A model generated the notes under the pieces. That model made no database searches. It saw nothing but the letters and a program-made list of their open reading frames with translations, and was not told the origin of the DNA. Of a stretch of 64,000 nucleotides of DNA, positions 1 to 64,000 are shown piece after piece. A program made the translations under genes and the position numbers. Each line of letters begins with the position of its first letter. Position 1 is the stretch's first letter. The stretch comes from Rhodococcus jostii NBRC 16295 (lineage in GTDB: Bacteria > Actinomycetota > Actinomycetes > Mycobacteriales > Mycobacteriaceae), in the NCBI RefSeq assembly GCF_001894825.1, contig NZ_BCWY01000002.1, forward strand, positions 186,001 to 250,000, given 5' to 3'.

Positions 1-1
1 C

Positions 2-100
2 ACGATCGACGATCTGCCGCAGAACCGCGTCGGGAAACTGTCTCGACCGGATGCGGTGGACCTTGCAACGCGCCTGCTCGCCGGTACCGAGAGCCACTGA
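2..100 (+). CDS. Acyl-CoA synthetase (AMP-binding), C-terminal end only
   Basis: Only the last 32 codons lie in the window; the frame is open to the left edge and stops with TGA at 98-100. The peptide contains LPQNRVGKLSRPD, which fits the A10 motif of adenylate-forming enzymes (P-x4-GK), where the lysine is catalytic in acyl-adenylate formation. The family activates a carboxylic acid to its CoA thioester with ATP. It lies directly upstream of the TetR gene of the catabolic cluster, so a role in activating the cluster's substrate or an intermediate is plausible but inferred. Too little is visible to name the substrate. Confidence 0.7.
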   Translation, partial: TIDDLPQNRVGKLSRPDAVDLATRLLAGTESH

Positions 101-115
101 TCTCGACCCGACTTG

Positions 116-129
116 ACCTCAGTTCAGGT
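116..129. promoter_or_regulatory. Candidate TetR operator upstream of the TetR gene
   Basis: ACCTCAGTTCAGGT is a degenerate copy of the palindrome found before each transcription unit of the left cluster. It lies 43 bases before the preferred GTG start at 173 and overlaps an in-frame TTG at 113, which argues against that TTG being the start. Autoregulation is inferred. Confidence 0.5.
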
Positions 130-172
130 AGTCTTACCGGTACCGACCCGACAACAGATGGATGGGGATCCC

Positions 173-796
173 GTGTCTGTAGAAGCCATGACGCTCCGCG
201 ATGGTCCGCGTTCCAAGCGCGGGCTCATCCTCACGGCCGCGATCGAACGCTTCGGGGAAGTGGGCTTCGAGCACACGAAGTGGGCGTCGATCGCCGACGA
301 GGTCGGTATCGGCCAGACGGCGCTCTACCACTACTTCGAGTCCAAGGCTCACTGCCTGCTGACCATCATGCGTCTCGAACTGGCGGAGTCCCTCGAGCGA
401 TTCACGGCCGCGATCGAGGGCGTCGACGATCCGGTGGAGGCGTTGGGTGCTGCCGTCACCAGTGCGCTGGAAGCGACCCCGCGGGACGCCCTGCAGCGTC
501 GCATCCTCCAGAGCCACATGGATCTGCTCGCCACCCCACGCCAGTCCGAGAAGGAAGAAGCCGAGCGCCAGACCTCACGTGCGCTGGTGAACTCGATCGA
601 AGAAGCGTGGTCTCTCCTCATTGCGAAGGGGATGGGCGCCGGAGTCTTCGCCGACGCCGATCCACGTCTGATGGCCCGGTTGGTCCTCGGACTCGTCGTC
701 AGCGTGTGGCGTTGGTACCGGCCCGATGGCGACATGAGTCTCGACCAGCTCAACCGACACGTCCGCGACACCACTCTGCGTATCGTCCGCGCATAA
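173..796 (+). CDS. TetR/AcrR-family regulator, probable local regulator of the catabolic cluster
   Basis: A 207-residue TetR-type repressor. An N-terminal helix-turn-helix is visible (SIADEVGIGQTALYHYF), followed by a helical ligand-binding domain without obvious identity to a characterised member. The start is ambiguous: TTG 113, ATG 158, GTG 173 and ATG 188 share the frame. GTG 173 is preferred because GATGGGGAT lies just upstream, while TTG 113 sits inside a candidate operator. The gene is followed by an operator (841-854) and the EthD/MBL/MDR operon. The same palindrome recurs before seven other promoters up to 17.6 kb, so this protein is the best candidate for controlling all of them. 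Its ligand is unknown; TetR proteins in such clusters often sense a CoA thioester or pathway intermediate. Confidence 0.85.
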   Translation: MSVEAMTLRDGPRSKRGLILTAAIERFGEVGFEHTKWASIADEVGIGQTALYHYFESKAHCLLTIMRLELAESLERFTAAIEGVDDPVEALGAAVTSALEATPRDALQRRILQSHMDLLATPRQSEKEEAERQTSRALVNSIEEAWSLLIAKGMGAGVFADADPRLMARLVLGLVVSVWRWYRPDGDMSLDQLNRHVRDTTLRIVRA

Positions 797-840
797 CGCG
801 CGGCGTTCGTGGAGTGGCTTCCGCGCGCGCTCACTAATTG

Positions 841-854
841 AACTTAATTCAGGT
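841..854. promoter_or_regulatory. Candidate TetR operator before the EthD-MBL-MDR operon
   Basis: AACTTAATTCAGGT, flanked by TTG on the left, matches the cluster palindrome (half-sites AACTGA and TCAGTT around 2 bases). It lies 18 bases before the ATG at 872, where a bound repressor would block transcription. Confidence 0.6.
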
Positions 855-871
855 CAGTATTGGAGTGATGA

Positions 872-1207
872 ATGTACAACTTGATCGTCTTGGCCGCCCG
901 TCCCCACGACTGGAGCCACGAGCAGTTCATCGAGTGGTGGCGCGGGGAACATGCCGACGTGACCTATCCGCTCCCCGGCCTGCGGCGATGGCAGCACACC
1001 GAAGTGCTCGACGCGATGGACGACAGGTCCCGGGAATGGGACGGCGTGTCGATCCTGAGCTTCGACTCCCGCGAGGACCTCGATGCCGCGCTCGCCAGCC
1101 CGCAGTGGCAAGCAGCGGTGGACAACGTCGGCCAGATGCGCGGAAAGCGCATCCTCGTCATGGGCGAGGAGAAAACGATGGTCGAAGTGGACAGCGGCAC
1201 ATCATGA
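872..1207 (+). CDS. EthD-like small protein
   Basis: A 111-residue protein beginning MYNLIVLAARPHDWSHEQF, typical of the EthD/dimeric alpha-beta-barrel fold, with the W-x3-H pattern (WWRGEHADV) common in EthD proteins. ATG 872 follows GGAG. The last four bases (ATGA, 1204-1207) overlap the next gene, so translation is probably coupled. EthD family members are small accessory or catalytic proteins in oxidative degradation clusters (ether, polyketide and aromatic pathways). The precise reaction here cannot be deduced. It heads a three-gene unit behind a candidate TetR operator. Confidence 0.75.
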   Translation: MYNLIVLAARPHDWSHEQFIEWWRGEHADVTYPLPGLRRWQHTEVLDAMDDRSREWDGVSILSFDSREDLDAALASPQWQAAVDNVGQMRGKRILVMGEEKTMVEVDSGTS

Positions 1208-2220
1208 GGGCCCGGTGGATGGAGCCGGGCTGCTACGAGGTGGCGCCCGGCGTGCACCGAGTGCCGCTCCAGATGCCTGCCGACGGTCTCGGAGCGGTGA
1301 ACGTCTACGCTCTCGAGACTCCGGACGGCCTGGCCCTCGTCGACGGTGGCTGGCGAGTCGACACGACCTTCGGGGAGATGGAACGCGCACTACGCCGGAT
1401 CGGTCACGGCACCGAGCAGATTCACGACATCTACGTCACCCACGTGCACCGCGATCACTACACGTTCGCCGTCGAACTCCGCCGCCGTCACGGTTCACGC
1501 GTCCATCTCGGTGTCGCCGAGGCGGACGGATTGGCGGCTGTCGGTGCACTCGGCAGCAACGTCCCGACGAATTCGCTCCACGAACTCCGCCGCGCCGGAG
1601 CCCCCGTCCTGGCCGACACCGTCGAGGCGCTGACCGCCGCGGAACCGTTCTACCCCTCGGACTGGGAAAAGCCCGACCACTGGCTCGCCGCGGGTCCGCT
1701 CCGGATCGGGCAGCACGCTGTCGATGTCGTGCACACGCCGGGCCATACCAAGGGGCACATGGTCTTTCATGATACGCAGCGCGGACTGCTCTTCAGCGGA
1801 GACCACGTACTGCCCTCGATCACCCCGTCGATCGGCTTCGAACTCGGTGAGTGGGACCTGCCCTTGGGGCGCTATCTCGACTCACTGTCCGGATTGCTCG
1901 ACCGCCCCGATTCGCAACTCCTGCCGGCACACGGAGATCCGACGCCGAGCGTTCACGTTCGCGTCGAAGAGCTTCTCGTGCATCATGACCGGCGATTCGC
2001 CGCCATGCGCGACGCCCTGGCCACGCTGGGACCGGTCACTGCGTCGGCCGTTGCGGAGGCCATCCCGTGGACCCGTCGCGAACGGCCGTTCGCCACGCTG
2101 GACCCGTTCAACCGGATGATCGCCACCTGTGAGACGCTCGCGCACCTCGACACCTTGGTCGACCGCGGCCAGATCACGGTCCGGAGCCGAGGCGACCGCG
2201 ACGTCTTCGCCGTTGCCTGA
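1204..2220 (+). CDS. Metallo-beta-lactamase-fold hydrolase
   Basis: A 338-residue protein of the MBL superfamily. The metal-binding motif THVHRDH (H-x-H-x-D-H) is near residue 80, followed by HTPGHTKGH, SGDHVLP and a late LPAHGDP, the usual four metal-ligand segments of a dinuclear zinc enzyme. The C-terminal part carries a helical region typical of the longer MBL hydrolases. The start is the ATG overlapping the EthD stop; a much longer upstream extension of the frame runs through the EthD gene and is rejected. The family hydrolyses thioesters, lactones or other esters. In this cluster it could cleave a CoA thioester or lactone intermediate, which is inference from context. Confidence 0.85.
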   Translation: MRARWMEPGCYEVAPGVHRVPLQMPADGLGAVNVYALETPDGLALVDGGWRVDTTFGEMERALRRIGHGTEQIHDIYVTHVHRDHYTFAVELRRRHGSRVHLGVAEADGLAAVGALGSNVPTNSLHELRRAGAPVLADTVEALTAAEPFYPSDWEKPDHWLAAGPLRIGQHAVDVVHTPGHTKGHMVFHDTQRGLLFSGDHVLPSITPSIGFELGEWDLPLGRYLDSLSGLLDRPDSQLLPAHGDPTPSVHVRVEELLVHHDRRFAAMRDALATLGPVTASAVAEAIPWTRRERPFATLDPFNRMIATCETLAHLDTLVDRGQITVRSRGDRDVFAVA

Positions 2221-2288
2221 GCGGAACTCCGGGCGACGGTCGACCGTTCGGGCACCCGACGGTCCGTTACTTCGATGGAAGGATTTCC

Positions 2289-3320
2289 GTGCAGAGTCGT
2301 GAGCTGAAACTGGCACGCCATCCCCAGGGGAGGGTTCGGTCGGACGACTTCTCTCTCGACGTGGTGAGCGTTCCCGAGGGCTTGGGTCCCGGTGACATTC
2401 TCGTTCGCAACTCGTGGCTGTCGATCGACCCGTCCGTGAGGATGCGCCTCGGTCCCACCGGCCCCGCCGGCTACCTGCCCCCGTTCCGCATCGGGGAGAC
2501 GCTGACCGGGTTGGCCGTCGGCGAGGTGGTCCAGTCCCGTGCCCCCGGCTTCGAGCCGGGCGACATGGTGCTGCATATCAACGGCTTTCGTGAGTTCGCT
2601 GTGATCCGGCAGGACGGTGACACCCTGGCAGGGGCGGGCGGTGTGACACGACTCGACACGACCGAGCATTCGCCGCAGTCGTATCTCGGAGCACTGGGCA
2701 GCTCCGGGCTCACCGCCTATGTGGGGTTGCAGTGCATCGGTGAACTCACGGATGACGATGTCGTCTGGATCTCGTCGGCGGCCGGAGCGGTCGGTAGCCT
2801 CGCTGCGCAGATTGCGCGGCTCAGAGGTCACTACGTGGTCGGCAGCACGGGATCCGCCGAGAAGGCCCGGTTCCTCTCGGAGGAACTGAAACTCGATGCC
2901 GTGTTCGATTACCACACGCCGGACCTGATCGGAGCTCTCGAAAGCGCGGCACCGAACGGCATCGATCTGTATTTCGACAACGTCGGCGGAGCGCATCTCG
3001 AGGCCGCGCTGTACCACCTCCGGCGAGGAGGCCGGGTTGCCATGGCGGGCGCCGTCGCGTCCTATGACGCGGAGACGGCGGCTGCAGGCCCGAACAATCT
3101 CTTTCAGATCGTGGCAAAGAACCTCACGGTGAGGGGGTTCCGGGCCGGTGCATACGACCATCTGCTTGGCGACATGCGGGCCGAGGTCGGGAACTACCTC
3201 CGCGACGGCCGGCTCGTTGCCGCGGAAACCGTGTTCGACGGCCTCGAGTCGGCACCGGATGCCATCGTCGCGATGCTGCGCGGCCGCACCGTGGGAAAGA
3301 CGCTGTGCCGTCTGCGGTGA
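2289..3320 (+). CDS. Zinc-independent MDR oxidoreductase (CurA/leukotriene B4 dehydrogenase-like)
   Basis: A 343-residue medium-chain reductase. The Rossmann segment near residue 160 (SSAAGAVGSLAAQIARLRG) and the LYFDNVGG motif are characteristic of the NADP-dependent CurA/PTGR group, which lacks zinc and reduces the C=C bond of alpha,beta-unsaturated ketones or aldehydes. The GTG start follows AAGGA at a proper distance. It lies 68 bases after the MBL gene with no operator between, so it is probably the third gene of that operon. An enone reductase here fits with the flavin reductase at 9916 and the SDR enzymes: the cluster seems to handle unsaturated or alicyclic carbonyl compounds. Substrate unproven. 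Confidence 0.85.
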   Translation: MQSRELKLARHPQGRVRSDDFSLDVVSVPEGLGPGDILVRNSWLSIDPSVRMRLGPTGPAGYLPPFRIGETLTGLAVGEVVQSRAPGFEPGDMVLHINGFREFAVIRQDGDTLAGAGGVTRLDTTEHSPQSYLGALGSSGLTAYVGLQCIGELTDDDVVWISSAAGAVGSLAAQIARLRGHYVVGSTGSAEKARFLSEELKLDAVFDYHTPDLIGALESAAPNGIDLYFDNVGGAHLEAALYHLRRGGRVAMAGAVASYDAETAAAGPNNLFQIVAKNLTVRGFRAGAYDHLLGDMRAEVGNYLRDGRLVAAETVFDGLESAPDAIVAMLRGRTVGKTLCRLR

Positions 3321-3341
3321 TGCTCCGGCGGCTACACCGAC

Positions 3342-3376
3342 GAACATGGCCTCCGCATCACGCGGAGGCCATGTTC
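3342..3376. terminator. Bidirectional terminator hairpin
   Basis: Perfect 15-bp arms (3342-3356 and 3362-3376) around a 5-base loop, between the convergent MDR and SDR genes, followed by a short T-rich stretch. Confidence 0.8.
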
Positions 3377-3387
3377 TTCTGCGCAGC

Positions 3388-4152
3388 TCAGGCCGCCGTC
3401 CACCCACCGTCGGCGTAGATCTCGGAACCGGTGACGAAGCTGGAGTCGTCGCCGGCGAGGAAGGCGACCGCGGCCGCGATCTCCTCACCGCGTCCGAGTC
3501 GTCCCATCGGCGTGCCGGCCAGCATCTCGCGATGACGCTCGCTGCCCTCCCAGCGCTCGAGCAGCGGGGCGGTACCGATGAACCCCGGGTGTAGCGAATT
3601 GACCCGTACTCCCGCTTTCGCCCAGTGCAGGGCGGCGTTCTTGGTCATCGTGCGGACGGCGCCTTTGGCCGCCGCGTAGGCGACGCTGTTACCCAGACCG
3701 CCCACGGTGCCCAGGATCGAGCACATGTTCACGATCGAACCGCCGCCGCTGCGCTCGATCAGTGGTCCGGCATGTTTCATGCCCAGCCAAGTGCCGGTCT
3801 GGCCGACCCCGATCACGCGATCCCAGTGGGATCGGGTTTCGTCCTCGGCCGTGGCGACGCTGCCGATGGCCGCGTTGTTGACCAGGGCGTGCAATGCACC
3901 GAACGTCCCCTCGGTTGCTGCGACGACCGCCTCCCACTGTTCCTCGGACGAGACGTCCAAGGCGTGCGCGGCGTGTCGCTCGGGCCGGGCGACAGTGCGG
4001 AGCAGATCGCTACAGGCCGCCTCGTCGAGATCGGTCACGACGACGTGAGCGCCTTCGTCGGCGAGCCTGCGGACGATCTCGACGCCGATTCCACCGGTCG
4101 CACCCGTCAACAGGACGACCTTGTCGCGAAGTCGGTCAGGGCCGACAGTCAT
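3388..4152 (-). CDS. SDR-family NAD(P)-dependent oxidoreductase
   Basis: A 254-residue classical short-chain dehydrogenase. Visible motifs are the cofactor loop TGATGGIG, an acidic residue after beta-2 (VVTDLDEA, favouring NAD), NNAAIG, a catalytic Ser in NMCSILG and Y-x3-K in VAYAAAKGAV, ending with the usual DGGWT. It oxidises or reduces a hydroxyl/keto group. It is the last gene of the minus-strand unit headed by the ABC ATPase at 7064. The ATG start lies 45 bases after the permease stop. One of three SDRs in the cluster, suggesting several hydroxyl/keto interconversions in the pathway. Confidence 0.9.
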   Translation of the reverse strand: MTVGPDRLRDKVVLLTGATGGIGVEIVRRLADEGAHVVVTDLDEAACSDLLRTVARPERHAAHALDVSSEEQWEAVVAATEGTFGALHALVNNAAIGSVATAEDETRSHWDRVIGVGQTGTWLGMKHAGPLIERSGGGSIVNMCSILGTVGGLGNSVAYAAAKGAVRTMTKNAALHWAKAGVRVNSLHPGFIGTAPLLERWEGSERHREMLAGTPMGRLGRGEEIAAAVAFLAGDDSSFVTGSEIYADGGWTAA

Positions 4153-4197
4153 CTTGACTCCTTGTCACTCGTTCGGATCTGGCAGGGCAGATCGACA

Positions 4198-5901
4198 TCA
4201 CAGATTGCTCAGTACATTTCGGCCACCGACGAGCATCGCGATCACGACGCCGATACTGGTCACGGCCGTCATGAGCAGCGCCATCGCGGCCACCAGCGGG
4301 TAGGAACCGTTCTCCCACAGGTCGAACAGCAGCGTACCCATCACCTGGGTCGTGGCGGCGCGGACGAGCAGGGAGGCGGCGAACTCGTGGGTCAGCAGGA
4401 TGAACATCAGGGCGACGGCACTGAGCACGGTCGGCCTCATCAGTGGCAGGATCACCCGGACGTTGGTGACGAACGGGCTCGCGCCGCTCGTCGCCGACGC
4501 CTCGGCGTAGGTCTCCCCGAGCGACAGCATCGCCGTCATCTGCATGCGAGTGGAGAAGGGCACCATCAGCACGACGTAGACGAGGATGATGACCGCTTTG
4601 GTGCCGTAGAGGATCAGCGGAGGCTGAGTGTAGGTCAGCAGGAACCCGACACCGAAGATCACCGCTGGAATGCCCAGGGGGAGGGCTGTGATGACGTCAC
4701 CGACAGTCCCGAGGACCCGGTGTTTGCGACCTCGCACGAGCAGGGTGGCGGTGAGGTAGCCGATCGGCACGCAGATCACGACCGCCACGACGGAGGTGAG
4801 GAGACTCGTGTATACCGAGTCGACGATGCTCGCCGTCTGGAAGAGTGCCCGGAAGTTGTCGAGGGTGAACAGATTCCAGGACAGTGATTCCGACCAGTAC
4901 GGAGACACGGCCACGATGGCCAGTCCGATCAGCGGAATGACGAGTGCGAGAATCGCGTACACGGAGATCGCCACCGCGGCCCAGGCCGAGCGACCGGTGT
5001 TCGGTGCGAACGCTTTTCCCCCGTGGGTGACGAAGCGCGACTGATTGCCGAGAAGCATCTTCTGCGCGATCACGACGACGACTCCGAAGATGACGAGCGG
5101 TGAACCCGCGGCCGCGGCCGCCGCGAAGTCCGCAGGCGACTCGGACACACGCCGATACATTTCGGTGGTCAGCACCTTGACGCCGGTGTTCTGACCCAGC
5201 AGGAGCGGTCCGGTGAACTGGCCCAATCCGAGGAGCAGCGCAATTCCACCGCCGTACACGAGGGACGGGCGAAGTAGCGGAAGGACCACGCGAAAGAACA
5301 CTCCGAGCGTCGACGAACCGCTGATCTGTGCGGCCTCGAGGTGCTCGGAACTGATGTTCTGCATTCCCGCGCTGACGAAGAGGTAGACGAAGGAGGTGAG
5401 TCCGAAACCCGTGAGAATGATGATCCACGGCGTGCTGTAGACATCGACCGGTCCGGAATCCACGTGATTCCACCAGGGAAGTTTCCGCAGTAGTGCGTTC
5501 AGGTACCCGGGTCCCGGAGAGAGGAGGAATGCCCACCCGACGACATTGGCGACCGCGGGCATCACGATGGGCAGGATGGGGACGATCCGGAGGAAACTCA
5601 GCCGTCGTGGCAGCCTGGTGGCCGCGAACGCGAGCACCGTGCCCAGAACCATCGCGATAGCGAGTGAGGTGACGGCGAGGGCGATGGTCGTCCGGATGGT
5701 TTGACCGATGTCGTACCGCCCGTACTGGGCCTGATATCCGCGTGCGCCGTCTTCGAACGCCAGCGACTGCAGCCGGAAGAGCGGGAGCACGATGAGGTAT
5801 GCGAGAACCACCATCAGTGCGCCGTACCCGAGGCGGGTTCGCCACACCGTGCTGACGACGAGCGGACGCGCGTCGCGGTGTACGGCAACCGTAGCCATCA
5901 T
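4198..5901 (-). CDS. ABC transporter permease, iron/thiamine type, fused two-domain
   Basis: A 567-residue integral membrane protein with two homologous permease halves, each with about six membrane segments, as in SfuB/AfuB-type transporters. The permease (EAA-type) loops are visible in each half, for example LEAAQISGSSTLGVFFRVVL in the first and YAEASATSGASPFVTNVRVI in the second. Its ATG overlaps the stop of the ATPase gene (ATGA). Although the family is often annotated for ferric iron, many members import organic anions. The position in a catabolic regulon, with no iron box in front, favours an organic substrate; that is an inference. Confidence 0.9.
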   Translation of the reverse strand: MMATVAVHRDARPLVVSTVWRTRLGYGALMVVLAYLIVLPLFRLQSLAFEDGARGYQAQYGRYDIGQTIRTTIALAVTSLAIAMVLGTVLAFAATRLPRRLSFLRIVPILPIVMPAVANVVGWAFLLSPGPGYLNALLRKLPWWNHVDSGPVDVYSTPWIIILTGFGLTSFVYLFVSAGMQNISSEHLEAAQISGSSTLGVFFRVVLPLLRPSLVYGGGIALLLGLGQFTGPLLLGQNTGVKVLTTEMYRRVSESPADFAAAAAAGSPLVIFGVVVVIAQKMLLGNQSRFVTHGGKAFAPNTGRSAWAAVAISVYAILALVIPLIGLAIVAVSPYWSESLSWNLFTLDNFRALFQTASIVDSVYTSLLTSVVAVVICVPIGYLTATLLVRGRKHRVLGTVGDVITALPLGIPAVIFGVGFLLTYTQPPLILYGTKAVIILVYVVLMVPFSTRMQMTAMLSLGETYAEASATSGASPFVTNVRVILPLMRPTVLSAVALMFILLTHEFAASLLVRAATTQVMGTLLFDLWENGSYPLVAAMALLMTAVTSIGVVIAMLVGGRNVLSNL

Positions 5902-7064
5902 GCCTCCGATCGGGCGGTGGCCTGGGCGAGCACGGGAACCTGCAGATCGACGTGCCCGTCGGGGTGCGGGAACACCCGCAGTGCGGTGGGGGAGAAGCTG
6001 ACCACCAGGGGGGATCCCGTGGAGGCGCCACGCAACCAGGCCCCGTGTCGTGCCGCATCCGCGCGAAGGTACAACCGCTCGCCACCGGCGTTGACCGTCA
6101 CGTCGAAATGACGACCCCCGTACTCCGAGGTGACGAGTTCGCCCGTCAGGCCGACATCACCCGGGGCGACCTCGTCGAGCGAACGATGAAGTGCGAGGTC
6201 GTCGGGACGCATTCGTCCCAACGCCGCGTCGCCGCTGATGTGTCCGCCCTGGACGCCGGCCGCGCCGAGATCTACCGGAGTACCCGCTCGCGTCGTCCAA
6301 CCCTCGTGCCGCCGGACGAGTTCGAGTCGATTCGCCATGCCGATGAACGCGGCGACATAGTCGGAGGACGGGGACTCGTAGACCCGTTCCGGGGTGTCGT
6401 ACTGCTCGATCCTGCCCGCCTTCATGATGGCGAGTCGGTCGCCGAGCGCAAACGCCTCGGCCTGGTCATGGGTGACGAATACGGCCGTGAAGCCCAGACG
6501 TTGATGGAGTTGATGAATCTGGGACCGCACCTGATCGCGCAGTCGTGCGTCGAGATTGCTCAGGGGTTCGTCGAACAGCACCAGATCGGGTTGTGCGACC
6601 AATCCGCGCGCCACCGCGACTCGCTGTTGCTGCCCACCGCTGAGTTGGGAGGGATACCGGTCGAGCAGGGCTCCGCAGTCCACCATTCCTGCTGCGGTTT
6701 CGACCTGCCCGGCGGCGATGGCGCTCTTCATCCGTCGAACCTTCAGCGGGTATCGGATGTTCTCTCGCACCGTCATGTTGGGCCACAGTGCGTAGGACTG
6801 GAAGACCATGCCGATGTTGCGCTTGTAGGCCGGAACGTTGGCACGGGTCGACGCGTCGAAGACGGTGTGGTCCTTGAACGTGATCGACCCGCCCTCGGGT
6901 GTCTCGAGGCCGGCGATGCAGCGGAGCGTGGTCGTTTTCCCGCAACCGCTGGGGCCGAGCAGGACGAGGAATTCACCGTCCTCGATGTCGAGGTCGAGTT
7001 GATCGACGATGGTGTTGGACCCGAAGGTCTTGGTCAGGTTGGAAACCCTGAATTGCGATGTCAC
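5898..7064 (-). CDS. ABC transporter ATP-binding protein (Fe3+/polyamine type)
   Basis: A 388-residue ATPase. Walker A is GPSGCGKTT near residue 40, the Q-loop lies in VFQSYALWPNMTV, the signature is LSGGQQQRVAVARG, Walker B is LVLFDEPLSNLD and the switch is THDQAEA. After about residue 240 there is a C-terminal TOBE-type regulatory domain, as in PotA/FbpC/MalK-like ATPases. Start is GTG 7064. It is the first gene of the minus-strand unit ATPase-permease-SDR. A candidate TetR operator sits 78 bases upstream. The matching binding protein is at 7986-9023 in the neighbouring unit. Confidence 0.92.
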   Translation of the reverse strand: MTSQFRVSNLTKTFGSNTIVDQLDLDIEDGEFLVLLGPSGCGKTTTLRCIAGLETPEGGSITFKDHTVFDASTRANVPAYKRNIGMVFQSYALWPNMTVRENIRYPLKVRRMKSAIAAGQVETAAGMVDCGALLDRYPSQLSGGQQQRVAVARGLVAQPDLVLFDEPLSNLDARLRDQVRSQIHQLHQRLGFTAVFVTHDQAEAFALGDRLAIMKAGRIEQYDTPERVYESPSSDYVAAFIGMANRLELVRRHEGWTTRAGTPVDLGAAGVQGGHISGDAALGRMRPDDLALHRSLDEVAPGDVGLTGELVTSEYGGRHFDVTVNAGGERLYLRADAARHGAWLRGASTGSPLVVSFSPTALRVFPHPDGHVDLQVPVLAQATARSEA

Positions 7065-7141
7065 CTGGCACCTGCTTGGTTGCGAGTGGTTTGTGGGGAG
7101 AGCGTCCGTCGGGCTCCTGGCTTCGGAGCAGGACGGAGATA

Positions 7142-7155
7142 AAGTGAATTCAGTT
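7142..7155. promoter_or_regulatory. Candidate TetR operator before the ABC ATPase-permease-SDR unit
   Basis: AAGTGAATTCAGTT, followed by CA, fits the cluster palindrome with one mismatch in the left half. It is intergenic between the SDR gene (ends 7213) and the ATPase gene (starts 7064), marking a separate promoter for the transporter genes. Confidence 0.65.
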
Positions 7156-7212
7156 CATCTCACGATAGCCGGGGTCGGGGCGGCGGGCAAGAAGCTGTCG
7201 GGCCGGTGCGCG

Positions 7213-7989
7213 TCACCGCGACGAGCGCTTCGGCGTCCTGGCGCCCGCGGACGTTCCACCGTCGATCATGAGATCGGTGCCGGTGACATAGCTGCTGTCG
7301 TCGCTCGCGAGGAACAGGATGGCCTTCGCCACCTCGAGCGGCATACCCCGGCGTTGCAACGGAATGCTTTTCACATACGCGTCCATGTCGTCGTCGGCGA
7401 AGTCGGCGCCCGCGGTGATGGCCGTATCGATGCTGCCGGGGCAGACCGCGTTGACCCGGATATTCGATTCCGCGAACTCCAGCGCCGCAACGCGTGTGAG
7501 GGCGCGAACGCCGAACTTCGACGCGCCGTACGCACCGAGTTCGGCGGTGGCGAGGACGCCGCGCAGCGAAGACAAGTTGACGACCGAACCGCCGGTGGTC
7601 ATCGCGGCGCCGGCCGCCTGCAGTCCGAGGAAGGTGCCCACCAGGTTGAGGTCGATCATGCGTCGCAACTCGGCGACCGAGGTCTGCATGATCGACGCCT
7701 TGGAGGCAGCGCCCGCGGAGTTGACGAGAATGCGCATCGGATGCCCGCGCTCCGCCATCTCGGTGGTCACCCGGTTCCACTGAGATTCGTCCGTGATGTC
7801 GAGATGCCGATAGTGGGCTCGCGCACCGAGTTTCGCCGCCACACTGTTGCCCAGCTCGTCGTCGACATCGCACAGGTACACCGTCGCCCCGTGGGCGTGG
7901 AAGAGTTCCGCGGTCGCGGCGCCGATCCCTCGTGCAGCACCGGTCACGAGCGCGCAGGTGTCACGCAGTCGTGCGTCGTGGGTGGTCAC
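7213..7989 (-). CDS. SDR-family NAD(P)-dependent oxidoreductase
   Basis: A 258-residue short-chain dehydrogenase with TGAARGIG, an acidic cofactor residue (YLCDVDDE), NSAGA, NLSSLRG and Y-x3-K in GAYGASKFGV, ending DGGTSAG. The GTG start overlaps the stop of the binding-protein gene by four bases (GTGA), so it is translationally coupled to a transporter component. It probably oxidises a hydroxylated intermediate or the imported compound. A longer open frame extends upstream through the binding-protein gene but has no coding character there. Substrate unknown. Confidence 0.9.
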   Translation of the reverse strand: MTTHDARLRDTCALVTGAARGIGAATAELFHAHGATVYLCDVDDELGNSVAAKLGARAHYRHLDITDESQWNRVTTEMAERGHPMRILVNSAGAASKASIMQTSVAELRRMIDLNLVGTFLGLQAAGAAMTTGGSVVNLSSLRGVLATAELGAYGASKFGVRALTRVAALEFAESNIRVNAVCPGSIDTAITAGADFADDDMDAYVKSIPLQRRGMPLEVAKAILFLASDDSSYVTGTDLMIDGGTSAGARTPKRSSR

Positions 7990-9023
7990 TGGATGAACCG
8001 CTTTTCCCAGTCGGACTGGTATTCGGTGAGCGATTCGGGCGTCAGCTCGGACGGATTGGGCAGCGCGATGTCCTGCGCGCGGGCGACACTTCCTTCGATA
8101 TCGGGGAGCGCGCTCGCGTAGCCGAGCGACAACGCCTTCTGGCCTGCGGGTGTCACCATGAAATTCGCCAGCACCTGAGCTGCATTCGGGTGTGGCGCCG
8201 CGGACAGGGCGTGGGTGAACCAGGGGGTTCCCCACGGGGGTGACGGCAGCGCCCAGTCCACCGGTGCACCCGATTCGTTCTCTCGCACCAGGGGCTGCAC
8301 CACTGGGGTCGCGACGATCTCCCCCGAGGTCAGGGCCTGAGCGACGCCCAGTGCACTCGGGTAGATGCGCGGTTTCAGTTCCGCGAGCTTCTGGAGATAG
8401 TCGTCGCCGAAGTTCTTTTCGAAGAATCGGTAGAAGTCGACATACGAGGCGATGCCCGACGGGTTGACGATGCCGATCTTGCCCTTCAATGCCGGGTCGA
8501 GCAGGTCTGCCGGCTTCTGCAGACCGCCGGGAAGCGCTGTCGTGTTCCACCCCAGGGCGAACACCGCCGCACTCGTGAGGAAGAACTTGTCGGACATGAT
8601 GCTCTTCTGCGGTTCGTACTCCGGCGCATCGAATGCCGGGCCGACGAGGTCGGTCGAGTAGGTGCCCGACTCGGCGGCATTCTCGATCCAGGCGGCGTCG
8701 GTCAGCATGTGGACATCAGCCGTGCCGCGTTTCGTCTTGTTCTCGACCTCGACCTTCGGGTTGATGTCGGCGTCGGTTCCCCGGACGTACTCGAGGGAGA
8801 TCTCGGGATACTCCTGCTCGAATGCCACTGTGAGGGCTTCGAGATTGGCGGGGTTCTGGCTCGAGTACAGCAGGACACTGCCCTCGCCCTTGGCTGCTGC
8901 AACGACGTCGTCCCACGTGCCCGACACGGGTTGATTGACACCGGAACCACCGGATCCGCAGGCGGCGGAGGCGAACGCGGCGACCACCGCGACGGCCATC
9001 AGCTTGATCGGCACACTTCTCAT
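7986..9023 (-). CDS. ABC transporter substrate-binding lipoprotein (iron/thiamine-binding family)
   Basis: A 345-residue lipoprotein. The N-terminus has two basic residues, a hydrophobic core and the lipobox ASAAC near residue 22, followed by a Gly/Ser linker. The mature part resembles AfuA/FbpA-type class II periplasmic-binding proteins (WDDVVAAAKGEGSVLLYSSQ near the start, a pattern shared with ferric- and organic-anion binders). It should deliver the ligand to the ATPase/permease pair at 4198-7064. It is the second gene after the alpha/beta hydrolase. Conserved tyrosines used by true ferric binders could not be confirmed, so an organic ligand is equally possible. Confidence 0.88.
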   Translation of the reverse strand: MRSVPIKLMAVAVVAAFASAACGSGGSGVNQPVSGTWDDVVAAAKGEGSVLLYSSQNPANLEALTVAFEQEYPEISLEYVRGTDADINPKVEVENKTKRGTADVHMLTDAAWIENAAESGTYSTDLVGPAFDAPEYEPQKSIMSDKFFLTSAAVFALGWNTTALPGGLQKPADLLDPALKGKIGIVNPSGIASYVDFYRFFEKNFGDDYLQKLAELKPRIYPSALGVAQALTSGEIVATPVVQPLVRENESGAPVDWALPSPPWGTPWFTHALSAAPHPNAAQVLANFMVTPAGQKALSLGYASALPDIEGSVARAQDIALPNPSELTPESLTEYQSDWEKRFIQ

Positions 9024-9110
9024 GGCATGAAAGTCCTTCCGGAATCGGTTCGCCGGATGCGAACCTGTGTAGTCGGTAGCGGAGTGAGAGATCGAATGCG
9101 GGGCGAATCC

Positions 9111-9806
9111 CTACGACGCGAGCCTGTCGAGCAGTGCGGCAACGCGATCGGGAATCGTCACCATGGCCATGTGGCCGGACTCGAGAAAGACGGTGTCGCC
9201 GCCGACGACGGCAGCCGAACGCTCCTGCAGCTCGGGCGGATAGCACGTGTCCTTCGTTAAACGTACGTATGTACGGGGTACGTCGGCACGGAGACCGGAC
9301 AGATCCACGAACTCGGTGAGTAGCGCACCGGAATCGTCGACCAACTGGTCGATCATCCAGTCGGTCTGCTCGGCGTCCATGTCGTTGCAGAGCATCGCTG
9401 CGGCGCCCAGTGGATCCTGGCGATAGACACCGCCTTCTATCGACGCTTCGACCGCGATGCGGACGTCCGGATCGATCTGGTCGATCACCCGCGTGCCGTC
9501 GGGCGGGACGACGGCGGAGAGGAGCACGACGTGCCGTAGTCGGTCCGCGAGCGCTGACATGGCCAGCGGGGCCGTCACTCCTGCGAAGGAATGTGCGACG
9601 AGAACGATGTCGTCGAGGTTCGCCGCCTCGACGTCCTCGACGAGGGCGGCGGCGCAGTCGGCGAGGGTGACCGACCGCGGGTCGACGGAGCGGCGTCCAC
9701 CCCGTCCCGGGAGATCGACTGCGAGAGTGTCACCTTCGAGCAACGGAAGGAGAGGCTCCCAGCAGGAGGCGCCCACTCCTGCGCCATGGACGAGAACAAA
9801 CGACAT
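9111..9806 (-). CDS. Alpha/beta hydrolase (methylesterase-like)
   Basis: A 231-residue alpha/beta-fold hydrolase. VLVHGAGVGASCWEPLLPLL is the usual oxyanion-hole start; the nucleophile is in AHSFAG near residue 80, and the catalytic His in ESGHMAMV near the C-terminus. The pattern resembles the plant-methylesterase/EstC group, which cleaves small esters. ATG 9806 is chosen over GTG 9818 because GAGGGG sits at the right distance from the ATG. It heads the minus-strand unit hydrolase, binding protein, SDR, starting just beyond the candidate operator at 9826. It may hydrolyse an ester or lactone form of the substrate. Confidence 0.85.
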   Translation of the reverse strand: MSFVLVHGAGVGASCWEPLLPLLEGDTLAVDLPGRGGRRSVDPRSVTLADCAAALVEDVEAANLDDIVLVAHSFAGVTAPLAMSALADRLRHVVLLSAVVPPDGTRVIDQIDPDVRIAVEASIEGGVYRQDPLGAAAMLCNDMDAEQTDWMIDQLVDDSGALLTEFVDLSGLRADVPRTYVRLTKDTCYPPELQERSAAVVGGDTVFLESGHMAMVTIPDRVAALLDRLAS

Positions 9807-9825
9807 GATGCCCCTCACTAAATTG

Positions 9826-9839
9826 AACTGATATCAGTT
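9826..9839. promoter_or_regulatory. Candidate TetR operator (best copy), hydrolase side
   Basis: AACTGATATCAGTT is a perfect 14-bp palindrome and the strongest copy of the cluster motif. It lies 19 bases before the hydrolase ATG in the 109-bp divergent region shared with the flavin reductase gene. Confidence 0.75.
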
Positions 9840-9885
9840 TGAATCTAGGGAAATCGCCCTGTGATGTCAATCACCTGCTAGCGTG

Positions 9886-9899
9886 AAGTGAATCCAGTT
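9886..9899. promoter_or_regulatory. Candidate TetR operator, flavin reductase side
   Basis: AAGTGAATCCAGTT, followed by CA, is a second copy in the same divergent region. It sits 16 bases before the ATG at 9916 and just before that gene's AGGAGG ribosome binding site, so each divergent promoter has its own site. Confidence 0.65.
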
Positions 9900-9915
9900 C
9901 AGTTAGGAGGTCGGT

Positions 9916-11850
9916 ATGACGACTCCACGTGCAGCGCGGCCGCTGCAGCTCGGCACGCTTCGGTTGGAAAACCGTCTCGTCGGTACGCCTCACGCCTCGG
10001 GAGCCGTCGCCGGCGGTATCCCGTTGCCCGGCGACGCCGACTATTGGCGCCGGAGGGCGGCGGGCGGCGCGGCAATGCTCCTCGTCGGCGGCACGGTGGT
10101 GTCACCCAGCTCGACCAATCGCAACGGCAACATCACCGAGGCCTGGCGTCCCGAAGTCGTCGCCGGCCTGGAGGCTCGGGCACGAGCGATCACGGAGGAG
10201 GGAGCCGTCGCGGCATGCCAGCTGGTGCACCTCGGACGCGAAACGCTCGGCGCCGAGCTGTGGAGCCATCCCGTGGCGCCGGCCGCGGTCCGCTCTCCCC
10301 GCGAACCGACGCGGGCCCGAGTCCTCTCCCACACCGATGTCGACGGGATCGTCGACGCGTTTCGCACATCCGCCGTTCACGCGTGGTCCGCCGGATTCCA
10401 GGTCGTCGAACTGCATGCGGCCCACGGTTATCTGCTGGCGCAGTTCCTGTCACCGATAACCAACTTCGGCCGAGGCGCTGGGACGGTTGCGGGGCGTGTG
10501 CAGATCCTCGACCGCATTGCGTCTGCGGTTCGGGACGCCTGCCCCGGTGTCGTCCTCGGTGTTCGCGTCTCCGCCGAAGGGGACGACGAGGCCGGCCTGA
10601 GCATGGACGGGCTCTGTGAAGTACTTCCGCACCTCTCCGATTTCGACTATGTCAACGTGACGGTCGGGGTACGCACCACCTACGTCCGCGATATGGCCGT
10701 CGCCGACCCGCCGCTGCTCGGTGCGGTCGGACGGTTGCGCGCCGCCACGGTGACACCGCTGCTGGTGTCGCAGTCCTTCCGCACTGGTGCGTCCATCGAC
10801 ACCGCGCTGCAATCGGGAGCCGATCTCATCGGCATTGCGCGCCCGCTGATCGCGGATCCGGACTTTCCCCGGAAGATACTGACCGGCAGGGAGGCCTCGA
10901 TCCGCCCGTGTGTGTCGTGCAACGAGGACTGCCGCGCGTTCGACCCGGTGCTGCTCTGCTCGGTCAACCCCGAACTCGCACCGCCGGGTCATTCCGCACG
11001 TCCGGCGTATCCGCTGACCCTGGGCCCGACCCGCTCGTCGGGCCACCGGCGGCGGATCGCCGTCGTCGGTGCCGGCCCGGCCGGGCTCGAGTGCGCGATG
11101 CGGCTCGGATCCGAACACGCAGTCACGCTCTTCGAACGTCGAGACCGGATAGGTGGCCAGCTCGCGACAGCCGCGGACGCGCCACACCGCAGCGGCTGGC
11201 GCCGCCTCCTCGACTACTACTCGGACAACATGCCGGGGGTGGTACTCCGTCTGGGCCACACGGTCACCGCCACCGAACTGGAAGCCTTCGACGACGTAGT
11301 CCTGGCCGTCGGTGCCGTGGAGACGCTTCCTTCCGAAGCCGCAGGGGCGAAGTCCCTGCTCTCCTCGCAGGCGCTGGTCGGGGGAGGGGAGTCGCTGCGC
11401 GGCGCCAGGCACATCGTGGTGGTCGACGACGGATTCGGGCTCTGGCCCGCGGCGAGTTCGGTCGAAGCCGCGCTTGCCGCGGGCGCCGACCTCGTGACCG
11501 TCCTGACGCCTGCCGCCGCCTTCGCGTCCGGTCTCCCCGCGGAGAGTCGCGTGCAGTATCTGCGTCGGCTGTCGGGCAAACCGGTCGACGTGCGGGTGCT
11601 GTCGTCGCTCGTCGGGGTCACCGACGGCTCGGTCGAGTTCGAGAACACCCTGTCGGGGGAGAAGACGCGTCTCGACGTCGACCGCGTAGTCGTCGCCGGT
11701 GAGCGGCGCTCGCTCGACTGGTCGCTCCTCGCGCCGGAAGGCGCACGCGTGCACGTCATCGGCGACGCGCTCGTGCCACGCAAAGTCGCACACGCCGTCG
11801 CCGAGGGTCGTGCAGTCGCCTGTGAGTACTTGTTAACCGCGGGCGGTTAA
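9916..11850 (+). CDS. 2,4-dienoyl-CoA reductase-like FMN/4Fe-4S/FAD oxidoreductase (Old Yellow Enzyme group)
   Basis: A 644-residue enzyme. The N-terminal FMN TIM barrel shows HAAHGYLLAQFLSPITNFG. Cysteines at about residues 332, 335, 339 and 348 (CVSCNEDC then CSVNPE) match the cluster ligands of the family. A GAGPAG dinucleotide fold begins near residue 381. Family members (2,4-dienoyl-CoA reductase, trimethylamine dehydrogenase, bile-acid and aromatic-degradation reductases) reduce C=C bonds or oxidise amines. ATG 9916 follows a perfect AGGAGG. The final codons and the TAA stop lie inside the long palindrome at 11819-11864, so the last ten or so residues are encoded by the terminator arm. 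Expected role: reduction of an unsaturated carbonyl intermediate. Confidence 0.9.
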   Translation: MTTPRAARPLQLGTLRLENRLVGTPHASGAVAGGIPLPGDADYWRRRAAGGAAMLLVGGTVVSPSSTNRNGNITEAWRPEVVAGLEARARAITEEGAVAACQLVHLGRETLGAELWSHPVAPAAVRSPREPTRARVLSHTDVDGIVDAFRTSAVHAWSAGFQVVELHAAHGYLLAQFLSPITNFGRGAGTVAGRVQILDRIASAVRDACPGVVLGVRVSAEGDDEAGLSMDGLCEVLPHLSDFDYVNVTVGVRTTYVRDMAVADPPLLGAVGRLRAATVTPLLVSQSFRTGASIDTALQSGADLIGIARPLIADPDFPRKILTGREASIRPCVSCNEDCRAFDPVLLCSVNPELAPPGHSARPAYPLTLGPTRSSGHRRRIAVVGAGPAGLECAMRLGSEHAVTLFERRDRIGGQLATAADAPHRSGWRRLLDYYSDNMPGVVLRLGHTVTATELEAFDDVVLAVGAVETLPSEAAGAKSLLSSQALVGGGESLRGARHIVVVDDGFGLWPAASSVEAALAAGADLVTVLTPAAAFASGLPAESRVQYLRRLSGKPVDVRVLSSLVGVTDGSVEFENTLSGEKTRLDVDRVVVAGERRSLDWSLLAPEGARVHVIGDALVPRKVAHAVAEGRAVACEYLLTAGG

Positions 11851-11864
11851 CAAGTACTCACAGG
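11819..11864. terminator. 22-bp-arm palindrome: combined stop codon and terminator, copy A
   Basis: Perfect 22-bp arms (11819-11840 and 11843-11864) around GG, then a G run. The left arm includes GTGAGTACTTGTTAACCGC. TGA and TAA in the left arm plus TAA at 11848-11850 in the right arm close all three forward frames. Almost the same arms recur at 19008-19057. Confidence 0.8.
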
Positions 11865-11911
11865 GGGGTCGGTGTGGTTGCGCTCACACCCGAGGTCCTC
11901 TACGTTATTCG

Positions 11912-11925
11912 AACTGAAGTCAACT
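11912..11925. promoter_or_regulatory. Candidate TetR operator before the liv-type operon
   Basis: AACTGAAGTCAACT, preceded by TTCG and followed by CAA, matches the cluster palindrome with two mismatches in the right half. It lies 31 bases before the GTG start at 11956, which also argues against a start further upstream. Confidence 0.65.
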
Positions 11926-11955
11926 CAATTAGATCCGGCCGCCCTCGGAGGCATC

Positions 11956-12825
11956 GTGGACCAGTTGTTCATCACCTTGACCACCGGCATCGCCAACGGT
12001 GCCGTATACGGTCTCATCGGACTCGGATTGGTCATCATCTTCCGGTCCACCGACGTCATGAATTTCGCAATGGCGTCGTTGTCGACCCTCGCCATCTACG
12101 TTGCCCTCAGCGCGTACGGGGCCGGCGTGGGCATTGCGGTCGCCCTGGTCGTCGCGGTGGCCTTCGGGGCCCTCAGCGGAGTCGTGGTGCGGGAAGCGCT
12201 GATTCGTCCGCTCGGGCAAGGGAAGCTCTTCGCTGCGCTCGTCGTCACGATGGGGCTGTCGATCATTGTCGAGCATCTGATCGGCCACTACTGGGGAGAG
12301 CAGCCGCGACGATTCCCGCAACTCATCGACGGCACGATCTCGATCGGCAACTCGAACCTGATGCTGCAGGACGTCGCCACGATTCTCCTCGCCGCGCTCG
12401 CCGTGTCGGCCATTGCGTATCTGTTCACGCGGACGCCGGTGGGATCTGCGATGCGCGCGGTCGCCGAATCCGCTGAGACCGCGGAGATCATGGGCATCAA
12501 CGCGCACAAGGTTGCGCGGATCGCCTGGGCTCTCGGAATGGCGCTGGCGGTGCTGGGAGTCTTCCTGTACGCACCGAAAACCGGGGTTTCGCCGGTGATC
12601 CTAGCCCCAGTGTTGTTCCGTGCATTCGCAGGCATTCTGCTCGGTGGTCTCACAAGCATGTACGGCGCGGTCATCGGGGGGCTCATCATCGGTGTCCTGG
12701 ACAACCTCGCTGCGGCCTATATCTCCGCCAGCTTCCGTGACACGTTCGTCTTCTGCGTGGCGGTGCTCGTGCTGCTCATCCGTCCCCAGGGCATCTTCGG
12801 CCGCCAAACCTTCGAGAGGGTCTGA
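11956..12825 (+). CDS. Branched-chain amino acid-type ABC permease (LivH family)
   Basis: A 289-residue hydrophobic protein with about eight membrane segments and LivH features (NGAVYGLIGLGLVIIFRSTD near the start, EIMGINAHKV in the mid-protein loop, GGLTSMYGAVIGG near the end). GTG 11956 follows CGGAG; upstream in-frame starts would place the operator inside the gene. HAAT-type importers move branched-chain amino acids, urea, or in catabolic clusters aromatic and alicyclic acids. Its partners are the fused permease/ATPase chain 4 bases downstream and the binding protein at 16348-17508. Confidence 0.9.
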   Translation: MDQLFITLTTGIANGAVYGLIGLGLVIIFRSTDVMNFAMASLSTLAIYVALSAYGAGVGIAVALVVAVAFGALSGVVVREALIRPLGQGKLFAALVVTMGLSIIVEHLIGHYWGEQPRRFPQLIDGTISIGNSNLMLQDVATILLAALAVSAIAYLFTRTPVGSAMRAVAESAETAEIMGINAHKVARIAWALGMALAVLGVFLYAPKTGVSPVILAPVLFRAFAGILLGGLTSMYGAVIGGLIIGVLDNLAAAYISASFRDTFVFCVAVLVLLIRPQGIFGRQTFERV

Positions 12826-12829
12826 TTCC

Positions 12830-15379
12830 ATGATCACGAAAGACGTCTCGGCGCAGCGTGCCGGACGCTCCGCTCAGCGGCTGTACAGCGCCGGTCAGCT
12901 TCTCGGCGGACCGGCAGCGGCGATCCTGACGATAGTGGTGCTCTCTGCCGGACTCGTGCCGGGCTACCAGATATACACGGTCGGACTCGCCGCGGTGTAC
13001 GGACTGATCGTTCTCTCCATCTCGCTACTGGCCGGGTGGACGGGTATCTGGTCGATCGGGCATCCCGCAATGGTCGCGATCGGTGCCTATACGACCGCCT
13101 ACGGAAGCAGTAACGGTTGGGGACTGGCATTCACATCCGTTGTCGCTGTTGCATTGTGCGCAATGCTGGGAGGCTTCCTCGGATTCGCCGGCTCCCGTTT
13201 CTCCGTGCTGTACGTCGCGCTTCTCACCTTGGCGTTCACCTTGGTGACCCTCGAAATCATCGGTGCATGGAAGAGCGTCACCGGCGGTGACCAAGGAGTG
13301 CCGGTCGACACATTCGACTCCGCGTTCGGGGACCTCGTCCCGTCGTCCGACGCTGTCACCTACCTGGCCGTCGGAGTCCTCGGTCTCGCTGTCGCGGTGT
13401 CGGTGTTCCTGCGCCGCACGACCATACGCATGCGCATGGTCGCGGCCAAGACACACCCACTGGCAGGCAGATCGATCGGCATCGCTCCCGAACTGCAATC
13501 GAGCCTCGGCTTCGCGATCAGTGCGGGTGTCGCGGGCCTGTCCGGCGTGCTACTCGCCTTGCTGTCGGGCTTCATCAGCCCGGAGGGCTTCTCGATGGTC
13601 TTCGCGGTCAACCTGATTGCGGCGACCGTCCTCGGCGGCACCGGCAGCGTGATCGGCGCCGTTCTCGGTGGTGCGTTCCTCGCATCCGCACCGACGCTGG
13701 CGTCGTCGCTGTCGATCGACCAGCCGTACCTGATCGGGGGTGTCCTGATTCTCACCCTGCTGTTTCTCGCCGATGGAATCGTCCCGACGGCCGGGCGGCT
13801 GTTGCACCGATTCGTCCCGGTCACCCGTGCACTCGGACGCCCCACGCTGTCCACCTCCCAACCCAGCCTTCTCGACCCTGCGGGATCAGGTACGAACATG
13901 CGGGCCGATACCGCAACGGCAGTCGTGCTGAAGACGGAGGCACTCGGTGTTCGATTCGGGGGTCTTCAGGCCGTGCACAACATCGATCTCCGCGTGGATG
14001 CAGGTGAGGTGCTTGCGATCATCGGGCCGAACGGCGCCGGCAAGACCACCTTCGTCAACGCCCTCTGTGGCCTGATCGGTGGCGGTGAACTCGCAGGAAC
14101 GATGGAGCTCGGTGGCCGGCCCCTGCACGGGGTGCGGGCGACTCGCCGACGCTCGCTCGGACTCGGCCGGACCTTTCAGCATGCCGAACTTTTCGCGGAA
14201 CTGACCGTTCTCGAAAATGTCAGTGTCGTCAACCGCTGGGGGCGCCGTGCCGATCGCGACACTGCGTTGCAGGTCCTCTCGAGTGTCGGATTGGCCGACC
14301 ACGTGCACCGGCTCCCCCGAGAACTGCCGTTCGGACTACAGAAGCGGGTCGATCTCGCCCGGGCGATCGCGGCGCTGGCCGACAACCCGCGATTGATCGT
14401 GCTCGACGAACCGTTCGGTGGCCTCGACGCCGATGAACGTCACACACTCGCCGACCACATCCGCCGGCTCTCGAATTCCGGTACCTCCGTAGTCATCATC
14501 GACCACGTCCTCGACGACCTGTTCTCCGTCGCAGATCGGGTGGTGGCGTTCGACTTCGGTGAGCTGATCGCCGATGGAACCCCGGACACCGTCCTGCAGA
14601 ACCGGCAGGTCCGCGACTCGTATCTCGGAAACATCGACACCACCCTGATCGCACCCGACATCGATCGAACGGCGCCGCCGTTGATCTCCGTGCGGGGGAT
14701 CGAACACCACTACGAGGGTGTGCACGCATTGTCTGGCATCGATCTCGACGTCCATGCCGGCGGAATCCTCGGCATCGTCGGTGCGAACGGCGCCGGCAAG
14801 AGCACTCTGGGGCGGATCCTGCACGGAGGTCTGCAGTCGACCGGCGGCACCCGGACGGTCAATGGCGCAGACACCCTGCGGCTCAGCCTGGTTCCCGAGG
14901 GGCGCGCCTTGTTCCGCACCCTGTCGGTGCGCGAGAACCTGGAGGTCGCGGCGTACGCCGCCGGAATCTCCGGCCGTACACTGCGAACTCGGCTCGACGG
15001 GCTGCAGCAGGGGCTCCCCGAACGGGTCCGCACGCGCATGGACGTACCGGCCGGCTCACTGTCCGGCGGCGAACAACAGCTTGTCGCCATCGCCCGGGCA
15101 CTGATGGCCGACCCCGAAGTCCTGATCCTCGACGAACCCGCGCTGGGACTGTCCCCGGCGATGGTCGACGAAGTCTATTCACAGGTGAATGCCCTGGCGC
15201 GTCGGGGCATAACGACCATCCTGCTCGACCAGTCACTCACCCGCGCGCTCGAATCCTGCAGCGAGGTGATCGTTCTGCGTCAAGGTGAGGCCGTCGCGCG
15301 CGGCAACAGCGGCACGCCGGGATTCAGTGAGACTGCCGAGGCGGCGTACTTCGGTACAGAGACCCCTGCTCGCATCTAG
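12830..15379 (+). CDS. Fused LivM permease, LivG ATPase and LivF ATPase in one chain
   Basis: An 849-residue continuous frame. Residues about 15-330 form a LivM-type permease (LLAGWTGIWSIGHPAMVAIG, later VLGGTGSVIGAVLGGAF). A linker follows, then a LivG-type ATPase with Walker A GPNGAGKTT near 398, a divergent signature region PFGLQKRVDLARA near 501 and Walker B LIVLDEPFGGLD. A LivF-type ATPase completes the chain with Walker A GANGAGKST near 650, signature LSGGEQQLVAIARAL near 743 and Walker B VLILDEPALGL. Normally these are three proteins. LivM-LivG fusions are known; all three domains in one polypeptide is less usual. The ATG is 4 bases after the LivH stop. No internal stop or frameshift was seen. 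Confidence 0.9.
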   Translation: MITKDVSAQRAGRSAQRLYSAGQLLGGPAAAILTIVVLSAGLVPGYQIYTVGLAAVYGLIVLSISLLAGWTGIWSIGHPAMVAIGAYTTAYGSSNGWGLAFTSVVAVALCAMLGGFLGFAGSRFSVLYVALLTLAFTLVTLEIIGAWKSVTGGDQGVPVDTFDSAFGDLVPSSDAVTYLAVGVLGLAVAVSVFLRRTTIRMRMVAAKTHPLAGRSIGIAPELQSSLGFAISAGVAGLSGVLLALLSGFISPEGFSMVFAVNLIAATVLGGTGSVIGAVLGGAFLASAPTLASSLSIDQPYLIGGVLILTLLFLADGIVPTAGRLLHRFVPVTRALGRPTLSTSQPSLLDPAGSGTNMRADTATAVVLKTEALGVRFGGLQAVHNIDLRVDAGEVLAIIGPNGAGKTTFVNALCGLIGGGELAGTMELGGRPLHGVRATRRRSLGLGRTFQHAELFAELTVLENVSVVNRWGRRADRDTALQVLSSVGLADHVHRLPRELPFGLQKRVDLARAIAALADNPRLIVLDEPFGGLDADERHTLADHIRRLSNSGTSVVIIDHVLDDLFSVADRVVAFDFGELIADGTPDTVLQNRQVRDSYLGNIDTTLIAPDIDRTAPPLISVRGIEHHYEGVHALSGIDLDVHAGGILGIVGANGAGKSTLGRILHGGLQSTGGTRTVNGADTLRLSLVPEGRALFRTLSVRENLEVAAYAAGISGRTLRTRLDGLQQGLPERVRTRMDVPAGSLSGGEQQLVAIARALMADPEVLILDEPALGLSPAMVDEVYSQVNALARRGITTILLDQSLTRALESCSEVIVLRQGEAVARGNSGTPGFSETAEAAYFGTETPARI

Positions 15380-15468
15380 ACCGGGTATTCCGCGACGAGA
15401 ACCCGACGCTCTTCGGAGCGAAGGGAATCGACTCGATCAGACTCGGACAAGAGGAAGTACGGAGAAAG

Positions 15469-16272
15469 ATGAAAATGTCTCGGACAGCTGCGCAAGGCAG
15501 ATTCGAGGGCGCGGTCGCCCTGGTAACGGGAGGCGGATCAGGAATCGGAGCGGCAGTCGTCGCGCAACTCGTCGATGAGGGAGCTGCCCGCGTCTACGTG
15601 GCCGACATCGTGGTCGAGACAGTGCGCCGGCGGTGCGGGGACGACCCCACGACGATCGCACAGGGCGTCGACGTCTCGGACCCGAAGGCCGTCGATGCTG
15701 TCATGGCGGCGGTCCTCGCCGCCGAGGGGCGGCTCGACGTCGTCGTGCACGCCGCCGGCGTGGACGACCCGGAGTCCAAGAAGATCATCACGGACGCGAC
15801 TGCCGCGGGCACCCCGATCGACCTGACGGCGAACCTCACCGACGCGCAATGGCGCCGAGTGATGTCGGTCAATCTGGACGGCACTTTTCACGTGGTGCGC
15901 TCCGCAGTGCGGGTAATGAAGCCGAAAGGCGGCGCGATCGTCGTGATCGGCTCGTCCTCGGCATTCGATACCTTGACGGGATACCCGCACTACGCGGCGT
16001 CGAAAGCAGCCGTCCATGCCTTCTGTCAGGCCGTCGCCAAGGAGGTGGTGGCGTTCGGAATCCGACTCAACCTTGTCGCTCCCGGCCCGACCGAGACCGG
16101 CATGGCCTCTCGCACACCGGAAGAACTCAAAGTGCAGTGGGTCAACAACACACCGGTGCCGTATGCGACACCGGACGAGATCGCGGACAACGTGCTGTTC
16201 CTCGCTTCGGAACAGGCCAGAAACGTAGTGGGCGCGGTGCTGCTCAGCAACCGTGGACGATTCACCGTCTGA
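15469..16272 (+). CDS. SDR-family NAD(P)-dependent oxidoreductase
   Basis: A 267-residue short-chain dehydrogenase with TGGGSGIG, VADI after beta-2, HAAGVD in place of the usual NNAG, GSSSAF and Y-x3-K in YPHYAASKAAV. The C-terminus is atypical (LLSNRGRFTV rather than DGG). A ~10-residue insertion after HAAGVD also sets it apart from the other two cluster SDRs. GGAG lies shortly before the ATG. It follows the fused transporter gene by 89 bases with no operator between, so it probably shares that transcript. It likely oxidises a hydroxy intermediate; the substrate is unknown. Confidence 0.88.
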   Translation: MKMSRTAAQGRFEGAVALVTGGGSGIGAAVVAQLVDEGAARVYVADIVVETVRRRCGDDPTTIAQGVDVSDPKAVDAVMAAVLAAEGRLDVVVHAAGVDDPESKKIITDATAAGTPIDLTANLTDAQWRRVMSVNLDGTFHVVRSAVRVMKPKGGAIVVIGSSSAFDTLTGYPHYAASKAAVHAFCQAVAKEVVAFGIRLNLVAPGPTETGMASRTPEELKVQWVNNTPVPYATPDEIADNVLFLASEQARNVVGAVLLSNRGRFTV

Positions 16273-16281
16273 CTGTTCATA

Positions 16282-16322
16282 CGAGCGCATCCAGGTTGGA
16301 CTTGCCGACCTGGATGCGCTCG
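16282..16322. terminator. Terminator hairpin between SDR and binding protein genes
   Basis: Perfect 15-bp arms (16282-16296 and 16308-16322) around an 11-base loop between convergent genes. Confidence 0.75.
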
Positions 16323-16351
16323 AGTGTTACTGGATGCGCTCGAGGTGTTAC
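16311..16351. repeat. 20/21-bp tandem duplication at the end of the binding protein gene
   Basis: TGGATGCGCTCGAGTGTTAC (16311-16330) is followed directly by the same sequence with one extra G (16331-16351). The first copy shares the right arm of the terminator; the second carries the stop codon of the minus-strand binding protein gene (TAA at 16350-16348). Confidence 0.8.
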
Positions 16352-17508
16352 TGCGGTGACACGAAGTCACCGATGGGGACGAATTTGCCGCCCTCGACCT
16401 GGACGCGGACCACGCTGTCGGTGCCGAGGTGGTCGTCCGCGCTGAACGTGAGCGGAGGCATCACGCCGGTGTCGAGGGTGCCGCTCGTGATTATCGCGTC
16501 GGTGACGGACTCGGACGTGATCTCGCCGTCGATACTCTCGAGGATCTGAGCGAACGCTTTCGCCGAGCCATAGGTTGCCAGCGAGTAGAAATCGGGCTTC
16601 TCGCCCGGCTTGTACTTCGCCAGTGCCTGCCGGTACTCCTCGACCTCCGGGTTGTCGGCGGTGGGCGGCAGTGTCAGCGACACGGCGCGGAATCCTTCCG
16701 CGTTCGCGCCTGCGAGATCGAGAAGGCTGTTACCGACCGTCGGGGAGTAGCCATAGCTGGGGATCTTGACACCCTGCAGGGCCGTCTCGTTGAGGTAGGC
16801 GGCGGCCTCCTGGATCGGCAGGATCGTCAGGACCGCGTCGGGTGCAGCCGAACGGATCTGGGACACGAACGGGCTGTAGTCGGTGGTACCGAGCTTGACC
16901 TCCACCGTCGAGACCTCCGCCCCGGCCTTCTCGAGTTCGGTCGTGGCGACTGCGCCCACATTCACGAACGCGGCCGGATCGTTGCGGATGATCGTGACCT
17001 TCTTGGCTCCCTCGTCGAGGGCCCACTGCGCGGCGGCGCGCGCCTGGTTCTCGTAGAGCGTCTGGCTGCCGAACAGCCCGTCCCGCGGCGGGTCGTACCA
17101 GGCGGTGGAGCCGCCGTAGGTCCCGAAGACCGGGATCTGGTTCTGTTCGAGGACGAACGGGAACGTCGCCTCCGTGGTTGCGGTGCCGTTGGCGCCGACG
17201 ATCGCGACAACGCGGTCGCGTGAGACCAGCTGTCGCGCCACCTGAATCGTCTGCTGCGGGTCGAATGCGTTGTCGACCGGAGTCCACTCGACGGGTCGAC
17301 CGTGGATCCCCCCTGCGTCGTTGAGCTGATCGAAGAACGCTTGGGTACCGGCCTCCTGAGGAAGACCCCCCGACGCCTGCGGGCCCGAAAGGGGAAGCCA
17401 GGCGCCGAGTTTGATCGGGCCGCCCGCATCGCCGTCGCCGGCTTGCGTTCCGCAGGCTGTCAAGGTCGTGGCGAGGACCACGCCGACCGTGAGAAGAATT
17501 TTCCGCAC
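16348..17508 (-). CDS. Branched-chain amino acid-type ABC substrate-binding lipoprotein (LivK family)
   Basis: A 386-residue lipoprotein with a clear signal peptide ending in the lipobox LTAC near residue 19. The mature part has the type I periplasmic-binding start IKLGAWLPLSGPQASGGLP, a mid-protein AIVGANGTATTEATFPF and DPAAFVNVGAVA, as in HAAT-family binding proteins. GTG 17508 is chosen because AGGAG lies five bases upstream. It is transcribed alone, facing away from the FAD dehydrogenase gene, and should supply the LivH/LivMGF importer. In catabolic clusters such proteins often bind aromatic or other carboxylic acids. The ligand is not predictable from sequence. Confidence 0.9.
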   Translation of the reverse strand: MRKILLTVGVVLATTLTACGTQAGDGDAGGPIKLGAWLPLSGPQASGGLPQEAGTQAFFDQLNDAGGIHGRPVEWTPVDNAFDPQQTIQVARQLVSRDRVVAIVGANGTATTEATFPFVLEQNQIPVFGTYGGSTAWYDPPRDGLFGSQTLYENQARAAAQWALDEGAKKVTIIRNDPAAFVNVGAVATTELEKAGAEVSTVEVKLGTTDYSPFVSQIRSAAPDAVLTILPIQEAAAYLNETALQGVKIPSYGYSPTVGNSLLDLAGANAEGFRAVSLTLPPTADNPEVEEYRQALAKYKPGEKPDFYSLATYGSAKAFAQILESIDGEITSESVTDAIITSGTLDTGVMPPLTFSADDHLGTDSVVRVQVEGGKFVPIGDFVSPQ

Positions 17509-17520
17509 ATCCACTCCTTG

Positions 17521-17534
17521 AATCGAGTTCAGTT
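17521..17534. promoter_or_regulatory. Candidate TetR operator before the LivK gene
   Basis: AATCGAGTTCAGTT within TTGAATCGAGTTCAGTTCAA, a 20-bp near-palindrome with two mismatches to the cluster consensus. It sits 13 bases upstream of the GTG start. Confidence 0.7.
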
Positions 17535-17624
17535 CAATGAATGCTATAGGGGAACGGTTGTGTCGGCAATCACATTCCTCGGGCGATGTGACGACTCGAG
17601 GAAACCGGCCCGGGGCATTACTTG

Positions 17625-17638
17625 AACTGACTTCAGTT
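17625..17638. promoter_or_regulatory. Candidate TetR operator before the FAD dehydrogenase gene
   Basis: AACTGACTTCAGTT, preceded by TTG, has two perfect 6-bp half-sites around CT. It lies 61 bases before the ATG at 17699. With the 17521 copy it serves the divergent pair. Confidence 0.72.
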
Positions 17639-17698
17639 GAGGGGATACGGTGTCTCCGGTAGTGCAATCTGCTTGTCGAAGGGGATGAGGAGCACCAG

Positions 17699-19027
17699 AT
17701 GCCAGAAATCGAAACCGACGTACTCGTCATCGGCGCCGGAATGGCAGGGTTGACTGCGGCAGCGCGGGCGGCGACCAGCGGACGATCGGTCGTCGTCGTC
17801 GAGAAGTCGGCGGCGATCGGCGGGTCCGCCCAGTTCGCCGGATATGCCTGGACCGCGCCTTCGCATGACGTCATGGACGAGGTCAATCCGGACGGTGACC
17901 CGGCGCTACGTCGAGCGCTCGTCGACGGGTTTTCCGACGGGATAGCCTGGATCCGGTCACTCGGCGTCGACTGCGCGGACGCGGTGACCGTTCTGCGCTA
18001 CGGCACCGGCCATCAGTTCGACACGAATCGGTACATCGACGAGTGCCGTCGGCGAATCAGAAGGCACGGCGGTGAGCTGCACACGAGCGCAGAGACCCTG
18101 TCGCTGCTCACGCTGGACAGTGGAGTCGTCGGGGCCCGGGTGTGGCTCTCGGACGGTACCGAATGCGAAATACGGTCCCAGGCGACGATTCTCGCGACCG
18201 GCGGATTTCAGGCGAGTCCCGAATTGGCCGCCGCGCACATCCACCCCGCGGCAACCGGGATGCAACTGCGCTCCAATCCCGCCAGCGCGGGAGACGGACT
18301 ACGCCTGGCCGAATCCGTCGGCGCGGCAACCGGCACCAATCGGTCCGGCTTCTACGGCCACCTCGTACCGACGGGCGTTCGCTTCCGCGACCCGTCGGAT
18401 TTTGTCGCGCTGTCGCTCTACTACAGCGAGCACGCGCTGCTGTTCAACCTCGACAACCGTCGTTTCACCGATGAGACCGTCGGGGACCACCTGACCACGA
18501 TGGACCTGCTCGAGCAGCCCGAGTCGCGAGGGCTGCTCGTCGCCGATGCACGGGTCTACCGCGAATGGATCACCGGCAGCTACGTCGAAGGCGCCGACTC
18601 GCTCGACAAGTTCGACCTCGCGCAGCGCCGGGGTGGGCGATGTGGAATCGCCGAGAACCTCGACGAATTCGCCTACCTTCCCGAGGAGTGGGGCTACGAC
18701 GGCGCCGCGATCGCGAATCAGATCCGGTCTCTCGACGCGGCCGGTACGGAGGGGCAGCCTCCGCGTCGCTTCGATTCGACACCGCTCGACGAGGGTCCGT
18801 ATTACCTCGTCGAGGCGTGCCCGGCTCTGACATTCCCGTTCCACGGCATCCGCATCGACGAGCACGGCCGTGTCCTCGACTCGGCGGGCGGCACGATCAG
18901 CGGACTGTTCGCTGCGGGATCGGACACCGGCGGACTCTACAACCGGGCGTACACCGGAGGCATCGCCCCCGCCCTGGTGTTCGGCCTGGCCGCCGCGGAC
19001 TTCACCGCCCCTGTGAGTACTTGTTAA
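17699..19027 (+). CDS. FAD-dependent dehydrogenase (fumarate reductase/ketosteroid dehydrogenase superfamily)
   Basis: A 442-residue flavoprotein. The N-terminal dinucleotide fold VLVIGAGMAGLTAAARAA is followed by VVEKSAAIGGSAQFAG. The late FAD-contact motif GLFAAGSDTGGLYNRAYTGG and the catalytic-region LVEACPALTFPFHGIRID fit the fumarate reductase/3-ketosteroid delta-1-dehydrogenase superfamily. It is shorter than KstD enzymes (about 510-560 residues), so steroid dehydrogenation is not claimed. Members oxidise or reduce C-C bonds next to a carbonyl. ATG 17699 follows a GAGGAG box. Its last codons and TAA stop lie in the left arm of the palindrome at 19008-19057, giving the tail VSTC. Confidence 0.85.
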   Translation: MPEIETDVLVIGAGMAGLTAAARAATSGRSVVVVEKSAAIGGSAQFAGYAWTAPSHDVMDEVNPDGDPALRRALVDGFSDGIAWIRSLGVDCADAVTVLRYGTGHQFDTNRYIDECRRRIRRHGGELHTSAETLSLLTLDSGVVGARVWLSDGTECEIRSQATILATGGFQASPELAAAHIHPAATGMQLRSNPASAGDGLRLAESVGAATGTNRSGFYGHLVPTGVRFRDPSDFVALSLYYSEHALLFNLDNRRFTDETVGDHLTTMDLLEQPESRGLLVADARVYREWITGSYVEGADSLDKFDLAQRRGGRCGIAENLDEFAYLPEEWGYDGAAIANQIRSLDAAGTEGQPPRRFDSTPLDEGPYYLVEACPALTFPFHGIRIDEHGRVLDSAGGTISGLFAAGSDTGGLYNRAYTGGIAPALVFGLAAADFTAPVSTC

Positions 19028-19057
19028 CCGCCCGCGGTTAACAAGTACTCACAGGGG
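19008..19057. terminator. 24-bp-arm palindrome: combined stop codon and terminator, copy B
   Basis: Perfect 24-bp arms (19008-19031 and 19034-19057) around CC. The inner 22 bp of each arm match copy A at 11819-11864; only the two loop bases differ. The stop of the FAD dehydrogenase (19025-19027) and the stop of the convergent ArsR gene (19051-19049) both fall inside. Confidence 0.85.
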
Positions 19058-19522
19058 GTGTTCCCCGACATCGGCGGCGGCCAGGGTGATGACCAGCAGC
19101 GGCACGACCTTCGCCGCCGGGATGCGGTAGTGGTTCCTCGACTCCTGCTCGACGATGCGCGCCCCGCTGAGGGCGCGCAGATGGTGGTAGAGCTGCCCGG
19201 GCGAGGACAGCCCGACTGCGGTCTGCAGTTCCGCCGCGCCGGCGGGACCGCGCAGTAATGTGCGGACGATTTCGAGGCGGGTCGGATGTCCCAGGGCGGC
19301 CAGGACATTCGACACTGCGGTGGGGGACAGGTCGAGGGTGGCGCCGGCGTCGTAGCGGATCGTCCACTGGATGTCGCCGCCCAGGTCGACGGTTCCCTGA
19401 TACCCGATCTGGCCGATGCTCTCGCCGGAATCGGCTGTCGGGGATTCGGCGGACGTGGCCGATTCGAGGGCGTGGACTCGCGCCTCGAGGTCGGCGAGCC
19501 GGGCGTCGTACTCGTCGTTCAC
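19049..19522 (-). CDS. ArsR-type winged-helix regulator
   Basis: A 157-residue protein. The N-terminal third is charged (DARLADLEARVHALES, possibly a short coiled coil), then a small beta-rich stretch with GDIQWTIRYD. Next comes an ArsR-like winged helix: VLAALGHPTRLEIVRTLLRG, ELQTAVGLSSPGQLYHHLRA and NHYRIPAAKVV. No metal-binding cysteine pair is seen, so it is not an obvious metal sensor. The GTG start overlaps the stop of the beta-lactamase-fold lipoprotein gene (GTGA, 19519-19522), so the two are coupled and the regulator may report on a cell-wall or small-molecule signal. The stop lies in the palindrome shared with the convergent gene. Confidence 0.82.
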   Translation of the reverse strand: MNDEYDARLADLEARVHALESATSAESPTADSGESIGQIGYQGTVDLGGDIQWTIRYDAGATLDLSPTAVSNVLAALGHPTRLEIVRTLLRGPAGAAELQTAVGLSSPGQLYHHLRALSGARIVEQESRNHYRIPAAKVVPLLVITLAAADVGEHPL

Positions 19523-20604
19523 ACGGCACAACTTAACTGCGATGTCGTGTCGGGTTCGGTCATCGCCTCGAGAAGCAGCTGCTGGTGCGCGAAGTTCCCG
19601 CCGATGACGTTCCGGTAGTCCTCGCTCGACAGGTTCGACGTCAGCAGCACGGCGGTGGCGACGGTGCCGTCGGGGCGCCGGATCGTCATCGCTTCGGTGA
19701 CGACGCCGGGGAGGTTGCCGCCCTTGAAACCCAATCCGTCGAGACCGGGCGGCGCGGGCTGCCATTCGAGACGTTCCCGCGCGACGTCGGAGCCGGGGCC
19801 GAAGTCGCCGCTCGCGATCGCGCGGTGCAGCGAGGCCAGACCCGCGGCCGAACCCGTCACTCCGGACTCCTCCACCCGGGCGCTGACCGACGCAAAGTCG
19901 TCGCCGGGCGACATTCGCATCACCTGGGCGCGGTAGGCGGGGTCGTGGGCGTAGCGCTGGGCGGCCTCCCACCGAGCATCCCGCGACAGTCCCGGATCGA
20001 GGAGGGCGATGGTCGAGCCCAGCAGGGTCGGTGCCTCGAGGTCGGTCCAGCCGCCCTGCGCGGCGGCGTCGACGAGGGCGTCGTCGCCGAGCCGGTCGCG
20101 CAGATAGTCGGGGACGGCGTTGTCGCTCTCCTGGATCATCGCGGTCACCATCTGGTCGAGCGGGACCGCGGCGTTCGGATCCGTGACCCCGAGCCGCTGC
20201 AGGGCCCGCGGGTGTGCGCCGCCGTCGGTGTTCGGGAGGTACCACCGTTCCCACTCGGTCAGTGGCACCGGCTCGGCCGGGTCCAGTTCGCCGGCCGCGA
20301 CGGCCCGCGCGTAGGCGGCGAGGTGCACCACCTTGATCGCGGACGCCAGGGGGGCGGTGTCGCCGGAGCGGTGCTCGACGGTTCGGCCGCGACCGTCGTC
20401 GACGAAGAATGCGACGTCGTCGGGGTGGGAGCCGACGTACCCGACCCACCCGGAGGCCGTCGTGATGTCGGCGGGCGGCAGCGGTGCGCACACGGCCGGA
20501 GCCTCCGGTTCGCCTTGCCGGTCTGTGGAGTCGTCGGCGCTACACGCGCCCAGGCTCACCGCCACCGCGACCGTTGCTGTGATCGTGCTCAGCTTCCTGG
20601 CCAT
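19519..20604 (-). CDS. Class A beta-lactamase-like serine hydrolase lipoprotein
   Basis: A 361-residue lipoprotein (lipobox SLGAC near residue 21) of the serine beta-lactamase/PBP fold. Active-site elements are SAIK near residue 88 (S-x2-K), ESDN near 160 (the SDN motif) and FKGGN late in the chain, a KTG variant with Gly for Thr. The omega-loop Glu of true class A enzymes could not be identified. With the altered third motif, an esterase or peptidase role, or a wide family beta-lactamase, are all possible. Its own promoter lies in the 138-bp region shared with purD; it is followed by an overlapping ArsR gene. Confidence 0.82.
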   Translation of the reverse strand: MARKLSTITATVAVAVSLGACSADDSTDRQGEPEAPAVCAPLPPADITTASGWVGYVGSHPDDVAFFVDDGRGRTVEHRSGDTAPLASAIKVVHLAAYARAVAAGELDPAEPVPLTEWERWYLPNTDGGAHPRALQRLGVTDPNAAVPLDQMVTAMIQESDNAVPDYLRDRLGDDALVDAAAQGGWTDLEAPTLLGSTIALLDPGLSRDARWEAAQRYAHDPAYRAQVMRMSPGDDFASVSARVEESGVTGSAAGLASLHRAIASGDFGPGSDVARERLEWQPAPPGLDGLGFKGGNLPGVVTEAMTIRRPDGTVATAVLLTSNLSSEDYRNVIGGNFAHQQLLLEAMTEPDTTSQLSCAV

Positions 20605-20742
20605 GAAGAAGGTCCCCTTACCTGGTTCAATTCGATAATTCGGAATTGCGGAATTCTAGAAGAACGGTAACCCGAACCGGCGGGACTGTCGAGACCGCAC
20701 GCTCCGAACATCCCCTTCGGGGCGGCCCGTAGGCTGACACCC

Positions 20743-21996
20743 GTGCGCGTACTCGTTATCGGCTCCGGAGCCCGTGAACATGCCCTCCTTCTCGCCCTCG
20801 CTCGCGATCCGGGTGTCAGTGCCCTGATGTGCGCGCCCGGCAACGCCGGGATCGGCAAGATCGCCGAGCAGCATCCCGTCGACATCGCGTCCGGGGAGGC
20901 GGTGGCAGCACTCGCGAAGAAGCTCGACGCAGACCTCGTCGTGGTCGGCCCCGAGGTTCCGCTGGTGCTGGGTGTCGCGGACGCCGTCCGCGCGGCGGGC
21001 ATCGCCTGCTTCGGCCCGTCCGCCGACGCCGCGCGCATCGAGGGTTCCAAGGCGTTCGCCAAGGACGTCATGGCCGCCGCCGGTGTGAAGACCGCACACA
21101 GCGAGATCGTCGACACCCCCGCCAAGCTGGACGAGGCGCTGGACCGCTTCGGGCCCAACTGGGTGGTCAAAGACGACGGCCTCGCGGCAGGCAAGGGCGT
21201 CGTGGTCACCACCGATCGGGACGCCGCCCGCGACCACGCGGCCGAACTCCTCGAGAACGGTCACCCCGTCCTCCTCGAATCCTTCCTCGACGGTCCCGAG
21301 GTGTCGCTGTTCTGCGTCGTCGACGGCGAGACCGTCGTGCCGCTGCTGCCCGCGCAGGATCACAAGCGCGTCGGTGACGGCGACACGGGACCCAACACCG
21401 GCGGGATGGGCGCCTACACGCCGCTGCCGTGGTTACCCGAGCAGACCGTCACGCAGATCGTCGACGACGTGGTGAAGCCGGTCGCGGCCGAACTCGTCGC
21501 CCGCGGCAGTGCCTTCAGTGGCCTGCTGTACGCAGGGCTGGCGATCGGCAAGGACGGCCCGGCTGTGGTCGAATTCAACTGCCGATTCGGCGACCCCGAG
21601 ACCCAGGCGGTGCTCGCGCTGCTGAAGAGCCCGCTCGGCGCACTGCTGAACGCGGCGGCCACCGGAACGCTCGATCAGGTCGCGCCGCTCGAATGGCAGG
21701 ACGGCTCGGCGGTGACCGTCGTGGTCGCGGCCGAGCACTACCCGGCCACGCCGCGCACCGGCGACGTGATCACCGGTGCCGACGGTGACGGCGTCCTGCA
21801 TGCGGGCACCAAGCTCGTCGACGATCAGGTGGTCTCCGCCGGCGGACGTGTGCTCAGCGTGGTCGGAGTCGGAGGCGACCTCAACGAGGCGCGCGCGGAT
21901 GCGTACTCCAAGATCTCCGCGATCAAGCTGCCGGGCAGCCACTTCCGCAAGGACATCGGCCTTGCCGCCGTCGAGGGACGTATCGCGCTCCCCTGA
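20743..21996 (+). CDS. purD: Phosphoribosylamine-glycine ligase (GARS)
   Basis: A 417-residue enzyme of standard length for GARS, which joins glycine to phosphoribosylamine with ATP in the second step of de novo purine synthesis. Typical segments are [19 protein letters not shown] at the start, [10 protein letters not shown] (ATP-grasp loop), [11 protein letters not shown] and [13 protein letters not shown] with metal ligands. Start is GTG 20743. It is transcribed alone; purB (31 kb) and purC (55.3 kb) lie farther along, a dispersed arrangement with unrelated genes in between. Confidence 0.97.
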
Positions 21997-22021
21997 CGTC
22001 GAACCACTCCTGTGACCGACG

Positions 22022-22056
22022 GGCGTGCACCCCTGGAATTTCCAGGGGTGCACGCC
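22022..22056. terminator. Strong bidirectional terminator after purD
   Basis: Perfect 17-bp arms (22022-22038 and 22040-22056) around a single T, followed by TTTA, between purD and the convergent SDR gene. Confidence 0.85.
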
Positions 22057-22067
22057 TTTACGTCACG

Positions 22068-22820
22068 TCACCGGGCAGTCCAGCCTCCGTCGATCGTGTA
22101 GGACGCGCCGGTCACCATGCCGGCGTCGTCGGACGCGATCCAGGCGACGAGGGACGCCACCTCCGACGGTTCCACCAGCCGTTTGATCGCGCTCTCGGTG
22201 AGCATGACCTTCTCGAGCACGTCGGACTCGCTGATGCCGTGAACCTGCGCCTGATCCGCGATCTGCTTCTGCACCAACGGTGTCAGCACGTATCCGGGGT
22301 TGACGCAGTTGCTGGTGACCCCGTGCGGACCGCCCTCGAGCGCCGTCACCTTCGACAGCCCCTCGAGGCCGTGCTTGGCGGTGACGTACGCGGCCTTGAA
22401 CGCCGACGCGCGGAGTCCGTGGACGGATGAGACGTTGATGATGCGCCCGAATCCCGCGGCATACATGTGCGGCAACGCGGCGCGGATCAGCAGGAACGGT
22501 GCCTCGACCATCAGCTTCTGGATGCGCCGGAAGTCCTCGGGGCGGAATTCCTCGATGGGACTGATGGTCTGGATGCCGGCATTGTTGACGAGGATGTCGG
22601 TCTCGAGTCGCAGCTCGGTGAGCTGGTCGGTGTCGAGGAGGTCGACGTGCCATGCGGTGCCGTCGATTTCGTCGGCGAGCGTCTTGGCGGCCACGTCGTC
22701 GAGGTCGGCGACCGTGACGTGTGCTCCGCGCGCCGCCAGAGTCCGGGCGCAGGCTGCGCCGATCCCGCTGGCGCCGCCGGTGACGAGGGCCGTACGTCCG
22801 GCCAGATTCTGCTCCGTCAT
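22068..22820 (-). CDS. 3-hydroxybutyrate dehydrogenase-like SDR
   Basis: A 250-residue SDR with TGGASGIG, VADLDD, NNAGIQ, NVSSVHG and Y-x3-K in AAYVTAKHGL, and a C-terminus DGGWTAR. The stretch VNPGYVLTPLVQKQI with AQVHGISE is close to D-3-hydroxybutyrate dehydrogenases, which interconvert 3-hydroxybutyrate and acetoacetate with NAD. The ATG overlaps the transporter stop (ATGA), so carrier and enzyme are made together, fitting uptake and oxidation of a hydroxy acid. The substrate assignment rests on family resemblance. Confidence 0.85.
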   Translation of the reverse strand: MTEQNLAGRTALVTGGASGIGAACARTLAARGAHVTVADLDDVAAKTLADEIDGTAWHVDLLDTDQLTELRLETDILVNNAGIQTISPIEEFRPEDFRRIQKLMVEAPFLLIRAALPHMYAAGFGRIINVSSVHGLRASAFKAAYVTAKHGLEGLSKVTALEGGPHGVTSNCVNPGYVLTPLVQKQIADQAQVHGISESDVLEKVMLTESAIKRLVEPSEVASLVAWIASDDAGMVTGASYTIDGGWTAR

Positions 22821-24190
22821 GCCGGGGCTCCCGCCTTCTCGTCGGCGAGGATCCGTGCGTCGGCCGCGTCGATCGATTCGAGCGAGATGCCCTTGGTTTC
22901 CCGGGCGACGATGACGGCGACGACGGTGACCAGGCAGGCGATCGCCAGGTAGATCGCGATCGGCACGGACGAGTCGTACTTGCTGAGCAGACTGGCCGCG
23001 ATGATCGGCGCCAGCGAACCGGCCACGATCGACGTCACCTGGTAGCCGAGGGAGACACCCGAGTACCGCATGCGGGTCGGGAACATCTCGGCCATGATCG
23101 CCGGCTGGCCGGCGTACATGAAGGCGTGGAACACGAGGCCGATGATGATCGCTCCGAGGATGACAGCGTTGTGCCCGCTGTTCATCATCGGGAAGGCGAA
23201 GAAGCCCCAGGTGCCCGCGGTCAGCGCGCCGATCATGTAGACGGGCCGGCGGCCGATGGTGTCGGAGAGGCGCCCGACGAGCGGGATCACCGCGAAGTGC
23301 ACGGCGTGCGCGATCAGCATCCACCAGAGGATCTGCGCGGTGTCCGTGTGAACGACCACCTTGAGGTAGGTGATCGAGAATGTGACCACCAGGTAGTACA
23401 TGACGTTCTCGCCGAAACGCAGGCCCATCGCCGTCAGCACGCCGCGCGGGTAGCGCTTGAGCACCTCGAAGACGCTGAACGACGTCTCCTTGATGTGCTC
23501 CGCTTCCTTCTGCGCCTGGATGAAGATCGGGGCGTCCGTCACCTTGGTGCGGATGTAGTAGCCGACGAGGACGATCACGGCCGACAGCCAGAACGCGACG
23601 CGCCAGCCCCAGCTCAGGAACGCCGCATCGGACAGCGTCGTCGTCAGGATCAGCAGGACGACGGTCGCGACGAGGTTGCCCGCAGGCACTCCGGCCTGCG
23701 GCCACGACGACCAGAAGCCGCGGGACTTGTTCGGGCTGTGCTCGGCCACCAGCAGCACCGCGCCACCCCACTCGCCGCCGACGGCGAATCCCTGGATGAA
23801 GCGGAGCGTGACGAGCAGGGCGGGGGCCCAGTAGCCGATCTGGCCGTAGGTGGGCAGACAGCCCATCAGGAACGTGGCCGCGCCGACGAGGAGGAGGCTG
23901 AACTGGAGGAGTTGCTTGCGGCCGAACTTGTCGCCGAAGTGACCGAAGACGATGCCGCCGAGAGGCCGGGCGACGAAGCCCACGGCGTAGGTGACGAACG
24001 CCGCGATGATCGCGTCGAGTTCGTTGCCCCCGGCCGCGAAGAAGACCTTGCTGAACACCAGCGTCGCCGCGGTGCCGTAGAGGAAGAACTCGTACCACTC
24101 GACGACGGTGCCGGCCATGGACGCGCCGACCACCTTCTTCAGCCCGGACGGCGGGGCTTCCTTCACGTGCGCGGTTTCGTCGACGCTCAT
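22817..24190 (-). CDS. MHS-family metabolite:proton symporter (MFS)
   Basis: A 457-residue major-facilitator carrier with 12 predicted membrane segments. MHS-subfamily signatures are VEWYEFFLYG near residue 28 and RPLGGIVFGHFGDKFGRK. Relatives carry shikimate, alpha-ketoglutarate, proline/betaine or other organic acids. ATG 24190 is preceded by GAGGAG; longer upstream starts would run into the operator region. Paired with the 3-hydroxybutyrate dehydrogenase-like SDR, it probably imports a short hydroxy or keto acid. A LysR gene is divergent. Confidence 0.9.
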   Translation of the reverse strand: MSVDETAHVKEAPPSGLKKVVGASMAGTVVEWYEFFLYGTAATLVFSKVFFAAGGNELDAIIAAFVTYAVGFVARPLGGIVFGHFGDKFGRKQLLQFSLLLVGAATFLMGCLPTYGQIGYWAPALLVTLRFIQGFAVGGEWGGAVLLVAEHSPNKSRGFWSSWPQAGVPAGNLVATVVLLILTTTLSDAAFLSWGWRVAFWLSAVIVLVGYYIRTKVTDAPIFIQAQKEAEHIKETSFSVFEVLKRYPRGVLTAMGLRFGENVMYYLVVTFSITYLKVVVHTDTAQILWWMLIAHAVHFAVIPLVGRLSDTIGRRPVYMIGALTAGTWGFFAFPMMNSGHNAVILGAIIIGLVFHAFMYAGQPAIMAEMFPTRMRYSGVSLGYQVTSIVAGSLAPIIAASLLSKYDSSVPIAIYLAIACLVTVVAVIVARETKGISLESIDAADARILADEKAGAPA

Positions 24191-24262
24191 CTGTCGCTCC
24201 TCGTTACACTCCGTACCCCGTTGTGACTGGGGACACAGTTCATTGGTCCTGCCGAGTATTGA

Positions 24263-24318
24263 TGCATATTTGTGCGCACACAATGACGCAACCTGCAGTC
24301 GGCATGTGCAAATATGCA
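24263..24318. promoter_or_regulatory. Inverted repeat in the LysR/MHS divergent region
   Basis: TGCATATTTG (24263-24272) and its exact inverse CAAATATGCA (24309-24318) lie 36 bases apart between the divergent transporter and LysR genes. This fits paired half-sites for the adjacent LysR protein; the right copy ends just before the LysR ATG. Confidence 0.6.
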
Positions 24319-24321
24319 GAA

Positions 24322-25230
24322 ATGACCTCCGGAACCGCGATGCCCAGCGCCGACGACCTGCTCGTGCTGCTCGCGGTGGGGCGGACCGGCCGCTTCAACA
24401 CCGCGGCCGACGACCTCGGTGTCAACCACACCACCATCTCCCGTCGGATCGCCAGTCTGGAGAAAAGCCTCGGCGGCCGGGTCCTCGTGAAGGCCGCCGG
24501 CGGGTGGGAACTCACCGACCTCGGGCGGCAGGCGTTGACCGCGGCCGAACGCGTGGAGGCCGCCGTCCACGGACTCGTCGCCGAACCCGGCAGGGCCGAC
24601 CACCTGAAGGGCGTCGTCCGCGTCTCGGCGACCGACGGGTTCAGCGCCTACATCGCGGCGCCCGCAGGCGCACTGATCCGCAGCAGGCATCCCGAGGTGT
24701 CCGTGGAGATCGTCGCGATCACGCGCCGCGCCTCGCAGCATCGCTCCGGGCTCGACATCGAGATCGTGGTGGGCAAACCGCAGGTGCACCGGGCCGAGGC
24801 GCTGTGGCTGGCCGATTACACCCTCGGGCTGTACGGCGCACGGTCGTACCTGGCGGAGCACGGCACACCGCGGCAGGTCGGTGATCTCGCCGATCACTCA
24901 CTCGTCTACTTCATCGACTCGATGCTGCAGGTCGACGAACTCGACCTCGCGCGCCGGCTCACCGTCTCGATGCGCGAATCGGTGACGTCGACCAACGTGT
25001 TCGTGCACGTCGAGGCCACCCGGGCGGCGGCGGGCATCGGACTGCTGCCGTGTTTCATGGCCGACCGCCACGACGACCTCGTCCGGGTGCTGCCCGGGCA
25101 GGTCGAGGCCGAGCTGGCGTACTGGCTCGTCGCGCGCCCCGAGTCGCTGCGCCGGCCGGAGGTCGCGGCGGTGGTGGGTGCCATCCGGGAGACGGTGGAG
25201 TTGCAGCGGGACGCGTTGGCGGGGGAGTGA
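24322..25230 (+). CDS. LysR-family transcriptional regulator
   Basis: A 302-residue LysR protein. The N-terminal winged helix is visible (LLVLLAVGRTGRFNTAADDL and HTTISRRIASLEKSLGG), followed by an effector-binding domain with the usual VRVSATDGFSAYI start. ATG 24322 places the start directly behind the inverted repeat; upstream in-frame ATGs would put the repeat inside the gene. Divergent from the MHS carrier/dehydrogenase operon, it most likely activates that operon in response to the imported acid. Confidence 0.9.
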   Translation: MTSGTAMPSADDLLVLLAVGRTGRFNTAADDLGVNHTTISRRIASLEKSLGGRVLVKAAGGWELTDLGRQALTAAERVEAAVHGLVAEPGRADHLKGVVRVSATDGFSAYIAAPAGALIRSRHPEVSVEIVAITRRASQHRSGLDIEIVVGKPQVHRAEALWLADYTLGLYGARSYLAEHGTPRQVGDLADHSLVYFIDSMLQVDELDLARRLTVSMRESVTSTNVFVHVEATRAAAGIGLLPCFMADRHDDLVRVLPGQVEAELAYWLVARPESLRRPEVAAVVGAIRETVELQRDALAGE

Positions 25231-25253
25231 GCGCCTCACGCTAGCGTCAAGGG

Positions 25254-26420
25254 GTGCGTCCCGAATCCCAGCGGTCCAACATCCAGACCTTCCACGTGAT
25301 GGACGTGTGGAAGGCGGCCACCGAACGTCAGCGCACCCACGGTGACGTGCTGACGCTTGCGGCGGGGCAGCCGTCCACTCCCGCCCCGCAGCCGGTTCTC
25401 CGCGCGACGCGGGAAGTGCTCGACGGACACCTGCTCGGCTACACGGAGACATTCGGGATCCTGCCGTTACGCGAAGCGATCGCCGGCTACCACTCCACCA
25501 AGTCCGGCATCGACGTCGACGCCGAGGACGTCGTCGTCACCACCGGGTCCTCGGGCGCATTCACGCTGCTGTTCCTCGCCGCGTTCGACGTCGGTGACAC
25601 GGTCGTGGTGGCCCGCCCCGGCTACCCCGCCTACCGGAACACGCTCGCCGCGCTCGGCTGCAACGTCATCGAGATCGACTGCGGCGCCGACACCCGGTTC
25701 CAGCCGACGGTCGCGATGCTCGACGCCCTGCCCGAACCGCCGGCCGGACTGATCGTCGCGAGCCCCGCCAACCCCACCGGCACCGTCATCGACCCCGGCG
25801 AGCTGGCCGCCCTCGCCCGCTGGTGCGACGCCCACGGAACCCTGCTGATCTCCGACGAGATCTATCACGGCATCGGATACGGCGAGCAGGCCATGACGAG
25901 TTCGTGGGAGACGTCGCGCGAGTCCGTCGTCGTCGGATCGGTGTCCAAGTACTTCTCGATGACGGGCTGGCGGCTGGGCTGGATGCTGGTCCCCGAGGGG
26001 CTGCGCCGGCCGTTGCAGCGCCTGGCCTCGAACATGACGGTGTGCCCACCGGCCATCTCCCAGTACGCGGCGATCGCCGCGTTCACCGAGGAATCGAGAG
26101 TCGAGCTCGACGGCCACGTGCAGCGCTACGCCGTCAACCGCGAATTGCTGCTCACCGGTCTCCCGGAACTGGGCATCACCGACCTGGCACCCGCCGACGG
26201 CGCGTTCTACGTGTACGCCGACATCGGGCACCTGCTGAGCGGAACCCACGGCGCGACGTCGACCGAATGGTGCTCGCGATTGCTGCAGGACACCGGTCTG
26301 GCGCTGGCCCCCGGCATCGACTTCGACACCGTCCACGGCGACCGGACCGTCCGGCTGTCGTTCGCCGGATCCACCGCCGAGGTCCGGGAATCGCTCGTGC
26401 GACTGGGTCGCTGGCTGTAG
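25254..26420 (+). CDS. PLP-dependent class I/II aminotransferase
   Basis: A 388-residue fold-type I aminotransferase. Seen are LAAGQPSTPAP, YTETFGILPLREAIAGY, the GSSGAFTLLF cofactor-phosphate region, ASPANPTGTV, SDEIYHGIGY and the PLP lysine in SVSKYFSMTGWRLGW. The C-terminal Arg that binds substrate carboxylate is in RTVRLSFAGS. The family transfers an amino group between an amino acid and a 2-oxo acid (aspartate, aromatic or alanine substrates); specificity is not clear. Start GTG 25254 is 23 bases after the LysR stop, so it could be on the same transcript. Confidence 0.92.
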   Translation: MRPESQRSNIQTFHVMDVWKAATERQRTHGDVLTLAAGQPSTPAPQPVLRATREVLDGHLLGYTETFGILPLREAIAGYHSTKSGIDVDAEDVVVTTGSSGAFTLLFLAAFDVGDTVVVARPGYPAYRNTLAALGCNVIEIDCGADTRFQPTVAMLDALPEPPAGLIVASPANPTGTVIDPGELAALARWCDAHGTLLISDEIYHGIGYGEQAMTSSWETSRESVVVGSVSKYFSMTGWRLGWMLVPEGLRRPLQRLASNMTVCPPAISQYAAIAAFTEESRVELDGHVQRYAVNRELLLTGLPELGITDLAPADGAFYVYADIGHLLSGTHGATSTEWCSRLLQDTGLALAPGIDFDTVHGDRTVRLSFAGSTAEVRESLVRLGRWL

Positions 26421-26521
26421 GTGGAAGTTTCCGACCACAGCTCTTGCGGCGCCGCCGCGGCAGTTGTTCGATGGACTTGGGCGCACTGAATGTTCGGGCG
26501 TGCCAGGCAAGGAGAACGGCG

Positions 26522-26809
26522 ATGCTGTACGTCGCGTTGTTCGCATTCGTGTTGTGGGTCCTGTGTTTCGCCGACGCCATCACCACCGACGACGACCAGT
26601 TCCGGAACCTCTCGAAGGAGGGCTGGCTGGTGATCGTGTTGCTGCTGCCGCTCGTCGGTTCGGTGCTGTGGCTGGTGGCCGGGCGACCGCAGAAGGAGTC
26701 GGGCGATCGGTTGCCCGCCGACCCGGAGGAAGCCGAGTTCGTGCGGCGGTGCCGGGAACGGGCGGAGGAGCAGCGCCGCCAAGGTTTCCACGGGCGCGAC
26801 CAGGAGTAG
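26522..26809 (+). CDS. Small two-helix membrane protein (PLD-nuclease N-terminal domain type)
   Basis: A 95-residue protein with two membrane helices (residues about 2-20 and 35-55) joined by a short acidic loop, ending in a charged soluble tail. The spacing and a W-L-V-I-V-L-L-L-P-L-V-G run fit the PLDc_N family of small actinobacterial membrane proteins. AAGGAG lies upstream of ATG 26522. Function unknown. Downstream lie two further small envelope proteins. Confidence 0.7.
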   Translation: MLYVALFAFVLWVLCFADAITTDDDQFRNLSKEGWLVIVLLLPLVGSVLWLVAGRPQKESGDRLPADPEEAEFVRRCRERAEEQRRQGFHGRDQE

Positions 26810-26815
26810 CGGCCT

Positions 26816-26839
26816 ACACTGTGGCTAGGATTACAGTGT
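26816..26839. promoter_or_regulatory. Inverted repeat before the DUF1707 gene
   Basis: ACACTGT (26816-26822) and ACAGTGT (26833-26839) are perfect inverted half-sites 10 bases apart, 24 bases before the DUF1707 ATG. A regulator site is likely, but its protein is unknown. Confidence 0.4.
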
Positions 26840-26863
26840 TACAACCGGGTATGAGGCGACGAC

Positions 26864-27280
26864 ATGAGCGAGATCAGTCATCCACAGCCACCCGTTCCTG
26901 GAGGGGTCCGCATCGGCACCCTGGAACGTGAGCAAGCCGCGGCGGCACTCGCCGAACACTTCGCTGCCGGACGGCTCGAGACGGACGAGTTCGACGCGCG
27001 AGTGCGCCAGGCCTACCTCGCCAAGACCGTCGCCGACCTGGTCCCCCTCTTCGCGGACCTGCCGGACAAGCAGCGCTTCGCCCCCGAACCCGAGCGCATG
27101 CGGCGGCGCGACACGCGACGGGAGGCAGCGGCACTGCGGACACTGGTCTTCGTCGTGGCCGTCCTCGCCGCGATTCTGTGGGTCGCCCTGGTCCGCGTCC
27201 CCCCGCTCGTCTTCCTGCCCATCGTCTGGCTCGTGCTGGCCCGTCGTAGTTTCGGACGGCGGTCGTGCCGGGCGTGGTGA
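26864..27280 (+). CDS. DUF1707 domain membrane protein
   Basis: A 138-residue protein. Residues about 15-68 are a DUF1707 domain (RIGTLEREQAAAALAEHFA, RLETDEFDARV, DLVPLFADLP), followed by two membrane helices at the C-terminus. The DUF1707 domain is common in actinobacterial membrane proteins and may serve as a small DNA- or protein-binding module; no function is proven. ATG 26864 follows GAGGCGAC. It sits between a small membrane protein and a PepSY lipoprotein and seems to be transcribed on its own. Confidence 0.85.
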   Translation: MSEISHPQPPVPGGVRIGTLEREQAAAALAEHFAAGRLETDEFDARVRQAYLAKTVADLVPLFADLPDKQRFAPEPERMRRRDTRREAAALRTLVFVVAVLAAILWVALVRVPPLVFLPIVWLVLARRSFGRRSCRAW

Positions 27281-27387
27281 CGCTCTGACTCCGACCGGCG
27301 AGAACTGCTGAAAACTACCGCGAGGTCGGTTGTCGCTCCCGTACTCTGACAGGCAGGTCCACGCCGTCGAGCGATCGAGGAGCCACG

Positions 27388-27984
27388 ATGACCACCAGAA
27401 TTGTGCGATGTGCAAGCCTGATCCCGGTTGTCGCGGCCTCCGCGCTGCTGCTGGGCGGGTGCGGTTCCGACAGCAGTGACACGTCGTCGACATCTGCCAG
27501 TGCCACCGCGTCGGCCACGGCCACGACGGCGGCGCCGACCACCACGGGCACGGCGGTGGCGTCGGCGGTCACCAAGCAGCAGGCGGAGCAGATCGCTCTC
27601 GCGACGGTCCCGGGTGGCACGGTCGCGAGCTCCGAGGAACAACAGCGGGACGGTAAGACGGTGTGGCACGTCCACATCCGTGACACCAAGGGCTGGGATT
27701 ACGACGTGAACGTCGATGCGGCGACCGGCGCGGTGGTGCCCGACAGCCAGAACACGGAGACCACCGCGACACCCGCACCGGCTCCCCCCGCCGGCGGGGC
27801 AGTGACCCAGCAGCAGGCGGAGCAGATCGCTGTCGCGACCGTCCCGGGCGGCACCGTCGCGAACGCCGAGCAGCAGCAGCGGGATGGTAAGCCGGTGTGG
27901 CACATTCACATCCGCGACGCCAAGGGCTGGGACTACGACGTGAACGTCGACGCGTCGACCGGAGCCGTCCTTCCCGACAACTGA
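27388..27984 (+). CDS. Lipoprotein with two near-identical PepSY domains
   Basis: A 198-residue lipoprotein: signal peptide with lipobox LLGGC near residue 25, a Ser/Thr/Ala-rich linker, then two PepSY-type domains (about 61-118 and 139-197) separated by an Ala/Pro linker. Each begins QQAEQIA and contains ATVPGGTV, W-H-h-H-I-R-D, KGWDYDVNVDA and TGAV. PepSY domains are small extracellular modules proposed to bind or inhibit peptidases. The two copies are nearly identical at protein level and very close at DNA level, so the duplication is recent. Confidence 0.85.
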   Translation: MTTRIVRCASLIPVVAASALLLGGCGSDSSDTSSTSASATASATATTAAPTTTGTAVASAVTKQQAEQIALATVPGGTVASSEEQQRDGKTVWHVHIRDTKGWDYDVNVDAATGAVVPDSQNTETTATPAPAPPAGGAVTQQQAEQIAVATVPGGTVANAEQQQRDGKPVWHIHIRDAKGWDYDVNVDASTGAVLPDN

Positions 27985-28077
27985 CCACAGTGGGTAGAAC
28001 GACCCATGTGCCCGCCTCGGGAAGATGGGTACGTTGCCCGATGCTCGGGCCGTGGATGTCGCTCTAACGTCGATGTC

Positions 28078-28755
28078 ATGGCCACCACTTCAGTTCTCGT
28101 GTCGTGCACCGACTTCCCGTGCTGGGCGGCCCGTACGGGCGCGGCGGGGCCACTCGTGTTCACCGCCGGGTTCGTCCTTCAGGAGATGTTCCGGCGAGAC
28201 GGCTACAGCCCGATCGCCGATCCCATCAGTGCTCTCGAGGCCGACGCGAGCGGATGGATCCAGCAGGTGAACTTCCTGGTCTTCGCCGCGCTCCTGACGA
28301 CCTTCGCCATCGGATTGCACCGTGGTGTCGCGGCGACGCGGTTCGGCTGGGCGGGACCGGGTCTGCTCGGCGTCGCGGCGGTGGGACTGGTTCTCGCCGC
28401 CGTGTTCCCGTTGCGTGCGGACGCGGCCGGGAACGCCTACGACCCCGGCAACCATGTGATCGCGGGTGTCACGTTCTTCTCGTGCAGCGCGCTCGCACTC
28501 GTCGTGCTGTCTCGCCGATTCGCCGCCGATCCGCGGTGGCGCAGCCTCGCGTCGTATGTCGCCGTCGCCGGTGTGGTCGGTCTGGGCTGTTTCGTGATGC
28601 TGGGCCGGTTCGCGATGCCCGACGGTTCCGCGCTGCACGACGTCGCCGGACTTCTGCAGCGCTGCACCCTGCTCCTCGTGACGTTCCCGGCGCTGGTGAC
28701 GATCGCGCTGCGGCTCCGTCGCCTCGCCCGACGGCCGACACTCAGGGCGTCGTGA
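28078..28755 (+). CDS. DUF998-family membrane protein
   Basis: A 225-residue protein with six predicted membrane segments. The first loop EMFRRDGYSPIADPISALEA and the second half P-x-N-x-H-x-x-A (DPGNHVIAGVTFF) fit DUF998 membrane proteins. No enzymatic motif is known. The start is set at ATG 28078; a longer frame begins at 28006 but its first 24 residues are rich in Arg and Cys and look non-coding. The last 14 bases overlap the end of the convergent hydrolase gene. Confidence 0.8.
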   Translation: MATTSVLVSCTDFPCWAARTGAAGPLVFTAGFVLQEMFRRDGYSPIADPISALEADASGWIQQVNFLVFAALLTTFAIGLHRGVAATRFGWAGPGLLGVAAVGLVLAAVFPLRADAAGNAYDPGNHVIAGVTFFSCSALALVVLSRRFAADPRWRSLASYVAVAGVVGLGCFVMLGRFAMPDGSALHDVAGLLQRCTLLLVTFPALVTIALRLRRLARRPTLRAS

Positions 28756-30271
28756 ACGTCGGCACCCGCACCTGGTCGAGGCAGCTTGTGTCGTAGTCCC
28801 CGCCCGGACTCTCGAGGAAGCCGACGGTGACGGCGGGGGCGCACTGCGAGGACTGCAGGACGTCGTGCCCGAGCCCGGGGAACACGAGAACGTCGGATCG
28901 CGACAGCGTCTCGGCCGCGGCGCGCGCCCGCGACGGCGGGGTGACGGCGTCGAGGGACCCGGCGAGCAGCAGGGTCGGGACGTCGCTGGTGGTGGTGTCG
29001 TGCACGCGGGAGTCGGCCGCGGGCACATCCCAGACGTCGCAGTCGTCGAAGATGCGGGCGGCCTGCGGCACCAGCGACAGCACGGTGTCCGGGAACTGCG
29101 GCAGCGCGGCCTTCGCGTCGGCCCGGACCTGCTCGCGGTCGGTGAACGCGGTGTCCTCGCCGCAGAACACCCCATAGCTCAGGCCGTACCCGATTAGGCT
29201 CGGCGGGGTGATCGTGCCGGCCAGCGCGGTGGCGGCCGGGACGCCGTCGCCGCCTGCCATGGCGTGGATGAGCGCGGGCAGTCCGGCGAACGTCCCGGCC
29301 GCCAGGCTCATCTGGATCACCAGATTCGCGAGCGTGTAGCCGTCGATGACGACCCGCCCGCCGGGGAGGTCGACGGTCAGCGGTGCGGCGGCCAGCCGGT
29401 TCACGGTCGCGGTGAATTCGTCCGCGAGCCCGGGGTAGGCGCCGGCGCACCCGGGTTGTGCCGCGCACGCGTCCAACAGCGCGCGGTAGCCCTCGGCCGC
29501 ATTCGGCCAGAATTCCCCGATGATGTTGCTCTGCGTCGGAACGACCGAGTCGAGGACGACGCTGCGGACGCCGTCGGGGTGGTCGCGGAGCACCGACAGC
29601 GCGAGGTCGCTGCCGTAGGAGACGCCGTAGACGTTCCACTCGTCGAGACCGAGCGCCACCCGCAGATCCGCCACGTCGGCGGCGTTCTCGGCGGTGTCGT
29701 ACGCGCCGAGGTCCGAGCCGCCGCCGGCCAGGCGGTTCCGGCAGGTCTGCGTGGCCTCGACGTCGAGGGGAGCGGTCGCCGGGTCGAGGGGGCTCAGGCC
29801 GGTTTGAGTCGTCTGGAACTCGTCGATCTCGGGGCACGACAGGTACGGGTCGGCGTGCATCGTGCCGCGCTGGGCGAGGAAGAGGACGTCGCGGTCGCGG
29901 TTGAGCCCGAGATCCGCGAGCTGTGCCGCGCTCGCGAGCGCGGGCCCACCGGGACCACCCGTGAGATAGACGAGCGGGTCGGGTCGCGGGGTGGGAGAGG
30001 CCGCGGGCAGTCGTGCGACGGCGAGCCCGATCTGCCGGCCGTCCGGGCGCGACCGGTCTTCCGGCACGGTGAGGGTGCCACACGTGAACTCGGGGCCGAG
30101 GTCCAATTGCGGGAAGGCAGGCACGTTCGGCGACGGGCAGGCAGCGTCGCTGTACGTGACCGAATTCGAGGTGCCGGGATCCGGTGCCGGATCGCTCTCG
30201 GACCCGCACGCAGACGCGAGGACCATCGGCATGACGGCCGCACATCCCAGAGCCAGCATCCGCACCGACAC
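28742..30271 (-). CDS. Secreted alpha/beta hydrolase, tripeptidyl-aminopeptidase-like lipoprotein
   Basis: A 509-residue lipoprotein (lipobox LASAC about 20 residues from the start). The body matches the SCO7095/Tap-type alpha/beta hydrolases: VYLTGGPGG (oxyanion hole), the serine nucleophile in VYGVSYGSDLAL, an Asp in LLLAGSLDAVTPP and His in FPGLGHDVL. Such enzymes release N-terminal tripeptides or cleave esters outside the cell. The exact start is uncertain: GTG codons at 30313, 30277, 30271 and 30265 and ATG 30259 share the frame; 30271 gives a normal lipoprotein signal. Divergent from a TetR gene. Its 3' end overlaps the DUF998 gene by 14 bases. Confidence 0.85.
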   Translation of the reverse strand: MSVRMLALGCAAVMPMVLASACGSESDPAPDPGTSNSVTYSDAACPSPNVPAFPQLDLGPEFTCGTLTVPEDRSRPDGRQIGLAVARLPAASPTPRPDPLVYLTGGPGGPALASAAQLADLGLNRDRDVLFLAQRGTMHADPYLSCPEIDEFQTTQTGLSPLDPATAPLDVEATQTCRNRLAGGGSDLGAYDTAENAADVADLRVALGLDEWNVYGVSYGSDLALSVLRDHPDGVRSVVLDSVVPTQSNIIGEFWPNAAEGYRALLDACAAQPGCAGAYPGLADEFTATVNRLAAAPLTVDLPGGRVVIDGYTLANLVIQMSLAAGTFAGLPALIHAMAGGDGVPAATALAGTITPPSLIGYGLSYGVFCGEDTAFTDREQVRADAKAALPQFPDTVLSLVPQAARIFDDCDVWDVPAADSRVHDTTTSDVPTLLLAGSLDAVTPPSRARAAAETLSRSDVLVFPGLGHDVLQSSQCAPAVTVGFLESPGGDYDTSCLDQVRVPTFTTP

Positions 30272-30376
30272 CCGCACCGATCCGACGCTACGCGGGTGGG
30301 CTCCACCGTCCACATACTTCGCGGTCTGTCGTCCAATTTGCCCTGGTTCGGGGCCCCCGGCTGGCAGGATGAATTG

Positions 30377-31006
30377 GTGTCATCAGCGGCAACTCCGAAG
30401 GGCGAACGGCGCCGACAGGCGCTGGTGAAGGCTGCCGCCGATCTGCTTCTCGAGGGCGGATTCGACGCCGTCCGGCACCGCTCGGTGGCCACCCGCGCCG
30501 ACCTTCCGCTGGCGTCCACCACGTACTACTTCGAGTCACTGGACGACCTGATCGCGAAGGCCGTCGAATGCAACGGCAACCGCGACCTCGCCGTCATGCG
30601 CAGTCGCGTCGAAGACGTCACCCACCGCCGCCGCGGCCGCGAATCCACCGTCGACCTCCTCCTCGACCTCCTCGTCGGACCGGCCCTGATCAGCGAAGAC
30701 TGCCGAGAACGGCTGATCTCCCGATACGAGCGGTTCACCGCGTGCGCGCGTCGTCCCGAACTGCGGGAGGTCCAGTTGCGGCTGCGCGCGCAACTCGACG
30801 ACGTCCTCACCGAGGCCCTGCGGCGCTCCGACCGCGACGTCCGGCAGGAGCAGCTGCGGCGGCTCGTCGCCGTCGTCGACGGAGCCGTGGTGACCGCGCT
30901 CGGCGAGCACGACCCCGACCTGCGGGCACTCGCCCGGGCGATGCTGCTCGACGTCGTCGACGTCGTCGCGCCCGCCCTCGACCGGCCGGACCACGTTCAG
31001 CTCTAG
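30377..31006 (+). CDS. TetR-family transcriptional regulator
   Basis: A 209-residue TetR protein: GERRRQALVKAAADLLLEGG, then the helix-turn-helix VATRADLPLASTTYYFESLDDL, and a variable C-terminal effector domain. GTG 30377 is chosen because AGGAT lies seven bases before; the in-frame TTG three bases earlier is also possible. The much longer open frame extending upstream to 29264 is antisense to the hydrolase gene and is rejected. It is divergent from the secreted hydrolase and may control it. purB follows after 22 bases. Confidence 0.88.
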   Translation: MSSAATPKGERRRQALVKAAADLLLEGGFDAVRHRSVATRADLPLASTTYYFESLDDLIAKAVECNGNRDLAVMRSRVEDVTHRRRGRESTVDLLLDLLVGPALISEDCRERLISRYERFTACARRPELREVQLRLRAQLDDVLTEALRRSDRDVRQEQLRRLVAVVDGAVVTALGEHDPDLRALARAMLLDVVDVVAPALDRPDHVQL

Positions 31007-31028
31007 CTCCGCCGTAAACTGAGGACTC

Positions 31029-32450
31029 GTGAGCCGCATCCCGAACGTCCTTGCCAACCGTTACGCCAGCCCCGAACTCGTCGAGTTGTGGTCGCCCGAG
31101 CACAAGATCGTCCTCGAGCGTCAACTGTGGCTCGCCGTGCTGCGCGCCCAGGCGGAACTCGGGATCGACGTGCCGGCCGACGCCCTCGCCGACTACGAGC
31201 GAGTACTCGAGCAGGTCGACCTCGACTCCATCGCCGACCGCGAACGCGTCACCCGTCACGACGTGAAGGCCCGCATCGAGGAGTTCAACGCCCTCGCCGG
31301 TCACGAGCAGGTGCACAAGGGGCTGACCAGCCGCGACCTCACCGAGAACGTCGAGCAGCTGCAGATCCTGCGGTCGCTCGAACACGTGCACGCGCACGGT
31401 GTCGCCGTCGCCGCCCGCCTGGCCGAGCGCGCCGCCGAGTACAGCAGCCTCGTCATGGCCGGCCGGTCGCACAACGTCGCGGCGCAGGCCACCACGCTGG
31501 GCAAGCGGTTCGCGTCCGCCGCCGACGAACTGCTCGTCGCGCTCACCCGGCTGCGCGAGCTGATCGACCGCTACCCGCTGCGCGGCATCAAGGGACCCAT
31601 GGGCACCGCGCAGGACATGCTCGACCTCCTCGACGGCGACGCGTCGAAGCTGGAGGCGCTCGAGCAGAAGGTCGCCGAGCACCTCGGCTTCTCCCACGTG
31701 TTCACGAGCGTCGGCCAGGTGTACCCGCGGTCCCTCGACCACGACGTGCTGTCCGCGCTGGTTCAGGTGGCGGCCGGGCCGTCGTCGTTCGCGCACACCA
31801 TCCGCCTGATGGCCGGCCACGAACTGGTCACCGAGGGCTTCCAGCCCGGCCAGGTCGGATCGTCCGCGATGCCGCACAAGATGAACACCCGTTCCTGCGA
31901 GCGCGTCAACGGACTGCAGGTCGTGCTGCGCGGGTACGCGTCCATGGCCGCCGAGCTCGCGGGCGCGCAGTGGAACGAGGGCGACGTGTTCTGCTCGGTG
32001 GTGCGCCGCGTCGCGCTGCCGGACGCGTTCTTCGCGATCGACGGACTGATCGAGACGTTCCTGACGGTGCTCGCCGAATTCGGCGCCTACCCCGCCGTCA
32101 TCGAGAAGGAGCTCACCCGGTACCTGCCGTTCCTGGCCACCACCAAGGTCCTGATGGCCCTGGTGCGCGCGGGAGTGGGCCGGGAGACGGCGCACGAGGT
32201 CATCAAGGAACACGCCGTCGCCGTCGCACTCGCGATGCGCGAGGAGGGCAAGGAACCCGACCTCCTCGACCGCCTCGCCGCCGACGACCGGCTGCCCCTC
32301 GACCGTGCCGCGCTCGACGAGGCCCTCGCCGACAAGAAGGCGTTCATCGGTGCCGCCGAGTCGCAGGTCGCGACAGTCGTGGCGCAGGTGCAGAAGCTCG
32401 TCGACGCCAACCCCGAGGCGGCCGCCTACCAGCCGTCCCCGATCCTGTAG
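31029..32450 (+). CDS. purB: Adenylosuccinate lyase
   Basis: A 473-residue enzyme of usual length. It removes fumarate from SAICAR and from adenylosuccinate in purine synthesis. The signature loop GSSAMPHKMNTRSCERVNGL with the catalytic serine is complete, as are SRDLTENVEQLQ and GRSHNVAAQATTLGKR with the conserved histidine. Start is GTG 31029. A hairpin follows the stop before the HIT gene, so purB probably ends its own transcript or the one begun at the TetR gene. Confidence 0.97.
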   Translation: MSRIPNVLANRYASPELVELWSPEHKIVLERQLWLAVLRAQAELGIDVPADALADYERVLEQVDLDSIADRERVTRHDVKARIEEFNALAGHEQVHKGLTSRDLTENVEQLQILRSLEHVHAHGVAVAARLAERAAEYSSLVMAGRSHNVAAQATTLGKRFASAADELLVALTRLRELIDRYPLRGIKGPMGTAQDMLDLLDGDASKLEALEQKVAEHLGFSHVFTSVGQVYPRSLDHDVLSALVQVAAGPSSFAHTIRLMAGHELVTEGFQPGQVGSSAMPHKMNTRSCERVNGLQVVLRGYASMAAELAGAQWNEGDVFCSVVRRVALPDAFFAIDGLIETFLTVLAEFGAYPAVIEKELTRYLPFLATTKVLMALVRAGVGRETAHEVIKEHAVAVALAMREEGKEPDLLDRLAADDRLPLDRAALDEALADKKAFIGAAESQVATVVAQVQKLVDANPEAAAYQPSPIL

Positions 32451-32465
32451 GCGGCTTCGCCGCCC

Positions 32466-32505
32466 GTGCGTGGTTAACGAGTGCAGGCACTCGTCAACCA
32501 CGCAC
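32466..32505. terminator. Terminator hairpin between purB and HIT gene
   Basis: 19-bp arms (32466-32484 and 32487-32505) with one mismatch around a 2-base loop. The left arm holds GTTAAC, as in the palindromes at 11.8 and 19.0 kb. Confidence 0.75.
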
Positions 32506-32527
32506 AAGCACCGGAGGTGCCTACCCC

Positions 32528-32941
32528 GTGAAGTGCATTTTCTGCGAGATCGTCTCGGGCCGATCCGACGCCAGCGTCGTGTACGAGGACGACGACGTGA
32601 TGGCGTTCATGGACATCCGGCCGTGGACGTCCGGACACCTGCTGGTGGTCCCGAGGCGGCACGCGAGCGGGCTCGCCGACCTCGACGCCGGGGACGGGGC
32701 GGCGGTGTTCGCGGTGGGGCAGCGCATCGCGACCGCGCTGCGGCGCGGGCCGATGCGTGCTCAGGGCGTCAACCTGTTCCTGGCCGACGGGATCGCCGCC
32801 GGCCAGGAGGTATTCCACGTTCACCTGCATGTGGTTCCCCGCACCGCCGGTGACGGTTTCGGGTTACGTGGAATGCCGAAGTCGCCGAGCCGGATCGCGC
32901 TCGATCAGACGGCGGGCGTCATCCGGTCCTCCCTCACGTGA
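32528..32941 (+). CDS. HIT-family hydrolase
   Basis: A 137-residue histidine-triad protein: CIFCEIVSGRSDASVVYEDD at the start (two cysteines that bind zinc in many bacterial members) and the triad HVHLHVVPR near residue 98, with the middle His as nucleophile. It hydrolyses nucleoside phosphoramidates or dinucleotides such as Ap4A. GTG 32528 lies nine bases after GGAGGTG. Its TGA stop sits inside the palindrome shared with the convergent NRDE gene. Confidence 0.92.
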   Translation: MKCIFCEIVSGRSDASVVYEDDDVMAFMDIRPWTSGHLLVVPRRHASGLADLDAGDGAAVFAVGQRIATALRRGPMRAQGVNLFLADGIAAGQEVFHVHLHVVPRTAGDGFGLRGMPKSPSRIALDQTAGVIRSSLT

Positions 32942-32980
32942 GTGACAATGCGTGCGGGAGCACACATTGTCACTCACGTG
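32935..32980. terminator. Bidirectional terminator holding both convergent stop codons
   Basis: Perfect 16-bp outer arms (32935-32950 and 32965-32980), one mismatch, then a 4-bp inner stem around GGGA. The HIT stop (32939-32941) and the NRDE stop (32972-32970) lie at equivalent positions in the two arms. Confidence 0.85.
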
Positions 32981-33734
32981 GGGGGAAGCGGACCTCGCCG
33001 GTGGGGCCATTCTCGTCGAAGCGTCGTTCGGTGATGTCGAAGGTGCCGTCCGACCGGACCCGCAGCAGTGTGGACGCCCGCGTCCCGTAGTCGCCGTAGT
33101 GAATGAACCGGGACGACAGGGCGCGTTCGAGTTCGGGTTCGATGCCGGTGTCGGGTAGCGATTCCCACGGTGCGGGGTCGCTGTCGGCGAGGACGTCGAA
33201 AAACGCTTCCGGATCGGCCTCGGGGCTGCCGTCGTCGGCGGCGAGCGCGGCGGCGAACGCCTGTGTGCCGGCTGTCACCTTCGGCCACGGAGTGTCGAGT
33301 TCGGCATTGGACAGGCCGTGGACGCCGGGTTCCACCCGTTGCCGGCGACCGTGCGGCCGGTTGGTGGCCCACCACAGTTCCCCGGGGTCGCCGGCGAGCA
33401 GGTTGAAGCTGCCGTAGTCGGCGCCGGTCGTGGCCACCTGTGCGGCGTAGTCGGCGGGTGACATCCGGTCTCGGAGGTAGTCGACGGGCAGCGCCCCGCG
33501 GGACCGGGCCCCGGTGGACGGGGTGCCGTTGCGGACGTTGGTGACGGCCGCGAACCTCAGTGTGTCGGTGACACCCATCCACGTTCCGCCGGCGAGGAGA
33601 TCGCGGCCTGCAAGGAAGCCGTCGTCCCACCATTGGAGGGGCTCGGTGGGGCGGGCGTAGAACTCGTCCCGGTTGGCTGCGACGACGAGGGGAAGATCGG
33701 GGCGGGTATGCCAGGCGAACAGGACCAGGCACAT
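32970..33734 (-). CDS. NRDE-family (TANGO2-like) protein
   Basis: A 254-residue member of the NRDE family, named for the motif seen at residues 21-24 (VAANRDEFYARPTEP). The N-terminal MCLVLFAWHTRPDLPLVVAA with Cys2 is typical, and resembles an Ntn-hydrolase-like start. The cellular role is not established; eukaryotic TANGO2 has been linked to lipid and heme handling. ATG 33734. It is divergent from the MarR-ABC operon. Confidence 0.9.
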   Translation of the reverse strand: MCLVLFAWHTRPDLPLVVAANRDEFYARPTEPLQWWDDGFLAGRDLLAGGTWMGVTDTLRFAAVTNVRNGTPSTGARSRGALPVDYLRDRMSPADYAAQVATTGADYGSFNLLAGDPGELWWATNRPHGRRQRVEPGVHGLSNAELDTPWPKVTAGTQAFAAALAADDGSPEADPEAFFDVLADSDPAPWESLPDTGIEPELERALSSRFIHYGDYGTRASTLLRVRSDGTFDITERRFDENGPTGEVRFPPRE

Positions 33735-33806
33735 ACAGACGTCTCCTCGTCACCCTCGGTCATCCGAACACGGTTGCACGCCCGAGCGTAGCCGCCCTCG
33801 TAATAC

Positions 33807-33819
33807 CTCTGAAGCAGAG
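33807..33819. promoter_or_regulatory. Candidate MarR autoregulatory site
   Basis: CTCTGAAGCAGAG is a 5-3-5 palindrome directly before a -10-like TATATT (33821-33826). The -10 box lies only six bases before the MarR ATG, suggesting a leaderless transcript blocked by the bound protein. Confidence 0.45.
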
Positions 33820-33832
33820 CTATATTGAGAAC

Positions 33833-34333
33833 ATGGCACACAACGAGGCACCCGACCACTCGGGGATGGCGCCTGCCGAACAACTCTTCACCGCAATCGG
33901 ATTGCTGCGCCGGCACACCCGCCGAAGAGTCGGGCGCCCGTGGCCGGAGACGCCGTTGACGGGGTCACAGGTCGAGTTGGTGCGACTGCTCCGCCGCAGG
34001 CCCGGGACCTCCGTCGCGGAAGCCGCGGCAGCGTTGGGACTCGCCGCGAACACTGTCTCCACGCTCGTCCGGCAACTCACCGACGCCGGACTGATCGAAC
34101 GGGTGCGGGACGAGTCCGACCGACGCGTCGCCCGCCTCGCGCTCACCGACGACGCGCGGTCACAGGTCGAGCGCTGGCGCGACCGTCGCAACCTGGAGGT
34201 CGCCGCCGCTTTCGACGGCCTCAGTGCCGAGGACCGGGAGGCCATCGAATCCGCCATTCCCGCCATCACCCGCCTCGCCGGGGCGCTGCACCCGGACCAG
34301 GCCGGGGAGAGCGATCAGGAGGTCGTCAGATGA
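33833..34333 (+). CDS. MarR-family transcriptional regulator
   Basis: A 166-residue winged-helix protein: LTGSQVELVRLLRRRPGTSV, AAAALGLAANTVSTLVRQL (recognition helix), and the wing DESDRRVARLALTDD. MarR proteins usually repress a linked export operon and release it on binding a phenolic or drug ligand. Its stop overlaps the ATPase start (ATGA), giving a MarR-ATPase-permease operon. A palindrome lies just upstream and no clear ribosome binding site is seen, in line with leaderless translation. Confidence 0.92.
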   Translation: MAHNEAPDHSGMAPAEQLFTAIGLLRRHTRRRVGRPWPETPLTGSQVELVRLLRRRPGTSVAEAAAALGLAANTVSTLVRQLTDAGLIERVRDESDRRVARLALTDDARSQVERWRDRRNLEVAAAFDGLSAEDREAIESAIPAITRLAGALHPDQAGESDQEVVR

Positions 34334-35175
34334 TGTTTCGCAGGGCGCAGGCCGCCGCACGACCGCGACCGTCCCACGATGCGCTGGAACTGTCCCACGT
34401 GACATACCGGTTCGGGGACTACACCGCGGTGAAGGACCTGAGCCTCACGATCGAGGCGGGGGAGTGCTTCGGACTGCTCGGCCCCAACGGGGCGGGTAAG
34501 ACCACCACGATCAGACTCCTCAACACGCTCCTTCCGCTGCAGGACGGCGACGTGAGCATCTTCGGGTGCGACGTGCGCACTCAGGCCATGGCCGTCCGCC
34601 GACTGCTCGGGTATGTGCCCCAACAGTTGTCGATCGAGGGCGCACTCACCGCCCGCGAGAACGTGTCCTGGTTCGCCCGGCTCTACGACGTGCCCCGGTC
34701 CGAGCGCCGACACCGCGTGGACGAGGTGCTGGAGATGGTCGATCTCACCGACGTCGCGGACCGGGTGGCATCGAGTTTCTCGGGCGGCATGGTCCGGCGC
34801 CTCGAACTCGCGCAGGCGTTGGTCAACCGGCCGTCGCTGCTGGTCCTCGACGAACCGACGGTCGGTCTCGATCCGGTCGCGCGGGATTCGGTGTGGACCC
34901 GCGTCACCGAGATGCAGAAGCAGTACGGAATGACGGTCCTGCTCACCACCCATTACATGGAAGAGGCCGAGGCGCTGTGTGATCGGGTCGCGTTGATGCA
35001 CCGCGGCGAACTGCGGGCGGTCGGCTCCCCGTCCGGTCTCGTCGCCGAGCTGGGCCCCGACGCGACGCTCGACGACGTCTTCCGCCACTACACCGGTGAC
35101 AGTCTCACCGCCGACGAGAAGGGAGGGCTCCGCGATGTCCGTAGCGCCCGCCGCACCGCCCGCCGTATGGGTTGA
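34330..35175 (+). CDS. ABC exporter ATP-binding protein (DrrA-like)
   Basis: A 281-residue ATPase with Walker A GPNGAGKTTT near residue 60, the Q-loop in VPQQLSIEGALTARENV, the variant signature FSGGMVRRLELAQAL, Walker B LLVLDEPTVGLD and switch TTHYMEEAEAL. The short C-terminal extension DATLDDVFRHYTGD is typical of the DrrA/daunorubicin exporter group, a type that pairs with a separate DrrB permease. It overlaps both neighbours: ATGA at the start and 41 bases with the permease. Probably drives export of a drug or lipid-like compound. Confidence 0.92.
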   Translation: MMFRRAQAAARPRPSHDALELSHVTYRFGDYTAVKDLSLTIEAGECFGLLGPNGAGKTTTIRLLNTLLPLQDGDVSIFGCDVRTQAMAVRRLLGYVPQQLSIEGALTARENVSWFARLYDVPRSERRHRVDEVLEMVDLTDVADRVASSFSGGMVRRLELAQALVNRPSLLVLDEPTVGLDPVARDSVWTRVTEMQKQYGMTVLLTTHYMEEAEALCDRVALMHRGELRAVGSPSGLVAELGPDATLDDVFRHYTGDSLTADEKGGLRDVRSARRTARRMG

Positions 35176-35953
35176 ACCGCCGATCCGGGGTGTGCTCCGG
35201 TTGTTGTCGCGGATCGCCACGTTCTGCCTGATCGAGCTGCAGAAGCTGCGCCACGACCGTTCGGAGTTGGTGACCCGTGCGATCCAGCCGATTCTGTGGC
35301 TCGTCATCTTCGGTGAGACGTTCAGCCGCATCCGCGCGATCCCGACCGGCGACGTCCCCTATCTGGACTACCTGGCGCCGGGCATCATCGCCCAGTCGGC
35401 CCTGTTCGTCGCGATCTTCTACGGCATCCAGATCATCTGGGAGCGCGATGCCGGGGTCCTGACGAAACTGCTCGTGACACCCACTCCGCGTGCGGCTCTC
35501 GTGACGGGCAAGGCCTTCGCGGCGGGTGTCCGCGCGGTGGCTCAGGCCGTGGTCGTCGTGATCGTGGCGGCACTCCTCGGCGTCGGAATGACGTGGAATC
35601 CGGTGCGCCTGCTGGGAGTGGTGGTGGTCGTGGTGCTGGGAGCCGCGTTCTTCTCCTGCTTGTCCGTGGCCATCGCGGGGATCGTGCTCAAACGCGACCG
35701 GCTGATGGGAATCGGACAGGCGATCACCATGCCGCTGTTCTTCGCGTCGAATGCACTGTACCCGGTGGAACTCATGCCGGGGTGGGTCCAGGCGATCAGC
35801 CGGGTGAACCCCCTGAGCTACGAGGTGTCCGCGCTCAGGGGGCTGCTGATCGGCCAGCCCACCAATTACTGGCTGGACTTCGGGGTGCTCGTCGCGGCCG
35901 CGGTGCTCGGCATCGCCGTCGCGTCGGCGCTCCTCGGGAGATTGTCCCGATGA
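35135..35953 (+). CDS. ABC-2 type exporter permease (DrrB-like)
   Basis: A 272-residue membrane protein with six predicted helices. It fits the ABC-2/DrrB family: QPILWLVIFGETF near the first helix, YLDYLAPGIIAQSALF, and the late NPLSYEVSALRGLLIG. GGGAGGGC precedes ATG 35135, which lies inside the 3' end of the ATPase gene. It forms the channel of the exporter; regulation by the upstream MarR is expected. The stop is 10 bases from the end of the convergent dhbE gene, with no clear hairpin between. Confidence 0.9.
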   Translation: MSVAPAAPPAVWVEPPIRGVLRLLSRIATFCLIELQKLRHDRSELVTRAIQPILWLVIFGETFSRIRAIPTGDVPYLDYLAPGIIAQSALFVAIFYGIQIIWERDAGVLTKLLVTPTPRAALVTGKAFAAGVRAVAQAVVVVIVAALLGVGMTWNPVRLLGVVVVVVLGAAFFSCLSVAIAGIVLKRDRLMGIGQAITMPLFFASNALYPVELMPGWVQAISRVNPLSYEVSALRGLLIGQPTNYWLDFGVLVAAAVLGIAVASALLGRLSR

Positions 35954-35963
35954 TCACGCCGGG

Positions 35964-37616
35964 TCACGAGGTCACGAACGTCTTCTCCAGTGCCCGGCGC
36001 AGTTCGGACTTGCTGATCTTGCCGACACCGGTGACCGGGAACTCGTCGACGAACACCACCTTGTCGGGCACCTTGTACTCGGCGAGTCCGCGGCCGCGGA
36101 CGAACTTCTTGAGTTCGACGGCCTTCGGCTGCTCGCCCTGGACCACGACGAACGCGCAACTGCGTTCGCCGAGATACTGATCGGGCATCGACACCACCGC
36201 GACGTCGGCGACGGCGGGGTGCGCGAGCAGGTGGTTCTCGACCTCCTCGGCGGCCACCTTCTCGCCGCCGCGGTTGATCTGGTCCTTCGCGCGGCCCTCG
36301 ACCACGAGGTAGCCGTCGTCGGTGAGCCGGACGATGTCGCCGGTGTGGTAGAAACCGTCCTCGGTGAAGGCCGTCGAATTGTGTTCGGCGGCCCGGTAAT
36401 ACCCGCGAATCGTGTACGGGCCGCGGGTGAGCAGATGACCGGACGCGCCGCCCGGGACGGGTTCGCCGTGGTCGTCGACGACCCGGACCTCGTCGTCGGG
36501 GCTGATCGGCCTGCCCTGCGTGGTGACGATCGTGTCTTCCGGGTCGTCGAGCCGGGTGTAGTTGACCAGTCCCTCCGCCATCCCGAACACCTGCTGCAGC
36601 GTGCACCCGAGTTCGGGACGCACCCGCTTGGCGGCCTCGGCGCTGAACTTGGCGCCGCCGACCTGCAGCACCTCGAGGCTCGAGATGTCCCGTTCCGTGC
36701 GGCCACTGGCGGCCAGCCACGCCAGTGCGAGCGGCGGCACCAGCGACGCGATCGTGACGCCCTCACGCTCGATGAGCGCGAACGCCGTGTCGGGACTCGG
36801 ATCCGGCGCGAGCACCACGCGACCGCCGGCGTGCAGGACGCCGAGGATGCCCGGTGAGCTCATCGGAAAGTTGTGCGCCGCAGGGAGGACGACGAGCATG
36901 CGGGTGTTCTCGTCGATACCGCAGATGCGGTCGGACTCACGCACCGAGTACAGGTAGTCGGTGTGGGTCCGCGGAATCAGCTTCGACACGCCGGTGGTCC
37001 CGCCCGAGAGCTGCAGGAACGCCACGGATTCCGGGCCTGCCGCCGGCTCGTCCGACAGCGGTTCCGCGGCGCGGAGTTCGTCGAGTGACGTGAACTCCTC
37101 CGCGTCCCCGGCCACGATGACCCGCGGCGGATTCTCCGCCGACGACACCACGTCGCGGGCGAGACCCCGGTAATCGAATCCGGCGTGCGTATCGGTGATC
37201 ACGTAGGCTGCGGCATCGGCGAAGCTGCAGAAGTAGGAGATCTCCTGGGCGCGGTGCGCGGGCAACGCGAACACCGGCAGCGCCCCGAGGCGGAAGACCG
37301 CGAAGATCACCTCGACGTACTCGACGATGTTGGGGAGCTGCACCACCACCCGGTCACCGGGCTGCACCCCCGACGACTGCAGCCCGGTGGCGATCCGGTC
37401 GGCGCGGTCCGACAGCTCCCGGTAGGTGAGCGAGCGGTCGATTCCCGCGGCGTCGGGTCCGACCACGGCGACGGAGTCCCCGAAAGCGGCTGCACGGGTG
37501 GACAGGAACTGCTGGAACGTCTCGTCCGTCCAGTACCCGGCGTCGCGGTACCGTGCGGCGAGGTCGGCCGGGTAGCCGGTGGTCGTCTCCAGGGGAGCGC
37601 GAACGCTCGTTGTCAT
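35964..37616 (-). CDS. dhbE: 2,3-dihydroxybenzoate-AMP ligase
   Basis: A 550-residue adenylating enzyme of the EntE/DhbE family, which activates 2,3-dihydroxybenzoate (DHB) as the acyl adenylate and loads it on a carrier protein for catechol siderophore synthesis. Seen are [20 protein letters not shown] (phosphate loop), [10 protein letters not shown] (the aryl-acid pocket, with the Asn that holds the catechol), [22 protein letters not shown] and the late [14 protein letters not shown] with the catalytic lysine. It is the last gene of the dhbC-dhbA-dhbE operon on the minus strand. No carrier protein or NRPS gene is in the window. Confidence 0.93.
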
Positions 37617-37647
37617 CGAAAGTCCTTTCGCGGGCTGTTCACGGGTG

Positions 37648-38418
37648 TCAGGCTCGGAGGGTAGCGCCGCCGTCGACGTAGAGCGCCTGCATGGTGATGT
37701 GACGGGCCCGATCCGACAGGAGGAACTCGACGGAGTCCGCGATGTCGGCGGCGTCGGCGATGCGGCCCAGCGGGATACCGACTTTGAACGTGCTCGGGTC
37801 TCCGTCGATCGCTCCGCGCGCTCCGGAGTCGTCCGCGGGGTCCGACCACAGCGAACGCTGCATCGCGGTGTCCGTCGAGCCGGGGGCGACGATGTTGGCG
37901 CGGATCCCGTATTCGGCCAGTTCGAGACCGAGAACCCGGACGATCATGGAGACAGCGGCCTTGGACGCGCCGTACGCGCCCATTCCGGTGCGGGGCACGC
38001 CGGCGGCGTTGGAGCCGACCACGACGATGGAACCGGCTGCACGCTCCCGCATTCCGGTGCCGACGGCCCGCAGCACGTTGACGAGTCCGGTGACGTTGAC
38101 GTCGAACACGCGCTGCCAGCTCGCGGGGTCGGCGTCGAGCACCGATCCGATTTCGAGCACCCCCGCCACGTGCGCGAGTGCGGTGACGGGACCGTGCTCG
38201 TCCTCGATCCGGCGGACGGTGTCGGTGACGGCGGCCGTGTCGCGGATGTCGGTGACGGCCGTTCCGAGCGGCGGGGTGTCGAGCTGGGCGGCGGTGGCGG
38301 CGAGGCCGTCGGCGTCGCGATCGAGCAGTACCAGGCGGTGGCCGGACCGCGACAGCGTGACGGCCGTGGCCCGTCCGATGCCCTGGGCCGCCCCGACCAC
38401 CAGAGTCGTGCCGCTCAT
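37648..38418 (-). CDS. dhbA: 2,3-dihydro-2,3-dihydroxybenzoate dehydrogenase
   Basis: A 256-residue [23 protein letters not shown] (acidic residue for NAD), [18 protein letters not shown] and Y-x3-K in [10 protein letters not shown], ending DGGATLRA. Assignment as EntA/DhbA rests on the VAGVLEIG pattern and its place between dhbC and dhbE. It oxidises 2,3-dihydro-2,3-dihydroxybenzoate to 2,3-dihydroxybenzoate with NAD. The ATG overlaps the dhbC stop (ATGA); dhbE follows after 31 bases. Confidence 0.92.
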
Positions 38419-39557
38419 CGGGGGAGTCCCAGTGCGGCGAGGACGGTGCCCAGTTTGGTTGTGGTCTCGGCGAGTTCGTCGTCCGGTTCGGATGCGGCGA
38501 CGATGCCGCCGCCGGCATACGCCGTGACGGTGGTGCCGTCGGCGTCGATCTGCGCGCACCGGATGGTGACCATCCATTCGCCGTCACCGTCGGCGTCGGC
38601 CCAGCCCACGGCGCCGGCGTAGAAGCCGCGGTCGCCCTCGAGTTCGCCGATCAGCGCGCGTGCGGCGTCGGTGGGAGTGCCGCAGACGGCGGGGGTCGGG
38701 TGCACCGTGACGGCGAGGTCCAGCGCGGTCACCGAGCGGTCCCGCAGCCGTCCCGACACGGGTGTGCCGAGATGCCACAGTTGCGGAGTGCTGGTGAGGG
38801 TGGGCCGGTCGGGGATGTCGAGTTCGGTGCAGAAGGGTTCGAGGCTCGCCCGCAGCGCGTCGACGACGAGGGCGTGCTCGCGCAGATTCTTCTCCGACGA
38901 GGCGAGGTTTTCCGCGGTCCGGCGATCGATCTCGGGGTCGGTGTGTCGGGGCGCGGAACCGGCCAGCGGATGGCAGGTCACGGTGTCGCCGCGGCGGCGA
39001 ATGAGAACCTCGGGGCTGGAGCCGACGAGGTGCCGTCCCGACCACCCGGTGCCTGCGGCGCTCAGATCGACGCTGAAGCCGTTGCCGCCGAGGTCGTTCG
39101 CGACAAGTCGGGCGAGCAGTGCGTGCGGGGGCACCGGTGTGTCGGCGTGCAGGACGACCGATCGGGCGAGCACCACCTTGTGCAGGGCGGCGTCGGGTTC
39201 CCGCAGTACGTGGAGCGCGGCGGCGACGCGGGCGACGTGCTCGTCCTCCGGCGGAATCGACTCGCCCGCGCGGACCTGTGGGAGGGCCTGTAGACGAGGG
39301 GTCCAGCTGCCCGGATAGTGGCGCAGCGTCTGTGGTGCGATCAGCGCGGCGGGGTGGGACGGGTCGAAGGCGAGCGCGCCGACCACGGAGGTCACGGCAC
39401 CGTTGCGGAGGGCCGCGGCGGCGTCACGGGCGGAGCCGTACCCGGTGCGGATGCCGTCGGCGATCACGGTGCCGTGCGGGCGGGAGAGGACGAACGGCGC
39501 GCCCGGCGGGAGATCCGTCGAAGTCTCGGTGGACTCGGCAACGGCCGTCGACTGCAT
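38415..39557 (-). CDS. dhbC: Isochorismate synthase
   Basis: A 380-residue chorismate-binding enzyme of the EntC/DhbC group. Seen are LHKVVLARSVVL, GWSGRHLVGSSPEVLIRRRG, CHPLAGSAPRH, the long active-site helix SSEKNLREHALVVDALR, LWHLGTPVSGRL and the late HPTPAVCGTPT. It converts chorismate to isochorismate, the first committed step to DHB. First gene of the operon. An IdeR-type iron box lies 70 bases upstream, so the operon is expected to be on under iron limitation. No isochorismatase (EntB/DhbB) gene is present in the operon, although that step is needed between this enzyme and DhbA. Confidence 0.93.
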   Translation of the reverse strand: MQSTAVAESTETSTDLPPGAPFVLSRPHGTVIADGIRTGYGSARDAAAALRNGAVTSVVGALAFDPSHPAALIAPQTLRHYPGSWTPRLQALPQVRAGESIPPEDEHVARVAAALHVLREPDAALHKVVLARSVVLHADTPVPPHALLARLVANDLGGNGFSVDLSAAGTGWSGRHLVGSSPEVLIRRRGDTVTCHPLAGSAPRHTDPEIDRRTAENLASSEKNLREHALVVDALRASLEPFCTELDIPDRPTLTSTPQLWHLGTPVSGRLRDRSVTALDLAVTVHPTPAVCGTPTDAARALIGELEGDRGFYAGAVGWADADGDGEWMVTIRCAQIDADGTTVTAYAGGGIVAASEPDDELAETTTKLGTVLAALGLPR

Positions 39558-39626
39558 GTGTGATCACCTTTCGTAGCGGACAACTTCGGCGCGGGTCGCG
39601 ATGTGCACCGTCACCCCTCGACCATA

Positions 39627-39645
39627 TACGGTTAGCCTAACCTTT
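39627..39645. promoter_or_regulatory. IdeR/DtxR-type iron box
   Basis: The core GGTTAGCCTAACC is a perfect 13-bp palindrome apart from its centre and matches the core of the DtxR/IdeR consensus; the outer three bases on each side match partly. It lies 70 bases before dhbC and about 175 before the Lrp gene. Confidence 0.8.
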
Positions 39646-39819
39646 GGTGACTCCGCTTGCGGGCCCGCGGTCCGCGACCGTTGCGTATTGCCCTGCAGTC
39701 CAGCGGTTTCGGCCCCCGGTGCGCGGGTGCGACTCGAGCCGCAACCGGATCGCAGTTCTCGTCGTCACCGACTGGCCTACCATCGCATGCACACGTGGCA
39801 TGGAGGGCAGGCTTCTGCA

Positions 39820-40770
39820 ATGACCGAACGCAGGTTCTCGCTCGATCAGCGGATCGTCGCTGCCCTCCAGGTCGACGGGCGATGCTCCTGGAGCCGAATT
39901 GCACAGGCGCTCGGCGAACCCGAGAGGAACGTGACCCGGCACGGCATCGCGCTCCTCGAGTCCGGCCGGGTGGCGGTCACCGCGGTCGCGAACAGCGGCG
40001 GCACCGCGATCGTCCGCCTCCAGTGCTCCCCGGGAACGGTGCGGGTGGCGGCGAGCGCCCTCGCCCAGCGCAGCGACTGCATCTTCGTGTACATCCTCAC
40101 CGGCACCGCCGACTGCGTGGCCGAGATCCACGTGTCCCGGGACCGCCTGCCGAAGCTCGTCATGGACGAACTGCCCGCGACGATGGGCGTCGTTCGAAGC
40201 TGGACCGACCCGGTGCTGCGGTACTTCCGCACGGTCCGCGAATGGGAGGCCGGGGTCCTGACTCCCGCCGAGAAAGAAGCGATCGGCGGGGTGGCGCCTC
40301 CGGCGACATTCCTCACGGACCTGGAACGCGGCACCCGGGACCCCGTCGACCGGACGATCATCCGCGAGCTGATGCAGAACGGGCGGGTGGGCACCACCGC
40401 GCTCGCCCGGACCGCGGGCGTGTCCGAGGCGACGGCCCGGCGACGTGTCCAGACGCTGCTCACCGAGGGCGCGATCAGTCTCCGGGTGGTGGTCGACCCC
40501 GCCCTGTTCGGGCTGCGCGCCGAGGCGATGCTGTTCATCAAGACCCAGCGCAACCGGATCGAACCGCTCGTGCGGGGCATGCTCGAGATGCCGTACGTGC
40601 GGTACGCGGCCGGCACGGCGGGCGAATACCAGGTGGTCGCCAACATCGCCGCGCCCGACGAGTCGGTGCTCTACGACTACATCACCACCGCGCCGTGGGT
40701 GGCCGACGCGATGGCCCTCGAGACCAACATGGTGGTGCAGGCGGTCAAGCGCAGCGGCCGGGTGATGTGA
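39820..40770 (+). CDS. Double-domain Lrp/AsnC-family regulator
   Basis: A 316-residue protein with two Lrp-like halves. The first has an N-terminal winged helix (DQRIVAALQVDGRCSWSRIA) and a RAM-like domain; the second repeats it (DRTIIRELMQNGRVGTTALA, VSEATARRRVQTLLTEGAI) and ends with an effector-binding domain (GTAGEYQVVANIAAPDE). Single-domain Lrp proteins are about 150 residues, so this is a full duplication, a form common in actinobacteria. ATG 39820 is preferred, though no good ribosome binding site is seen; ATG 39787 is possible. It precedes a DUF3311/symporter/amidase operon and likely regulates it. Confidence 0.85.
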   Translation: MTERRFSLDQRIVAALQVDGRCSWSRIAQALGEPERNVTRHGIALLESGRVAVTAVANSGGTAIVRLQCSPGTVRVAASALAQRSDCIFVYILTGTADCVAEIHVSRDRLPKLVMDELPATMGVVRSWTDPVLRYFRTVREWEAGVLTPAEKEAIGGVAPPATFLTDLERGTRDPVDRTIIRELMQNGRVGTTALARTAGVSEATARRRVQTLLTEGAISLRVVVDPALFGLRAEAMLFIKTQRNRIEPLVRGMLEMPYVRYAAGTAGEYQVVANIAAPDESVLYDYITTAPWVADAMALETNMVVQAVKRSGRVM

Positions 40771-40921
40771 CGGATTTCGACATCGGACGGCGCCTCCGGC
40801 GCACCTGATTGCGATCTCCGACAGTCCGGTGGCCGATTTCGCCGAACCTCGTCCAGCTGTTGAGTGCTGTGATCCACACCACGCATGCTTCCTCTACTCC
40901 CCGGATGGAAGAAGGAACAGC

Positions 40922-41197
40922 ATGCAACGAGAAGCCATTCTCGGGGCGATCGAGGATTCGCCGCAGCGCCGTTGGCTGCTGCTCGTCCCTCTCGCCCCGG
41001 TTCTCGCACTCGTCACCGCCGTGTGGCTGCCGTTTGTGAACACAGCCGATCTGTGGCTCGGGATGCCGCGACTGCTCGTGTGGTGTTCGGCCTGGGTGCT
41101 CCTCCTGCTGCCCGCGCTGGCCGCGGTGGAGTTCGGCCTCGTCCGGCCGCACGAGGAGCGGAGCGACGACCGTCAGCTCGAGAAGGCGAACCTCTGA
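40922..41197 (+). CDS. DUF3311 small membrane protein
   Basis: A 91-residue protein with two membrane helices (about 19-37 and 49-67), typical of DUF3311. These proteins are regularly encoded next to sodium:solute symporters and are thought to be an auxiliary subunit. GAAGGAAC lies before ATG 40922. Its stop overlaps the symporter start (TGATG), so the two are translated together. Confidence 0.85.
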   Translation: MQREAILGAIEDSPQRRWLLLVPLAPVLALVTAVWLPFVNTADLWLGMPRLLVWCSAWVLLLLPALAAVEFGLVRPHEERSDDRQLEKANL

Positions 41198-42669
41198 TGG
41201 CGAATTCAGCTCTGTGGATCACCCTGGCAGGCATGATCGGGCTGGCGGTGATCGCGGTCGGTGGACGCAGGAAACGCGCTCAGAACCTGAGCGAGTGGAC
41301 GGTCGGCAAGCGGAACTTCGGTGTGGTCACCAGTTTCTTCCTGCAGGCCGGTGAATCGTTCACCACGTTCACGTTCCTCGGTGTCGCCGGTATCGCCTTC
41401 ACCGCGGGCATCGGCGCCACCTACGCCATCCCCTACATCCCGCTCGGCTACGTGGCCCTGTATTTCATCGGCCCGCGGATCTGGAAGCTCAGCAAGGATC
41501 GCGGCTACATCACCCAGGCGGATTTCTTCGCAGACCGCTACCGCAGTCCGCTGCTCGGCCGCCTCGTCGCATTGTGCGGCATCATCTTCCTGCTGCCGTA
41601 CCTGCAGCTGCAGATCACCGGCCTCGGCCTCATCGTCCGCCTCGTGACGGGTAGCGCGAGTTCGGGCACTCTCAGCATGATCGTCGCGACCGTCCTCGTC
41701 GTCGGGTTCGTGCTGTGGGCCGGCATCCACGGCCTGGCACGCACCGCCTACGTCAAGGACGTCCTGATCCTGCTCGCCGTCGTGGTGCTGTCCATCGTGA
41801 TCCCGTTGCACTTCGCCGGTGGCATCGGCGACGTGTTCGGCCAGATCGCGCAGACGCACAGCGAGATGCTGACCGTAAACCCCGGTGACTACGACCGGGT
41901 CTGGTGGACCACCAGCCTGCTGATCTCCGCGATCGGCTGCGGATTCCTCACCACCCCGCATCTCTGGCCGCCGCTGCTGGCCGCGAAGAACGGTCGAGTG
42001 ATCCGCTCCAACAACACTTTTCTGCCGATGTACCAGGTGGTCATGATTCTCCCGATCATGCTGGGCTTCGTCGGAATCCTCGCGCTGAACCCCAACACCA
42101 GCAGCAACGCCGTCCTGCTCACGCTGGCCGGGGGAGCCCTGCCGAACTGGGCGCTCGGACTGATCGCGATTGCTGCCGCGTCCGCGGCGATGCTGCCCGC
42201 CGGCGCCATCTGCATCGGCATCTCGACGCTGGCGTCGCACAACCTGGTGACGATCGAGAGCGAGCGCACGAAACTCCGGTTCAACCACCTCGTCGTGATC
42301 GCCGCCGCCACCACGGCCCTGGTGCTCGGCCTGACGCGCCCCGACCTGCTGGCCAATCTGCTGCTGCTCACGTTCGGCGGTCTCAGCCAGCTCGCTCCGG
42401 GTCTGGCGCTGGCCCTGCCCGAGAAGCCGTTGCTGGCCAAGCAGTCCGTGTTCGCCGGACTCGTCGTCGGCATGCTCACCGTCATCGTGATGACCGTCTT
42501 CGAACTGAACCTCGCCAACATCGACGCCGGCATCTGCGGACTGGTGCTCAACCTCGCGGTGATCGCCGTCGTGGAGGCCGTCGTCCGTGCCACCCGTCCC
42601 CGCATCCCGACCCCCGCGCCGTCGGACGACCGTCCGGCTGCCACCCCGATCCTGGAGACCACGACATGA
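41197..42669 (+). CDS. Sodium:solute symporter (SSS family)
   Basis: A 490-residue carrier with about 13 membrane segments. Family features are SEWTVGKRNFGVVTSFFLQA near the first loop, a substrate/sodium-site pattern in AGESFTTFTFLG, YITQADFFADRY and GLARTAYVKDVLIL. SSS members carry amino acids, pantothenate, monocarboxylates or urea. The coupling with DUF3311 on one side (1-nt overlap) and an amidase on the other (ATGA) suggests uptake of an amide or a nitrogen compound that is then cleaved inside the cell. Confidence 0.9.
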   Translation: MANSALWITLAGMIGLAVIAVGGRRKRAQNLSEWTVGKRNFGVVTSFFLQAGESFTTFTFLGVAGIAFTAGIGATYAIPYIPLGYVALYFIGPRIWKLSKDRGYITQADFFADRYRSPLLGRLVALCGIIFLLPYLQLQITGLGLIVRLVTGSASSGTLSMIVATVLVVGFVLWAGIHGLARTAYVKDVLILLAVVVLSIVIPLHFAGGIGDVFGQIAQTHSEMLTVNPGDYDRVWWTTSLLISAIGCGFLTTPHLWPPLLAAKNGRVIRSNNTFLPMYQVVMILPIMLGFVGILALNPNTSSNAVLLTLAGGALPNWALGLIAIAAASAAMLPAGAICIGISTLASHNLVTIESERTKLRFNHLVVIAAATTALVLGLTRPDLLANLLLLTFGGLSQLAPGLALALPEKPLLAKQSVFAGLVVGMLTVIVMTVFELNLANIDAGICGLVLNLAVIAVVEAVVRATRPRIPTPAPSDDRPAATPILETTT

Positions 42670-44093
42670 CCATCGATCACTACTCGACCGCGCGAGAGAT
42701 GCTCGCCGCACTCCGCAGCAAGGAGATCTCGGCGCGGGAGCTGCTCGGCCTGCACACGGACCGGATCGCACAGGTGAATCCGACGGTCAACGCGCTCGTC
42801 AGCCTCGACCTGGACCGTGCGCACGCCACCGCCACCGCCGCCGACGATCAGACGGCCGCCGGAACCCCGGTGGGGCCGTTGCACGGACTGCCGTTCGCGT
42901 TCAAGGACACTCACGACGTCGCGGGGTTCCCCACGGTCGCCGGTTCGCCCCTGCTCGTCGACAACGTGCCCGAGGCCAGTGAGCTGATCGCCGAACGCGT
43001 CACCACGGCTGGGGCCGTCACGATCGGCAAGTCCAACGTTCCCGAATTCGCCGCCGGTTCGCACACGTTCAACACCGTGTTCGGGACCACCACCAACCCG
43101 TACGACCCGACGAAGAGCGCGGGCGGGTCGAGTGGCGGCGCCGCGTCCGCGCTCGCCGCCGGGCTGGTACCGCTCGCCGACGGCAGCGACATGGGTGGTT
43201 CGTTGCGCAACCCGGCGTCGTTCTGCAACGTCGTCGGACTGCGCCCCACCCCGGGACGCGTCCCGTGCTGGCCCAACAGCGCACCCTGGGACTCGCTCGT
43301 GACACAGGGCCCGATGGCCCGGAACGTCGACGACCTCGAACTGCTGCTGTCGGTGATCGCGGGACCCGACGCACGTGTCCGTAGCTCGCTCAGCGCCGAT
43401 GCCGTCGCCCCTCGTCTCGGTGTCGCCGGCCTGCAGGGTCTGCGTGTCGCGGTGTCCGCGGATCTGAACGGCCTCTTCCCCCTGGACGCACCGGTCCGCG
43501 AGATTCACGACCGTCAGTCGTCGATCTTCGCCGCGGCGGGAGCGGTGGTGGTCGAGGATGCGCCGTCGATTCCCGACGCCGAGTGGGTGTTCCGCACGCT
43601 GCGGGCGTGGCGGTTCAAAATCGACTTCGGCGCGCAGGCGGATGCCACCCCCGACATTTTGAAGCCGTCGCTCCTCGACAACATCCGGCAGGCAGACCGG
43701 CTGTCCGCCGACGACGTCGCGAAGGCCATGGTGGCGCAGGCGGAGATCCAGTATCGCGCCGTCGAATTCTTCAGCCGGCACGACGTTCTGGTGATGCCCG
43801 TGTCCCAGGTGCTCCCTTTCGACGCCGAACTCGAGTACCCGGCCGCCGTCGACGGACGCCGCTGCGACGATTACCTCGACTGGATGACGTCGGCGTTGAC
43901 CGTGACAGTCCTGGGGTGCCCGTCGATCTCCGTTCCGGCCGGATTCAGCGCCGACGGTCTGCCGGTCGGCGTGCAGATCGTCGCCGCCCCCGGCAACGAC
44001 CTGTTCCTGCTCGACGTGGCGCGGGCGTACGAGGAGCTCAACCCCGTCGGAGCCATCCGCCCGCACCTGCTCGACGGGGCCGCACACGTTTAG
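42666..44093 (+). CDS. Amidase signature-family hydrolase
   Basis: A 475-residue amidase with a complete Ser-cisSer-Lys triad: Lys in LPFAFKDTHDV near residue 80, the Gly/Ser motif AGGSSGGAASALAAG and GSDMGGSLRNPAS. It hydrolyses a carboxamide or similar to acid plus ammonia. ATG overlaps the symporter stop. The TAG stop at 44091-44093 is the first three bases of the 166-bp inverted-repeat element, so the end of the gene may have been set by that element. Confidence 0.92.
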   Translation: MTIDHYSTAREMLAALRSKEISARELLGLHTDRIAQVNPTVNALVSLDLDRAHATATAADDQTAAGTPVGPLHGLPFAFKDTHDVAGFPTVAGSPLLVDNVPEASELIAERVTTAGAVTIGKSNVPEFAAGSHTFNTVFGTTTNPYDPTKSAGGSSGGAASALAAGLVPLADGSDMGGSLRNPASFCNVVGLRPTPGRVPCWPNSAPWDSLVTQGPMARNVDDLELLLSVIAGPDARVRSSLSADAVAPRLGVAGLQGLRVAVSADLNGLFPLDAPVREIHDRQSSIFAAAGAVVVEDAPSIPDAEWVFRTLRAWRFKIDFGAQADATPDILKPSLLDNIRQADRLSADDVAKAMVAQAEIQYRAVEFFSRHDVLVMPVSQVLPFDAELEYPAAVDGRRCDDYLDWMTSALTVTVLGCPSISVPAGFSADGLPVGVQIVAAPGNDLFLLDVARAYEELNPVGAIRPHLLDGAAHV

Positions 44094-44256
44094 GGCATGC
44101 CTCCCAATCCCCATTTCGGCGCTCCCGGCGCCCAATCGCCGCCCTGCTGCGTTGTCGTCGGCGCCGATACAACAGCGGTATCGGCTTCTCCTCCGCCTTG
44201 CCGGACGACGATTGTTTCGCCAGGTGCATCCGAGAGGGATTGGGAGACCCGCCCTA
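44091..44256. repeat. 166-bp inverted-repeat (MITE-like) element between convergent stop codons
   Basis: Ends TAGGGCATGCCTCCCAATCC (44091-44110) and the inverse of TAGGGCGGGTCTCCCAATCC (44237-44256) form 20-bp terminal inverted repeats with 17 matches. The first three bases are the amidase stop TAG, the last three the complement of the pyruvate kinase stop TAG. Inside, a hairpin around GCCGATAC/GGTATCGGC is visible. No transposase is encoded. No target duplication is evident beyond the repeat itself. Confidence 0.65.
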
Positions 44257-45741
44257 GCCCTTCGTGAAGTCGTCCTCACCAATGCGGTGGACGTGGATGA
44301 GGTTGGTGGATCCGACGGTGTGCGGGGGTGAGCCGGCGACGATGACGACGAGGTCGCCGCGCCGGTAGCGGCCCAAGCGGAGGAGGGCGGTGTCGACCTG
44401 CCGGATCATGTCGTCGGTCGATTCGACCGGGTCGACGAGGAACGTCTCGGTGCCCCAGGTGAGCGCTAGTTCGTTGCGCACCTGGGGTACCGGGGTGAAC
44501 GCCAGCAGTGGCAGCGGGGTGTGGAGGCGGGCGAGGCGTCGCACGGTGTCCCCGGACTGGGTGAACGCCACCAGCGCGGTGGCGCCCAGGCGTTCGCCGA
44601 TGTCGCGGGCGGCGAACGAGAGAACCCCGCCGTGGGTGCGGGGAATGTGGGTCAGGGCGGGGACGGTGGTGGATTGGTGTTCGACGGCGCCGAGGATCCG
44701 GGCCATCGTCGCGACCGTCTCGGTCGGGTATGCGCCGACGGAGGTTTCGCCGGAGAGCATCACCGCGTCCGCGCCGTCGAGGACGGCGTTGGCCACGTCC
44801 GACGCCTCGGCCCGGGTGGGCCGGGAGTTCTCGATCATCGACTCGAGCATCTGCGTCGCCACGATCACCGGTCGCGCGTTCTCCCGCGCGATCTGCACGA
44901 TCCGCTTCTGCGCCAACGGCACCTGCTCGAGCGGGACTTCCACCCCGAGGTCGCCGCGCGCGACCATGACCGCGTCGAAGGCACGCACGATCGCTTCGAT
45001 GTCGTCGACGGCCTCCGGTTTTTCGATCTTCGCGATCACCGGCACCCGCCGGCCGACCCGGTCCATCACGTCGTGGACCCGGTCGATGTCCGACGGTGAC
45101 CGCACGAACGACAGGGCGATGAGGTCCACCCCGAGCCGCAGGGCGAATTCGAGGTCGTCGATGTCCTTGTCGGACAGCGCGGGAACGGAGACGTTCATCC
45201 CGGGCAGGGAGACACCCTTGTTGTTGCTGATCGGGCCGCCCTCGGTCACCCGGCACACCACGTCGTTGCCGTCGACGTCGGTGACGATCAGGGCGATCTT
45301 GCCGTCGTCGACCAGCAGACGGTCACCGGGCCGGGCGTCCTCGGCGAGCTGGGTGTAGGTGGTCGAGACCCGGTCGTGGGTGCCTTCGCAGTCCTCGACG
45401 GTGATCCGGACCTGTTCCCCGGCGGCCCACACCGTCGCACCGCCGGCGAAGCGGCCGAGGCGGATCTTCGGTCCCTGCAGGTCCGCGAGGATGCCCACGG
45501 CCCGGCCGGTGCTGTCGGCTGCGGCGCGCACGCGCCGGTAGTTGTCCTCGTGGTCGGTGTGGTCGCCGTGGCTGAAATTCAGTCGGGCGATGTCCATCCC
45601 GGTCTCGACGAGGGTGCGGATGCGGTCGTCGGTGGCCGTGGCCGGCCCGAGCGTGCAGACGATCTTCGCCCTGCGCGGCGTCAACAGTGAAGACGAATCG
45701 ACGTCCGCCGTGCGCGACGATTGGAGGTCCGTGAGAGTCAT
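44254..45741 (-). CDS. pyk: Pyruvate kinase
   Basis: A 495-residue enzyme. It converts phosphoenolpyruvate and ADP to pyruvate and ATP. Seen are RAKIVCTLGPAT, MDIARLNFSHGDH, ILADLQGPKIRLG, VIAKIEKPEAVDDIEAI (active-site lysine), VMVARGDLGVEV and VATQMLESMI. The ATG overlaps the glycerate kinase stop (ATGA), so it is the last gene of the tartrate/glycerate operon. That placement marks it as a catabolic isozyme; the genome would be expected to hold another copy. Confidence 0.95.
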   Translation of the reverse strand: MTLTDLQSSRTADVDSSSLLTPRRAKIVCTLGPATATDDRIRTLVETGMDIARLNFSHGDHTDHEDNYRRVRAAADSTGRAVGILADLQGPKIRLGRFAGGATVWAAGEQVRITVEDCEGTHDRVSTTYTQLAEDARPGDRLLVDDGKIALIVTDVDGNDVVCRVTEGGPISNNKGVSLPGMNVSVPALSDKDIDDLEFALRLGVDLIALSFVRSPSDIDRVHDVMDRVGRRVPVIAKIEKPEAVDDIEAIVRAFDAVMVARGDLGVEVPLEQVPLAQKRIVQIARENARPVIVATQMLESMIENSRPTRAEASDVANAVLDGADAVMLSGETSVGAYPTETVATMARILGAVEHQSTTVPALTHIPRTHGGVLSFAARDIGERLGATALVAFTQSGDTVRRLARLHTPLPLLAFTPVPQVRNELALTWGTETFLVDPVESTDDMIRQVDTALLRLGRYRRGDLVVIVAGSPPHTVGSTNLIHVHRIGEDDFTKG

Positions 45742-46868
45742 CGTGATCCTTCGTTGTGCAGAAGTGAGCCGGCGCCGATCTCCCGCCCGATGCGGGTGAG
45801 GAGCTCGCCCGTCAGGTCGGGGTCTGTCGAGGTGTCTCGGTCGGTGTAGTCGCCGAGCGCGCAGATCCGGCTGAAACCGGACTGCTGCCAACGGTGTCGG
45901 GGCAGGCTGTTGCGGCCGGCGATCGCGACGACGGGAACGGGGTGGGCGCGTTCGGCGAGGACGGCGAGGAGCTTGCCGTGTCCGGTCTGCTCGTCGATGC
46001 TGCCCTCGCCGGTGATCACCAGGTCCATACCTGCGAGGTAGCCGTCGAAATCGAGCAGGTCGAGGAAGTAGTCGGCGCCGGAGACCATGCGCGCACCGAG
46101 CAGCATGGCGGCGAAACCGATCCCGCCGGCGCTTCCGGCGCCGGGGGAGGCGGCCACCGCACGAGCCTGCGGGTAGCCGCTGCGGGTGAACGCCTCGACG
46201 AGGGTGTCGAGGCCGGCGTCGAGGTAGCGCACGGCTGCGGGGTCGGCGCCCTTCTGGGGTCCGTACACCGCGGCGGCACCGTTCGGGCCGGTCAGCGGGT
46301 TGGTGACATCGCCGGCGATCACGATCTCGATTCCGGACAGGTTCACTGCGCGGGAGGAGTCGATCGTCGCGACCTCGGGAAGGGTTCGCCCGCACGCCCG
46401 GAGGGGTCTGCCTGCGGCGTCGTGGAAGGTGAATCCCAACGCCGCGAGCATCCCCGTGCCGCCGTCGGTTGCGGCGCTGCCGCCGAGGGCGAGGACCAAC
46501 CGGGTGGGGCGATGGCGGAGGGCGTGCCCGACGGCCTGCCCCATTCCGAGGCTGGAGGCGTCGAGCGGAGCCCTGCGGCCGCCCGGGAGGGTGGACAGTC
46601 CGCAGGTGTTGGCGACCTCGACGACGGCAGTGCTGCCGTCGATGGCGATGCGACCGCGTTGCGGCATACCGGTTGCGCCGGCGACCGTGACCGGGTGCGG
46701 AGTGAATCCGACGGCCACCGCCGCGTCGACGCTGCCGTCGCCGCCGTCGGCGAGGGGAAGTTGCCTGCTGACGATTCCCGCCGAGGCGAGTCCGGCCGAG
46801 AGATGTTCGGCGACATCCGCTGCGGAGAGCGAGCCCTTGAACTTGTCCGGGGCAACCAGAACCCTCAT
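45738..46868 (-). CDS. Glycerate kinase (GlxK/GarK type)
   Basis: A 376-residue type I glycerate kinase: MRVLVAPDKFKGSLSAADVA, PLADGGDGSVDA, LALGGSAATDGGTGML, PGAGSAGGIGFA and TGEGSIDEQTGHGKL are all family hallmarks. It phosphorylates D-glycerate to 2-phosphoglycerate. GAGGAAGG precedes ATG 46868. Between a DctA-like carrier and pyruvate kinase, it links glycerate from tartrate to lower glycolysis. Confidence 0.95.
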   Translation of the reverse strand: MRVLVAPDKFKGSLSAADVAEHLSAGLASAGIVSRQLPLADGGDGSVDAAVAVGFTPHPVTVAGATGMPQRGRIAIDGSTAVVEVANTCGLSTLPGGRRAPLDASSLGMGQAVGHALRHRPTRLVLALGGSAATDGGTGMLAALGFTFHDAAGRPLRACGRTLPEVATIDSSRAVNLSGIEIVIAGDVTNPLTGPNGAAAVYGPQKGADPAAVRYLDAGLDTLVEAFTRSGYPQARAVAASPGAGSAGGIGFAAMLLGARMVSGADYFLDLLDFDGYLAGMDLVITGEGSIDEQTGHGKLLAVLAERAHPVPVVAIAGRNSLPRHRWQQSGFSRICALGDYTDRDTSTDPDLTGELLTRIGREIGAGSLLHNEGSR

Positions 46869-46921
46869 CGGCCTTCCTCTCTCTTCGTGTGCAGTTCTGT
46901 CGGTGCGCAATGCGGATGAGG

Positions 46922-48352
46922 TCATCGCCGGGTGGACTGTGCGGGCGTCGCCACAGCGTCGAGCCGTTCGTGGTCGATGCGTAACGCTGCCGGTTCCTGT
47001 TCCAGGATCTCCAGGTCGAAGTCGTTCTCGACCTCACCCTCGACCGGGGGAAGCGCTTCGCCGGAGAACACGCGGCGGGCTCGATCGACGTCGAGTTCGT
47101 GGTTCCATTTGGCGACGAACAGGGTGGCGACGGCGTTGCCGATGAAGTTCACCAGGGCTCGGCATTCGGACATGAACTTGTCGATGCCGAAGATGAGCAT
47201 GATGCCGGCGGCGGGGATGGTGCCGAGGGTGCTCAATGTCGCCGTCAGAGCGATGAATCCGCCTCCGGCCACACCAGCGGCGCCCTTCGAGGTCAGCAAC
47301 ATGACCCCGAGCAGGCCGACCTGCTGCGGAATGGACAGGTCGGTGTTGGTGGCCTGAGCGATGTAGAGCGCGGCGAGGGAGAGGTAGATGGCGGCGCCGT
47401 CGAGGTTGAAACTGTAGCCGGTGGGGACGACGAGCCCGACCGTGGTCTTCTTGACTCCCGCGTACTCCAGCTTCCGCATCAAGCCGGGCAGCGCAGGCTC
47501 GGCGGTGGACGTTCCGAGGATGAGCAGAAGCTCTTCCTTGAAGAAGCCGAGCATGCGGAAGATGTTGAGCCGCAGATACGCCATGACCGATCCGAGAACC
47601 ACGAACACGAAGAACGCGGATGTTGCATAGAACAGCAGGATCAAGCTGCCGAGGCTGGTCAGGGTCGAGACACCGTACTTGCCGATGGCGAAGGCCATGG
47701 CACCGAACGCACCGAGCGGCGCGAGTTTCATGATGAAGCTGAGGACCTTGAAGACCACCGCGGTGAGGCGTTCGACGGCGTCCCGGATCGGCGCGGCGAT
47801 CTGTCCCACCGCATTGATCGCGACACCGAAGATGACGGCCAGGAAGATGACCTGGAGGATGTCGCCCTCGACGAACGGTCCGAACACGCTGTCCGGGACC
47901 AGGTGGGTGATGAACTCCCACCACTGCTTCTCTTCGCCCGCCTGGATGAGTTTGCTCGCGGACTCGGTGGTCTCGAGGGACGATGCGTCGGCATTCACCC
48001 CGTCCCCGAGACGGAACAGATTGATCGCGACGAGACCGGTGAACAGCGCGAGGATCGTCCCGACCTGGAAGTACGTGAGCGCCTTGATTCCGGTCAGCCC
48101 GACCTTCTTCAGGTCCGCGACACTCGCGATGCCGCCGACGATCGTCAGGAACACGATCGGGCAGATCAGCATCTTCATCGCGGTGATGAACGTGGTGCCG
48201 ATCGGTTCCATCGCCTCGCCGGTGTCCGGCCAGAGCCACCCGACCAGGATGCCGAGCACGATCGCGATGAGAACCCAGAAGTACAGTTGCCTGTACCACG
48301 GTTTCTTCACGGTCGCCGGTGGGTAACTCGCTGCGCTGCTGGGTGTTTCCAT
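46922..48352 (-). CDS. C4-dicarboxylate:cation symporter (DctA family)
   Basis: A 476-residue member of the dicarboxylate/amino acid:cation symporter family. Typical are MKMLICPIVFLTIVGGIASV, LGTSTAEPALPGLMRKLE (hairpin loop HP1), VVPTGYSFNLDGAAIYL and MLLTSKGAAGVAGGGFIAL. It imports C4-dicarboxylates; here a hydroxylated one such as tartrate or malate is likely from the neighbours. ATG 48352 is preferred over GTG 48361 because GAGGTG sits at the proper distance. A long acidic tail follows the last helix. Confidence 0.93.
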   Translation of the reverse strand: METPSSAASYPPATVKKPWYRQLYFWVLIAIVLGILVGWLWPDTGEAMEPIGTTFITAMKMLICPIVFLTIVGGIASVADLKKVGLTGIKALTYFQVGTILALFTGLVAINLFRLGDGVNADASSLETTESASKLIQAGEEKQWWEFITHLVPDSVFGPFVEGDILQVIFLAVIFGVAINAVGQIAAPIRDAVERLTAVVFKVLSFIMKLAPLGAFGAMAFAIGKYGVSTLTSLGSLILLFYATSAFFVFVVLGSVMAYLRLNIFRMLGFFKEELLLILGTSTAEPALPGLMRKLEYAGVKKTTVGLVVPTGYSFNLDGAAIYLSLAALYIAQATNTDLSIPQQVGLLGVMLLTSKGAAGVAGGGFIALTATLSTLGTIPAAGIMLIFGIDKFMSECRALVNFIGNAVATLFVAKWNHELDVDRARRVFSGEALPPVEGEVENDFDLEILEQEPAALRIDHERLDAVATPAQSTRR

Positions 48353-48428
48353 GACATTCACCTCGGGTGAGAGTGTTCAGGTATGAAGACGGGGCGGCCG
48401 AGAGTTACCGACCGTTCGAGGGGGTGGG

Positions 48429-48461
48429 GGCCCGACCCGGCAGATCCTGCCGAGTCGGGCC
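48429..48461. other. Hairpin in the spacer between tartrate dehydrogenase and dctA
   Basis: 15-bp arms (48429-48443 and 48447-48461) with one mismatch around ATC. There is no T run behind it in the direction of transcription, so it is more likely an RNA-processing or attenuation structure than a full terminator. Confidence 0.5.
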
Positions 48462-48481
48462 GGCTGCGCGGTGAATCGCGG

Positions 48482-49576
48482 TCAGGCGAGGGTCAGAGCG
48501 GTCTGCAGAGCGTGCACGATCGCCTCGGTGACGGCGTCGGTGTCCGACGATCCGCCGATGTCGCGGGTCAGTGCACCGCTCGCGGTGGCGGCTTCGATGG
48601 CGGCTTCGACGCGGCGTGCCTCGTCGTGCAGCCCGAAGTGGTCGAGCATCAGGGCGGCACTGGCGATCGCGCCGATCGGGTTGCTGATGCCCTGCCCGGC
48701 GATGTCGGGGGCGGAACCGTGGACGGGTTCGAACATGCTCGGGAAGCGGCGCTCCGGGTTGAGGTTCGCGCTCGCCGCGACACCGAGGCTGCCCGCCAGC
48801 GCGGAACCGAGGTCCGAGAGGATGTCGGCGTTGAGATTCGACGCCACCACCACCGACAGATCCTCCGGATGCAGGATGAACTTCGCGCTCATGGCGTCGA
48901 CGAGGACGCTTTCGGTTGCGACGTCGGGGTAGTCGAGGGCGACGCGGTCGAAGACCTCGTCCCACAGGACCATGCCGTACTGCTGGGCGTTGGACTTGGT
49001 GACGCTGGACACCTTCTTCACCGTGCGGGTGCGGGCCAGGTCGAACGCGAAGCGCATGATGCGCTCGCAGCCCTTCTCGGTGAACAGCGCGGTCTGCAGT
49101 GCGACCTCGTTGCCCGGTCCGCGACCGCTGAGGTTACGTCCGCCGAGGCCGGCGTACTCGCCCTCGCTGTTCTCCCGGACGACGACCCAGTCGAGTTCGG
49201 TGTCGTCGGCCTTGCGCAGCGGGGACTGCACGCCGGGGAGGAACTTCACGGGCCGCACGTTGGCCCACTGGTCGAAGTTCTGGGTGATGTTGAGCCGCAG
49301 CCCCCACAGGCTGATGTGGTCGGGGACGTTCTCCCAGCCGACTGCGCCGAAGTAGATGGCGTCGAATGCCTTCAGGGTGTCGAGGCCGTCGTCGGCCATC
49401 ATCTTCCCGGTCTGCTCGTAGTACCCGCATCCCCAGGGAAACTCTTCCCACTCGAAGGCGAAACGCCCGCCGGACTGTGCTGCGAGGACGTCGAGCACGC
49501 GCCGTCCGGCAGCGACGACCTCCTTGCCGACGCCGTCGGCGGGGATCGATGCAATCGTGAACGTCTGCGGTGCCAT
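48482..49576 (-). CDS. Tartrate dehydrogenase/decarboxylase (or D-malate dehydrogenase)
   Basis: A 364-residue beta-decarboxylating dehydrogenase of the isopropylmalate/tartrate group. Seen are IPADGVGKEVV, the extended WEEFPWGCGYYEQTGKMM typical of tartrate/D-malate enzymes, VVRENSEGEYAGLGGR, KSNAQQYGMVLWDE, the metal-site VDAMSAKFI and FEPVHGSAPDIAGQG. The family oxidises tartrate to oxaloglycolate, decarboxylates meso-tartrate to D-glycerate, and oxidises D-malate to pyruvate. Glycerate kinase downstream favours a route via glycerate. First gene of the operon; a LysR gene is divergent. Confidence 0.92.
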   Translation of the reverse strand: MAPQTFTIASIPADGVGKEVVAAGRRVLDVLAAQSGGRFAFEWEEFPWGCGYYEQTGKMMADDGLDTLKAFDAIYFGAVGWENVPDHISLWGLRLNITQNFDQWANVRPVKFLPGVQSPLRKADDTELDWVVVRENSEGEYAGLGGRNLSGRGPGNEVALQTALFTEKGCERIMRFAFDLARTRTVKKVSSVTKSNAQQYGMVLWDEVFDRVALDYPDVATESVLVDAMSAKFILHPEDLSVVVASNLNADILSDLGSALAGSLGVAASANLNPERRFPSMFEPVHGSAPDIAGQGISNPIGAIASAALMLDHFGLHDEARRVEAAIEAATASGALTRDIGGSSDTDAVTEAIVHALQTALTLA

Positions 49577-49673
49577 GTCAGGGCCTCCATCATGTTGTGC
49601 GGATCACAGTGTGTGATGCATCCATTAACCCGTCACAGCACCGGGGCGTCCATGACCAAGAGTCGATCCGGCT

Positions 49674-49690
49674 TATAGGTTTCACCTAAT
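49674..49690. promoter_or_regulatory. LysR-type site between tartrate operon and LysR gene
   Basis: TATAGGTTTCACCTAAT contains TAGGTTTCACCTA, a T-N11-A palindrome of the LysR kind, roughly midway in the 212-bp divergent region. Confidence 0.55.
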
Positions 49691-49788
49691 CGAAGCGCAT
49701 TTACGCAGGTAGGCTGAGTGCTCCAGGAAGTGGTCACCGGCACCCACACCCCACGGTCCGGCGCACATCGAGGGAGATGAGGGTTCGG

Positions 49789-50703
49789 ATGGACGCGCGT
49801 CAGCTGCGGTACTTCCTCGCTGTGGTCGATCAGGGCGGCATCAACCGCGCGGCGGAGACACTGCTGATCGCGCAGCCGTCGCTCTCCCAGTCGATATCCG
49901 CGCTCGAACGGGAGCTCGGGGTGCCGCTCTTCCACCGCGTCGGACGGCGGCTGGTGCTCAGTGATGCCGGTGACACCCTCGTCGGTCCCGCCCGTGTGGT
50001 GCTGCGCGATCTCGAGGATGCGAAGGCGTCCGTCGATGCGTTGAAAGGGCTGCGCGCCGGTCGCGTGGACCTGATCACGATGCCCTCACCCGGCATCGAA
50101 CCCCTCACCACGATCCTCACCAGCTTCAGCCGCACCTATCCTGCGGTCACCGTCAATGCCGAGGCGGCGTTCACTCCCGAAGAGGTTCTGCACGCCGTGC
50201 GCACCGGTGTCTGCGAGGTCGGGATCCTGGGTTCACCCGCCGTGATGCGTGCCCCCGAACTCGACGTCGTCGCGCTCGAAAGCCAGCCGCTGATCCTCCT
50301 CTCCGGTCCGGGCGCCGAAACACCGGCCCGCCCGGAGATTCGGAGATCGGAACTGTCCGGATTTCGGTTGATCGTCTCGCAGCGTGGATCGTTGATGCGA
50401 ACGCTGGTCGACGAGGTTCTCGCCAGCGGTGTCGACGCCACCATCGTCGCCGAGGTCGCCCACCGGACCTCGATCCTGCCCATGGTGCTCAGCGGATTCG
50501 GGCAGGCAGTCATGCCGTCGTCGTGGGCACCGTCGGCGCGTCAGGCCGGCGCCACCGTGCACCGCATCGTCCCCGAGTCCTACCTCCACGTCGCCGCCGT
50601 CTGCCGTCGGGGTCACCTCACACCCCCCGCGCGCACACTCATGGACGAGGCACGGAAGTACGCGGCGCGAACACCGACCGCCTGGGAAGCGCAAACCCCT
50701 TGA
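49789..50703 (+). CDS. LysR-family regulator of the tartrate/glycerate operon
   Basis: A 304-residue LysR protein with MDARQLRYFLAVVDQGGINR and AQPSLSQSISALERELG as the DNA-binding helices, then an effector domain (VDLITMPSPGIEPLTTILTS). ATG 49789 is preferred to ATG 49777 because AGGG lies at normal distance; the upstream ATG would touch its ribosome binding site. Divergent from the tartrate dehydrogenase gene, it is the probable activator of that operon. Confidence 0.9.
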   Translation: MDARQLRYFLAVVDQGGINRAAETLLIAQPSLSQSISALERELGVPLFHRVGRRLVLSDAGDTLVGPARVVLRDLEDAKASVDALKGLRAGRVDLITMPSPGIEPLTTILTSFSRTYPAVTVNAEAAFTPEEVLHAVRTGVCEVGILGSPAVMRAPELDVVALESQPLILLSGPGAETPARPEIRRSELSGFRLIVSQRGSLMRTLVDEVLASGVDATIVAEVAHRTSILPMVLSGFGQAVMPSSWAPSARQAGATVHRIVPESYLHVAAVCRRGHLTPPARTLMDEARKYAARTPTAWEAQTP

Positions 50704-50890
50704 ACGACAGCCACACCCGTGAGGATCGAAGACGTCTACCCATCGAATTGTCAGACGCACACACAATTGCCTCAGCGTCTGGCAAATCCGTGTGAAACTG
50801 CCGATCAGGTAGTTTGTTCCCGGTTCGATCCGGTCACGTGCGCCCCGGCGGCTACGGTGATGAGACGCAGCACCGAGGTGAGGAGTCGCC

Positions 50891-51205
50891 GTGCCCAAGC
50901 TGGAGATCAAGAAGACGTCCGAGCTCTCCAGGAAAGAGGTGTCCGACCGGCTCATCGCGCTCGGGCAGGCCCTGGCAAGCGGGTCCGAGGTGGAACTGGG
51001 CTCGGGCGGCGAGTCGATCGCCGTCGTCGTGGCCGATCGAGTCCGGTGGGAACTCGAAATCGAGGTCGACGGCGACGAGACCGAGATCGAAATCGAGATC
51101 AGCTGGCGCGACGATCCGTCCGGCGCCTCGGATGCCGAGACACCGACTCCGCCTCCCGCCAAGGCGGCGCGACGCGGCCGGCCGCGCAAGACCACCGCGA
51201 AATGA
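50891..51205 (+). CDS. Amphi-Trp domain protein
   Basis: A 104-residue protein. The first 75 residues fit the amphi-Trp domain (LEIKKTSELSRKEVSDRLIA, VRWELEIEVDGDETEIEIEI with alternating acidic and hydrophobic residues and the conserved Trp). The last 25 are Pro- and Lys/Arg-rich with RRGRPRK, an AT-hook-like core, so DNA contact is possible. Function unknown. Start GTG 50891. Confidence 0.8.
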   Translation: MPKLEIKKTSELSRKEVSDRLIALGQALASGSEVELGSGGESIAVVVADRVRWELEIEVDGDETEIEIEISWRDDPSGASDAETPTPPPAKAARRGRPRKTTAK

Positions 51206-51299
51206 TCTGCATACCGCGCCACCGAATCTGAATCCCCTCGGGTGGCAGCGTGGCGGGTGGATACTGAAGAGGGACGCCCGGAATGGCGAGGTGGCGGCA

Positions 51300-52643
51300 A
51301 TGACACTCCACGAGAGCGGCTCTACGGACTCGGCGAGCACGCGCCGGCGTTGGTTGGCCCGGGCCGCATACTTGGCGATCTTCAGCTCTGTTGCCGTGCT
51401 GGTGGTATTCGCCGGGCTGCACACCCTGACGCTGTTGATCGTGGCGGTCGGCGCCCTGGTGGTGGAGGTCGCAGCGTTGTTCTGGTTCCTCACGAGCCGT
51501 GGTGCGCTTCGATGGATCGCGCTGGTCGTGCTGGTTCTGACTCCGATCGTCGTGCTCGCACTTCTCGTTCGCGCCAGTCTGTTGTGGGTGGTGCTGCTCG
51601 CCGCGGCGCTCGCCGTGCTCGCCGTCGGTTGTGCCCGCGCCGCACTCAGCCGTGATCGCGCCGACTGGATGATGCCCGAACACCCGTCCGTCCCGCCGAA
51701 ACGTGCCTTCCTGGTGATGAATCCCCATTCCGGTGGCGGGAAGGTCGGGAAGTTCGATCTGAAGAGGCGGGCCGAGGAACTCGGGGCCGAGGTGGCGCTG
51801 CTCGAAGGCCCGGGGACGGTCGATGTCGAAGCGCTGGCCAGGGACGCCGTGGCTCGCGGGGCCGACCTGCTCGGAGTGGCCGGCGGCGACGGCACGCAGG
51901 CTCTGGTCGCGGGCATCGCCGCCGAACACGACCTCCCGTTCCTGGTGATCAGTGCGGGGACTCGCAACCACTTCGCGTTGGATCTCGGATTGGACCGCGA
52001 CGATCCGTCCCGATGCCTCGACGCGCTGTCGGACGGAGTCGAGCTCCGGATCGACCTCGGACAGGTCGACGGGCGCACCTTCGTCAACAACGCCTCGTTC
52101 GGTGCCTACGCCGAGGTGGTGCAGAGCCCCGCCTACCGCGACGACAAGACCGGAACGATTCTGCGGATGCTCCCGGACCTGATCGAGGGGCAGCACGGGG
52201 CACGGCTACTCGCTCGTCTCGGCGACAGGACGATTGAAGGGCCCCAGGCCGTTCTGGTGAGCAACGGGCCGTACGAGACCCATGATCTGGCCGGTCTCGG
52301 ACGCCGACCGCGAATCGATCACGGCACACTCGGCGTGGTGACGATTTCGGTGAGCAGCACACGACAGGCCGTCGGCCTGCTCCGGCGTGCCCGCCAGGAC
52401 GGTGTGGTCCAACACTCCGGTCACGAGGTCGTGATCGAAGCCGACGTGCCCGAGATTCCCGCCGGCATCGACGGCGAGGCGCTCGTGGTCCCGGCACCGG
52501 TGCGGTGCACCATCACTCCCGGGGCGCTGCGGGTGGTGGTCCCGCGGAACCGGCCCGGTGTCCGCAGGCCCGTCCGACCCGTGGACTGGGTTCGCCTCCG
52601 CCGACTGGCGGCCGGCACCGAGCCGCGCGAGGGCGAGAGCTGA
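51300..52643 (+). CDS. Membrane-anchored diacylglycerol/sphingosine kinase-family lipid kinase
   Basis: A 447-residue protein. The first ~125 residues carry four membrane helices; the rest is a DAGK catalytic domain with FLVMNPHSGGGKVGKFDL, the nucleotide loop VAGGDGTQALVAGIA, SAGTRNHFALDLGL and a C-terminal GIDGEALVVPAPV. It phosphorylates a lipid such as diacylglycerol. The fused membrane part would hold it at the membrane. ATG 51300 follows GAGGTGG. Confidence 0.88.
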   Translation: MTLHESGSTDSASTRRRWLARAAYLAIFSSVAVLVVFAGLHTLTLLIVAVGALVVEVAALFWFLTSRGALRWIALVVLVLTPIVVLALLVRASLLWVVLLAAALAVLAVGCARAALSRDRADWMMPEHPSVPPKRAFLVMNPHSGGGKVGKFDLKRRAEELGAEVALLEGPGTVDVEALARDAVARGADLLGVAGGDGTQALVAGIAAEHDLPFLVISAGTRNHFALDLGLDRDDPSRCLDALSDGVELRIDLGQVDGRTFVNNASFGAYAEVVQSPAYRDDKTGTILRMLPDLIEGQHGARLLARLGDRTIEGPQAVLVSNGPYETHDLAGLGRRPRIDHGTLGVVTISVSSTRQAVGLLRRARQDGVVQHSGHEVVIEADVPEIPAGIDGEALVVPAPVRCTITPGALRVVVPRNRPGVRRPVRPVDWVRLRRLAAGTEPREGES

Positions 52644-52659
52644 GGATCCCTCGGCGCGG

Positions 52660-53694
52660 TCAGTATCCCGCGTCGAAATCGAACTCGTTGATCAGCGCGG
52701 ACTCACCCGACAGGTAGCGTCCGAGATTCTCCACGAACAGGTCGACGATCTTCCCGTTCTCCGACGGCACGTTGGCGGCGCTGTGCGGGCTGAGGAGGAC
52801 GTTGTCGGCCGTCCACAGCGGCGAGTCCTCCCGAAGGGGTTCGGTGGTGGTGACATCCAGGACCGCGCCGCCCACCCGGCCCGTCGACAGTGCTTCTGCG
52901 AGAGCGTCCTCGTCGATGATCGGTCCCCGGCCGAGATTCACGACGAGTGCCCCGCGGGGGAGGGCGTCGAGTTCTCGCGGTCCGATCAGTCCGCGGGTGG
53001 CGTCGGTGAGCGCGCACGAGATCACGAGAATGTCTGCCGTGGGCAGATGCTCGGCGATCCGGTCCGTGGTGGTCGTCGCGTCGAAGGGTGCGCAGGCGGG
53101 TCGGGGGGTGCGGGCCACCCCGGTCGAGGTGACGGCGAAGCATCGGAGGAGTTCCGCGGTGCGCGAGCCGATCTTGCCGGCGCCGACGATCAGCGCGTGA
53201 CGTCCCGCGAGCTCGGTCGTCTCCTGTTTGCGCCAGGTGCGGGTGTGCCGGTCCGCGACGAGCCGGGGGAGTCCACGCGCGAAATGGAGAATGCCGGCGA
53301 GCGCGAACTCCGCCAACGGGTCGGCGTGCACTCCCGCGGCGGTCGTCACCGTCAGCGGAGCGGAGGACAACCCGAATTTCTCGACGAGTTGTCCGGCGCC
53401 CGCGGACGTCGCCTGGATCCATTTCAGATTCGGCGACTGCTCGAGCGTGCGGTCGGGGTGGCGCCAGTCGAAGTCGAACATGACGTCGGCGGTGTGCAGC
53501 ATCGACGTCCACCGGTCGTGCTCGTCGGCGGTCAGCTCGCGCGGCACCCCGACGTGGTCGCTGGGCCACCGCGGGCAAGGCAGCAGTTCGGGTGCGTACG
53601 CCACCCGGACCCGAGGGTCGCTGCGGGCGATCCGCTCGACCAGGTCCTGCTCGAGATACGACGCGACGAGCACGTCGACGCACGGATCGGGCAC
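52660..53694 (-). CDS. D-isomer-specific 2-hydroxyacid dehydrogenase
   Basis: A 344-residue NAD-dependent dehydrogenase: ALIVGAGKIGSRTAELLRCF (Rossmann GxGxxG), VVNLGRGPIIDEDAL with the catalytic Arg region, AVLDVTTTEPL with the Glu, and SPHSAANVP with the catalytic His. The family reduces 2-oxo acids to D-2-hydroxyacids or the reverse. GTG 53694 is chosen since AAGGAG lies five bases upstream, just after the exporter stop, so the genes are co-transcribed. Substrate unknown. Confidence 0.9.
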   Translation of the reverse strand: MPDPCVDVLVASYLEQDLVERIARSDPRVRVAYAPELLPCPRWPSDHVGVPRELTADEHDRWTSMLHTADVMFDFDWRHPDRTLEQSPNLKWIQATSAGAGQLVEKFGLSSAPLTVTTAAGVHADPLAEFALAGILHFARGLPRLVADRHTRTWRKQETTELAGRHALIVGAGKIGSRTAELLRCFAVTSTGVARTPRPACAPFDATTTTDRIAEHLPTADILVISCALTDATRGLIGPRELDALPRGALVVNLGRGPIIDEDALAEALSTGRVGGAVLDVTTTEPLREDSPLWTADNVLLSPHSAANVPSENGKIVDLFVENLGRYLSGESALINEFDFDAGY

Positions 53695-53696
53695 GG

Positions 53697-55142
53697 TCAC
53701 TCCTTCACAGCTGTCGATTCGCTCGGCTCGACCTCGGCTGCGGAGGCGGATTTCGGCATCGCCACCGCGGCGAGTACGAGGACGACGGCGGCGCCGAGGG
53801 CGGCCACGAACACGAGGTGCAGGGCGCCGGCGAGGTCGGCCGGGGCAGGGTTGTCGGCCCCGCCCAGTTGCGCATTGACGAGGGCGCCGAACAGGGCCAC
53901 ACCCACGGCGCTGCCGATGGACCGCGCGAACATGTTGGTGGAGGTGACCACGCCGCGCTCCGACCAGTCGACGCTCGACTGCGCCGCGATGAGCGTCGGG
54001 CTCGCGACCAGGCCCATACCGCCGCCGATGACGAAGCAGCAGAGCGCCACCTGCCAGATCGCCGACTCGAGGGACAGGCTCAGCGTGAGGGCGGTACCGG
54101 CGACGACCAGCAGACTGCCCGCGGTGGCCGTGACGCGGAAGCCGAAGCGCAGGTACACGCGCCCCGACTGGGATGCGGCGATCGGCCAGCCGATGGTCAG
54201 CGTGGCCAGTGCGAACCCGGCGACGAGTGCGCCCGTCCCGAGCACGCCCTGGGCGAAGGTCGGGACGTAGGTGGTCAGACCGAGGACGATGGCCCCGACC
54301 AGCAGTGACACGAGACTGCTCGCCGCGAGAACGCGCCGGGTGAACACCCACAGCGGCAACACCGGTTCGGTGGCGCGCCGTTCCACGAGGACGAAGACGA
54401 TCAGAAACACGAGTCCCGCCGCGAAGATCGAAAGGCTGATCGGCGAACTCCACGCCCAGGCCTGCCCGCCCTCGAGGAGCCCGAGGATGAGCAACGTCGC
54501 CCCGACGGCGAGCACTCCGGCGCCGGCGTAGTCGACGGACCGCCGGGTGCGCACCCGCGTCTCGTCGAAGTTGCGGATCAGCATCACGGCGGCGAGCAGG
54601 CACAGGGGAATGTTGACGAAGAAGATCCATCGCCACGACAGGTACTCGGAGAACACGCCGCCGAGCGTCGGCCCGACCACCGCGGACATGCCCCACACGC
54701 TGGCCAGGTAGCCCTGGGCCTTGGCGCGTTCGGCGAGGGTGTAGATGTCGCCGGCGATGGTCATGCTCATCGGCTGGACGGCCCCGGCGCCGAGACCCTG
54801 CACCGCCCGGAACGCGATGAGCGCGGGCATGCTCCACGCGATCCCGCACAGCACCGAGCCGACACCGAACAGGGCGATGCCGAGGAGCATCACCGGTCTA
54901 CGGCCGAAGATGTCTGCCAGCTTGCCGTAGATGGGCACCGACACGGCCTGGGTGAGCAGGTAGATCGAGAACAGCCACGGGAACTGGGTGAAGCCGCCGA
55001 GATCCCCGACGATGGTGAAGACCGCGGTGGAGATGATGGTCGCATCGAGCGCGACCAGTGACGTCGTGAGCATCAGCGACACGAGAATCGGTCCGCGTTC
55101 CGAACGGAACCCGACGTCGACCGGGGTCGTGTCCGTCGCCAT
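53697..55142 (-). CDS. DHA2-family MFS drug exporter (EmrB/QacA type)
   Basis: A 481-residue carrier with 14 predicted membrane segments. Motif C-like ALDATIISTAVFTIVGDLG in the first helix, motif A GKLADIFGRRPVML, and VWGMSAVVGPTLGGVFSEYL (motif C, antiporter) are visible. It would expel hydrophobic drugs or metabolites with proton exchange. First gene of a two-gene unit with the 2-hydroxyacid dehydrogenase. Confidence 0.92.
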   Translation of the reverse strand: MATDTTPVDVGFRSERGPILVSLMLTTSLVALDATIISTAVFTIVGDLGGFTQFPWLFSIYLLTQAVSVPIYGKLADIFGRRPVMLLGIALFGVGSVLCGIAWSMPALIAFRAVQGLGAGAVQPMSMTIAGDIYTLAERAKAQGYLASVWGMSAVVGPTLGGVFSEYLSWRWIFFVNIPLCLLAAVMLIRNFDETRVRTRRSVDYAGAGVLAVGATLLILGLLEGGQAWAWSSPISLSIFAAGLVFLIVFVLVERRATEPVLPLWVFTRRVLAASSLVSLLVGAIVLGLTTYVPTFAQGVLGTGALVAGFALATLTIGWPIAASQSGRVYLRFGFRVTATAGSLLVVAGTALTLSLSLESAIWQVALCCFVIGGGMGLVASPTLIAAQSSVDWSERGVVTSTNMFARSIGSAVGVALFGALVNAQLGGADNPAPADLAGALHLVFVAALGAAVVLVLAAVAMPKSASAAEVEPSESTAVKE

Positions 55143-55275
55143 TACCCACCCGTCGTGTCGTCGTACAGATCACAGAACTCTCTTTCAAGGCTAACGACAT
55201 CGGTTCCAGTGCTATTCCGGGCCCTGATCGGTGCCCGTCCCGTCGTGTCCGCCCCGACCGATAGGCTGGATCACC

Positions 55276-56160
55276 GTGCGCCCCTCACTCGATTCATACG
55301 CCCATCTGGCCGGTGGCAAGGTCCGCGACCTCTACACGATCGACGACGAGCACCTCCTGTTGGTCGCGAGCGACCGGATCTCCGCCTACGACCACGTCCT
55401 CAGCACCCCGATCCCGGACAAGGGGCGGGTGCTCACCGCGATGAGCGTCTTCTTCTTCGGCGTTCTCGGCGGCAACAACCACCTGGCCGGTGAGCCCGAC
55501 GACAGCCGGATCCCCGAAGAGGTCCTCGGCCGCGCGCTGGTGGTCCGCACGCTGAACATGGTCCCCGTCGAGTGTGTGGCCCGCGGTTACCTCACGGGGT
55601 CGGGGCTGATCGATTACAACGAGACCGGCGCGGTGTGCGGAGTCGCACTGCCCGAGGGTCTCGTGGAGGCGAGCCAGCTGCCCGACCCGATCTTCACGCC
55701 CGCCAGCAAGGCGGAGCTGGGGGAGCACGACGAGAACATCAGCTTCCAGGCCGTGGTCGACAAGGTGGGCCAGGATCTGGCCGTGAAGCTGCGGGACGAC
55801 ACCCTCGACATCTACGGTCGGGCGTCCAACTTCGCCGCCGACCGCGGCATCATCCTCGCCGACACCAAGCTCGAGTTCGGGCTGGACCCGAAGGGCAACC
55901 TGGTTCTCGCCGACGAGGTCCTGACCCCCGACTCGTCCCGGTACTGGCCCGCAGACGGGTACGAGGCAGGGAAGGTGCAGCCGAGCTTCGACAAGCAGTT
56001 CGTCCGCAACTGGCTCACCGGCCCCGAATCCGGCTGGGACCGCGCGTCCGACACCCCGCCGCCGCCGCTGCCCGCGGAGATTGTGGAGGCGACCCGTGAG
56101 CGGTACATCGAGGCGTACGAGCGGATCTCGGGTCTGTCGTTCGCGGAGTGGGTGGGCTGA
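55276..56160 (+). CDS. purC: Phosphoribosylaminoimidazole-succinocarboxamide synthase
   Basis: A 294-residue SAICAR synthase of the longer form. It joins aspartate to CAIR with ATP in purine synthesis. Typical segments: [58 protein letters not shown] (metal site) and [15 protein letters not shown] 55276. The oligopeptidase gene begins three bases after the stop, so the two form an operon. Confidence 0.97.
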
Positions 56161-56163
56161 GCC

Positions 56164-58296
56164 ATGACCTCCGAAGGGCAGAAACTCACCCCGCCGGTCG
56201 CGAAGACCGTCCCCACCGAACGCGTCCACCACGGTCACACGTTCGTCGACGAGTACGAGTGGCTGCGCGACAAGGAAGCCGCCGAGGTCGTCGCGTACCT
56301 CGAGGCCGAGAACGCGTACACCGAGCAGGAGACGGCGCACCTCGCACCGCTGCGCGACCAGATCTTCCAGGAGATCAAATCCCGCACGCAGGAAACCGAC
56401 ATGTCGGTTCCCACCCGGATGGGCGACTGGTGGTACTACGCCCGGACCATCGAAGGCAAGCAGTACGGCGTCCAGTGCCGGGCCCCGATCAGCGGCCCCG
56501 ACGACTGGACCCCGCCCGAGCTGACCCCGGGTGTGGAACTCACCGGGGAGCAGATTCTGCTCGACGGCAACGCCGAGGCCGAAGGCCACGACTTCTTCTC
56601 CGTCGGTGCCTTCTCCCTCAGCCACGACGGCACGCTCCTCGCGTACTCCGTGGACGTCGTCGGCGACGAGCGCTACACGCTGCGTTTCAAGAACCTCGAG
56701 ACCGGCGAACTGCTGCCCGACGAGATCACCGACACCGCGCCCGGCGTCACCTGGGCCATCGACCACAGTCACGTCTTCTACCTCACCGTCGACGAGTCCT
56801 GGCGACCCGACACGGTGTGGCGGCACAAGCTCGGCACCGACCGCGAGCAGGACGTCTCCGTGTTCCACGAGCCCGACGAGCGGTTCTGGGTGTCGGTCGG
56901 GTCCACACGCAGCGAGAAGTACCTCATGATCTGGGTGGGGTCGAAGATCACCAGCGAAGGCTGGGTCCTCGAGTCGGCGAACCCCGAGGGCGAGTTCCGG
57001 GTGGTGCTGCCGCGGCGCGAAGGTGTCGAGTACGGAGTCGAGCACGCCGTCGTCGCCGGTGAAGACCGCTTCCTGATCATGCACAACGACGTCGTCGACG
57101 GCGAGAAGGCCGAGAACTTCGTGCTCGCCGAGGCGCCGGTGTCCGACCCGACATCGCTGACCACCCTCATCCCGCACCGGTCCGACGTGCGGTTGGAGGA
57201 GGTCGACGCGTTCGCCGATCACCTGGTGCTCGGATACCGCCGGGAAGCGTTGACCCGGCTGGCCATCTGGCCGCTCGGCGAGAACGGCTACGGCGAGTTC
57301 ACGGAGATCGAGTTCGACGAGGAACTGTTCAGCGTCGGGCTCGGGGCCAATCCGGAATGGCAGCAGCCGACACTGCGGATGGCGTTCACCTCGTTCATCA
57401 CGCCCGGCCAGGTCTACGACTACGTGCTGACGACGGGCGAACTCGCCCTGCGCAAGTCGCAACCCGTGCTCGGCGACTTCGACGCCGCCAACTACGAGCA
57501 GCAACGCGACTGGGCCGTCGCCGACGACGGGACGCGCATCCCGCTGTCGATCGTCCGCCGGAAGACGAACGGCGCCGACGGTCCCGCCCCCACGCTCCTC
57601 TACGGGTACGGCTCCTACGAGGCGAGCATGGACCCGGCGTTCTCCGTCGCGCGACTGTCCCTCCTCGACCGCGGCGTGGTGTTCGTGGTCGCGCACGTGC
57701 GTGGTGGCGGCGAGATGGGCCGGCACTGGTACGAGACCGGCAAGACCCTCACCAAGAAGAACACCTTCACCGACTTCGTCTCGAGCGCACGGCATTTGAT
57801 CGACACCGGACGCACCACGCCGCAGCAATTGGTCGCCGACGGCGGCAGCGCAGGCGGCCTGCTGATGGGTGCGGTGGCCAACCTGGCACCCGAACTGTTC
57901 GCCGGCATCCTCGCCAACGTTCCCTTCGTGGACCCGCTCACCTCGATCCTCGACCCGTCACTGCCGCTCACCGTCATCGAATGGGACGAATGGGGTAACC
58001 CGCTCGAGAACCCCGACGTCTACGAATACATGCGCTCGTACAGTCCGTACGAGAACGTCGAGGCCAAGGACTACCCGGCGATCCTCGCGATCACCAGCAT
58101 CAACGACACCAGGGTCCTTTACGTCGAACCGGCCAAGTGGGTCGCGAAACTACGCGCCACCAAGACCGGCGACACGCCCCTGCTCCTCAAGACCGAGATG
58201 AGCGCCGGACACGGCGGCGTCAGCGGACGCTACGAGAAGTGGAAAGAAGTAGCGTTCGAATTCGCGTGGGTGCTCGACCTGGTCGGCAAGGGCTGA
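56164..58296 (+). CDS. ptrB: Oligopeptidase B (S9A family)
   Basis: A 710-residue serine peptidase. The N-terminal two-thirds is the beta-propeller (starting DEYEWLRDKEAAEVVAYLEA, typical of PtrB); the C-terminal alpha/beta domain has PTLLYGYGSYEASMDPAFS, the nucleophile in DGGSAGGLLMGA, the Asp near SINDTRVLYVEPAKW and the His in SAGHGGVSGRYEKWKE. It cleaves short peptides after Lys or Arg. The stop directly abuts the convergent LuxR stop within TGATCA. Confidence 0.93.
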   Translation: MTSEGQKLTPPVAKTVPTERVHHGHTFVDEYEWLRDKEAAEVVAYLEAENAYTEQETAHLAPLRDQIFQEIKSRTQETDMSVPTRMGDWWYYARTIEGKQYGVQCRAPISGPDDWTPPELTPGVELTGEQILLDGNAEAEGHDFFSVGAFSLSHDGTLLAYSVDVVGDERYTLRFKNLETGELLPDEITDTAPGVTWAIDHSHVFYLTVDESWRPDTVWRHKLGTDREQDVSVFHEPDERFWVSVGSTRSEKYLMIWVGSKITSEGWVLESANPEGEFRVVLPRREGVEYGVEHAVVAGEDRFLIMHNDVVDGEKAENFVLAEAPVSDPTSLTTLIPHRSDVRLEEVDAFADHLVLGYRREALTRLAIWPLGENGYGEFTEIEFDEELFSVGLGANPEWQQPTLRMAFTSFITPGQVYDYVLTTGELALRKSQPVLGDFDAANYEQQRDWAVADDGTRIPLSIVRRKTNGADGPAPTLLYGYGSYEASMDPAFSVARLSLLDRGVVFVVAHVRGGGEMGRHWYETGKTLTKKNTFTDFVSSARHLIDTGRTTPQQLVADGGSAGGLLMGAVANLAPELFAGILANVPFVDPLTSILDPSLPLTVIEWDEWGNPLENPDVYEYMRSYSPYENVEAKDYPAILAITSINDTRVLYVEPAKWVAKLRATKTGDTPLLLKTEMSAGHGGVSGRYEKWKEVAFEFAWVLDLVGKG

Positions 58297-60621
58297 TCAG
58301 GGCCGGCTGATCCGACCTTGCTCGACGACCCAGGCGGCGATCTGGGACCGAGACGTGAACCCGAGTTTGACGAGAATGTGTTCGACGTGGCCCTGCGCTG
58401 TGCGTTGCGAGATGACCAGCTTGGTCGCGATCGCCTTGTTGGTGAGTCCCTCTGCGACGAGTTCGGCGACCTGCTGCTCGCGCCGGCTCAGGGACGGGTG
58501 GTCGCTGGGCGAATTCGTGATCGCTCGTGGTTGCTCGTTCAGGGCGAACGCGACGGCGTCCTCGAAGTCGAGGCCCGACCCGTGCCGGAAGGCGGTGTCG
58601 AACTCCCGTTCGCCGAGGTCACGGCGCGTTCGTCGTTCGAGTTCGTCGTGGTGGCCGGCGAGTTGCGGGAAGACCGCTGCCGGGCCGCCCACACCCTGCC
58701 ACAGTGCTTCGGCCGCACCCATGAGGGTCGCGGCACGTTTCGGCAGGTGATTGTCGGCGGCGATCCAGGCCAGGATCTGCATGCACCACGCCGAGTTGAC
58801 GACGTCGTCCGCGCGACGCGTCTGTCGTAGCCCGTCCTCCAGGAAGCTGCCGGCCCGCTCGTGGTCTCCGCGCTGCCACATCGCCAGCGCCGCGGTCCAC
58901 AGTGACCACCCGCGGTACACGGATTCGCCGTGCGCCTCGCTGATTTCCTGGATCGCCCGCTGGCATTCCACTGCTCGTGTGACGTCTCCGAGGTGTGCAC
59001 TCGCCAGGGCCAGGCCGAGGAGTGCCCACATCTCCTGAAGGGGATCGCCGTGCGCATGGAAGACGTCCCGGGCCGTCTGGAAGCACTCGACCGCATAGCG
59101 GAGGTCGTCGCCGCGGAAGAGGGAGACGAATCCCTCGGCCGAAGTCACGAGTGCCGTCATCGCGGTGTCGCCCGATTCGTCGGCGAGATCTCGGCCCTCG
59201 CTCACGAGGGCACTCGCAGCCTCGAGGTCGCCCTGCGCCCCCGCCAACATGCCTGCGGCATGCAAGGCGGTGATCCTGTCGGTGGTCTGAATCGTGGACG
59301 AATGGGCCAGCGCACGGTCGAACCAGCGTCGACCCTCGTTCAGTAGACCGAACGAGCGCCAGAACAGATACATGTCGTTCGCGATCCGTAGACCGGACTC
59401 GGCCTCCGCTAGCTCGGACACGGAATATTCCAGTGCGTCACGAAGATTCGGCTGTTCGCGATTCAACCGGGCGACCCATTCCAGTTGTCGGGGGCCGATC
59501 CACCCGGATCGAGCATCCGATGCCAGACGCTCGTACCAGTCGCGGTGCCTCCGCCTCATCTCGTCGACTTCGCCCGATGCACGCAACCGTTCCAGGCCGT
59601 AGTCGCGAAGGGTGTCGAGCAGCCGATAGCGGACGACGTCGCCGGCCTCCTCACGAATCAGGATCGATTTGTCGACCAGCGAAGCGATCACATCGAGCAA
59701 TGCCTCCGGTTCGAGGCCACCCGCACAGATGCCTTCGGCGGAATCCAGCTCGAATCCACCGGCGAACACCGCCAGGCGGCACCACATTTCACGTTCGCTC
59801 CGAGTGCACAGGTCATAGCTCCAGTCGATGCACAGCCGTAGTGTTTGCTGGCGAGACGGAGCGCCGCGGCTGCTCAACGTCAGTAACCGGTATCGGTCGG
59901 TGAGCCGGTCGAGGATCTGGTGCGCCGTCATCGCCCGCAGCCGAGCGGTTGCCAACTCGATCGGTAGCGGCAATCCTTCCAAGCGTTCACAAATTCTGGC
60001 GACGGTTGATCCGTTGTCGTCCGTGATCGCGAAGCCGGGGACAGCCCTGGACGCCCGCTCGGCGAAAAGAGTCACGGAGTCGTACTGCGCCAGCCCCGCG
60101 GGAACCGAGAATCGGGTCGATTCCGGAACCGGCATCGGAGGGACACGGAGGGCAGCTTCGCCGTCGATTCCCAGTGCCTCTCGGCTCGTTGCGAGGATCC
60201 GAAGATTCGGGCAGTTCTTCAGCAGTGTCGCGGCCAGCGCGGCGACGGCAGCCACCAGGTGCTCGCAGTTGTCCAGGACCAATAGCAGCTGCTGGTCGGC
60301 CAGATGTCTCTGCAGGATCGCCGACGTTCCCAGCGCCGACTGCTCCCGCACGCCGATCGCGGTAGCAACGGTCTCTTCGACCAACTCCGGCGCTCGCAGT
60401 TCGCCGAGTTCGACGAGCCAGACCCCATCGGCGAACGCGCGGCGAGCGTCGTCGGCGACTCGGAGTGCGAGCCGTGTCTTACCCACGCCGCCGATGCCGG
60501 TCAGCGTCACCAGCCGCGACACGGACAGCAAGCGTTTCGTCTCGGCGGCTTCACGGCGCCGGCCGACGAAGCTCGTCAGCTCGCACGGCAAATTTCCCGA
60601 CTTGCGTTGTGCGGCGGACAT
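58297..60621 (-). CDS. LuxR-type regulator with N-terminal AAA/NB-ARC ATPase
   Basis: A 774-residue regulator. Walker A GIGGVGKTRLA is near residue 45, LLLVLDNCEHL is Walker B-like, a winged-helix-like part follows (LRLCIDWSYDLCTRSEREM), then TPR-like repeats in the middle and a LuxR helix-turn-helix at the very C-terminus (LSRREQQVAELVAEGLTNKA, then RTAQGHVEHILVKLGF). Such proteins switch on ATP and ligand binding. It is divergent from the PknK-like kinase, sharing a 178-bp promoter region, and may be a target or partner of it. Confidence 0.9.
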   Translation of the reverse strand: MSAAQRKSGNLPCELTSFVGRRREAAETKRLLSVSRLVTLTGIGGVGKTRLALRVADDARRAFADGVWLVELGELRAPELVEETVATAIGVREQSALGTSAILQRHLADQQLLLVLDNCEHLVAAVAALAATLLKNCPNLRILATSREALGIDGEAALRVPPMPVPESTRFSVPAGLAQYDSVTLFAERASRAVPGFAITDDNGSTVARICERLEGLPLPIELATARLRAMTAHQILDRLTDRYRLLTLSSRGAPSRQQTLRLCIDWSYDLCTRSEREMWCRLAVFAGGFELDSAEGICAGGLEPEALLDVIASLVDKSILIREEAGDVVRYRLLDTLRDYGLERLRASGEVDEMRRRHRDWYERLASDARSGWIGPRQLEWVARLNREQPNLRDALEYSVSELAEAESGLRIANDMYLFWRSFGLLNEGRRWFDRALAHSSTIQTTDRITALHAAGMLAGAQGDLEAASALVSEGRDLADESGDTAMTALVTSAEGFVSLFRGDDLRYAVECFQTARDVFHAHGDPLQEMWALLGLALASAHLGDVTRAVECQRAIQEISEAHGESVYRGWSLWTAALAMWQRGDHERAGSFLEDGLRQTRRADDVVNSAWCMQILAWIAADNHLPKRAATLMGAAEALWQGVGGPAAVFPQLAGHHDELERRTRRDLGEREFDTAFRHGSGLDFEDAVAFALNEQPRAITNSPSDHPSLSRREQQVAELVAEGLTNKAIATKLVISQRTAQGHVEHILVKLGFTSRSQIAAWVVEQGRISRP

Positions 60622-60755
60622 GAGAACTGTCGCCTTCCTATCCCGGGGCCCTCGTGTAACCGTACTCGCTCACAACGGGGTCTTCGGCCGAGAATGTGTC
60701 AGTAGTTTCGCCGTTCACCAGGCACTATGCTGATCGTGCCGCGTCAGGCGCGGGC

Positions 60756-60777
60756 AGTGCAGACAGTGCAGACAGTC
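60756..60777. repeat. Direct repeats in the LuxR/PknK divergent promoter
   Basis: CAGTGCAGA occurs twice in tandem (60756-60764, 60765-60773), followed by CAGT. The position, 23 bases before the PknK start, fits a regulator site, but no protein can be named. Confidence 0.35.
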
Positions 60778-60799
60778 GATCCGGAAGTCGAGGCCGGCG

Positions 60800-63700
60800 A
60801 TGGCCGAATTCGATCCGCTAGCCACTCAGCGAGACGCGGCCGCGGGGATCGTGCCCGAACTGGAGGCGGAAGGCTTCGAGAACGCCCAGGTTGTGGGCCG
60901 AGGCGGCTTCGGCACGGTGTATCGGCTCGACCAGCCCAACCTGAACCGCACCGTCGCGATCAAGGTCCTTCGGTCGGATGTCGATCGTGAGAACAGGGAG
61001 CGATTCCTCCGCGAGCAGCGGGCTATGGGCGCTATGTCCGGGCATCCCAATATCGTCGCCGTCTTCCATACCGGGGTCACGGCGACGGGGCATCCGTACC
61101 TGGTCATGCCCTACCACTCGCGCGGTTCGCTCGATGCCCGGATTCGTGGCGACGGGCCTCTCGACTGGCGAGCAGCGGTCAGCATCGGAGTCCGGCTGGC
61201 AGGTGCCCTCGAAGTTGCGCACGGGGCCGGCATTCTTCACCGCGACATCAAACCGTCCAACGTCCTGCTGACCGATTACGGTGAACCTGCCCTGACCGAT
61301 TTCGGGATCGCACGGATCGAGGGTGGCTTCGAAACGTCCGAGAACATCATCACCGGCTCACCTGCATTCACTGCTCCCGAGGTGCTGCACGGGCAGACTC
61401 CGACAGCAGCCTCTGATGTCTACGCTCTCGGAGCGACACTGTTCTGCCTCGTCACCGGCCACGCTGCGTTCGAGCGCCGGTCCGGGGAGAGTGTCGTAGC
61501 TCAATTCCTTCGCGTTGCGCGTCAACCGGTCCCGGACCTGCGATGCGACGAGATTCCGGATGATCTCTGCGCCGCCATCGAGCACGCGATGGAACAGGAT
61601 CCGGCCGACCGCCCGCGATCCGCTGTCGAATTCGGCGACGAACTCCGTCTCGTCCAGCGTCGGCACTCGCTCACCATCGACGATATGGCCCTGCCGGGCG
61701 AGCGGGGGAGGGGTGACGGGCGCCGTCCACGGTTGACGCCGCCCACCCCTCGGACCAAGTACCGACCGCCGACTTCCGTCCGCCCGTTGGTCGACCGCAC
61801 CCGGCTGAGCGGGCTTCTTCGCGCGGGCCGAGGTCGTCGCCTGATCGTGATTCACGGTCCTGCGGGATTCGGCAAGAGCACAGTGGCCGCCCAATGGCGA
61901 AAGCAGTTGAGCGCGGACGGAATCGCGGTGGCATGGCTCGCGGTCGACCACGACGACAACAACGTGGTCTGGTTCCTTGCCCATCTGATCGAGGCGATCA
62001 GGCAGGTCCGGCCGACCCTCGCCGAAGAGTTGGGCCGGGTGCTGGAAGAACACGGAGACGACGTCGAGCGGTTCGTCCTCGCATCGTTGATCGACGAGAT
62101 CCACGAGGGGGGTGAGCGTGTGGCGATCGTGATCGACGACTGGCATCGTGTCACGGACAACGCCGCCGTCGCCGCTGTGGAGTACTTGATAGACAACGGC
62201 TGCCACCATCTGCAGCTCATCGTGACGAGCAGAAACAAGTCCGGCCTCCCGATGAGCCGGACCCGGGTTCGTGACGAGCTGGTCGAAATAGACTCCACGG
62301 ATTTGAGATTCGACCTCGCGGAGTCGACAGAGTTTCTCGTGGAGTTGAGTGGGCTGGCGCTCGAGAACGCACAGGTCGCCTCGATTGTGAGGTCGACCGA
62401 CGGGTGGGTGGCCGCGCTTCAACTGGTTTCGCTCGCGCTGCGCGGCAAGGGAGACCTTGCGACGTTCGTCGAGAAGCTGTCGGGCCGCCACCGGGGGGTC
62501 GGTGACTATCTCGTGGAGAATGTCCTGAGTTCCCTCGAACCGAGGACCGTGAACTTCCTGCTGTCGATCTCCGTTCCCGAGCGGATCTGCGGGGACCTCG
62601 CCTCGTCGCTCACCCGTAGCGAGCATGGTCGCGCGATGCTGGAGGACGTCGAGAATCGAGACCTGTTTCTGTACCGGGTGGACGACGACGGGGAGTGGTG
62701 TCGGTTCAGCAGTGTGTTTGCAGAGTTTCTGCGTGCCCGGCTGGAACGAGACCAACCCGAGCGGATGCGAGAACTGCACAGAATCGCATCTCGTTGGTTC
62801 GCCGACCATGATCTGCTGAGCGAGGCGGTCGATCACGCCCTTGCGGCGAGCGAGATCGATGAAGCGGTCGAACTCGTGGAGACCCACGGCATGGTCCTGG
62901 TGACGCACGGGCAGCTGGCCACACTCCTCGGTCTGGTCGCGAAGCTTCCGCGGGAGGTGATCCTGGCGCGCCCGCGATTGCAGATTGCCGTCGCGTGGGC
63001 CGATGTGTCGCTGCATCGTTCGGCGTCCGCGCAGAAGGCATTGGACCGTGCCGAAGCCTGTCTCGCACAGAAATCGCTTCCGACCACCGACTCCGACCTG
63101 GTGCTGGAATCAGACCTCGTCCGCGCGGTCCTGGACGTCACCGCCGATCGTATCGACCGGGTGGGCGATCTCGTGTCGGGTTGCCTGGTCGAGCCGGAAG
63201 CAGTGAACCCGTGGATCGTGTCGGTGGCAGCGAATCTGGTGTCGTTCGTGAGGATCTGCCGGTTCGAGTTCGACGCGGCGCGAAATCTCCAGGAATGGGC
63301 CGCCGACTATCACCGACGATCCACCGGTCCCTTCAGCGCGGTGTATGGACACTGCTACGCCGGTCTCGCCGCGAATGAGCAACTGGACGTCGTGGCAGCC
63401 GAAGAAAGTTATCGGCAAGCACTTCGAGTCGCGAGAGAATCGATGGGGATCCATTCCCATGCCGCCCGGATGGCCAGTGCACTGCTCGGCGAACTGATGT
63501 ATGAGCAGAACCGACTCGACGAAGCCGAAGGCCTACTCGACGAGGGTCGTGCGCTCGGATCCGAGATCGGTTTGGTCGACTTCATGATCGCGATCTATGC
63601 CACCGGGTACCGAGTCAAGGTCCTGACGGGTGACATGGATTCTGCAACAACATTGTTGAATGAAGGAGATCGAATTGCCCGAACGATGTCGCTGCCGCGA

Positions 63701-64000
63701 TTGTCGGCACGGATCGACGACGAGAGGAGTCGACTCGGGCTCCCCGTCCCGTCCGACGCTCGGGGGCACCAGGGTAGTGAGGGCGGTGGTGTGCCCCCTT
63801 CGTCGGTGAAACCCGATCAGGGTCCGTCTACCGGCATCGAGGCAATCACTGTGCAGCTGACAGAGTCCGGTGCCATTCGCCGACTGCTTGCCGAGCCGTC
63901 GACTGAACGGGTCGACCTCGCCTGCACCAGGGCGGGCGCCCTGGTGCAGGCGGTCGCTGCTCAGAATCGGCCGCGGGCGCTCCTGCAGGCACGACTTCTG
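60800..64000 (+). CDS. pknK: PknK-like Ser/Thr protein kinase with MalT-type regulatory domains, 3' end missing
   Basis: An open frame of 1067 codons from ATG 60800 to the right edge, with no stop inside the window. Residues about 25-290 are a Hanks kinase: loop GRGGFGTVYR, AIKVL with the ATP lysine, HRDIKPSN (Asp near 149), DFG near 167 and the SPAFTAPEV activation segment. From about 330 a MalT/LuxR-type ATPase module begins (KYRPP, Walker A GPAGFGKS at 353-360, VIDDWHRV), followed by a long helical TPR-like part. This is the layout of Mycobacterium PknK, about 1110 residues, so little should be missing. It links phosphorylation to regulation; here it is divergent from a LuxR-ATPase gene. 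Confidence 0.9.
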   Translation, partial: MAEFDPLATQRDAAAGIVPELEAEGFENAQVVGRGGFGTVYRLDQPNLNRTVAIKVLRSDVDRENRERFLREQRAMGAMSGHPNIVAVFHTGVTATGHPYLVMPYHSRGSLDARIRGDGPLDWRAAVSIGVRLAGALEVAHGAGILHRDIKPSNVLLTDYGEPALTDFGIARIEGGFETSENIITGSPAFTAPEVLHGQTPTAASDVYALGATLFCLVTGHAAFERRSGESVVAQFLRVARQPVPDLRCDEIPDDLCAAIEHAMEQDPADRPRSAVEFGDELRLVQRRHSLTIDDMALPGERGRGDGRRPRLTPPTPRTKYRPPTSVRPLVDRTRLSGLLRAGRGRRLIVIHGPAGFGKSTVAAQWRKQLSADGIAVAWLAVDHDDNNVVWFLAHLIEAIRQVRPTLAEELGRVLEEHGDDVERFVLASLIDEIHEGGERVAIVIDDWHRVTDNAAVAAVEYLIDNGCHHLQLIVTSRNKSGLPMSRTRVRDELVEIDSTDLRFDLAESTEFLVELSGLALENAQVASIVRSTDGWVAALQLVSLALRGKGDLATFVEKLSGRHRGVGDYLVENVLSSLEPRTVNFLLSISVPERICGDLASSLTRSEHGRAMLEDVENRDLFLYRVDDDGEWCRFSSVFAEFLRARLERDQPERMRELHRIASRWFADHDLLSEAVDHALAASEIDEAVELVETHGMVLVTHGQLATLLGLVAKLPREVILARPRLQIAVAWADVSLHRSASAQKALDRAEACLAQKSLPTTDSDLVLESDLVRAVLDVTADRIDRVGDLVSGCLVEPEAVNPWIVSVAANLVSFVRICRFEFDAARNLQEWAADYHRRSTGPFSAVYGHCYAGLAANEQLDVVAAEESYRQALRVARESMGIHSHAARMASALLGELMYEQNRLDEAEGLLDEGRALGSEIGLVDFMIAIYATGYRVKVLTGDMDSATTLLNEGDRIARTMSLPRLSARIDDERSRLGLPVPSDARGHQGSEGGGVPPSSVKPDQGPSTGIEAITVQLTESGAIRRLLAEPSTERVDLACTRAGALVQAVAAQNRPRALLQARLL

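Follow-up and report, generated by a model that had tools for sequence, protein, structure and literature searches.

Introduction

A catabolic gene cluster in the 64-kb window (the whole stretch of Rhodococcus jostii DNA analysed here) raises the question of which regulator acts on the palindromic motif that recurs ahead of its transcription units, and which pathway is controlled in this way. A preliminary description had listed eight copies of this motif in 17 kb, seen no comparable copy elsewhere in the window, and taken the TetR protein encoded at 173–796 as the natural regulator of a single local regulon. Our comparison of sequences makes it very likely that this protein would repress the catabolic regulon via 24-bp operators. 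We found no published work on this operator or regulon in the titles and abstract openings of open-licence PMC papers, and a literature search with motif strings returned, among the matches listed, the short string TTGAACTGA only.

Results

Genes and predicted operators in the window

The cluster comprises the following genes, all assigned with Pfam (coordinates within the window; further evidence in brackets).

173–796, plus: TetR-family repressor, proposed regulator (TetR_N and TetR_C_24; 47 orthologues aligned)
872–1207, plus: EthD-domain protein (NCBIfam TIGR02118 above cut-off)
1204–2220, plus: MBL-fold hydrolase (Lactamase_B; 1204 is an in-frame start codon, putative start)
2289–3320, plus: CurA/LTB4DH-like double-bond reductase (NCBIfam below cut-off)
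3388–4152, minus: SDR3, last gene of the Pot-type operon
4198–5901, minus: fused two-domain permease, PotBC/PhnU2-like (BPD_transp_1, two stretches)
5898–7064, minus: ABC ATPase, PotA/PhnT-like (also NCBIfam)
7213–7998, minus: SDR4
7986–9023, minus: solute-binding protein (SBP)
9111–9806, minus: alpha/beta hydrolase, ABH (start ATG 9806 after GAGGGG; ORF opens at 9818)
9916–11850, plus: FadH/OYE-type FMN-FAD enoate reductase (NCBIfam below cut-off)
11956–12825, plus: LivH-like permease (start GTG 11956; ORF opens at 11872)
12830–15379, plus: fused LivM-LivG-LivF-like polypeptide, permease plus two ATPases (start uncertain)
15469–16272, plus: SDR5
16348–17508, minus: LivK-like periplasmic binding protein (Peripla_BP_6; start GTG 17508 after AAGGAG, GTG 17514 also possible)
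17699–19027, plus: FAD_binding_2 dehydrogenase/reductase, flavocytochrome-c/KstD-like (PDB sequence search)

The SBP has a second copy, 92.8% identical, on contig C61 (tblastn). Assignment of the OYE as a mycofactocin OYE was rejected, its model score of 327.7 lying far under the cut-off of 793.15.

The operator was described by a matrix built from 77 loci of other genomes (L010–L086; 141 distinct sites), which is partly circular in that its sites had been chosen with a first matrix derived from the window. To remove this circularity, we added a search of TetR-orthologue flanks that used no window sequence, in which the half-site GAACTGA at a gap of 2 ranked first of 16,384. The 24-bp consensus is AACTGAACTGAATTCAGTTCAGTT, each arm consisting of the pentamer AACTG twice. 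With the other-loci matrix, the eight copies listed before are all recovered as the eight top scores of the window:

106–129: operator 1, ahead of the TetR gene and 43 bp from its start, suggesting autoregulation (25.5 bits)
836–859: operator 2, ahead of the EthD-MBL-CurA operon (33.1 bits)
7137–7160: operator 3, ahead of the PotA-PotBC-SDR3 operon (30.8 bits)
9821–9844: operator 4, ahead of the ABH-SBP-SDR4 operon (30.5 bits)
9881–9904: operator 5, ahead of the OYE gene (26.8 bits)
11907–11930: operator 6, ahead of the Liv operon (29.7 bits)
17516–17539: operator 7, ahead of livK (26.2 bits)
17620–17643: operator 8, ahead of the FAD dehydrogenase gene (26.0 bits)

The ninth-best position in the window reaches just 7.0 bits, confirming the earlier impression that no comparable copy occurs there. 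As originally described, the TetR gene and seven other units are each preceded by a predicted operator, and divergent regions contain one per direction. Seven of the eight core positions given before agree with ours within 1 base; the remaining one, at 116, is displaced from the best register by about 5 bp, in keeping with a motif that has a periodicity of 5 bp. Site centres are non-coding in all eight cases, with non-coding sequence making up 1135 of 17,599 bases; for the site at 11907 this status depends on the livH start at 11956, which has a Shine-Dalgarno GGAGG ahead of it, rather than at 11872. The 20-mer of the preliminary description, at up to 3 mismatches, gave nine matches at five distinct places against 0.01 expected from shuffles. 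It was abandoned in favour of the matrix because, even with 3 mismatches allowed, it recovers no more than five of the eight places; those at 116, 7142, and 9886 diverge more from it and require a matrix.

Predicted operator sites elsewhere in the genome

On the same contig (C2), the 11.2 kb preceding the window contain three or four further sites (C2:174802, 174874/174879, which overlap each other, and 176127), located ahead of acyl-CoA dehydrogenase (ACAD) and enoyl-CoA hydratase operons, and contig C61 carries three more. An even scatter over the genome, which would have spoken against a regulon, was not what we observed with model R1, for which 52 of the 153 distinct sites were used, hand-chosen from 75 and including those of very near relatives. 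At E ≤ 10 over 9.73 Mb, R1 gave at least 11 places, nine in one 28.8-kb stretch of C2 and two on C61, and none outside these two regions among the 150 of 621 candidates scored; the scan missed 3 of 14 sites already known from the matrix. A 16-mer with up to 2 mismatches gave a more mixed picture, as 11 of its 26 places fell into the C2 stretch and two on C61, but 13 elsewhere; with up to 3 mismatches it matched the genome 245 times versus 77 for the reversed pattern. Four of the 13 scattered places were rescored with the matrix, and here the one on C36, ahead of an ACAD gene, was alone in scoring high (18.2 bits); those on C17, C33, and C50 were dropped at 12.6 bits or less. One local regulon, as had been proposed, is the best reading, but the regulon is neither confined to 17 kb nor single in location, a second locus being present.

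An ACAD10/11-like pair within the regulon

The regulon includes an ACAD10/11-LvaC-type dehydrogenase (ACAD_c, L001:14712-15914) that matches ACAD11 far better (1e-123) than ordinary ACADs (7e-39), its top match being 4hr3 (3e-132), itself a putative ACAD that carries a similar motif. The LvaA/ACAD10-11-type kinase at L001:13733-14695 has the APH fold by Pfam with catalytic HGD...N and DWE, resembles the ACAD11 kinase domain at 1.5e-17 (top match 3dxp, 2.8e-22), and retains its catalytic residues in 63–64 of 65 relatives. An APH kinase adjoins ACAD_c in 58/58 loci where the kinase was found and ACAD_c exceeded 55%. The equivalents of R626 and R637 and the catalytic D, located by alignment to 8v3u, are kept in all 67 relatives (59 close, 8 distant). 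By sequence, the pair points to 4-hydroxyacyl-CoA chemistry.

These features are in line with degradation of 4-oxo/4-hydroxy carboxylates or gamma-lactones via 4-phosphoacyl-CoA, as by the lva operon and ACAD10/11, and an order of enone to ketone to alcohol to CoA would suit the OYE, the CurA-like reductase, the SDRs, and the ligase. On the other hand, H634 of the ACAD11 HCMR motif, required for activity in mouse, has given way to Y in all but one of the 59 close relatives, though present as H in 8/8 distant ones, and neither the two importers nor the FAD enzyme names the substrate. We regard this pathway as having slightly less than an even chance; it is compatible with repression by the TetR protein rather than a competitor to it. 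Among steroid, terpenoid, and levulinate readings, there is residue-level support for the 4-hydroxyacyl-CoA part only. Our locus shares an APH-type kinase adjoining an ACAD11-like dehydrogenase, accompanied by an acyl-CoA ligase and SDRs, with animal ACAD10/11 and with the Pseudomonas putida lva operon, in which LvaA is the kinase and LvaC the ACAD (PMC12440821, PMC11342911); here, however, Y stands for H634, many more genes are present, and heteromeric-type ACADs and an SCP2-type thiolase with an OB-fold partner are added.

The TetR protein as proposed regulator

The TetR protein combines a TetR_N HTH with an all-helical ligand domain (structure model, pLDDT 93.3), and among its 47 aligned orthologues the recognition helix is 99.9% conserved versus 57% for the ligand domain. 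TetR-orthologue loci yielded 239 sites in 80 loci compared with 0.5 for permuted matrices, these loci having been retrieved via the TetR and including relatives that are not independent. In 33 of the 80, a site lies immediately ahead of the TetR orthologue. In a genus set of 28 genomes, all ten TetR carriers have at least five motif matches and 16 of 18 non-carriers have none, while in an order-level set nine other genomes without the TetR carry 1–2 matches (E ≤ 1); TetR positives in the two comparisons number just 10 and 3. Operator, conservation, gene content, and the link to the TetR gene can all be read directly from these data, and co-occurrence, sites beside orthologues, and the fixed recognition helix together make the protein at 173–796, as first suggested, the best candidate regulator.

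Among the closest known systems is the regulon of KstR2, a TetR repressor of steroid C/D-ring catabolism with HIP-CoA as effector (PMC7807495). It shares with ours a TetR repressor of similar fold, catabolic genes of acyl-CoA type, and a likely CoA-thioester effector. Its gene content differs, as two ABC importers, OYE and CurA-like reductases, and the ACAD11-like pair are found here. KstR2 contacts HIP-CoA through R162 and W166. In our alignment, these effector-contact residues are not conserved, the positions being L and V in this TetR. KstR2 stands in the first row of the Foldseek comparison, whose top rows are tied and do not amount to a family assignment. Equivalog cut-offs are far off, with 26.9 bits for KstR (NF033703; cut-off 280) and 45.1 bits for FadR of Bacillus (NF053878; cut-off 200). 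We consider it quite improbable that the regulon is a KstR2-type (HIP) regulon or a duplicate thereof. Other near structural neighbours of the TetR model are AibR (isovaleryl-CoA), FadR of Bacillus (stearoyl-CoA), PvrA (CoA), and PfmR, at just 18–30% identity. By analogy with this family we infer a repressor rather than an activator role, and a CoA thioester is probably the ligand.

It is quite improbable that another, unlinked regulator owns the palindromes and that the TetR gene just travels along with the cluster. Such a scenario could account for two loci with TetR orthologues and no convincing site (L048, L057), two with sites away from the TetR gene (L082, L084), and a genome without TetR yet with one 29.6-bit site (G135). 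Against it, the motif stays with the TetR when its neighbours change (Gordonia, Streptomyces, Nocardioides) and, weakly, when the cluster is absent (L034, L046); the recognition helix is invariant, and the other regulator would need the same patchy distribution as the TetR. Finally, action of the palindromes as leader stem-loops at the RNA level, conceivable as they are inverted repeats of which four sit 1–12 bp ahead of the nominal start codon, appears extremely improbable, since a definite AT-rich sequence is kept beyond mere pairing and divergent regions contain one palindrome per direction.

CRP/GlxR-type sites beside the operators

Three palindromes, each with 1 mismatch to TGTGAN6TCACA, accompany the operators:

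9860–9875: TGTGATGTCAATCACC, between divergent operators 4 and 5
11873–11888: TGTGGTTGCGCTCACA, upstream of operator 6
17559–17574: TGTGTCGGCAATCACA, between divergent operators 7 and 8

At up to 1 mismatch, 19 such matches lie within 90 bp of operators (0.41 per kb versus 0.004 elsewhere), compared with 0–2 for four scrambled palindromes, and a CRP-type HTH protein is encoded on contig C90 (65.6 bits). The GlxR/CRP consensus is TGTGANNTANNTCACA (PMC4254451); the predicted sites resemble GlxR/CRP-controlled promoters in the matching palindrome but, unlike that consensus, do not retain its central TA.

Discussion

From TetR binding and repression to ligand, substrate, and CRP action, the mechanism outlined here is inferred. 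TetR dimers would occupy the 24-bp operator, which is predicted to overlap the -10/transcription-start region of the TetR gene and of every cluster operon and would thereby block RNA polymerase; the -35/-10 placement relies on just 10–13% of sites (of 163 oriented sites, 10% have TTGAC at -26 and 13% have TANNNT at -2). A CoA thioester formed by the cluster's own acyl-CoA ligase would probably bind the TetR protein and release it. The regulon would span about 28.8 kb of this contig plus the second locus. Its products would be two ABC importers, enone reductases, and several SDRs, together with a beta-oxidation set and what is probably a kinase/dephosphorylating dehydrogenase pair for 4-hydroxyacyl-CoA. 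The CRP/GlxR-type sites at the OYE/ABH, Liv, and LivK/FAD promoter regions may add cAMP-dependent activation.

More tentatively, and with a probability that we place well below even, the locus could represent an undescribed actinobacterial pathway, in which bulky or cyclic 4-oxo/4-hydroxy acids are opened via phosphorylated acyl-CoA by a variant ACAD11-type enzyme (conserved change of H634 to Y), with control shared between a CoA-thioester-sensing TetR, on a two-pentamer-per-arm operator and possibly as two dimers per site, and a cAMP-dependent CRP protein.

That this is a new regulon of a known kind is well supported. The pathway occurs in Rhodococcus, Nocardia, Williamsia, Streptomyces, Pseudonocardia, and others, as well as on a Rhodococcus qingshengii plasmid, and a likely regulator, operator, and targets are now proposed for it in several actinobacterial genera. 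The locus also makes available, from soil bacteria, ACAD10/11 relatives whose active site is naturally altered. Knowing the operator permits a direct screen for the inducer, and this would identify the substrate of about 28 genes.

Operators of the catabolic cluster

Within the source genome (9.73 Mb, 286 contigs), the window occupies G000:C2:186001-250000. The eight motif copies claimed in the preliminary description were all found at their places (106-129, 836-859, 7137-7160, 9821-9844, 9881-9904, 11907-11930, 17516-17539 and 17620-17643), and they do stand before all eight transcription units: TetR; EthD-MBL-CurA; PotA-PotBC-SDR3; ABH-SBP-SDR4; OYE; LivH-LivMGF-SDR5; LivK; and FAD. For ABH (9806), LivH (11956) and LivK (17508), gene starts were placed at in-frame start codons behind Shine-Dalgarno-like sequence, and operon limits were drawn from intergenic gaps of at most 90 bp. 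All eight operator centres are non-coding, a category that makes up only 1135 of 17,599 bases. The permease and the two ATPases of the Liv-type importer are fused in a single long reading frame (12830-15379), as is the Pot-type permease pair (4198-5901), and a Beta-lactamase2-family (class-A beta-lactamase-like) gene without operator adjoins purD (19519-20604).

Applied to the window, a first matrix is circular, as it was built from the eight sites there plus three from upstream. The second matrix comprised 141 distinct sites from loci L010-L086, picked with the first matrix; its top eight positions in the window were exactly these eight (25.5-33.1 bits; next 7.0), in agreement with the earlier statement that no comparable copy occurs elsewhere in the window. 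Since the sites of the second matrix had been found with the first, we added a search using no window sequence, which counted every palindrome of two 7-bp half-sites (gaps 0-4, at most 3 mismatches) in 151 segments of at most 130 bp each beside the TetR orthologues of L010-L086. GAACTGA ranked first among 16,384 half-sites at gap 2 (62 segments; median half-site, 0), and the best words at gaps 0, 1 and 3 (58, 62 and 46 segments) were versions or shifts of the GAACTGA-type sequence.

Distribution in the source genome

R1, a sequence-only operator model of 52 sites, returned 22 whole-genome matches at E<=10, representing 11 places (nine in C2:174870-203641, two on contig C61), in a scan that was not exhaustive because 150 of 621 candidates were scored and 3 of the 14 matrix-known sites were missed (C2:195825, C2:174802, C61:25867). 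A 16-mer scan with at most 2 mismatches located 26 places, of which 11 fall in the C2 stretch, 2 on C61 and 13 elsewhere. Rescoring 4 of these 13 scattered places with the matrix yielded 18.2 bits, 12.6 bits and two values below 10. At up to 3 mismatches, GAACTGANNTCAGTTC had 245 matches per strand in this genome versus 77 for the reversed control, making it about three times commoner. From both scans and the rescoring, strong sites are concentrated on C2 and C61 instead of being evenly scattered, the pattern that had been named as speaking against a local regulon. A borderline 18-bit site (L005:6422; G000:C36:57421) lies directly 5' of another acyl-CoA dehydrogenase gene and is a possible further regulon target.

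Upstream of the window, at distances of 11.2 to 9.9 kb, contig C2 carries more sites, and C61 has a second locus:

C2:174802 and C2:174874/174879, site(s) between divergent genes
C2:176127, site of 35.1 bits before the ECH operon
L002 10293 (C61), site before the thiolase-ECH-acyl-CoA synthetase operon
L002 10868 (C61), site facing no clear gene

The upstream operons encode the acyl-CoA dehydrogenase ACAD_a, then ECH, an OB-fold protein, an SCP2-type thiolase and ACAD_b, followed by an APH-family kinase, ACAD_c, two SDRs and a zinc ADH, plus an acyl-CoA ligase that extends to window position 100 and is named after its R. qingshengii counterpart. For the divergent gene at the upstream sites (127 aa), no Pfam family was matched. 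At the second locus, a 31-bit site precedes a second solute-binding protein copy, 92.8% identical to window 7986-9023; within L002 (G000:C61:15000-32000), 3872-10317, this copy with the same operator adjoins the thiolase-ECH-acyl-CoA synthetase operon with its own operator. The same second locus, with sites, is present in G136, another genome of the genus.

Co-occurrence of motif and TetR

The window TetR is 94-96% identical to TetRs of Rhodococcus opacus, R. koreensis and R. wratislaviensis. The best 80 of the 139 loci that contain a TetR relative (53-96% identity; fetched by TetR) include 76 with one or more sites of 17 bits, giving 239 sites in total; 40 column-permuted palindromic matrices gave a mean of 0.5 and a maximum of 4 sites across all 80 loci. 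In 67 of the 80, the TetR gene has a site no more than 250 bp away. Two of the 239 sites fall inside recognised genes, and 39 have no adjoining query-set gene. Zero sites at the 17-bit threshold were found in L034, L046, L048 and L057. Even so, the top-scoring position of the entire locus falls immediately upstream of TetR in L034 (15.4 bits) and L046 (14.8 bits) and near TetR in L057 (11.4 bits), and L048 has no candidate position even below threshold; L082 and L084 have sites, none convincing near TetR. Most loci from Rhodococcus, Nocardia and Williamsia conserve the gene order (exceptions include L034, L048 and L052); those from Gordonia, Nocardioides, Streptomyces and Pseudonocardia have other arrangements but retain the motif. 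Orthologues from 47 of the 80 loci (47 proteins) are 99.9% identical to the window TetR in the recognition region (residues 44-61, covering the end of helix 2, the turn and the recognition helix) and 57% identical over residues 62-207. The remaining HTH matches in the source genome are 32-45% identical.

Because the 80 loci had been fetched by TetR, whole genomes were compared as well, with matches counted on both strands. At the level of the order, 3 of 121 genomes have TetR (E<=1e-40), and they are exactly the 3 with at least 5 matches; 9 others have 1-2 matches each. Within the genus (28 genomes), every one of the 10 genomes with TetR reaches 5 or more matches; among the 18 without it, 16 have zero, with one place in G135 and two in G136 (Fisher 5e-6 for the order and 3.5e-6 for the genus, uncorrected for relatedness). 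In G136, with an assembly 74% complete and cluster genes present at 91-97% identity, the lack of TetR probably reflects the incomplete assembly. G135, which also lacks TetR, is an exception: its 29.6-bit site (L106:8650) precedes a distant ECH gene. A Rhodococcus qingshengii plasmid region outside the matrix training set has ten sites of at least 17 bits. This 595-kb plasmid (L095; NZ_CP089607.1) carries the bulk of the cluster together with the ten operators, and the cluster can therefore occupy different replicons.

CRP/GlxR-type palindromes near the operators

Within 90 bp of operators there are 19 copies of TGTGAN6TCACA with no more than one mismatch (0.41 per kb), versus 7 elsewhere (0.004 per kb); because many of the 19 are orthologous promoters, they do not count as 19 independent events. 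Four scrambled palindromes gave 0-2 near sites. At two mismatches, there were 50 near operators (1.08 per kb) versus 0.061 per kb elsewhere, and the scrambled palindromes gave 7-28 near operators. Three of the 19 with at most one mismatch lie in the window, between or upstream of operators:

9860-9875, CRP/GlxR-type palindrome, ABH/OYE units
11873-11888, CRP/GlxR-type palindrome, Liv unit
17559-17574, CRP/GlxR-type palindrome, LivK/FAD units

The 16 others are in other examined loci, mostly in relatives, where they recur in one and the same divergent promoter region. The remaining window operators and the upstream ones have no such palindrome with at most one mismatch among the matches listed. 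A passage of PMC4254451 gives the GlxR consensus as TGTGANNTANNTCACA, and the source genome encodes one strong CRP-type HTH (65.6 bits).

Pathway and meaning of the regulon

Judged by its matches (ACAD11, 1e-123; 4hr3, a putative ACAD with a similar motif, 3e-132; next ACADs, 7e-39), ACAD_c is an ACAD11-type enzyme. Its gene and that of the APH kinase (L001:14712-15914 and 13733-14695; C2:179733-181914) belong to the regulon and lie outside the window; the kinase adjoins ACAD_c in all 58 loci that have both an ACAD_c above 55% identity and an identified kinase. As described in PMC12440821 and PMC11342911, kinase/ACAD pairs of mice and of the lva operon phosphorylate 4-hydroxyacyl-CoA, after which the phosphate is removed to give 2-enoyl-CoA; there, changing H634 of mouse ACAD11 to Ala or Leu was among the most disruptive changes. 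R. jostii ACAD_c shares the catalytic D and the equivalents of R626 and R637 (conserved in 67 of 67 relatives) but differs by a Y at H634 (58 of 59 close relatives), so that the pair probably performs related chemistry on a different substrate. Among the proteins scanned with Pfam, no oxygenase family was matched, and the regulon substrate may therefore be an acid already in oxidised form when the ABC systems import it. We regard this pathway reading overall as a lead.

The proposal of one local regulon under the TetR protein is thus supported and widened to the upstream operons and the C61 locus. Our analyses support a predicted TetR-controlled regulon for acyl-CoA catabolism, a known kind of system that is unusually well defined from sequence.
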